Assembly (NCBI RefSeq): GCF_019649055.1
Contig: NW_026570607.1
Span: forward strand, 1-30,675
DNA from: Paramacrobiotus metropolitanus
Lineage: Eukaryota > Tardigrada > Eutardigrada > Parachela > Macrobiotidae
Length of the DNA stretch: 30,675 bases
Direction: 5' to 3'
Shown here: positions 1-30,675 of the stretch, piece after piece
Layout: every line of letters starts with the position of its first letter
Position numbering within the stretch: position 1 is the first letter of the stretch
Translations under genes and position numbers: made by a program
The notes under the pieces: model-generated
What the model saw: only the letters and a program-made list of their open reading frames with translations
What the model was told of the DNA's origin: nothing
The model's database searches: none

Positions 1-345
1 TCTAATGCTAGATCCAACAGTGATCCAGATACGGAGACCTAAACGGAATAGATCCCGTGGAAGCGAGCGATACGATATGGATCGCGAGCTATGCGGAAAC
101 ACAAACGTCGCACCGTAAATCGCTGACTTTTTAATATTGAAAAGTCTGGAGAACAGAAAATCAATAATGATCGGCGCAGCTCGATCGTAAAGCGTGGAGC
201 CCATTCAACAGTGTGTAACACTGTGCAGCACGTGCTATGCCGCGCCCACTAACACAACTCAAGCCAATCAAAAGAGACACAACACAGACACGTAATCCAG
301 TGGCGTAGCGTTGCGGACGTGAACGCTAGTGAACCCCCGCTCACA
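1..345 (-). repeat. 3' long terminal repeat of the giant gypsy-type element
   Basis: This copy matches 23790-24134 over 345 bases with one difference (a at 19, t at 23808). Read on the minus strand it begins TGTGAGC at 345. It ends at base 1, so its outer edge and any target-site duplication lie outside the window. The matching end of the other copy sits one base from the primer binding site, so base 1 is probably the true LTR edge. The minus-strand end reads CATTAGA rather than a canonical CA. A perfect hairpin (ACAGTGT/ACACTGT, 208-224) and the palindrome AGCACGTGCT (227-236), which holds an E-box CACGTG, lie in the first half of the LTR. A TATTAAAA-like stretch on the minus strand near 130-140 could be a TATA element, but I see no AATAAA. 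Confidence 0.95.
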
Positions 346-730
346 TGCCTCTGGGGGGATGCCGAGCTCCTGTGAGGCTGGACACACTCCCGAATCCACG
401 AAAACGACGGTCGCCGGTGTCTGTGCGTGCTCAAGAACATCGAATTCTCTTAATCCATTTTATCACATCAATTCCGTAAAGGCACAATTCTGTTTAATAC
501 AATGTGAAATAAAGAGATCCAATTATAAAAATACTATCAAATCATTAGGAACAGATCAACAGTAACAGATCAACAAAAGTATTAATCAAATTGTAGACTA
601 GGATCCTCCATTTCTGACTCGCAAAGGTCACAGGTCCTGTCCACCGTTTTCCGCACTTGGCCCATTCCGCTCTGTTGAGCAATCCTGCGCATCCATAATG
701 CGACTTTCATCACAATCCGCTTGAGAATCA

Positions 731-1092
731 GGTGCGTATCAAGTACGACTTAGGAATACTGCTTCAATCTTTGGAATATGGTGCGTATCATTCGTACGAC
801 TTCAAAATGAAATCCAATAAAGGTCATGGAGGGACGTCAATGAAGACAAGCGTAGTTCGCTTCCTCCCTAGTAAAGGTCATCCTTTGTTGAGATGATCCG
901 TTGAGATGTGCGACTGTTTTGGGTTAATGGTCCCAAAGGTCATGCGACTTGAATTCCGATACGGTGACTCTGTTGGGCAATTGATGATCCCAAAGGTCAT
1001 CCCACTCGTCAAAACTTCCATTAAAGGTCATGGAGGAACTTAGCCGATTTTCTGCGGCTTTCAAGCACTTCTTCGCTTGCCTCCCTGGTAAA
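731..1092. repeat. Imperfect direct repeats in the 3' untranslated region
   Basis: Two repeat pairs are visible. GTGCGTATCA followed by a GTACGACTT core occurs at about 731 and again at about 782. A longer pair of roughly 75 bases starts at about 811 and about 1017. Each copy begins AAAGGTCATGGAGG and ends with a CGCTTGCCTCCCTGGTAAA-like stretch; the first copy reads TCGCTTCCTCCCTAGTAAA. The octamer AAAGGTCA starts both long copies. Its local spread may therefore partly reflect duplication of larger units. Confidence 0.6.
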
Positions 1093-1147
1093 ACTTGCAG
1101 TTTGACCTTTCCGTCGCACATCCAACTTCAGTATGCCTCGAGCGGCC

Positions 1148-1585
1148 AGAGTGCCGGCAAGTTTACCGTAGCATCTCTGATGGGGCCGGCTAGTTACCGC
1201 ATTGAGTGTACCCCATGAAATTTCCACATTTAATCTTTTACTCTTGTTCGCCGCTTGTGGCTAACATTACTACGAGAAATCCGGCTTGGTTACCGTAGTT
1301 TTTCTCGTTTTAATTCCGACACTGAATCGCCTAAAAAGAGTGCCGGCACAGTTCACCGTAACAACTCTAATGAGGCCGGCTGGTTGCCGCATTAAGTTAA
1401 CCTCATCAATATTCCACCTGTTGTCTTTCTCTTTTTCGCCGCTTGTGGCCCCAGTTCGTATTCAAGAGATCCGGCTTGATTACCGTAGTTTCTCTTGTCA
1501 ATTTATAACACTGAGTCGCTTAGAGAGGAGGGCCGGCTAACTGCCGTAACTACTCCCTTGGGGCCGGCTTTATAGACCGAATCAA
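1148..1585 (-). repeat. Tandem array of about eight related stem-loops
   Basis: Imperfect units repeat with a period near 190 bases (GAGTGCCGGC at 1149 and 1338, a shorter unit at 1528). Each unit contains hairpins that share a core: CCGGC, 5-7 bases, then ACCGTA or GCCGCA/GCCGTA on the plus strand. The outer stems vary. Examples are 1148-1178, 1273-1307, 1337-1368, 1369-1393, 1463-1497, 1527-1556 and 1558-1585. On the element's RNA the core reads TACGGY...GCCGG and can form an inner CGGY/GCCG stem. Two homologous hairpins keep a 7-bp outer stem despite sequence change: CGAGAAA/TTTCTCG (1273-1307) and CAAGAGA/TCTCTTG (1463-1497). That is compensatory evidence for a real RNA fold. Confidence 0.75.
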
Positions 1586-1759
1586 TTTCAACCCCAATAG
1601 ATATTCCACATGATTTCTTTTAGGCAATTCTGTGCTATAAACGCTGCAAACAACAAATACACAAATACAATTAATGTTAACCTGTCAAATGTCACGCCCT
1701 TTATACAACACTGTTTTTCATTTTTGTGACGTACCGACAAATGCCGTAGACGTCCTTTC

Positions 1760-1789
1760 AATAGTGTGATCCTAAAGGTCAACACTATT
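1760..1789 (-). promoter_or_regulatory. Stem-loop holding the last stop codon
   Basis: AATAGTGT (1760-1767) pairs perfectly with ACACTATT (1782-1789) around a 14-base loop. The loop contains one AAAGGTCA octamer (1774-1781). The TAG stop of the last reading frame (1785-1787) lies in the stem. Whether it affects termination or 3' processing is unknown. Confidence 0.5.
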
Positions 1790-3641
1790 CCATTTCGTTT
1801 GAATCGCCCTCGCCATCTCTCGGCGGGCGTTTCTTAGCGCTTTCCGGTTGGTTTCGATCGGAAGTTCGGTCAACTGGTTCCGTCGAGTCAACTTCCATGA
1901 CCTTTGTCGGGTCGACTTCGCGCTGGCCACGACCTTTACCTTGGCGACTTCGCTTAACCGCCTCAAGTCGATGGCGTGCGTCATTTTCTTCGAGTCGCAG
2001 TCTTCGGTTATCAGGGTCTTCCGCCAATCGACGCTGCACGTCGGCGAGATTATCCCGCAGCTGTTGGTTTCGGATACCGCGTCGTCCCATCTGGTTAGGC
2101 GCACGGTCCGGGCGACGGTCACTTTTCTTCGCTAAGAATTCATCAATGTAGGTTTCGATTCCGTCCACCGGTTCAACGTAGTCACTTCCCAGAGAATCTT
2201 TGATCTTATTAATCCTTTCCTCTACTTGGGATGCGTGGCGCTGTGTCAAGTTACCCTTTTCCATTCGTGTCTTACACTTTTTCAGCGCCTTTCGAGCTGT
2301 GTGCGCTATGCTGATATGTTCCATCGGTTGTCCCAATTTAGCGACATGAGCTCGGAAGAACGGTGGAATGTCGTCCTTCATAGTATTAGACACCAATTGA
2401 TTCTGTGTCTTATAATGTACCAGTCTCGCGGCAAAGACCTTTTGCCCCATCCTTTTTGCGGCATAGTCCTTAGGATCCACCTGTAGTCCTATCGATGCCC
2501 TTGCTGCAAGCAACTTGAAAGCTGGATTCACATGTCGTAAAACGAACTGAGCCACGTATTCTTGTCGTTCGGGATAGTCTCTGTAATAGAACTGTGTCAT
2601 CCCGATTGGGTCAGTTGTATCCAGCGGTACATCCAGTAAACTTAAATCCACCAAACTGTGTAGCCCATTCCGTCGGATAGGGAGATAACAGTCCCGTACT
2701 GAATCGCGGTGGATAAATAACCGACGGAAAAGTCCTTGTTCCACTCCTTGTTTAATCTCTCTCGCATAACCCGAGTCTAGTAGGAATTGGCTCAACTGTC
2801 TCAGAATTGTGCCAATTTTGTTGGCTTCAACCGAATCCGGCTCAAGTCCAAAGTATCGACAAATTTCGACCGTTTGTTCATCAATATCAGTCGTCTTGTA
2901 TTCCATGTCGATACTTTCTGGTTGTCGGTTATTAAATCTGGAGTTTAATCGCTGGTCACCTTGGCGACGATTATCTGGTTCGCCTTGACCTTCCGGTTCA
3001 CGTCGGTCTGCTGATACTGGCTGCGACGGTTCACGTCGGTCTGCTGATGCTGGCTGCGACGGTTCATCCCTCATTGATGAAACCGGTTGAAGGTCACTAT
3101 CCAAGATCACATTTCGTCGGTGAGTCACATTCTCTTGAGACGTGGTTTCGACAACTGAGCCAGTGCCTTCCATCGCGTCATCCTCTTGTACGGCACTCAC
3201 AATTGGATCCACAACGTGAACCACTGACTCCACCCGCTGATACTTTGGGGGTGAATCTTCCCGTTCAGTGCTTGATGACCTTTTACTTGCGCCCGAGTCA
3301 AAGGTCGCATAAAATGCGGCTCTCTGTTGCCATCTCTTATCCTGTGGGTCAGGCGTTCGATTTCGCGTATGTTCACGTCTTTTATCCCATGACCTTTCGG
3401 GTGTTGACATCCTGACGTTACGATTCCGGAATGCGACTCCCATCGGCACCTGATGCCCTTGCTTTTCAGGCTCTGTACGGAATGTCTCCGCACGCCGTTT
3501 TTCTTCACGTTCTCTCGTCGCCGCCAAAATCTTTGCCGTATCGATTTTCCTTTGGATACTCATTTCTGTAACTTCGTCTCCATGGCGCACCCATCCTCTT
3601 CCGCCACGGTAATCTCTATCGCGAGAACGTTCGCGTGACCT
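1785..3641 (-). CDS. Last accessory protein, main part (unrecognised)
   Basis: This frame runs to a TAG at 1785. It is probably the C-terminal part of one protein that begins at 4558 and is broken by single-base shifts near 4252 and 3641-3644. The part near 3641 continues an arginine/serine-rich tract (RSRERSRDRD) into RGG-like residues. A charged, disordered stretch of about 200 residues follows, with two near-identical SADRREPSQP-type repeats around 3000-3060. A more compact domain of about 250 residues starts near the motif VEICRYFGL, with the segments YYRDYPERQEYVAQF and FVLRHVNPAFKLL. The tail is basic and coiled. There is no signal peptide, membrane span or catalytic motif I know. The open frame extends to 3851, but the part above 3641 reads as a shadow of the neighbouring frame. 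An RNA- or chromatin-associated role is inference from composition only. Confidence 0.7.
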   Translation of the reverse strand, partial: RSRERSRDRDYRGGRGWVRHGDEVTEMSIQRKIDTAKILAATREREEKRRAETFRTEPEKQGHQVPMGVAFRNRNVRMSTPERSWDKRREHTRNRTPDPQDKRWQQRAAFYATFDSGASKRSSSTEREDSPPKYQRVESVVHVVDPIVSAVQEDDAMEGTGSVVETTSQENVTHRRNVILDSDLQPVSSMRDEPSQPASADRREPSQPVSADRREPEGQGEPDNRRQGDQRLNSRFNNRQPESIDMEYKTTDIDEQTVEICRYFGLEPDSVEANKIGTILRQLSQFLLDSGYAREIKQGVEQGLFRRLFIHRDSVRDCYLPIRRNGLHSLVDLSLLDVPLDTTDPIGMTQFYYRDYPERQEYVAQFVLRHVNPAFKLLAARASIGLQVDPKDYAAKRMGQKVFAARLVHYKTQNQLVSNTMKDDIPPFFRAHVAKLGQPMEHISIAHTARKALKKCKTRMEKGNLTQRHASQVEERINKIKDSLGSDYVEPVDGIETYIDEFLAKKSDRRPDRAPNQMGRRGIRNQQLRDNLADVQRRLAEDPDNRRLRLEENDARHRLEAVKRSRQGKGRGQREVDPTKVMEVDSTEPVDRTSDRNQPESAKKRPPRDGEGDSNEME

Positions 3642-4254
3642 TTTCGTTGCAGTAGTCACGTGTCCTTTCACGAGAGTGTTCGCGTGACCTTTCTCTCTGT
3701 CGTTCAGAAGTTCGCTCATATTCTCGTGAATGTCCGCGTGACCTTTCTCTATGCGGGGGCGACCGTGGTCGTATAAAGCCTTCGTCCCGTTTAAAATTTC
3801 TGAATGCTTGCAGCACATCGCTTTCGGTTCGGCGAGATTTACGTAGGTCATCCATACGTCTTTCGACTTCCTTCTTTATGTAGGGTGCCGGCGCGAACCC
3901 GTCTTGAAGTCGTTTCTTCTCCCGCAACAGCATTTTGAATACCTCGTCTGACATGGCAGCTGGATCTTTCGTTAACGTTTCAATTTGTATGATAAGTGAC
4001 TGTCGTACAAGTTGCATTTCGTCTTCGTTAAGGCTGGCCATGCCCGTAGGTGCAACTAAACTCGATGTGCTGGGCAGCCCCTCTCGTGCAGCCTGTTCAC
4101 TTGCTCTCTTATTTTCCGCATTAATTTTCGCGCGGATTTCGTCTTCCATCTGCTGAGCTCGCATCTTCGCTTGGTCTTCTTCAAACTTCTTCCGATATGC
4201 GTCTGTTTGTGGACACTTCAACGGCTCCAAGGTGTCATCCCAACCAGGTTCATT
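3616..4254 (-). CDS. Last accessory protein, middle part with RS-rich tract
   Basis: The segment is lysine/glutamate-rich and helical at first (for example the stretch around KKFEEDQAKMRAQQMEDE). It ends in an arginine-serine tract with repeats such as RERSRGHSREYER and RERSREHSRERTRD, like the RS domains of splicing factors. The frame is joined to its neighbours by apparent +1 breaks. One is near 4252, where the previous frame stops at 4250. The other is at the A4 run 3641-3644, where dropping one base would keep the RS pattern going. Three octamer sites (3636, 3685, 3739) fall in the RS-coding part, and AAAGGTCA itself encodes part of the ERS repeats there. Start codon unknown, since it seems to be internal to a longer protein. 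Confidence 0.65.
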   Translation of the reverse strand, partial: NEPGWDDTLEPLKCPQTDAYRKKFEEDQAKMRAQQMEDEIRAKINAENKRASEQAAREGLPSTSSLVAPTGMASLNEDEMQLVRQSLIIQIETLTKDPAAMSDEVFKMLLREKKRLQDGFAPAPYIKKEVERRMDDLRKSRRTESDVLQAFRNFKRDEGFIRPRSPPHRERSRGHSREYERTSERQRERSREHSRERTRDYCNEKVTRTFSR

Positions 4255-4558
4255 GTTCCGGATCGCTTCGATAACGATCTTCGAATAGCATTCGCTCTTC
4301 TACTGGGATGCTGCCGTAATTCCTTGCGCTATGAGATTTCGAAACGTCCAAGTTCCCACGTTTAGCTTCCGAGACTCCAACAAGTGAGACGGTATGTGGG
4401 TCTTCCAGCTTGTGAATGCAAGTGTAGCAAGGGAATTTCTTATCAACCTTTTTGTTGTTCCTTAAGCAGTCCGGACACTTCGGATTATAGCCCGTAAACT
4501 GATCGATGTCTGCCGCCGTTCCTGAACGTTTAGGAGTGGCTTGACCTTTTTGTGCCAT
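4250..4558 (-). CDS. Last accessory protein, N-terminal part with CxxC pairs
   Basis: It starts at an ATG (4558-4556) after a 310-base spacer, so it is a plausible independent start. The 102-residue frame contains CPDC and, about 16 residues later, CYTC, a zinc-ribbon-like arrangement. The rest is polar, with no other recognisable fold. The frame stops at 4250 within an apparent single-base break, and the reading continues in the next frame (3616-4254), where another KCP appears. One octamer (4542-4549) lies near the start and encodes the KGQ at residues 4-6. The zinc-binding idea rests only on cysteine spacing. Confidence 0.65.
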   Translation of the reverse strand: MAQKGQATPKRSGTAADIDQFTGYNPKCPDCLRNNKKVDKKFPCYTCIHKLEDPHTVSLVGVSEAKRGNLDVSKSHSARNYGSIPVEERMLFEDRYRSDPEQ

Positions 4559-4868
4559 CTTTTTTCTTCAATCTGCAATTATAAAATAATCCATCATAGT
4601 AACCTTTCCACGTTAATCCTTTCCATTCCTATCCGTTATCAAGGCTTTCTATCATTTTTACGCCTATCCGTTACTGAGCTGAGACTTTCCTAGCTCCTGC
4701 TGGCTTTTCTATCACTGTAACGTGGTGACCTTTCTCACGTTATCAGCACTCTCTGACTACTGTGACCTTTTCTATTAGTCCTAGTACTGCTTTCAAGCTG
4801 ACCTTTCCTAACACTTTTCTCTTTCGTTTTAAACTGTTTTATGCTTTTTCTGTAATATGCAGGGTTCA
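4559..4868 (-). other. Non-coding spacer between accessory frames
   Basis: I see no protein here. The spacer carries three octamers on the coding strand (4726, 4763, 4799). It also carries related strings such as GTAACCTTTCC (about 4600) and several pyrimidine-rich near-matches on the plus strand. It is the only clearly non-coding stretch where the octamer lies on the same strand as in the genes. It could hold an internal promoter or a splice site for the last protein, but nothing specific is visible. Confidence 0.5.
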
Positions 4869-4887
4869 TTACTCGCTGCATATTACA
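4851..4887 (-). promoter_or_regulatory. 12-bp stem-loop with stop codons in the loop
   Basis: TGTAATATGCAG (4851-4862) and CTGCATATTACA (4876-4887) are perfectly complementary around a 13-base loop. The TAA that ends the small upstream frame (4871-4869), followed at once by TGA, lies in the loop. This fits a translational or processing signal at an ORF end, as at 1760-1789 and 18480-18509. Confidence 0.55.
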
Positions 4888-5078
4888 CTCATCCCGTTTA
4901 CTCCGGATTCCTTCGCCGATGGTTTATACGGCTTGAAATCAATTCGACCATCTGGGTTAAGATGAAGCACTTCGTCCGCGATCAAGGCTTCAACGGCATT
5001 CTTAATCCACTCTTTATCGCTTTCAATATTCAGCTCTCCCAATTCATGAATTGACGGCCATGAAGTTCGAAAGGTCAT
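4869..5078 (-). CDS. Small accessory protein, 69 residues
   Basis: It starts at an ATG that overlaps the preceding TGA stop (ATGA, 5078-5075), an arrangement typical of termination-reinitiation coupling. The protein has a helical middle (around EWIKNAVEALIADEV) followed by a short hairpin-like stretch (HLNPDGRIDFKPYKP), which resembles a small winged-helix unit. The preceding protein ends in a similar pattern, so the two may be related, but this is weak. The octamer (5070-5077, TGACCTTT in the coding sense) spans the stop/start overlap and supplies residues 2-3. No known family recognised. Confidence 0.6.
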   Translation of the reverse strand: MTFRTSWPSIHELGELNIESDKEWIKNAVEALIADEVLHLNPDGRIDFKPYKPSAKESGVNGMSVICSE

Positions 5079-5671
5079 TCCATGACGCCCCCATTGGTAC
5101 CGCCAATGGCGTCCAGAGCCACATCTGTGATGGCTATCTTCCAGGCCTCCAGTTCCATTTTAAGTCTGGGCATTCGTTCCGTGCCCTGTTTCGGAAGGTA
5201 GTAGACGACTTTGTTGTCCTTGTTATATTTACATCCCAACTTTCCTTCCTTATAAGCTCGTTTCAAGACTCGTTCAGTCATGTTAAGTGACGACCTTCCG
5301 TTTGAATTTATTGCCACTTGTCTCTTCAGATCTGTACCAAGCATCTCTTTTTCTCGGATGATCTGGAGCGCGTTCTGGACTTCGTTCCATGTACGATTAT
5401 TCACGTCCAATGCCGGCCCTAACATGTAATCTGTAGCCTCCTTTGCCGGTGTACCGCTACTTTTCTGGGAGGATGTCGAGTCCGTTGGGTCAGCCGTCGC
5501 TGTCTCGTCGATCCTCAGCTTTGCCAGTGATCCTGATGATGACCCCGCCGATTTCGGTTCAACTGTTTTCTTTTCCTCTTGTGGCGTAGTCTCTTGACCT
5601 TTTAGATCGCCGACCGACTTGGATCGTTCCTTCTCAAAGACCTCCTTTAATGGTATGAACAGTGATTTATG
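5075..5671 (-). CDS. Accessory protein with winged-helix-like C-terminus
   Basis: This frame appears to continue the one at 5672-5936 after a single-base break in the T4/A4 run 5672-5675. The first half is polar and disordered, rich in S, T, E and K. The last 100 residues are more ordered: helices around NEVQNALQIIREKEML and TERVLKRAYKEGK, then a likely beta hairpin around NKVVYYLPKQG. This arrangement is reminiscent of winged-helix DNA-binding domains. That is an inference from pattern, with no family match. It ends at TGA 5077-5075, overlapping the next ATG. A perfect 7-bp stem-loop (5091-5109) lies 12 bases upstream of that overlap. Confidence 0.65.
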   Translation of the reverse strand, partial: HKSLFIPLKEVFEKERSKSVGDLKGQETTPQEEKKTVEPKSAGSSSGSLAKLRIDETATADPTDSTSSQKSSGTPAKEATDYMLGPALDVNNRTWNEVQNALQIIREKEMLGTDLKRQVAINSNGRSSLNMTERVLKRAYKEGKLGCKYNKDNKVVYYLPKQGTERMPRLKMELEAWKIAITDVALDAIGGTNGGVME

Positions 5672-5936
5672 AAAACACCTGTCGCGCCGAATCCGCTTCA
5701 GCTTCTGCCGCTGCCTTATCCATCGGGAGCATGACCTTTTCTTTCTCCCGTTTGTCTGAAGCCTCATGACCTTTCGGTTGAACTTCTGCGGTAGTTTCAG
5801 ATGTCTTCGGACCTTTCGACTGTTCGTCTTTTTCTGTCGTAAGTCCAGAAGGAGCCGTTATAGTAGCGTCGTCGTCGCTTTCCGATTCCGAATCCATTGG
5901 GCCTTTTGTCTTCGATGAAACTGTGACCTTTTCCAT
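5672..5936 (-). CDS. N-terminal part of the winged-helix-like accessory protein
   Basis: It starts at ATG 5936-5934 inside the 3' end of the preceding large frame (overlap to 5858). Translation begins MEKVT, where KVT is encoded by an octamer (5924-5931). The segment is acidic and low in complexity (SESESDDDATI) and contains another octamer-encoded KGH. The frame terminates just past an A/T run at 5672-5675, and the sense continues one base out of phase in 5075-5671. An alternative is that the large upstream protein shifts into this frame. The ATG makes a separate start more likely. Confidence 0.55.
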
Positions 5937-8900
5937 ATCCGACTGTCGGACATATTACAGTGGATCTGTCTTTCCGGTGGTATTAGACCAACTCTCGTGT
6001 ATCGGATCGGGTGTCCTTTATGTGCGTTTGTCGTGGCAAGGACGTTCTGTTTAATTAACTTTGGCAGTACGCGTTCGGTAGCCGTGTCGATCTCCTTTAT
6101 CATCCCGTTCCCATCGTTCCAAACTGCGTTGATGTATTGGCTGATCCGGTGACTCGTTGACCCTAATGGGCTTGTCATTCCCGCGATTGCCCTTTCTACT
6201 CGCATTGGGACCGCTTCATTCGGAGTTGTCAGCGCTTTATCCGAACTGGCTGGTCTGAACAACTTGGCCCCATACGAAAAACTCGGGTGCTTCTGTATAA
6301 GTTTTCCTGCGTTCCGCGCGAATTCCAATACGACGTCGAACTTTTGTTTAGTGAAGCTACGATGTTGTTTCTTCAAATACGTCTTCAGGCCTGCTTTAAA
6401 TTTGGATGTCACCGATGCCGTTCTTATTCGTGTGAAATTCTTTTCAGCTCCGTTATACGCTTTGATTACTTCATCGACCGTGTTCAAATCATCATCATCG
6501 GGACCATCAAATTCTTCGTCTGAGGTGAAGTCCAGTTCACTCTCTCCATCTGGTTCAGTGTAACTAACCGTCGCTAATGCATCGATTTTCGTGACTGTCT
6601 TGCCCTTTCCTTTGGTCTTAACGGGTTCGCTCTTTGCTTTTTTCCCTTTATCCAGAGCTTCCGCTAAGCTTCTTGGTTCAGTGGTTCTTGATCGTGTCGT
6701 TTTCGAGTCCGTGTGTGACCTCGCACTAACCGTCGAAGTGCTTGGAAGGCTCACTTCCGATGCCTCCGATTCACGCGACGTCTCCCGTTTCGCTTTTTCG
6801 CGAATCTGTTTGTCCTTGCGCTCCTTTGGCGTGGATGCGGAAATGACAATAGGGACAATTTGTTTCACTGCTATGACCTTTCCTTTGGGCTTTAACGGTT
6901 CTGACGTAGCCGAATTAATAACTTTCTTTGAAGTCGTAGGTGTCGATGACCTTTCCTCAACTTCGCCGACTGACTCGTCCAATATCTCAACATCATGCGA
7001 CGCTGGTTCATCTCTTTTCTTCTTCCCGGTGCTTGTGCTATCGCTTTCGTCACCGCTCTTCTTCTTCTTATCTTCTTCCTCCTGTCGTTTCTTCTTATCT
7101 TCTTCCTCCCGTCGTTTCTTGAGAAAATCGCCTTTCTTAACCTTGTCACGGTTCATGGCCTCTTCCAATCTGGGCGCTTTTCTCGGTTTGACTTTTGAGG
7201 GCTTGACCTTTAAGGGCTTTTTATGCTTATCGGCCGTTTCTTCGTCTGAGCCTTCTTCCTCAGGTGGGTCCTCGTCTTCCGACTCTGGTTCGTCGTCACC
7301 AGGTGGTTCATCACACTGAAGGTGCTCATGACTTCCTTGGGCAATCTCAAGTACTCTTTGTAGCGAACGTCTGGCCCCTCCTGTTTCAGTTACATTTGCC
7401 GACGTGCCCTGCGCCTCTTCCGTCTCTCCGGCTCCGCCTTCTTGTGCCGGGGGATGAATTTCCAAGTGTCTTGTCTCTTTCGGAGATCCCTGTGAGGCGA
7501 CCTCCCACAAAGGGTTCTTCTTAGCGTCGTAAAATACCGTTTTATACGTTCCATCTTCCATTCGTCTTGTGAGTCGGAAATGTGCTCCATCGATCTCCAC
7601 TCGATGCCGCAACATGCTGATGAGTGTACTTGCTTGAACCACGGCATCTTTTCGGTCGCTTTCAGGTATCAGATCCCATAGTTGGTCAATAGCTGCCTGA
7701 TTCGCATTTCGGGCGCTCTCTTCTGATACATCCCATGGGGCATATGGGACTGGGTCTCCTGTTATTGGGTCAACTATCACCGCAGTTATGGTTTCCGTAG
7801 CTTCTCCATTGTCAGCGAAAAGTCTGAGGGTGACCTTTCTGCTTGTCGCCTCTGTATACCTCGGGACCGACTCATAATCATCTGACGATCGTTTCTTCGG
7901 GTCTGGATCCGCCGTTGGTTTTGAGCGAGTTCTCTCCTTGATCAACAGTTTGCCGTCCGTTGTGTATGTATATGCCAAGTGGTCATCATCTGTGCCCACT
8001 TTGATACGGATCCATGCATCTTCTTCGGTTGCAACTTTAGATACCACGTGTTTCATCATCTGAACGATAACTCTTGGGTTATGACGTTCTTCTGGGGGAA
8101 TAAACTGTAGCGCCTCATTGACTAACGTTTTTGACTCTTTCCCAATGGCATCCTTAACTGACCTATCCGCGAGGGGATTATACGAGTCGATCTCTTTGTT
8201 CGTTTTCTTATCGACTATTCGTGCAGTGACCTTTCGTTCTTTATGATCTTCCCCAGTGTACTTGGCCGTGAAACTTCTACACTTCGGGAATCGAATCTGA
8301 CCTTCTGTTCCTTTCGGCGTGGGTGGTACACTCTTTCTACCCACTGGAATCGGGGCCTGTGGCTTTGCCGGCTCAGCTGGTGTTGCTTTGCTTTCTGTGG
8401 GCTTCTTTGTTCGCTGCCCTTTCTTATCAGTTTCTTTTGGGCTTGTCGTCGGTGATCTCACTCTTTTTCCACTCTTCGTGGTGCCACTGGATGGTTCTGT
8501 GACCGAACTAGTACGTCCACGTCCTGATCCTGCAACCGAGCTGGCCCGTGACCTTTCTGCTCGTTCCGTTAATACGGCATCAATCTTCTGCTTTGTGGCC
8601 AAAAGGTCCTCGTCCGTCATTTCATCAACCGGGGCATCTTTTTCAGCTCTGGGTTTAGATGGTCCCGCGACGCTGGTAGGATGCATCTGTCTTGTTTCCG
8701 GGAACACTTTAAGATACCTAAGGATCTTTTCGACGATCGAAGGCCATGGCCTACCATTTAGCGACGGGTGGTATTGCCACATCGACGCAACTTTTATCGC
8801 GTATTCCTGCGCTCTTTTTTCGATCAGTTTTGTCTTTTCCTTCAGGGCGATATGACATGGTTTAATAACGGCTTCCAGGCTGATTAACTTTCCGTACCAT

Positions 8901-9046
8901 GCGTGCTCGTCTTCAACTCGCATGTGAATTCTATAAAGTTCGCGGCATTTCCGATTAAATTCTCGGATAGCTTCCAAGTCGTTTTCCGTCAGTTTGTCCT
9001 CCTTATTCGAATCATATTTAGGCTTGCGTCGTCCTCTCTCAAATCC
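5858..9046 (-). CDS. Large charged accessory protein with duplicated domain
   Basis: The largest extra protein downstream of integrase has more than 1000 residues. The frame is already sensible upstream of the first near-start at 8977, so it probably continues the protein from the 9083-9597 region after breaks. Order: an N-terminal helical domain of about 110 residues (8977-8650, with WYGKLISLEAVIKP); a low-complexity S/T/K/P stretch; two similar domains of about 100 residues near 8270-7930 and 7850-7480, each starting with RKVT and V(T)A-IVD and containing an IPxxxR motif; a highly acidic and then K/E-rich disordered region (7480-6480, including DKKKRQEEEDKKKKS); and a C-terminal helical domain of about 190 residues (6480-5900). 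No signal peptide, membrane span or enzyme motif is visible. A nuclear or capsid-associated role would be a guess. Confidence 0.75.
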   Translation of the reverse strand, partial: GFERGRRKPKYDSNKEDKLTENDLEAIREFNRKCRELYRIHMRVEDEHAWYGKLISLEAVIKPCHIALKEKTKLIEKRAQEYAIKVASMWQYHPSLNGRPWPSIVEKILRYLKVFPETRQMHPTSVAGPSKPRAEKDAPVDEMTDEDLLATKQKIDAVLTERAERSRASSVAGSGRGRTSSVTEPSSGTTKSGKRVRSPTTSPKETDKKGQRTKKPTESKATPAEPAKPQAPIPVGRKSVPPTPKGTEGQIRFPKCRSFTAKYTGEDHKERKVTARIVDKKTNKEIDSYNPLADRSVKDAIGKESKTLVNEALQFIPPEERHNPRVIVQMMKHVVSKVATEEDAWIRIKVGTDDDHLAYTYTTDGKLLIKERTRSKPTADPDPKKRSSDDYESVPRYTEATSRKVTLRLFADNGEATETITAVIVDPITGDPVPYAPWDVSEESARNANQAAIDQLWDLIPESDRKDAVVQASTLISMLRHRVEIDGAHFRLTRRMEDGTYKTVFYDAKKNPLWEVASQGSPKETRHLEIHPPAQEGGAGETEEAQGTSANVTETGGARRSLQRVLEIAQGSHEHLQCDEPPGDDEPESEDEDPPEEEGSDEETADKHKKPLKVKPSKVKPRKAPRLEEAMNRDKVKKGDFLKKRREEEDKKKRQEEEDKKKKSGDESDSTSTGKKKRDEPASHDVEILDESVGEVEERSSTPTTSKKVINSATSEPLKPKGKVIAVKQIVPIVISASTPKERKDKQIREKAKRETSRESEASEVSLPSTSTVSARSHTDSKTTRSRTTEPRSLAEALDKGKKAKSEPVKTKGKGKTVTKIDALATVSYTEPDGESELDFTSDEEFDGPDDDDLNTVDEVIKAYNGAEKNFTRIRTASVTSKFKAGLKTYLKKQHRSFTKQKFDVVLEFARNAGKLIQKHPSFSYGAKLFRPASSDKALTTPNEAVPMRVERAIAGMTSPLGSTSHRISQYINAVWNDGNGMIKEIDTATERVLPKLIKQNVLATTNAHKGHPIRYTRVGLIPPERQIHCNMSDSRIWKRSQFHRRQKAQWIRNRKATTTLL

Positions 9047-9210
9047 AAAGGAAGCTTCGGTGCGTATGCATGTATTGACGGTTCACCTGGAGGCGTAAGC
9101 CGTAAACCATCTGGTCCAGTCTCGTCCAAGTTTGGACCCAGTGACGGTAAATGCCCTCGGTCGCCTTCCTCCTCTGTGTGGCGAATTACGATGAGGGCGC
9201 TGCGCTCCAA
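8989..9210 (-). CDS. Short connecting frame between two accessory segments
   Basis: Between about 9180 and 9040 this frame looks more protein-like than the overlapping one. It is acidic/proline-rich with LGPNLDETGPDG and LTPPGEPS. The frame ending at 9083 turns arginine-rich and then stops. The simplest reading is that two single-base breaks, near 9150-9190 and 9020-9060, displace one continuous protein. An alternative is an in-frame TGA at 9085-9083 with the original frame correct. Start is not meaningful. Confidence 0.4.
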   Translation of the reverse strand: MERSALIVIRHTEEEGDRGHLPSLGPNLDETGPDGLRLTPPGEPSIHAYAPKLPLDLREDDASLNMIRIRRTN

Positions 9211-9597
9211 GTTGCTGCGGTGTTCTCATGCGAGGCGCTCCGATATCCGACAGTGACAAGCCTCCCGTCTCCGGAAAAGGCGGTAATATCGGAGATGACC
9301 TTTGTGATCGTGGTGGAGTTCCGCTGAATCCACCATGTCCCATAAATCGACTCTGTGTGGTCTGTTGCGGTGGCGGCATCAACATTCTTGCCGGTCCCAT
9401 CATTACTTGTGGTGGTCCCATCGGTGGGGTATACGATCCTGGATACGGTTGATAAGGGGCGACCGTTGCTTGTCCCGAATACTGGGTTCCGGCAGGTGAG
9501 CCGTGGTGCACCCAGTTAGCCGTGTCCTGATAACTCGTCTGCTGTCCTGGATCGTGATACACGTAATATCCCTGGCCGCCATAGTAACCTCCTTGAC
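9083..9597 (-). CDS. Prion-like P/Q/Y/G-rich segment
   Basis: The protein sense is clear from about 9597 (GGYYGGQGYY) through a tyrosine-, proline-, glycine- and glutamine-rich stretch with MGPPQVMMGPARM and PPPQQTTQ. This composition is typical of intrinsically disordered, condensation-prone domains. It links the integrase tail (through a short frame 9601-9680 containing EEEIEAVKSKAEQLG) to the large accessory protein. Single-base displacements appear near 9676-9680 (T5/A5 run) and 9591-9600. The bases below about 9180 probably belong to the overlapping frame. Confidence 0.6.
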
Positions 9598-9658
9598 TTG
9601 TCGTTAATTGCTTTCGCTATATCACGGCCCAATTGTTCGGCTTTTGATTTGACCGCTT

Positions 9659-11116
9659 CTATCTCCTCTTCTCTCTTTTTATGAGGTCATTCTCATAACC
9701 GGTAACAGTGCGTGGTTCGAAAAAATTCGGGTCACGCTCTGACATCTCAGCGTCCGTACGCTGTTTCGAAAGGTCATCCTTATCTCCGGTAGCAGTGCGT
9801 GGTTCGAAAAAGGATTGTTGCAAGTCCTTTTTGGAGGTACGCTCTGGTACTTTGGAGGTCGGTTCGTTGTCTTTTTCCAGTGACCTTTCTGCCAAGTTAC
9901 CAGCCTCTGCGTTCAACTTGATTGTAACTGCTGTTTCGAAATCCTTATCCTCTTTCCGCTTCCTTCCTTTCTTCTTCTTCGTTTTATCTCCGTTTAACCC
10001 CTTCGTTTGACCTTCTCCCATTTCAGGTAGCGGAGGTGGTTCGAAAAATGGCTTCTGTTGTGTAACTGAGTCATTTTTCAGACCCCGCTCTGAGTCGTCA
10101 TCTTTTCCGTTAGCTTTCTCAGTTTCGGATAGCAGAGGTGGTTCGAAAAAAGATTTTTCCAAATCTTTTTGAGTACGCTCTGTTGCCTTTTCCTCATCTG
10201 GTAATGGAGGGTGCCATGGTTTCAACCGGTCAATCGAAACCACCTTTAAGTCTGCTTCCTTCTTCGGGTTCTGCTCAATGACCTCGGCTTCGTTTGGTCG
10301 CGGGAAACTGAGAATTTTCCACACTTTATCGTATTTCGACTTAAAGTCCGATTGGTTTTCTTTTTTCCCTTGTTTCGTATCCTTTGGTAGCCGTATCAAT
10401 ACGAAATCTCCCACTTTAAAGTTCGGTTTAGACTTCTTCTTGTTGTAAATCTCCGCGTTCTTCTCATAAGCGTCTTTAATATTACACCGTGCCACTTCTT
10501 CTGCAAAGGTCAAGTTCTTCTTCATGGTCTCCACCCATTCGTCTGGAGTCCCATAATCATCGGGTATATTCGTTTTTGTAACCACATCTTCCGGCATTGT
10601 CATTTCTCTGCCGTGTAGCATATAGTATGCTGAATATCCCGTTGTGGCGTGTACGACTCTGTTCATCGCTGAAATAACATATGGGAGGTACTTGTTAAAC
10701 TTTCTTTCATTTCCCGCTTTCAGGTATTGCGCCAAGCCATCCGCAATTGTCTGCATCTGTCTCTCCACTTGGCCTTGACCTTCTGGGTGATACGCCGTTC
10801 CAAATGTGTGTTTAATTTTAAACACATTGGTGACCTTTGCCAGTACTTCTGCTGTAAAGTGTCGTCCGCGGTCCGTATGAAGGATGTGCGGTGCACCGTG
10901 TACCAGTATCACGTGCTTCACGAACACTTTAGCGAATTCTTTAGCCGTCGCCGTTTTCATTGGTACCGCAATCACATATTTCGTCAGTTGGTCGATGAAT
11001 ACCGCTATATACTTGTATCCACGTTTCTTCGTCGGTAACAACGGTCCTTTCAGATCAGCGTACACTCGGAAGAACGGATGTCCAACTTTAATCTCTTGCA
11101 GTTTTCCAGGTGGGCA
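9659..11116 (-). CDS. Integrase core and C-terminal region
   Basis: DDE-type retroviral integrase core. The first Asp is in YADLKGP (about 11060), the second in HTDRGRHF (about 10880) and the Glu in GQVERQ. Thirty-five residues lie between the last two, the canonical DD35E. The conserved gypsy signatures HPEGQGQVERQ and GREMTMP are present. A GPY/F-like C-terminal module follows (FKVGDFVLIRLPK to SIDRLKPWHPP). The tail carries four FFEP repeats (two FFEPP, two FFEPRT) separated by charged linkers. The zinc-binding N-terminal domain is in the preceding frame. The two are separated by an A4 run (11117-11120) where one extra base would explain the break. Conservation with the decayed copy at 25641-26460 supports one continuous integrase. 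No chromodomain seen. Confidence 0.9.
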   Translation of the reverse strand, partial: CPPGKLQEIKVGHPFFRVYADLKGPLLPTKKRGYKYIAVFIDQLTKYVIAVPMKTATAKEFAKVFVKHVILVHGAPHILHTDRGRHFTAEVLAKVTNVFKIKHTFGTAYHPEGQGQVERQMQTIADGLAQYLKAGNERKFNKYLPYVISAMNRVVHATTGYSAYYMLHGREMTMPEDVVTKTNIPDDYGTPDEWVETMKKNLTFAEEVARCNIKDAYEKNAEIYNKKKSKPNFKVGDFVLIRLPKDTKQGKKENQSDFKSKYDKVWKILSFPRPNEAEVIEQNPKKEADLKVVSIDRLKPWHPPLPDEEKATERTQKDLEKSFFEPPLLSETEKANGKDDDSERGLKNDSVTQQKPFFEPPPLPEMGEGQTKGLNGDKTKKKKGRKRKEDKDFETAVTIKLNAEAGNLAERSLEKDNEPTSKVPERTSKKDLQQSFFEPRTATGDKDDLSKQRTDAEMSERDPNFFEPRTVTGYENDLIKREKRR

Positions 11117-14100
11117 TTTTCGGTGTCTTGCGGAACTGGCAACCTTGGCACGCGAGTATGTAATTCTTCACATCGGTACTCATCTGATCCCAATAATACC
11201 GTAATCTTATTGCTGACAATGTCTTTTCAAATCCCAAATGACCCGCTGCTTTCTCATCATGCAATGCGTGGATTATCGCTCTTCGCATTGACAACGGTAC
11301 GACATATGACCTTTCAAGTTTGCCATTTTTATCCTTGACTCGGTATAATATGCCGTTCCATAGCTGATAATGAACTTCGAATTTCGATCTTGTTTCCGCA
11401 TCTGGTAGATGTTCCAACTCATCTATAATCATGGCCAGATGGGGATCTTTCAACTGTTTGTTTCGCAGTTGTAAGTTCGAGTCATCCACTTCTTCTTCGT
11501 CACCTTGCAGGTTAACGATGCGGACTGTCGCTGTACTGAGTTCGTTCCAGTCTCTGATGACCTTACAGCGTGGTAACGGCTTATACCTCTTTTTCGTCTG
11601 TTTTGGGAATCTCAGCAACTTAATCGGACACTCATTCAATGCTTGTGTAACTTTGTCCGTTTCCCAAAGGTCATCTCTATTCTCCGCTGCTTCGTCAAGT
11701 TCCGTAACCTTTCCATTCTGCATCTTGGATTCCGCGTCAAGTCCGGTGACCTTTAAGTCGCTAACGGTGGGTAACCAACTTTTTACACGGTTCACATTAG
11801 CTTCAGTTTCAGCCGACTCATTCGCCGTAGCTGAAATGACCTTTAAGCGTTTATCTCTCTGTTCCACCATCTGTAAAAACAACTGGCCAATTTCAATAGC
11901 TGGTTCCTTCGTGTCAAATTCCTTCTTGTAATCCTCGAAGTTTGGAATCTCATCAAATTCCTCTTCGTGACACGTCGGGCCTTCAATTGGCGCTCTTGAT
12001 AGCGCGTCCGCATTGTCGCAATATTTCCCCGGTTTATATTCAATTTTAAACTGGTGGCCTTGTAGTGCCATTGCCCATCTTGTCAAACGCGGGTTCATTC
12101 CAACTTTGTTCGTCTCTGACCTTAGCAGGTTGGTCAGCGCCTGGTGATCTGTCCTTACGGTGAATTCTGCGTAATCAATGTACGGCTTAAATTTCCTGAC
12201 AGCGAACACAACTGCCAGACATTCCCATTCCGTCACACCGTAATTTTTCTCCGCTCCATGTAGGACGCGACTGGCGTACGCGATCGGATGTCCGTCTTGT
12301 GACAATACAGCTCCGATTCCTTCTTTACTTGCGTCGCATTCAATGACGGTCGGTTTTGTTGGGTCAAACTTTGCCAGTACTGGACCTTCACATAACAACT
12401 GTTTCAAACTGTTGAATTCGTCTTCATGTACCTTCGTCCAGTCCTTTTTCACGTGCTTATCTTGTCTCAGCAACTCATATAAGTGGGAAGTCTTCTGTGC
12501 ATATCCCATTATGAATTTGCGATAATAATTCGCCAGTCCAAGGAATGACCTTAGTTGCCTTTCGGTTTGAGGCCGTTTAAATTCTGAGACCGCGGTGACC
12601 TTTTCCGGATCCATTCGAATTCCATCTTCGCTTAGTATATGACCCAGAAATCCCATTTGTCTCATTCCAAATTCGCACTTGGTTGGTTTAATCGTGAATC
12701 CCGCTTCAACCAGGCTCATCAAGACATTCCTCAAATTCTGCATGAAAATTTCCCAAGTTTTTCCAGCGAAGATTACGTCATCGATGTACCCGAAAACGCA
12801 ACCCTTTCTTTTCGCTTTTGAGAGTACTTTGTCCATGCACAACTGGAATGTTGCTGGTCCGTTGCACACTCCGAATGGCATTCGTTTAAACCGGTACATT
12901 CCATCTTGCGTTACAAAGGTCGTCTTGTTGATAGACGCCGGATCCATTGGGATCTGCCAGAATCCACTTTGTAGATCTATTTTTCCATAATATTTGTTGC
13001 CTGCGCACGCGTCGAGCAACTCATCCGGGTTCGGCAGCGGGTAGTTATTTTTCCTCGTTAACTTGTTAAGCATGATGTAATTGACGCAAAATCTCGTTCC
13101 CATTGTTCCGTCGCCATTTTTCTTTATTGCCAATACGACTGGGAAACTCCATTCGGCATCTGACGGTTCAATTACATCTTGTGCTAACATTTCTTCGATA
13201 TGCTTCGTTATAAACTCACGGCCTGTCCAACTCGTTCTGGCCGGGTTGCATTTGACTGGTTTCGCGTCTCCCGTATCGATTACATGGGTGACCCCTTTCA
13301 CATCTCCATATGGTTTCTTTGATGTGGGTAAAACCTTCCAGAATTCCCAAAATGCGTTATACACGTCGTTCTTCTGTTCTTGGGTAAGGTCGGGTCCCAA
13401 TTTCAAGTTTTCGATTATCTTTGTAAGTTCAGCTTTCGTTGTATCGTCCACCTCAGGGTCTTCGAGTACGTTCTTTACTGTCCCTGCGTTGACCTTTACA
13501 TTTTCCATATGTTCATACGGCTCAACGTAGCCAAGAAGCTGATTTTTCTTCACAATCCGGTATTTGCTACTATGATTCGCAATTACGATTTCAAAGTATT
13601 TTCCTCTATGGTCCGTCACTCCTGCCAACGGTTGCACTTCAGTTTCCACTTGTGGGACCGGTGTAAACATCAGCTTGTTTTGAGCCGGTGCATATTTGCC
13701 CATCTTGACCTTTACACGTGTACAATTTGATGGTTTCAATTTAATTCGTTGGTCACTGTAGACTTTGATCACGTCTTTCGACATCCTAGCCTTTTCCACT
13801 TTTAATCTTCTGACTTTAATATCCTTTTCTTTTTCTTCATCTACTTCGTCATCTTCATCCAAATCCAATAAGTCCTCTTGTTCTGAAAGGTCACTTACAC
13901 CTGAATCTTCCGAAGTCGTTGAGTTATCGCTTGAACTCGTCCACTCGGAGTCGGAGTTACTGCTCTCATATTCTTGTGCAGTGGCTTGACCTTTGTCAGC
14001 CTTTTCAAGTGGGCGTTCATCAACTCCTTCATCTTCCGATGAAAGGTCACTTTCGTTTTCCCGCGAATCGCTAAGTTTTTTCGCTTTCGAATTTTTGAGC

Positions 14101-15560
14101 AGAGGTTTGTCCCCTTCTTTTGCCTTTCGCCCGTTTCGTGCGGCGACTCTTGGGTGACTCCTTGCTACCCGAATTCTCGTTGGTGACCTTTCTGATTGAT
14201 CGGAGTTTGACCTTTCTTCGTCCGATTTTGACTTTTCTAGTTCATTTATTTGCTCGGTCAACTCGACCGGCGGACATTCCTCACCGTTATCGAGTGACCT
14301 TTCCCCGTTTTTTGCCTCAGTTGTTGGGTTTTGCTGCTCATTCGATATCCTTTCAACTTCCTCTTTGAACCTTTTCCACATTTCACCTCTATCCGTTAAC
14401 ATCTGCGCAATATCGAAAGCTGACTTTGAACTTTCTTCTGTTTCATTCGATTGTCCTTCGGCTATCTCTTTAATTGGTTCCTCTTTCTCTGCTTCTTTGG
14501 GAGTCCCTTTATCGGCTTCATCCTGTTGAACTGTTTCGTAACCTTTAGGTCGTTTAGGACCAACGAAAATGCAGTTTGCCATCAGTTCTTCGGTGACCCA
14601 TTCATCATTCGGAATCGTTTCGTACATGCACCACGTATCACCACCTCGTTCTGGGTAGTCCACTCCATCTGGATCTGGTGCAAAGGTCACCTTTTTCTTT
14701 TGCATTATTCCCGGTAGCCTTCTTTTCCGGGTTACCTGTAGTTCTCGCATCTCTTTTACGTCAAATTTGGGGATTTCTTCTTCGAATTTCTTCCAGTATT
14801 TCTCGAATGCTTTTTCGTTTCCCTCTTTTAACGCGTTGTAGTACACTTCAAGTGATTCGTAGACAGGTGTGCCAAGTCCTGCCGGGAAAATAATCGTTCT
14901 CCCTTCACCTTTGTACATGTGGTTTACGCGAAAGTCCCAGAAAAGGTCAACTCTCGCTTCTTCCCACATTTCTCCTTCTTCGGTCATCTCTTCTATCTCT
15001 CGTTCAAATCTCCTTTCTGTTGCTACCGGATCGAGAGGATCTTGGATTCCTTTCTCGACACGTTGCAACCAATGGTTTAGCCATCTGCCTCTTCCAATTA
15101 TAAAACTTTCCACACATGACAACCACGTTCGATATCTATTCCAATGATACCGTTCGATGTGTGGTTTCCACATTTCGTTTGTCCGCATGATGCTTTTCGC
15201 TTTCTTTTGGGCATGACCTTTAAGGTCTGCTAATGCGGCATTACATCTTGGCCATTCTGAAGGGTCATCTTGAGAGGCATTTTCACAACATTCCGCGCAT
15301 TCCCATTGTGGTTGCACTCTGCACGGATCCTCAAAGTAACCGTGGTGACAACTCCCGGCTCGTTCTTCTGGAGTTAATGTCCTTTGACTCGCTTCAGGTT
15401 TAACCTGTTCCTGTACTGTGGTATCTTCCTCACATTCGATTGGAGTCACGCTTTTATCCTCAGAGGATATTTCAATGACCTCTGGTTCTTTTCTGTTCGG
15501 TGACCTTTCAATTGTTCGAGTGCCTTGTCGCGGATTTCGCTTGTAAACATCTGTTCCTCT
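11088..15560 (-). CDS. pol: Reverse transcriptase-RNase H with integrase zinc domain
   Basis: Ty3/gypsy-type polymerase. The frame is open from 15560, but the first ATG comes about 88 codons after the GTG at 15449, so it is probably made as a fusion or by reinitiation. Order: a Cys-rich segment (CHHG, CAECC) at about 15350-15280; a long acidic linker of about 450 residues (15200-13800); a pre-RT beta-rich region (13750-13500); RT (about 13230-12600) with the YIDD active site at 12788-12777 and LGHILSEDG; RNase H (about 12340-11990) with ECDAS, WECLAV, TDHQAL and DALSR; then the HHCC integrase zinc domain (HALHDEKAAGHLG and CQGCQ, about 11270-11130). All catalytic residues appear intact. Numerous octamers lie inside, including EKVTAV and KVTGLD codings. 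Confidence 0.92.
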   Translation of the reverse strand, partial: RGTDVYKRNPRQGTRTIERSPNRKEPEVIEISSEDKSVTPIECEEDTTVQEQVKPEASQRTLTPEERAGSCHHGYFEDPCRVQPQWECAECCENASQDDPSEWPRCNAALADLKGHAQKKAKSIMRTNEMWKPHIERYHWNRYRTWLSCVESFIIGRGRWLNHWLQRVEKGIQDPLDPVATERRFEREIEEMTEEGEMWEEARVDLFWDFRVNHMYKGEGRTIIFPAGLGTPVYESLEVYYNALKEGNEKAFEKYWKKFEEEIPKFDVKEMRELQVTRKRRLPGIMQKKKVTFAPDPDGVDYPERGGDTWCMYETIPNDEWVTEELMANCIFVGPKRPKGYETVQQDEADKGTPKEAEKEEPIKEIAEGQSNETEESSKSAFDIAQMLTDRGEMWKRFKEEVERISNEQQNPTTEAKNGERSLDNGEECPPVELTEQINELEKSKSDEERSNSDQSERSPTRIRVARSHPRVAARNGRKAKEGDKPLLKNSKAKKLSDSRENESDLSSEDEGVDERPLEKADKGQATAQEYESSNSDSEWTSSSDNSTTSEDSGVSDLSEQEDLLDLDEDDEVDEEKEKDIKVRRLKVEKARMSKDVIKVYSDQRIKLKPSNCTRVKVKMGKYAPAQNKLMFTPVPQVETEVQPLAGVTDHRGKYFEIVIANHSSKYRIVKKNQLLGYVEPYEHMENVKVNAGTVKNVLEDPEVDDTTKAELTKIIENLKLGPDLTQEQKNDVYNAFWEFWKVLPTSKKPYGDVKGVTHVIDTGDAKPVKCNPARTSWTGREFITKHIEEMLAQDVIEPSDAEWSFPVVLAIKKNGDGTMGTRFCVNYIMLNKLTRKNNYPLPNPDELLDACAGNKYYGKIDLQSGFWQIPMDPASINKTTFVTQDGMYRFKRMPFGVCNGPATFQLCMDKVLSKAKRKGCVFGYIDDVIFAGKTWEIFMQNLRNVLMSLVEAGFTIKPTKCEFGMRQMGFLGHILSEDGIRMDPEKVTAVSEFKRPQTERQLRSFLGLANYYRKFIMGYAQKTSHLYELLRQDKHVKKDWTKVHEDEFNSLKQLLCEGPVLAKFDPTKPTVIECDASKEGIGAVLSQDGHPIAYASRVLHGAEKNYGVTEWECLAVVFAVRKFKPYIDYAEFTVRTDHQALTNLLRSETNKVGMNPRLTRWAMALQGHQFKIEYKPGKYCDNADALSRAPIEGPTCHEEEFDEIPNFEDYKKEFDTKEPAIEIGQLFLQMVEQRDKRLKVISATANESAETEANVNRVKSWLPTVSDLKVTGLDAESKMQNGKVTELDEAAENRDDLWETDKVTQALNECPIKLLRFPKQTKKRYKPLPRCKVIRDWNELSTATVRIVNLQGDEEEVDDSNLQLRNKQLKDPHLAMIIDELEHLPDAETRSKFEVHYQLWNGILYRVKDKNGKLERSYVVPLSMRRAIIHALHDEKAAGHLGFEKTLSAIRLRYYWDQMSTDVKNYILACQGCQFRKTPKMPTWKTARD

Positions 15561-15701
15561 TCAACTATTCGTTTCCAAAACCCGTAACCTTTCGCTCTTT
15601 TTATCCTTCCCCACTTTAGCCGTCTTTATTTCCAGTGCCTCTGGTACTGGGATAGCTTTTTCAACACCTTTTTCTGTGTCTCCTTGCTTACAGTCATTCA
15701 T
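15561..15701 (-). CDS. Short protease-polymerase bridging frame
   Basis: An ATG (15701-15699) overlaps the protease stop as ATGA, and the frame runs 46 codons to a TGA at 15563-15561. It contains another copy of the IPVPEA repeat seen in the protease frame, so it is genuine coding sequence. It is in the same frame as the polymerase, separated from it only by the TGA. Between about 15588 and 15500 a different frame looks more protein-like, so a pair of compensating single-base indels is more likely than readthrough. A strong hairpin (15702-15739) sits directly upstream. Confidence 0.5.
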   Translation of the reverse strand: MNDCKQGDTEKGVEKAIPVPEALEIKTAKVGKDKKSERLRVLETNS

Positions 15702-17518
15702 GCGATCATACTTCTCCCGTCCGGGAGAAATATGATCGCCTCATCGGTATCTGGCGCAAACGGTTCCTTTTTCTTTTCGTTAACTTCTTTGACCTTTCCA
15801 CTTTCACTTTTCTTCTCCGGTGCCTCTGGTACCGGGATTATCCGTTGGCTAATCTCGTTGGGCTGCACTCTCGTCATTCCCGGTGCCTCTGGTACTGGGA
15901 TGACCTTTTCTCTTCCCTTTTGTGTCGGTATTGTCCGATTTAATGTGTTTTCGATCTCCTGCTGAATCATTTGCAGCTGCTCAAATGGTAACAAATCTTT
16001 TCGCGTAACTTTTTTCTTTTCGTTTCCCGGTGCCTCTGGTACTGGGATTAGCGTTTTATTAACCGTTTGAAAATTTCCCGTCTGTTTTACAAGTTCGGTG
16101 ACCTTTCCGACTTGAACTTTGGCGACTGGTTTGGGGTCATCTTCTTTCTCTTCTTCGCCTTCATTATCCATCAGTACGAACTTCTTCTCTAAGAAGTCGA
16201 ATCCCAGTAAGACTTGTACGTCGTCGCACTTCGGCCGGACGTAGAAGGAATGTTCGCTTGTCTTCTTTCGTAAGGTCACTGGTGCTACGCAGTAATGCGT
16301 CACCAGGAATCCTGACGTTCCGCTAATTCCGTTTATTTTCACCAGTCTATCTGGTGGCAATGGGAGCATATGAAGTCCATTCTTCTCGCAAAACGGTTTG
16401 CTGATCAGCGACGTCTCAGCGCCGGTGTCCAACATTGCGTTGACCTTTATGTCTCCCACTTTCACTTCATGTGTGTATGCTTCAATTCTCTTGGGCAATT
16501 TTCCGTTTTGAATCTTCAAGGTGTGAATCTTACATTTCACAGGAATAAGTGATACTGGTCCCGGATCCATATCGGGAAAGCACTTGTCCTTTGCTGGAGT
16601 GCTATGACCTTTCAGTATCTCGCTCAGCTTATCAATCCTATGTGGAACGTTAGTCCGAACATCGTAATATTTTCGCGGCTTTTCTTTATTTGTTCGCTTC
16701 TCTGTAGCCATTTTATCACCGGTGACCTTTTCCACGTTCTGCACTTGCTCATTTGCTTTTGTGCTATCCATGTGACCTTTAGTCACTTCATTTATCGTCT
16801 GATGGATCAGTTCCTCTTTGCGATTTTCATTTCGTTTATCTCTCAACTTCTCAATGACTTCACTTGTTATTTGGTCCGCTCGCTTCAGTTCGTCTTCTTC
16901 GCTATCTTTCATCTCATCTGGTGACCTTTCATATGTAACCATGTCATATCCCTTTTCGGTCATCCATTCGATCACTCTTGCAGACACTTCATTGTTCGTT
17001 TTCGTCGGGTCAATTTGCGAAGACATCCCGTCTGTTCGGGCTGGTGACTTGTCATTGGCATCCTTTTGCAGTGCCTTGTGATAAGTCCCGTGACCTTTCA
17101 ACTGCGCCACTCTGTTGCGTTTGCGCCATCTCATTTGACCGTCCTTTTGTTCATTTTGCGCTAAGTCCTGTGACCTTTCGTTGCGCTTCATGACAAATCC
17201 GCCACCTGTCAGCTTTTGTATGGGGACTTTTTCTCCATAATTCGGCGGTTTATCCTGTGGTGGAGCATTACGTGAATGATTCCAGTCAGCGAATGTCTTC
17301 TTATATTCCTCTGGATTGAATACTGGGACTGGGTTCGGTGACCCTTGCGCTGGTTTCCCGGTAACCAACTCTTCTAGTCGCTTTCTTTCACATTGCGTTC
17401 GCAACTGTTGCATGTCCCAGTAGTCCTCTTGTGACATTCTCGCTTTCTGCTTTGCCTTCGGCGTTACGGGTATCCACATCCCGTGATTGCCATTCGGTCT
17501 GTAGGCCACTTTTGCCAC
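15698..17518 (-). CDS. Retropepsin-containing protein
   Basis: Aspartic protease of the retroviral type. The active site AMLDTGAETSLIS lies at about 16440-16400 (near residue 360), and LLGFDFL about 75 residues later corresponds to the conserved ILG region. The 350-residue N-terminal half is charged and disordered. The C-terminal tail has three IPVPEAP repeats near 16040, 15900 and 15840, and a fourth continues in the next frame. The frame overlaps the preceding linker frame by about 95 bases in the -1 phase. It is open from about 17559, and GTG 17518 and an ATG at residue 14 are possible starts. It is therefore probably translated by a -1 shift or by reinitiation. At least ten octamers lie within. 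Confidence 0.88.
   Translation of the reverse strand: MAKVAYRPNGNHGMWIPVTPKAKQKARMSQEDYWDMQQLRTQCERKRLEELVTGKPAQGSPNPVPVFNPEEYKKTFADWNHSRNAPPQDKPPNYGEKVPIQKLTGGGFVMKRNERSQDLAQNEQKDGQMRWRKRNRVAQLKGHGTYHKALQKDANDKSPARTDGMSSQIDPTKTNNEVSARVIEWMTEKGYDMVTYERSPDEMKDSEEDELKRADQITSEVIEKLRDKRNENRKEELIHQTINEVTKGHMDSTKANEQVQNVEKVTGDKMATEKRTNKEKPRKYYDVRTNVPHRIDKLSEILKGHSTPAKDKCFPDMDPGPVSLIPVKCKIHTLKIQNGKLPKRIEAYTHEVKVGDIKVNAMLDTGAETSLISKPFCEKNGLHMLPLPPDRLVKINGISGTSGFLVTHYCVAPVTLRKKTSEHSFYVRPKCDDVQVLLGFDFLEKKFVLMDNEGEEEKEDDPKPVAKVQVGKVTELVKQTGNFQTVNKTLIPVPEAPGNEKKKVTRKDLLPFEQLQMIQQEIENTLNRTIPTQKGREKVIPVPEAPGMTRVQPNEISQRIIPVPEAPEKKSESGKVKEVNEKKKEPFAPDTDEAIIFLPDGRSMIA
15702..15739 (-). promoter_or_regulatory. 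17-bp hairpin at the protease stop
   Basis: Two 17-base arms pair with one mismatch at DNA level (a G-U pair in one RNA sense) around a 4-base loop. The hairpin ends one base before the ATGA stop/start overlap (15701-15698). Its position and strength suggest a translational control element. No canonical slippery heptamer precedes it within the open -1 window, so reinitiation is the better guess. Confidence 0.6.
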
Positions 17519-18515
17519 TTTTCCTTCTGTTGCAGCGTTATTGCATCCACAAGTGAGTCATCGGAGTTCTGTTGTGCCGTTTCGCCATTCTTTTGCTGCG
17601 CTGTTCGCAGTGTCAAGTCTGTTTCTTGACCTTTTAACACGACGCTATCGCCGTGACCTTTCGCATTCGCACTCGCCCCTTGACCTTTAACTTGGACTTT
17701 TCCAACAGAAGGTGACCTTTTATCTTTACTAATAACGGTGATATTCTGCTTAATCCATTCTTGCCTTATTCGCTTCTCTTCTTCGTCTTCTGAACAATTC
17801 CAAAACTTTGGCTTTGGCTCCCCGTAACAATCGCAACTTGGCTCCTTCGCCTTATCGTTTTCTGCCAAAAATTTTCGGAATTTCGCGTGTTGTTCATTTT
17901 CCTCTTGCGCAGTATCGTTCTGCGGTGGTGATTTTTGGTCGTTCGACTTGCCATTTATCTGTTTCCGGAACCATTCGTGGTGCATTTCCACTTCTTCTGC
18001 GGTATCAGTTTGCGGTTTCTTTTGGTTTAACAGCGCTTGTCGAATCTTGGCATTACGTAATGCACGACGTTCAGCTAACACTTTCTCGCTGCAATACGGT
18101 GACCTTTCATTTTGCTGCACTTTTTGCAGTGTCGCGCTACCGTCACGACAATTCCCACTCGCAGTACCATTCTGCGGTGACCTTTGGTCCCGTTGCACGT
18201 TTCCACTCGCAGTACCATTCTGCGGTGACCTTTGATTCTGTGACGGTATCCCCATAACCGTTCCATTTCCTTTTTGTGATGACGGCATCCATATAGCCGT
18301 CTCTCTTTGCTGTGGCGGCATCCATCTAGCCGTTTCTTGTGGTTGCGGCGTCCATATAGCCGGTCCATTTTGCTTTTTCGCTGACGGCATCCATATAGCC
18401 GTCGCAGTGGTCACATTCACTGCAGTACCATTCTGCAGTGGTGACCTTTCCCTTTTATCCGGTGGTTTAGGGTCGGGTCGATCAGTAGGCTCACCGGTGC
18501 CTACTGATCTTGCCC
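17464..18515 (-). CDS. Repetitive linker protein fused to Gag by -1 frameshift
   Basis: The frame is open without interruption from the slippery site at the end of gag through to a TAA at 17464. Its first near-start (GTG 18420) is not needed if frameshifting supplies it. The N-terminal half is repetitive. About five IWMP/IWTP/RWMP units alternate with Q/K/E linkers (18400-18240), then two copies of RSPQNGTASGN (about 18235-18150). The octamer encodes the QRS of each of these copies. The remainder is hydrophilic, with a CDCYGEPKPKFWNC stretch, KGQ and KGH octamer products, and no recognised domain. A 5-bp hairpin ACGGG/CCCGT just before the stop and a 95-base overlap with the protease frame mark the next junction. 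Confidence 0.75.
18418..18440 (-). repeat. 8-bp inverted repeat in the linker frame
   Basis: CACTGCAG (18418-18425) and CTGCAGTG (18433-18440) are perfectly complementary with a 7-base loop, about 40 bases downstream of the frameshift hairpin. It might contribute to a larger fold there. Confidence 0.4.
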
Positions 18516-18522
18516 GTTTCCC
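18480..18522 (-). promoter_or_regulatory. -1 ribosomal frameshift signal at the end of gag
   Basis: All parts of a classical signal are present. The slippery heptamer G GGA AAC is in the gag frame at 18522-18516. A 6-base spacer follows (18515-18510). Then comes a perfect 11-bp hairpin, GATCAGTAGGC/GCCTACTGATC, with an 8-base loop (18509-18480). The gag stop TAG (18503-18501) is inside the stem. The -1 frame is open through this point into the linker frame. G GGA AAC is a known retroviral gag-pro slippery site. Function is inferred, but the arrangement is very unlikely by chance. Confidence 0.85.
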
Positions 18523-21500
18523 TGAACCGGCGCTCCACCTTGTTGTACGCCTTGCACATTTGCTTGTTGTTGTCCGATATCGTTTGCCGGGTTAGGATTC
18601 TGTCCGCCACCGTTGTTGTACTGGCCACCACCCTGTTGGTAGTTGCCTTGGCCGCCTCCATTGTTCTGGCCTCCTCTGAAATTTCCGCGGCCATAGCCTC
18701 TGTTCCTTCCTCTGAAGCCGCCGCGGCCGAAGCCACCGCCGCGATAGCCGCCGCCTTGGCCGCCCCCATTTCCATTTCCATAGTTCCCGTTACCTTGCTG
18801 ATTCTGAAAGTTCGCTTTCGCCTGGTACCATTGCGTGATCAGGTCATACCCATTTGCGACTGCTTGGCGCCAACCACCGAGCCCGCGCAGTCGTTGCCAC
18901 TCGTTGAAGGCAAACAGGTTTGGGTTCTGTTCCGGTGGTGTATTGGCGAATTTGCATCCCTGGGTCTGGTGGTTGCCATACATACAGTACTGGCACATCT
19001 GCACATTGTTCGCCACCCATCCGTCAATCATCTGGAACTTAAACTCAGTTCGTGACCCTTGGTTTTGCTGTTGATTCCCTCTGAAGTTCCCTTGACCTTG
19101 ACCTTGTCCCTGATTCTGGAAGTTCCCCTGACCTCCATTCCAATTTCCATTTCCGTATCCATTTCCGCCAAAGTTTCCGTTACCCCCACCTTGTTGTGGT
19201 AACCCGACATTCATAGGGACCATATTCTGTGGTGCAGGTGGGGCCACATTCTGGGGAGCCACATTCTGGGCTACCGGTCTCACTTGAGCTGCTGCCTGTA
19301 TCGCCGCCACCATCGCATATGTTATCGGTTGTCCCGTCTGACTGTCGATAAAGGTCACCTTTTCCGTGACCTCTCTGACCGGAGTCTCCACACGGTATTC
19401 GACTGGTTGCTGGGGTGGTGCAGCTGCCATTCTCTGTGGCGGCACATTTTCGACTTGCCCTTGGCGGATGGTCACGTATTCCTGATTACGTTGACCTTTA
19501 GGCGCCTTATATTTCTCTTCGCCGGTGGCCCAATGTCGGAAGAAGTCCTTCACGTCCGTTGGCGTCTTGCACTTTTGTATCCGCAATGCTTTGTAGAGTT
19601 CGTTATCCCCTCTACATCCTTCAATTAGGAAACCCACTGCTTGTTTCTCTGTGATGATCCGTTTTGCTTTGAATCGCATCATCGCCTGGTAATACTGATC
19701 AAGCGATTCCTTTCCGAGTTCGAATTTTCTTGCATAGGCTTCACGTAAGCCTAAGACTTCTTCGTCTCTATCGCCATATTCATCCTTGAATTTATCCATC
19801 CATTCAGTTATTGAGTATTCGATTCCGTCTTCTGCTGCGATGTCCTTTTCACCTTCGAACCAAGTTTTGGCAGGACCTTTCACCGCACTAGCAATCTCAA
19901 TCATAATTTGGTCGTCCGTTAGCTGGTAGGTTCTTTGGGTTTCCTTTACTAGTCGTGTCCAGCCACTCACTGTGTCACGACTGCCGTCAAAGGTCATGAG
20001 TGGTGTTTTCCTGGCCATCGAGTTGAGTGCTTTTGTCAATTGCACCGCTGTATTTTCTGCCCTCTGGTCATCGTCTTCTTCGCTACTTGCATCATCACTT
20101 TGATTTCGTTTCGCTTTTCCATAACGGGATTTCCTTGGACGCTCCTGCCGGCTGGAGGGTCTGTCCCGTCGCCCTTCATCAATGAACACGTTTGTTTCAA
20201 AGTGCGAGGGAAATTGTGAAGGGTCACCTCGACTCATATGCGGGTTACTTTCCGAAGGTGGCTCTTTGTCTTCTTTGCCCTTTTCTCCTTCTCTTTCATT
20301 TTTAACACTTCCCTTACCGGTGCCGGTTCGTAGCGGCATCTCAAAGTGGAAGCTTTTGCCCGTGCCCGTTTCATGCGCCTTGCTATAACTGGGCGGCGGT
20401 GACTCCACTGTTGCTGTTCTGACTCCATATTGCAGCAGTTGTTCGTCTTTGTGTTTATTCGACATGTTGAGCGCCTTATTTTCGTCTTCAAGGCGACGGA
20501 CTTTCAACTGGAATTCCTCTTTTTCCGTTTTCAAATTCTGATTCTCCTCGTTGACCTTTAGCATGTGCTGATGGAGTTGGAAGGTCTTCTCCTGGATGAC
20601 TTTTTCAGTATCATTCTCCATCCTCTTAATGTGTTCCGCCAACTGGGTCACATCCCTTTCCAACGTCGTGTATTCCTCAGCTGCCGCTTTCAGCTGGTTT
20701 TTTGTACGGGTGACCTCATCTTCCCTCGTCATTGCCGTTTGGGTCATATCGATCAGCTCCGTGTTGAGTCTGATGATCTCCTGTGTTTTCTGATGTGCCG
20801 TTTGTTGCCATTCTTTATCTTTCAGTTCAAGCACCGTGACCTTTTCATCCAAGAGGTGTGCCTCATGTTCCCACCTCGCGCCTCGTTCTGCAATTGTCTT
20901 GGCGGCTTCCTTCAACTCTTTGATCTCATCGGTGACCTTTCTGTTGTCCTCCTTCAACACCTTATTCTCTTGCATCATCTGTCTTATTTCGTTATTCAAC
21001 CGTACACCTTCGGTGGCTGTTTGATCTCGCAAGTCCTTTGCCACCTGAGCGGCTTCATCAGCCCTTCTCTGGTGATCGTATGACTCCTTCTGGAGGGTCT
21101 CGATATTCTCGTCACGGAGCTTCAGATCATTCCTGAGCTTGAAGACTTCAGTAGTGTTTGTCAACAACCGCTGAGTAGCATCGGCGAGTTTGGTTGCGTA
21201 TTCATCTCTTTTCGTTTCGGCTTCAGTGACCTTTAGTTTCAGTGAGTCACATTCGTCCTTCAGTTCCGCTAAGTGTCGTGACCTTTCCGCTGTTTCTTCG
21301 GACATACTTTCGTTAAGGTCACTGACTGCAAGATGACCTTCCATTTCTCTGTCATCCACCATCTTCAAGTATTCTTCCGCGAGTTCTCTTTGACGTTCGT
21401 ATTTGATTTTCCATTCGTCCGCCGCGCTCTCTAAGTCAACCTGTTGTTGTTCCAATACGTATATTCGGGCTTCCAGCGACGACAGTTTTTCCCGATTTTC

Positions 21501-22295
21501 TCTCGTTCGTTTCGTTGCCTGACTTTCCTTGGCCTCGAGTTCGTCTTCCAACTCTCTCACACGAGTCCTCAAAGTCGTTGTGGGACTGTTCGGTGATGGC
21601 GATCTAACATTGATGACCTTTCCCATTTGTGTCCGTTCAATAAGGTGCTCGGGTATGTCCTTGAATGGTGTCATCCCTTCAACACGGTCAGCTTCCTTCA
21701 TCGCAGTCTGGAAGGACATATTCATCGTCGCTTCATCATCCGTGAAGTATGATTCATTCGATTCATCTGAGACCATTGGAGTTGCCCAAAGGTCATCGCC
21801 TGCGGTTTTATCGATCAGTGAAAGGTCATCCAGTCCCAGTTCAACGAGTTCTTCTTCGGTGACCTTTGTCTTTTCCATTTCCATTTGAGCCAGGTTCACG
21901 TTTTTATCCTGCTCATTCATTCCACTGGTGGTAGCATCCGACTGTGATGCTCCAACTGATTCCGCTCCTCTTGCTGTGGGTTTATCCTCCCCGGTGACCT
22001 TTGTCTGGTTCATCGGATCACTTCCCGCCGTAGACGCGGGAGTGTGCTTCTGGTCGTCGCTTGAACTTTCCTGATTGGCGACCGCCTCGAGCGCCTTCTG
22101 ATAAGTGCTATCAGAGCCTCGTGAATCCTTCTTCTCGAATGCCTTGGGCGCTCGATTATTCCGCTCATGTCCAACTGGACGTGAGTACGGGTACAAATCT
22201 TTTTTGTACGGATTTGGTGCACCTTGCTGTGAGCTTCGGGAGCTTTTGCTTCCCTGACTGCTGTTGGATGTCGGTTCCTCTTGGTCTTTGTCCAT
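18501..22295 (-). CDS. gag: Gag polyprotein with coiled coil, capsid and nucleocapsid regions
   Basis: The start at ATG 22295 is chosen because the frame above it opens only with GTG codons in a GT-rich tract. The protein has about 1264 residues, several times a typical gypsy Gag. Order: a disordered, polar N-terminus; a long coiled coil of about 400 residues (21580-20450; repeated charged heptads); a low-complexity charged region; a retrotransposon gag/capsid-like domain (about 20000-19500, with FDGSRDTVSGW, FEGEKD and FFRHWATGEEKY); P/Q-rich sequence; a CCHC zinc knuckle CQYCMYGNHQTQGC (about 18996-18955); and a G/N/R-rich RGG tail (18800-18560). The knuckle and RGG tail would bind the genomic RNA. 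The coiled coil probably adds assembly contacts. It ends in the frameshift signal. Confidence 0.9.
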   Translation of the reverse strand: MDKDQEEPTSNSSQGSKSSRSSQQGAPNPYKKDLYPYSRPVGHERNNRAPKAFEKKDSRGSDSTYQKALEAVANQESSSDDQKHTPASTAGSDPMNQTKVTGEDKPTARGAESVGASQSDATTSGMNEQDKNVNLAQMEMEKTKVTEEELVELGLDDLSLIDKTAGDDLWATPMVSDESNESYFTDDEATMNMSFQTAMKEADRVEGMTPFKDIPEHLIERTQMGKVINVRSPSPNSPTTTLRTRVRELEDELEAKESQATKRTRENREKLSSLEARIYVLEQQQVDLESAADEWKIKYERQRELAEEYLKMVDDREMEGHLAVSDLNESMSEETAERSRHLAELKDECDSLKLKVTEAETKRDEYATKLADATQRLLTNTTEVFKLRNDLKLRDENIETLQKESYDHQRRADEAAQVAKDLRDQTATEGVRLNNEIRQMMQENKVLKEDNRKVTDEIKELKEAAKTIAERGARWEHEAHLLDEKVTVLELKDKEWQQTAHQKTQEIIRLNTELIDMTQTAMTREDEVTRTKNQLKAAAEEYTTLERDVTQLAEHIKRMENDTEKVIQEKTFQLHQHMLKVNEENQNLKTEKEEFQLKVRRLEDENKALNMSNKHKDEQLLQYGVRTATVESPPPSYSKAHETGTGKSFHFEMPLRTGTGKGSVKNEREGEKGKEDKEPPSESNPHMSRGDPSQFPSHFETNVFIDEGRRDRPSSRQERPRKSRYGKAKRNQSDDASSEEDDDQRAENTAVQLTKALNSMARKTPLMTFDGSRDTVSGWTRLVKETQRTYQLTDDQIMIEIASAVKGPAKTWFEGEKDIAAEDGIEYSITEWMDKFKDEYGDRDEEVLGLREAYARKFELGKESLDQYYQAMMRFKAKRIITEKQAVGFLIEGCRGDNELYKALRIQKCKTPTDVKDFFRHWATGEEKYKAPKGQRNQEYVTIRQGQVENVPPQRMAAAPPQQPVEYRVETPVREVTEKVTFIDSQTGQPITYAMVAAIQAAAQVRPVAQNVAPQNVAPPAPQNMVPMNVGLPQQGGGNGNFGGNGYGNGNWNGGQGNFQNQGQGQGQGNFRGNQQQNQGSRTEFKFQMIDGWVANNVQMCQYCMYGNHQTQGCKFANTPPEQNPNLFAFNEWQRLRGLGGWRQAVANGYDLITQWYQAKANFQNQQGNGNYGNGNGGGQGGGYRGGGFGRGGFRGRNRGYGRGNFRGGQNNGGGQGNYQQGGGQYNNGGGQNPNPANDIGQQQANVQGVQQGGAPVQGNGQDQ

Positions 22296-22370
22296 GTTGA
22301 TCGGATAACTTGGACGCTCCTGCCAATTGTTCTCACACACACGTTATTGTATGGTTTATTCAAGTATCCT

Positions 22371-22888
22371 AAAGGTCACTCTGTACCTCCGAAATTTTTC
22401 TAAGTCCTTATTAAAGGTCACTTTTCGACTGAAAAATTTCGACCAAGTCCCGTTTAAAGGTCACTTTTTGATAAAAAAAGTTCGAGAGATTTGCCCTAAA
22501 AGGTCACTTTCGGACAGAACTTCGAAACCGTTCTTACAGTTCAGAACACGTTAACGATTGAATTCCTACAGCTGCTGATATCGCTGTACTACCAATCAAC
22601 TCGATTCAGCTTTATGAAAGGTCACTGTTGATCACTTTCAGATCATAAAGGTCACTAAGATGGGTCAATTTGATCAATTCCAACTTTTTTGGTAAAGGTC
22701 ACTTTTCAAAGTCAAAAGTCAACTTCTAGTCTCAAAGGTCACTTTCCGACTCAACTCAACTCAAAAGGTCACTTTCCAGCTCAATTTGCAAGTTAAAGGT
22801 CAATTTCCAGCTCAATTCTATCAAAGGTCACTTTCTAGCTCGGTTTTGATCAAAGGTCACTTTTCCTTTGTCTGAACTTAAAAGGTCA
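22371..22888 (+). repeat. Thirteen-copy AAAGGTCA array with near-regular spacing
   Basis: Octamers start at 22371, 22413, 22456, 22499, 22617, 22647, 22694, 22734, 22764, 22795, 22823, 22852 and 22881, all on the plus strand (antisense to the element). Steps are 42, 43, 43, 118, 30, 47, 40, 30, 31, 28, 29 and 29 bases, near three or four DNA turns for most. Many copies extend to AAAGGTCACTTT, with pyrimidine/CAGCTCAA-like spacers in the 28-31-base part. This looks like a binding-site array or a minisatellite built on such a site. Confidence 0.85.
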
Positions 22889-23335
22889 CTTTCCGTCTCA
22901 CTTATCTCATCTCAAATCAAATTTCCCATTATCGCTCAAGTTCAACGGAAAATCCCCATTCGGGTTGTTTACCTCGTTCTGATTGGTCTGCTAGCTCAAA
23001 ATGTTCAGTTCAAATTTCAGCCAATCACAGTTCAGATAACTAGCCAATCATTTTAATCCGTTTAGAAAATTGATCTGCCTGACGTCACGGTCAACGGCCA
23101 GACATGCGCGCCGTGTGCAAAACTCCGCCTATTTCTACGCTCAGCTCAGTACGGGCCAATGAAAAATGAGAATTTTACCATCTAACCAATCCCGTAATTA
23201 ATAACGGGTTTTCTACCTGTTTCCTCGTCCGTTCCACGAGAATCGATCCAGATGATCCAGATTCTTCTTCCACTGTCCGTTCCCGCGCTGCCGCCGGTTT
23301 TACCGTAACGGTTGTGCCGCACGCTTTCGGTGAGT

Positions 23336-23367
23336 TACTGTGCCGGCTGACTGCCGTAGCAACAGTA
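23336..23367 (-). repeat. Leader copy of the 3'-array hairpin
   Basis: A 6-bp stem TACTGT/ACAGTA encloses GCCGGC, five bases and GCCGTA, the same core as the hairpins at 1148-1585. A looser match (GCCGGTTTTACCGTAA) lies at about 23293-23308. Confidence 0.6.
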
Positions 23368-23454
23368 GTGGCGCTCTACTCCAGTTTGGAGGAGTCTGAT
23401 CTGTCTTTTCCCGTGCGCCCCTTTTGGCGCTTCGGCGCTTCTGCCCCACGGCTT

Positions 23455-23597
23455 AGGATTCGCTGAATCCTTGCCGAGTACCAGTGACACCAGTGTAGGT
23501 CTTCGCTGAAGACTCTACACCGAGGAGCACTGGCGACTGAACTCTTGCACTCTTTCACAGCTGAGGAAACAGCACAGGTCTTCGCTGAAGACACTGT
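23455..23597 (-). promoter_or_regulatory. Three leader hairpins sharing one triloop
   Basis: Each hairpin contains TTCGCTGAA on the plus strand: AGGATTC-GCT-GAATCCT (23455-23471), GTCTTC-GCT-GAAGAC within a longer stem GTGTAG/CTACAC (23493-23520, with possible outer CCAGTG/CACTGG to 23533), and ACAG-GTCTTC-GCT-GAAGAC-CTGT with a bulged A (23574-23597). In the element RNA the loop is AGC. The distance downstream of the primer site fits a packaging/dimerisation region, but that is inference. Confidence 0.65.
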
Positions 23598-23777
23598 ACC
23601 GAAAGCCAAAGCTGGTAATCCGCGTCCGATGGAGGAATTGCACCGCTTGTGGTGTTGCGCTTTGCTGTAGGACAGACCTGTGCCTTACTGGTCACGGTGA
23701 ACACGTCAATTAACAGGCCAGATTTGCCTGACAAAGTCAAATCAGATCAGTCAACTCAAATCAGAGAACCGCTATCG

Positions 23778-23789
23778 GCTCTGCTACCA
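23778..23789 (-). promoter_or_regulatory. Primer binding site matching initiator tRNA-Met
   Basis: Minus-strand TGGTAGCAGAGC begins one base inside the 5' LTR. TGGTAGCAGAG is complementary to the 3' end of metazoan initiator tRNA-Met. It fixes the element's direction and the inner LTR edge. Confidence 0.8.
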
Positions 23790-24134
23790 TCTAATGCTAG
23801 ATCCAACTGTGATCCAGATACGGAGACCTAAACGGAATAGATCCCGTGGAAGCGAGCGATACGATATGGATCGCGAGCTATGCGGAAACACAAACGTCGC
23901 ACCGTAAATCGCTGACTTTTTAATATTGAAAAGTCTGGAGAACAGAAAATCAATAATGATCGGCGCAGCTCGATCGTAAAGCGTGGAGCCCATTCAACAG
24001 TGTGTAACACTGTGCAGCACGTGCTATGCCGCGCCCACTAACACAACTCAAGCCAATCAAAAGAGACACAACACAGACACGTAATCCAGTGGCGTAGCGT
24101 TGCGGACGTGAACGCTAGTGAACCCCCGCTCACA
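23790..24134 (-). repeat. 5' long terminal repeat of the giant element
   Basis: Identical to 1-345 apart from one base. On the minus strand it starts TGTGAGCGGG at 24134 and is followed at 23789 by the primer binding site, so this is the 5' LTR. It should hold the promoter. The hairpin and E-box palindrome described for the 3' copy recur here (23997-24013 and 24016-24025). The flank continues at 24135 with ccagt. The matching flank on the other side is outside the window, so the target-site duplication cannot be checked. Confidence 0.95.
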
Positions 24135-24335
24135 CCAGTTTTCGATTGCTTTTACAAATTCATTTGTGTCCAGCGAATATTCAAGCAGTTCAGACTGCAG
24201 TGGATGCATATCGTACCACAATTCTTCATCTTCAGCGATGCCGCCAAACTGTACGGCATTTTCATTTGGCGTTGCTGCATTATCGTATGCAGGTGACGAT
24301 GGGCTTTCCATTCTTTTGAATTTAACAGTGTCCAT
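24135..24335 (-). pseudogene. ORF fragment interrupted by the 5' LTR
   Basis: An ATG at 24335 opens a 67-codon acidic stretch (with DEELWYDMHPLQSELLEYS and EFVKAIENW) that runs straight into the LTR at 24134. Reading then continues into LTR sequence and stops at 24057. The composition looks like genuine protein, not random translation. It may be an exon of a host gene or the start of another transposon's Gag. I recognise no family. The element would have cut it. Confidence 0.45.
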
Positions 24336-24365
24336 TGCACTGACTATCAGAGGAACTGTATGGTT

Positions 24366-24560
24366 TCTACCCGGATACTTTAGCTACGCAACTTCACTTC
24401 AGTCTGTTCAGTGCTTGTTACACTGGCTTCAGGTTTTTATCCGGTAGGCTTTTTGCTCTACGCGGAAACTTCAGCTACGCTATTGTTCTCAGTGTTCGTT
24501 ACACTGATCTTCCAGGTAGATACTTTCGTTCTAACCCGGATACTACAGATAGAGATTTTG
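24366..24560. repeat. Two-copy tandem repeat, about 91 bases
   Basis: TCTAC(C/G)CGGA followed by a shared GCTACGC occurs at 24366 and again at 24457, and a partial third CCCGGATACTAC lies near 24534. Both copies contain a CAGTG...GTTACACTG hairpin (about 24410-24426 and 24501-24517). This resembles the LTR hairpin CAGTGTGTAACACTG. No gene seen here. Confidence 0.5.
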
Positions 24561-24974
24561 ATCTTCGGTGTTCTCTGACCGCTCACAGCACTCGCAATCG
24601 CTTGGGCTGTATGGCTACGCTAAAATTTGGTGCACCTGTATGCTTGGCTGTTCGCTCTCGCATACAAAACTTAAGCTCCAGATGTGTCGACACTGTGAAT
24701 GCTCAGGCACTGCTCTGGCAAACAAAAAACTAGCTCAAGGAAAATTGCTTTCGACTTTGTCTACTTACAGCTGGTTGCGTTACCGCTGCGCTTTCGAATT
24801 CAAGGAAACTCGCACGCTGAAGAAGCGACGAGTACCTGCTTCAGTTTCAATTCATCATTTCACATTTCGTCATTTCCCTTCTTCAATTCATATTCGTTTC
24901 ATTCACTTCAGTGCTCATGGGCCGATCTACAGGTTAAAACTGCATCGCCCTGCTGACAGGTCAAACTGCTCAGC

Positions 24975-25151
24975 GTCCAGACAGGGCAAAACCCCCGGAC
25001 ATTTACTGGTTTCGTCGTGGGTCGCAGGCACGAATCAGCAGGGGTTCCCCTAACTAACGCGTCGCTAGTACCCGGATTACTAACGTTTAGGCGTCCAGAC
25101 GGCAGACCAGCTGCCCGGACATCCGTCCAGTCAGTACAAATGTACCCGGAC
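24975..25151. repeat. Trio of hairpins with a common plan
   Basis: At 24975-25000, 25093-25120 and 25125-25151 the sequence starts GTCCAG(A/T)C and ends CCGGAC. The outer GTCC/GGAC stem is constant. The inner stem differs each time (GGG/CCC, GGCAG/CTGCC, GTAC/GTAC). This indicates conserved structure with changing sequence. Its owner is unknown. The leader or trailer of the neighbouring decayed element is one possibility. Confidence 0.5.
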
Positions 25152-25640
25152 TGAGCACTCTAAAAGCAGTCACACTTCACATTCACAATTTCAATTACAG
25201 TTTTACTTAGCTAGATATCGGAAAGGTTCGAACATCGGTGGGCGCCATGACGGAGAAATCAGTACGATAGGAATAATTACCGTAATAATCTATCCTACCG
25301 ACCTAACTCAACGACAGGGAATGAGCTGGTATCTCAATGTGGCATAGCTAAGCTTATGAATCTACGCGAAGCGAGAACCGCATCTCCGACGATATTTAAT
25401 TCTAAACTCCGATCACTGCTAAACTCAGAATGAGAGAACTGATCCCCAAAGTACTGCCACTCACGGACTTATATAGACACGGCGCATCCGTGTAGAAACA
25501 ACCAAAAGTAAATCCGAAAACAAAAGAGAAACGCCGAGAAAGTACAAGCGAATAATGGAAAGTACGAGTAAAGCCGTCACTTTACGTACTGTACTGCTAT
25601 ATCACGTCACATGACTAGAAGATCGGAAATCACTTCGGCC
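25152..25640. other. No supported feature
   Basis: No protein, RNA gene or clear repeat is visible. A TATATAG string at about 25471-25477 is followed by a small ACACGG/CCGTGT hairpin near 25479-25495. This could be a relic promoter or LTR, but nothing confirms it. Confidence 0.3.
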
Positions 25641-26460
25641 GTGAAAATACAATGGACACACTGAAGTTGCGCTACTATTGGGAAGGATGTCGAACTATGT
25701 AACGGCCTACACCGACAAATGCTAGCAGTGCATTTTGACGAACGCGATTCGACGTCCACCACCGGGCAAACTCCAAGAGAGGGAGGTTGGTGAAGCATGG
25801 TATCCCATTTACGCGGAATTTAAAGGACCCTTACCTCGGACACGTGCGAAGGGACAGACGTACATCGCTGCGGTAACCGACCAACTGGCGATGTTCACCA
25901 TAGCCTGGGCAACGAAAACGAACTCGGGGAAGTTGTCCTGCTGTATTACGGAATGGCGACCTTCATACACTCGGACAGAGGTATATACTTTCCAAAGTAT
26001 ACGTTCGCCACGGTCGCCAGGATCTTTGGTATCCAACATATGCTGGGAACGGCCCATCACACAGAAGGCCAAGGACAAGTCGAGAGGCAAATGCGAACAA
26101 TATGGAACGGAATACGCGAGTTCTGTGACTTAAATGATGAACACCGTTGGCATCGAGCCTTACCATACGTCGTCTGCGGGATGAACCGAGCAGTACATGC
26201 CCCGACGCAATTCTCACCATACTATATGTTGCACGGTCGAGAAATGACCATGCCGCAGTAAGTACTGGCTTGAACGAATGCGCCGGGGCACTTTACCGTC
26301 AAGGAGCACTTTCTTAAACGGTTGAAGGAACGACTTCAGCAGGCTTACAAAGTAGCCCGCATCAACACTGATGAAGCATTCGAACGCAACGCTTAATTCT
26401 ACAACAAAAAGAAGTCCACGCCAACCTTCATACGGACAGGTAAGGTAAAATTGAAAATTG
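25641..26460 (+). pseudogene. Decayed integrase of a related gypsy-type element
   Basis: Plus-strand remnants align in order with the giant element's integrase: LRYYWEG of the zinc domain (about 25668), PPGKLQE and YAEFKGPL (25750-25830), HSDRG, TEGQGQVERQM and MLHGREMTMP (25965-26258), then YNKKKSTPTF after a stop codon (26400). The Asp-to-Glu spacing is still 35. The first catalytic Asp is changed to Glu (YAEF against YADL). A frame break lies near 25940, and stops follow GREMTMP. The zinc-domain cysteines are lost. RT and Gag are absent upstream, so the copy is truncated as well as mutated. It is clearly older than the giant element and contains no AAAGGTCA. Confidence 0.85.
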
Positions 26461-29400
26461 CAACTAAAATCACCGCCAGAATGGATCGGTATGACGGAAT
26501 TTGACCGGTCATCGACTATGCTGGTCTAAAGAATGTGTTACTAAGATGTTAAGACGGTCGCAAAGACATCGTAGAAGTTGATCGTGTAAAACACTTACGA
26601 GCTGAGACGAGTCGGTCGGCAACTTGATCATCTAGTCCGATACAACCGGAAGGACGACCAGCGGGACCACTTGGGCTCGGTCAACCGACCCAAAACGAGA
26701 ACGGAACACGAAAAGACTCGAAAACCGACCCAACAAAAGAAAAGGTTATACGCAAACCAAGGAAAAAATTTGAAGCAACTCAAAAAACAGCCATACGAGC
26801 CGGATACGGCGGACTAACCAGTGACAACGGTTTAGAAGAGGGGTCGACGTTGGAAGAAACCGCCGATGGGCTTCGAGAAACCAGCACTGCAAGAATCGCA
26901 GAAGCAAGCTGTGATATCGGACGAATTTGTGCTGATCACGAAGAAACCGACAGAGTCGGACAATAGGTTGGAAGCAACGGTCACCCAACCGAAGAACCTA
27001 AGGAGAAATCGAAGAAATCGGTAACTAAGCCGGCCAGAAAGAAGAGGACGGTCGAAACGACCGAGGCACCAACCACGAAAAAATTGGTTGCCAAATAGGT
27101 GGTCAAACGACCAAGCCGAAACGGAAATATGGAACCGTCAAAAAGCCGAGGCTAACATCTCAACAAGGGCTAGAGGAAACTGCAGTCGCTGAATAAGAAG
27201 CCTACAAGGAAATCCTCGATAGAATTTTCGAAGCACGGACAGACTCGGAGAAACCCGCAAAAAAAACAAAATCCAGGAAACGCAGAACAGGAGTCACAAC
27301 AGAACAGCCTCAGTCATAGGGCCGTAGCCAGCAACTTAGAAATAATTAGCAGTAGCTATTTATAGGCGGACCTTTTGTATAGGAACCGGAATCTCTTCAG
27401 TTGACCGAAACATTTTCAGCTGAATGTACGGGAGTTAGTAGAATGCTAACGCGCCGTCTTTCCTCTGCTTAACAGCAAACGACAATGTCGACCGACATTT
27501 TCACGACCCGCCTTCCAGCGGATCAAACAATCGATGCAGCGACCCGGGACGACTACACCCCGTACAATCGCTCGCTGTCGCGATATGATAACTCGCGGTC
27601 GGCCGCACAGACGCTGGCGACGCAGGTACATGAATAACATGATCAACAGATGTTGCTCGGCAACACCGGTCTCCTGGTGAACTTTGGCGCGGCAACCTGC
27701 TGAACATCACTGGTAACGCCAGTAGGCCCAGTTGGCCCCGCGCAGCACCTGATGATGCCGACTACAGCAGCCGGGCAAACTTATCTGGCACTCACATTGG
27801 TGCGCGGCCCAACGAACGCAACCGGACCAGTCTACACGGCGCATACTTTGGTGCCAAACCAAGTGAATTGCGCCGCACCGCCGCTACAAGTCGTACGACC
27901 CCTGCGATAGCCAGGATACTCTAAACCTGAGCTTCTAGCCAAGAACATATCTCCTACTCAAATCGGATACCATGGACAACAGAATCCATGGGGAGATCCG
28001 AGCGTAGCGCTAAACCTGTTCTACACAATGGCGTGAAGTCTGAACCAGGCAGGAGGACTGCCCCTACTTGAGCTGTACCGACAGCAACCACACAGGTCGT
28101 TACGTCAATACTTCGTTCACCGGAATCGGCCTCGTTTACTTCACCAACGAGTGGCCGAGTACGATCCGCGAAGCTAACAGCCTGCGGGCTCAGGGAACAA
28201 ATCAAACTCTTCCCTCGTGCACGACAGTTAACCGACCAACTACGGAGATGGGGCATCTACATAAGGGATACGAGATGGATGATACGAGCAAGGGAAATGG
28301 CGACGGTTCTATCGACAATCGAACAACACCGCACCGCAATAAAAACGGCGATCAAAGTCAACCGGTCGAATAAGGCCGTACAAACAGCGGAACGACTCTC
28401 CAGGAATGGCGGGTCAACAAAGGACGCCGATTCCCGACTACTCGACGCAGCCGTGCAACAGGTGCAACAGACCGAACCCACGGTAACGATCCCCCAGCAA
28501 CCTGCCACACCAGACAAACAGGGAACGACCTCACAAGAAGGGGCGTTCCAACATTAGCACCGATGGCACTTCGACTTGGAGCCGACGACGACCGAGTAAC
28601 TGACGCATGGATGACAGTCATTCGGAGCCGAAAAGTCCTGATGGAAATTTGCGCTTGCATTCACTGAATCAACGAACCGGGTGCCTTAGCGAAAGTTCCT
28701 GAGCTTGTGGCCAATTTTAAGCTAGCCGAGACCTTCATACAAGACGGTATGCCCACAACGGAAACCGACAACTGTCAGTTACAGGCGACTCTGTACTGAA
28801 CAATGGAGTTCAACAGCCGAATACGAATCCACCCTAAACGCAGGTGGATCTTCAACGGTAACGGTATAACTAACAGTACCACCTCCAAGGGCAATGAGAT
28901 ATTCGCTAGTATCGCCTAGGACGGCGATGCAGACCAGCTGCATTCGGACCGGCTGCACCGGACGCCCAACCTGATCTCCGATGGAAGAGATCTGTTGGAA
29001 GATCTCAAGCGGCGTACATCCACTAAACACCTTTGGAACCGAACGCTATGGATGCGAACAGGCAGAAAATCGATATCTGGTAGCCCACAAGAAGCTGGCC
29101 GAGGATATCTTCCATAAGGGTATGCCGACCGACGCGGAAGACCGATAACTCAGGTCGGCAACCGAAAGGATCCGAGAAATCCTTGAGGCGAACCCGGAGC
29201 ACAATCGGGTACCTACGCCGCCACCACCTTGCAGCCCAACACCGACGACAACGGCAGTTATCACTCTTGTGCGTTCCACAGCGATAACGTACGTGCTCGA
29301 CTAGACGGACGCAATCCAACAAGTCGGCCGGGACCTGGCCGGAATATTCGGACACGGGAGAGACGGACCTTTATCGACGAGAGAATCAGCCGACCTAGAG

Positions 29401-29790
29401 CGAATCGACCGAAGTCTACGGACGGAAACTGACTTGGTCGAATCACTTGCACCTTTTGGAGCCCACCATTGAGCTTAAATGGAAAACGACTCCAGGAACC
29501 GCTTTATCTGATAATCAACTATGTACGACCGTACCTAGTCGGTTCCAACACAACAACCGAACCCGGCCCAACGAAGGACCGGCACAGCCGAATCCAGTGG
29601 ACACTAGCAGCCGACCCATGTCCCCGGCTAGGAAAGCCGGATAATTGGAGCCCTGCCAGACCTGTGAACGGTGCCCACGAGTGCGCCGCCCCAGACAATC
29701 CAATTGATTGCAAAGGTAAACAAACTCATCACGGAAACCAAACGAGATCAGTAGTGTGTCCAGTTGGATGGTGGAACGGCTTAAAATAAG
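26461..29790 (+). pseudogene. Degenerate 3' frames of the older element
   Basis: Short plus-strand frames full of stops follow the dead integrase. They are lysine/threonine-rich to about 27320. Then come a polar and proline/glycine-rich stretch (27490-27910), a Q/R/T-rich frame (28150-28557, with AVQQVQQTEPTVTIPQQP) and further basic pieces to 29790. The order charged tail, P/G-rich, long polar protein parallels the layout after integrase in the giant element. Two pieces resemble each other (LAETFIQDGMPT at about 28717 and LAEDIFHKGMPT at about 29096), suggesting a duplicated domain. Homology to specific giant-element proteins is not certain. Confidence 0.45.
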
Positions 29791-30348
29791 GCGCTAGAAT
29801 GGCTGTCTACTGTGATTGGCTAACTCCGCCCTCTACGACCGACACTGAGCCGAGACCGAACCCACCTTGCTGGTCTGGCTGCCTGTTCTGGTTGATTGGC
29901 CCCTCACCTCTTCACTTAAGACTGAGCCGAGGCCAAACCGGTGGTTCAGGTTTGTCCCCGTTTGCACCAACTGAGACTGACTCGAGACAGCTTTTGTTCT
30001 TGCCACGCATGCGGATGAAAGGCGGCTGCGGTGTTACGTTTTTTGGTAAACAGTAGCTAGAGCCGACACCAACAGCCACATCAATGTGAATTTCACAAGA
30101 GTAAGTTGCATGTAACGGGCTTTTAGCCTCTTACACAATTGCATCCGCCAAACAACAAACATTTGTTGTTTTGTAAAGAATCAAACAAATTCTGTTAACA
30201 AAAACGATAACGAACTGCAGCCAACATTGACAAACGAACATGATTTGACACTATTTAATTAACACAATTTTTTTTTAGTGCCAAACGGCCGTGTTATAAA
30301 GTAAGCAAGCAACATGCCTTTATCATAAACCATTCTCAATTTCTTTAG
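29791..30348. other. No supported gene; palindrome and CCAAT strings
   Basis: CCAAT/ATTGG strings occur at about 29815 and 29893. A perfect 10-bp inverted repeat AAACAACAAA/TTTGTTGTTT with a 2-base spacer lies at 30150-30171. The sequence becomes AT-rich to the right. No protein seen. Confidence 0.35.
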
Positions 30349-30641
30349 CAGCTGGACCGTGCTTATTTCATGAGTCCTTGCGCTCCGCTTGATGAATTTG
30401 GGATAGACCTCTCCGTTCCGTCCAGAAGGCGATTAAGCTTGTTAAAGTCCAGCGATCGGCCAGTCCTTGCAGATGAGTTTGTGAACTCATCGAACTCCAG
30501 AATCTTCTCCATGTACCAGTTTTGCGTAAGTCCCTTCGCCTACAAATAGCTAGACAATGCATATACTTTTACATCAAAATCTAATTATAGGTGTGTATGC
30601 CTTCAACTCGACTCGTCCGTTGTCAGTCTCGTTCCCAATAA
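30349..30641 (+). CDS. Possible host exon pair with a 65-base intron
   Basis: A pyrimidine-rich acceptor (CAATTTCTTTAG) precedes an open stretch from 30349 to 30525 (with LDEFGIDLSVPSRRRLSLL). It ends at a consensus donor GTAAGT (30526). A 65-base interval ends in TTATAG (30590). The reading continues in phase for 16 codons to a TAA at 30639-30641. The short intron resembles those of nematodes. No family recognised. The first exon lacks a start, so the gene would begin upstream. It could be chance. Confidence 0.3.
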
Positions 30642-30675
30642 TTATTTAACTCCAGGAGCCCTTTGTTATGAATGA

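What the first reader, a model, noticed from the sequence alone, without database searches (positions are those of the whole stretch)
623..22888. About 95 copies of AAAGGTCA spread over 22 kb of one retroelement
Counting by eye I find about 63 copies read as TGACCTTT and 32 as AAAGGTCA on the plus strand between 623 and 22888. An 8-mer should occur less than once in that length on both strands. There are none in the LTRs or in 24135-30675. Many near-matches (TAACCTTT, TGACCTTC) add to it. The octamer is exactly the NBRE, the monomer site of NR4A nuclear receptors. I know of no retroelement with a binding site dispersed through all its genes. Possible roles: recruiting a host receptor or chromatin factor along the whole provirus, resisting silencing, a site for an element-encoded DNA-binding protein, or an RNA tag for packaging.
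Basis: partly seen in the sequence, partly recalled or inferred. Interest (0 to 1): 0.92.

Follow-up and report, generated by a model that had tools for sequence, protein, structure and literature searches.

The report
Receptor-type sites throughout a tardigrade retroelement
A 24-kb virus-like mobile element in a water bear carries 95 copies of one 8-letter DNA word through its genes, and evolution keeps those words intact, which suggests that a DNA-binding protein, perhaps a hormone-receptor-type protein of the animal, has to coat the element.

Summary
The window is a ~24.1-kb Ty3/gypsy LTR element (minus strand) of the tardigrade Paramacrobiotus metropolitanus with exactly 95 AAAGGTCA (next unrelated 8-mer: 18); synonymous-codon shuffles of eight ORFs give 4.3 on average against 59 seen. 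Ten further elements, fetched in part, carry 788 sites in 195 kb. Nine close copies keep 599 of 670 site comparisons; other 8-mers survive at 39-71% per copy. Conservation starts and stops at the octamer, reaches third codon positions (96.9% vs 80.6%), and holds in all three frames and both orientations. A distant relative keeps 23 of 45 alignable sites (other 8-mers 4.6%) and has 17 of its own. The next base is almost never G (8 of 787). So it is a selected double-stranded DNA recognition site, AAAGGTCAH, not an RNA tag or protein repeat. It equals the NR4A monomer site, and the host has exons encoding an NR4A-type DNA-binding domain; binding is untested. An element-encoded reader (gene E) is the main rival. 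Against a universal need, one copy of a sister subfamily looks site-poor. My reading: dispersed anti-silencing or licensing sites, like VANDAL/VANC but embedded in coding sequence.

The parts
1..24134 (-). Ty3/gypsy-type LTR element, about 24.1 kb, sense on the minus strand
   Evidence: LTR pair, PR-RT-RNaseH-IN order; the contig starts inside or at the end of the 3' LTR
1..345 (-). 3' LTR, no site
   Evidence: 1 mismatch of 345 to the 5' LTR
23790..24134 (-). 5' LTR, no site
22371..22888 (+). 13 sites in the 5' leader, all read TGACCTTT in element sense; partly a 29-30 nt tandem array
   Evidence: starts 22371 22413 22456 22499 22617 22647 22694 22734 22764 22795 22823 22852 22881
18504..22340 (-). 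Gag-like ORF (CX2CX4HX4C by eye), 13 sites (9 AAAGGTCA in sense, 4 reversed)
   Evidence: 37% identical in C1:202k element
17467..18420 (-). ORF A, 7 sites
   Evidence: 33% identical in C1:202k element
15701..17518 (-). aspartic protease ORF, 10 sites
   Evidence: PF13975 3.4e-8
11091..15449 (-). RT-RNaseH-integrase N-terminal ORF, 16 sites (11 sense, 5 reversed)
   Evidence: PF00078 8.7e-26, PF17917 5.5e-34, PF17921 6.8e-20
9662..11065 (-). integrase core ORF, 4 sites (2 sense, 2 reversed)
   Evidence: PF00665 2.5e-12
9086..9562 (-). ORF B, 1 site
5861..8977 (-). ORF C, 7 sites; in RefSeq gene models of other copies C and D (in some B too) are one protein of 917-1559 aa; possible winged-helix (linker-histone-like) segments, unconfirmed
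   Evidence: PDB profile searches negative (98, 99)
5078..5767 (-). ORF D, 2 sites
1788..4558 (-). gene E, read in three frames in this copy, one 913-aa frame in other copies; N-terminal C-X2-C-X12-C-X2-C motif; 6 sites in frame 1788-3851 and 1 at 4542
623..1110 (+). 7 sites upstream of the 3' LTR (6 TGACCTTT in sense, 1 AAAGGTCA)
   Evidence: starts 623 819 873 935 992 1023 1103
623..22888 (.). all 95 AAAGGTCA sites (32 on plus, 63 on minus)
   Evidence: one search lists every start

Best explanation
AAAGGTCAH (H = C, T or A) is a double-stranded DNA recognition site that this giant Ty3/gypsy lineage keeps at about four per kilobase through genes and leaders (shown: enrichment, conservation, turnover, independence of frame and orientation). 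Inferred: dispersed binding along the 24-kb provirus (or its linear cDNA) keeps its chromatin open and transcribed, a length-wide anti-silencing or licensing function, with the 5'-leader array as the densest cluster. My estimates: selected dsDNA site 0.93; NR4A-type host reader 0.5; chromatin or transcription function along the length 0.55.
For: Counts and codon-shuffle null. Conservation in nine close copies: 599 of 670 site comparisons (596 if an insertion inside a site counts as a break); per copy 86-96% against 39-71% of non-site 8-mers; bounded by the octamer (0.97-0.99 inside, 0.85-0.95 outside) and at third codon positions 96.9% against 80.6%. Distant C1:202k relative at 61.7% nucleotide identity: 23 of 45 window sites in place against 4.6%, 17 of 40 of its alignable sites absent from the window. 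Orientation: coding sense 364 of 408, reversed 79 of 87 conserved. Frames: 12/20/23 sense sites, conserved 89 of 96, 137 of 147, 138 of 165. Base +1 is G in 8 of 787. Exact NBRE; host NR4A-type exons with the C-terminal extension. Position 1 is A; C there, as in FTZ-F1/ERR sites (recalled), occurs only twice among one-mismatch variants. RT segments of two unrelated Ty3-like elements and of one RT without a match to the window's proteins: 0 sites in 6 kb.
Against: No binding, expression or chromatin data. Any unrelated protein could read this octamer. The dimeric NR4A site (TGACCTTT-n6-AAAGGTCA, start spacing 14) was not seen: the closest spacing is 24 in the window, 20 in nine copies, 15 in C1:202k; another element piece, L003, has one same-orientation pair 12 nt apart, so wide spacing is not strict. 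The LTRs hold no site. The C1:685451 copy (RT 91%) seems site-poor: 3 forward-strand sites in its inferred span against 32 in the window, and 1 of 5 sites in a 400-b piece, so the sites can perhaps be dispensed with or exchanged. The word is also above a Markov expectation in host DNA, so part of its abundance is not the element's.
Confidence: 0.5

Rival explanations
1. One reading: gene E (C-X2-C-X12-C-X2-C plus RS-rich parts) or another element protein binds AAAGGTCAH and counteracts silencing, as VANC does for VANDAL, or compacts the cDNA.
For: E is the accessory gene found in both the window family and the C1:202k relative (2e-36; shared cysteines), while B, C and D were not found there; 23 of 55 listed E matches are full length without a stop. 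In the stretches sampled the sites are concentrated in this lineage and the +1 rule is marked there (8 of 787), as expected for a private reader.
Against: No known DNA-binding family found for E. The coincidence with the NBRE would be accidental. E is broken in the window copy, although it could act in trans.
Confidence: 0.3
2. RNA-level signal (packaging, localisation, splicing control) read as AAAGGUCA.
For: 55 of 66 ORF sites have AAAGGTCA in the sense strand.
Against: Reversed coding sites are as conserved (79 of 87), and 19 of 20 sites in the two leaders are reversed.
Confidence: 0.04
3. Protein-level repeats (ERS, KV, KGH) make the word by codon bias.
For: Coding sense sites encode KGH/KGQ, xRS, xKV.
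Against: Three frames, both orientations, 29 sites outside the ORFs as called, codon shuffle mean 4.3 against 59, conserved third positions.
Confidence: 0.02
4. Mutational or gene-conversion bias accumulates and protects the word without benefit to the element.
For: The word is also above a Markov expectation genome-wide (250.7 against about 35 per Mb).
Against: The excess follows this lineage in what was sampled: 4.03 per kb in its pieces, 24 in the first ~202 kb of C1; unrelated elements 0 in 6 kb.
Confidence: 0.06
5. Sites serve the linear cDNA: a nuclear receptor with its own import signal carries the long DNA into the nucleus.
For: Needs sites on dsDNA along the whole length and in either orientation, as seen.
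Against: No direct evidence; a few sites would do.
Confidence: 0.08

Closest known systems
VANDAL/VANC sequence-specific anti-silencing, Arabidopsis (PMC5735166 passages, PMC10398659 abstract)
   Same: A short motif of 8-9 nt accumulates in one transposon lineage, with tandem arrays and family-specific turnover
gypsy insulator with Su(Hw) sites, Drosophila (PMC2374998 passages)
   Same: A cluster of sites for a DNA-binding protein in the 5' leader: 12 Su(Hw) sites in 340 bp there, 13 AAAGGTCA in 518 nt here
   Different: The gypsy insulator is a leader element; here the sites continue through the genes
NBRE, the NR4A monomer site (PMC10419244 passages)
   Same: Identical octamer
   Different: Normally one or a few sites near promoters (recalled); here 95, and the close dimer was not seen
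DNA uptake sequences of Neisseria/Haemophilus (recalled)
   Same: A short word dispersed through genes, accommodated in several frames, kept by a shared reader
   Different: Bacterial; acts in transformation
Giant plant Ogre-type and planarian LTR elements (recalled)
   Same: LTR elements over 20 kb with extra ORFs
   Different: No dispersed motif known to me

Membership tests
Ty3/gypsy LTR retroelement | LTR pair | tested here: met
Ty3/gypsy LTR retroelement | Order PR-RT-RNaseH-IN | tested here: met
Ty3/gypsy LTR retroelement | Primer binding site next to 5' LTR | tested here: inconclusive
   TGGTAGCAGAGC follows the LTR; match to initiator tRNA recalled, not run
NR4A target (NBRE) | Exact octamer, each position constrained | tested here: met
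NR4A target (NBRE) | Host has NR4A with DNA-binding domain and C-terminal extension | tested here: met
   three exons; the rest of the gene was not examined
NR4A target (NBRE) | Binding by the host receptor | not testable with these tools
   none
NR4A target (NBRE) | NurRE dimer TGACCTTT-n6-AAAGGTCA | tested here: not met
   no start spacing of 14 in the window or pieces L017-L036
VANDAL/VANC-like system | Motif accumulated in one TE lineage | tested here: met
   controls are 6 kb
VANDAL/VANC-like system | Motif in noncoding parts, absent from coding | tested here: not met
   66 of 95 sites in ORFs
VANDAL/VANC-like system | Element-encoded sequence-specific binder | not testable with these tools
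   gene E is only a candidate
gypsy-type insulator | Cluster of sites in 5' leader | tested here: met
   13 sites, 22371-22888
gypsy-type insulator | Su(Hw) consensus | not tested
   none

The most novel reading that the evidence does not exclude
A retroelement lineage has turned its whole 24-kb body, genes included, into a dispersed landing field for one host nuclear receptor (NR4A/HR38). Selection for the DNA word bends codon and even amino-acid choice, and the dispersed dose of sites, not a promoter, lets the provirus escape silencing; sister lineages lose or exchange the word as in an arms race.
Probability: 0.35. Interest if true: 0.95.

Novelty: new variant of a known kind. Interest (0 to 1): 0.86.

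Why it matters
I know of no retroelement whose protein-coding body is dispersed with a selected transcription-factor site. It would be an animal, coding-embedded counterpart of VANDAL/VANC, offer a natural dose experiment (site-rich and apparently site-poor subfamilies in one genome), and make testable how a very long provirus avoids silencing. It is also a case in which a DNA word visibly constrains codons in many genes at once.

Tried and rejected
RNA tag: rejected, both orientations conserved. Peptide repeat or codon bias: rejected. Pure tandem-repeat spread: only part of the 5' leader is reported as tandem with sites (22732-22863; also a 15-nt pair at 7188-7219). Zinc-finger receptor gene carried by the element: no zf-C4 match in the ten ORFs scanned, and none of the 63 listed genome matches lies on contig C387. 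ERR and FTZ-F1 as readers: the host has such genes (naming recalled), but their sites carry C, not A, at position 1 (recalled). Linker-histone-like domains in the C-D protein: 1 of 9 proteins scanned matched (P0037, 2.4e-4, below the cut-off), 2 of 5 segments weakly (0.0039, 0.066), no support from PDB profile searches; left open. Relatives in IMG/VR: none confirmed.

Genome-wide enrichment of the word in host DNA: 8 sites in 40,747 host bases not chosen for sites, against about 1.4 expected, but +1 is G in 4 of these 8, unlike the element; I treat host sites as mostly unrelated background. The sample is small.

Wide minimal spacing as a footprint rule: weakened by the 12-nt pair in L003.

Papers: the listings shown by searches (parts of longer result sets in most cases; no hit) contain no title or abstract start about this motif in a retroelement or about this element. 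PMC12539977 holds the terms NBRE, AAAGGTCA and transposable element; I saw only its listing. Seen: passages of PMC5735166, PMC10419244 and PMC2374998, the abstract and outline of PMC10398659, otherwise only listings.
Full report
What the window is. The minus strand of 1-24134 is a Ty3/gypsy-type element: LTRs 1-345 and 23790-24134 with 1 mismatch of 345, so a recent insertion; Gag-like ORF, protease, RT-RNaseH-integrase and integrase core in order. Beyond integrase lie ORFs B, C, D and gene E without a known domain over a cut-off. The host is the tardigrade Paramacrobiotus metropolitanus: the pol ORF is 95% identical to a RefSeq protein of that species, one RefSeq protein (P0042) is 100% identical to a frame of L027 of this genome, and its contig length equals that of C76. 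The family is large: 79 RT matches scored among 1802 candidates, 88-100% identical, and 40 LTR matches scored of 281.

The observation. AAAGGTCA occurs 95 times (32 plus, 63 minus), 623-22888, never in the LTRs or the flank. Permutations of the same letters average 1.2. In eight ORFs, 59 sites are seen against a mean of 4.3 and a maximum of 11 in 1000 synonymous-codon shuffles. Of 95 sites, 66 lie in ten ORF stretches as called and 29 outside (some of the 29, such as 4542 and 15501, lie in open frames upstream of the start that I used and may be coding).

Selection. In nine close copies (adjacent pieces; 15.9-19.8 kb of each aligned, the rest not counted) 86-96% of aligned sites are intact against 39-71% of other 8-mers (596 of 670 when an insertion inside a site counts as a break; 599 of 670). 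Identity by offset rises from 0.85-0.95 to 0.97-0.99 exactly at the eight positions and falls again (that count and the codon-position count include the C1:202k relative). Third codon positions in eight ORFs: 1217 of 1256 in sites against 34140 of 42360 elsewhere; other DNA 1855 of 1898 against 36575 of 39722. Of 43 8-mers with at least 7 occurrences outside sites, only AAGAAACG (8 occurrences, 44 of 49) is as conserved. One-mismatch places are an exact site in another copy in 28 of 389 comparisons, against 1.2% for 60 permuted motifs. All three frames are used, 12/20/23 in sense, and each is conserved: 89 of 96, 137 of 147, 138 of 165; reversed coding sites 31 of 33 and 48 of 54. By region: coding sense 364 of 408, coding reversed 79 of 87, 5' leader 68 of 76, 3' leader 41 of 42, intergenic 39 of 46 and 8 of 11; background 8-mers 0.53-0.68.

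A distant relative. The element at C1:202000-222000 (L017, L018) has Gag 37%, protease 41-55% and RT ORF 60-67% amino-acid identity to the window, 83-87% in the two aligned parts of the RT core, and 88 sites in 20 kb. In 10,217 codon-aligned bases (61.7% identical) 23 of 45 window sites are at the same place, against 426 of 9272 other 8-mers; 17 of its 40 sites there are its own. Sites are therefore old, kept and still turning over.

The motif. The pieces of ten elements hold 788 sites in 195,293 bases; for the 787 with full flanks the next base is C 447, T 188, A 144, G 8, while after other GGTCA words G follows in 100 of 562. Base -1 leans to G (321 of 787). Hence AAAGGTCAH. No two sites lie closer than 24 nt in the window; random placement gives no spacing of 8-23 in 0.24% of trials. 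The minimum is 20 in nine copies and 15 in C1:202k, but the element piece L003 has a pair 12 nt apart.

Who else has it. Genome-wide the word occurs 42,562 times, against 15,522 for its reversed control and about 35 per Mb by a third-order Markov model from 40,747 host bases; 4,042 are followed by G. The first ~202 kb of C1 holds 24 (11 forward, 13 reverse), about 119 per Mb, against about 4,030 per Mb in the element pieces. RT segments of two unrelated Ty3-like elements (34-36% identical) and of one RT without a match to the window's proteins: 0 sites in 6 kb, a small sample.

Result against a universal need. The copy at C1:685451 (RT 91%) shows only 3 forward-strand sites in its inferred 24-kb span (arithmetic), against 32 in the window and 25 in C1:202k. 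In its 400-b piece L051 (68% identical) only the counterpart of 14042 survives of the five window sites there. Of RT copies on contigs up to C177, 34 of 46 with identity of at least 93% lie within 20 kb of the 5'-leader 19-mer, and 0 of 18 with at most 92%. That 19-mer would also vanish by ordinary divergence, so this is only consistent with a site-poor subfamily. One copy, forward strand only, is weak evidence, but if true the sites were lost or exchanged in a lineage closer in RT than C1:202k.

AAAGGTCA is the NBRE, bound by NR4A monomers. The host has NR4A-type exons on C45: three, 86%, 76% and 67% identical to the typed query, including VVRTDSLKGRRGRLPTKPK, the extension that contacts the 5' A bases (recalled). 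Other host receptors seen include FTZ-F1-, COUP-TF- and ERR-like (names recalled). The NR4A dimer element was not seen, so monomer binding would be the mode. The main rival is element gene E: 55 listed matches (50 candidates scored of 827), 23 of them full length without a stop; a homologue in C1:202k with the same four cysteines. ORF C was not found in the fetched C1:202k stretch, so it cannot be the common reader unless lost there.

Mechanism. Shown: a selected, orientation-independent, frame-independent DNA word. Inferred: protein binding along the element. Inferred further: opening or protecting chromatin over its length. A promoter-only role does not explain coding sites; an insulator role fits the leader cluster only.

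Novelty. The closest functional precedent, VANDAL/VANC, has its motif in noncoding parts. The gypsy insulator is a leader element. I file it as a new variant of a known kind: a transposon-wide accumulated protein-binding motif, new in class, host and coding placement.

Noticed in passing
L037 (C1:302000-309999): 13 AAAGGTCA in 8 kb of host DNA with cysteine-rich (Ly6-like, recalled) open frames, no similarity to the element, none followed by G. The stretch was chosen because it looked clustered; unexplained.
   Followed up: partly
L038 (C1:563000-569999): Host minisatellite with a unit near AAAGGTCATCCACCTTTCTGC.
   Followed up: no
L039 (C1:590000-596999): Another host repeat: GGGGGACA and ATAATGTC 21 times each in 7 kb.
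   Followed up: no
window 5078-8977: ORFs C and D are one protein in RefSeq models of other copies, with short segments that may be winged helices; Linker_histone matches are weak (2.4e-4 in 1 of 9 proteins; 0.0039 and 0.066 in 2 of 5 segments).
   Followed up: partly
L017 1481-2485: In the C1:202k element the RS-rich tail of gene E is coded by DNA with sites every 18-39 nt, so the DNA word and the protein repeat seem to evolve together.
   Followed up: partly
window 1148-1495: 190-nt tandem repeat (1.8 copies) in the 3' leader without sites.
   Followed up: no
C1:685451-687103 and 17 more RT copies of 89-92% identity on contigs up to C177: Sister subfamily without the 5'-leader 19-mer nearby and, in one copy, apparently site-poor; a natural control.
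   Followed up: partly
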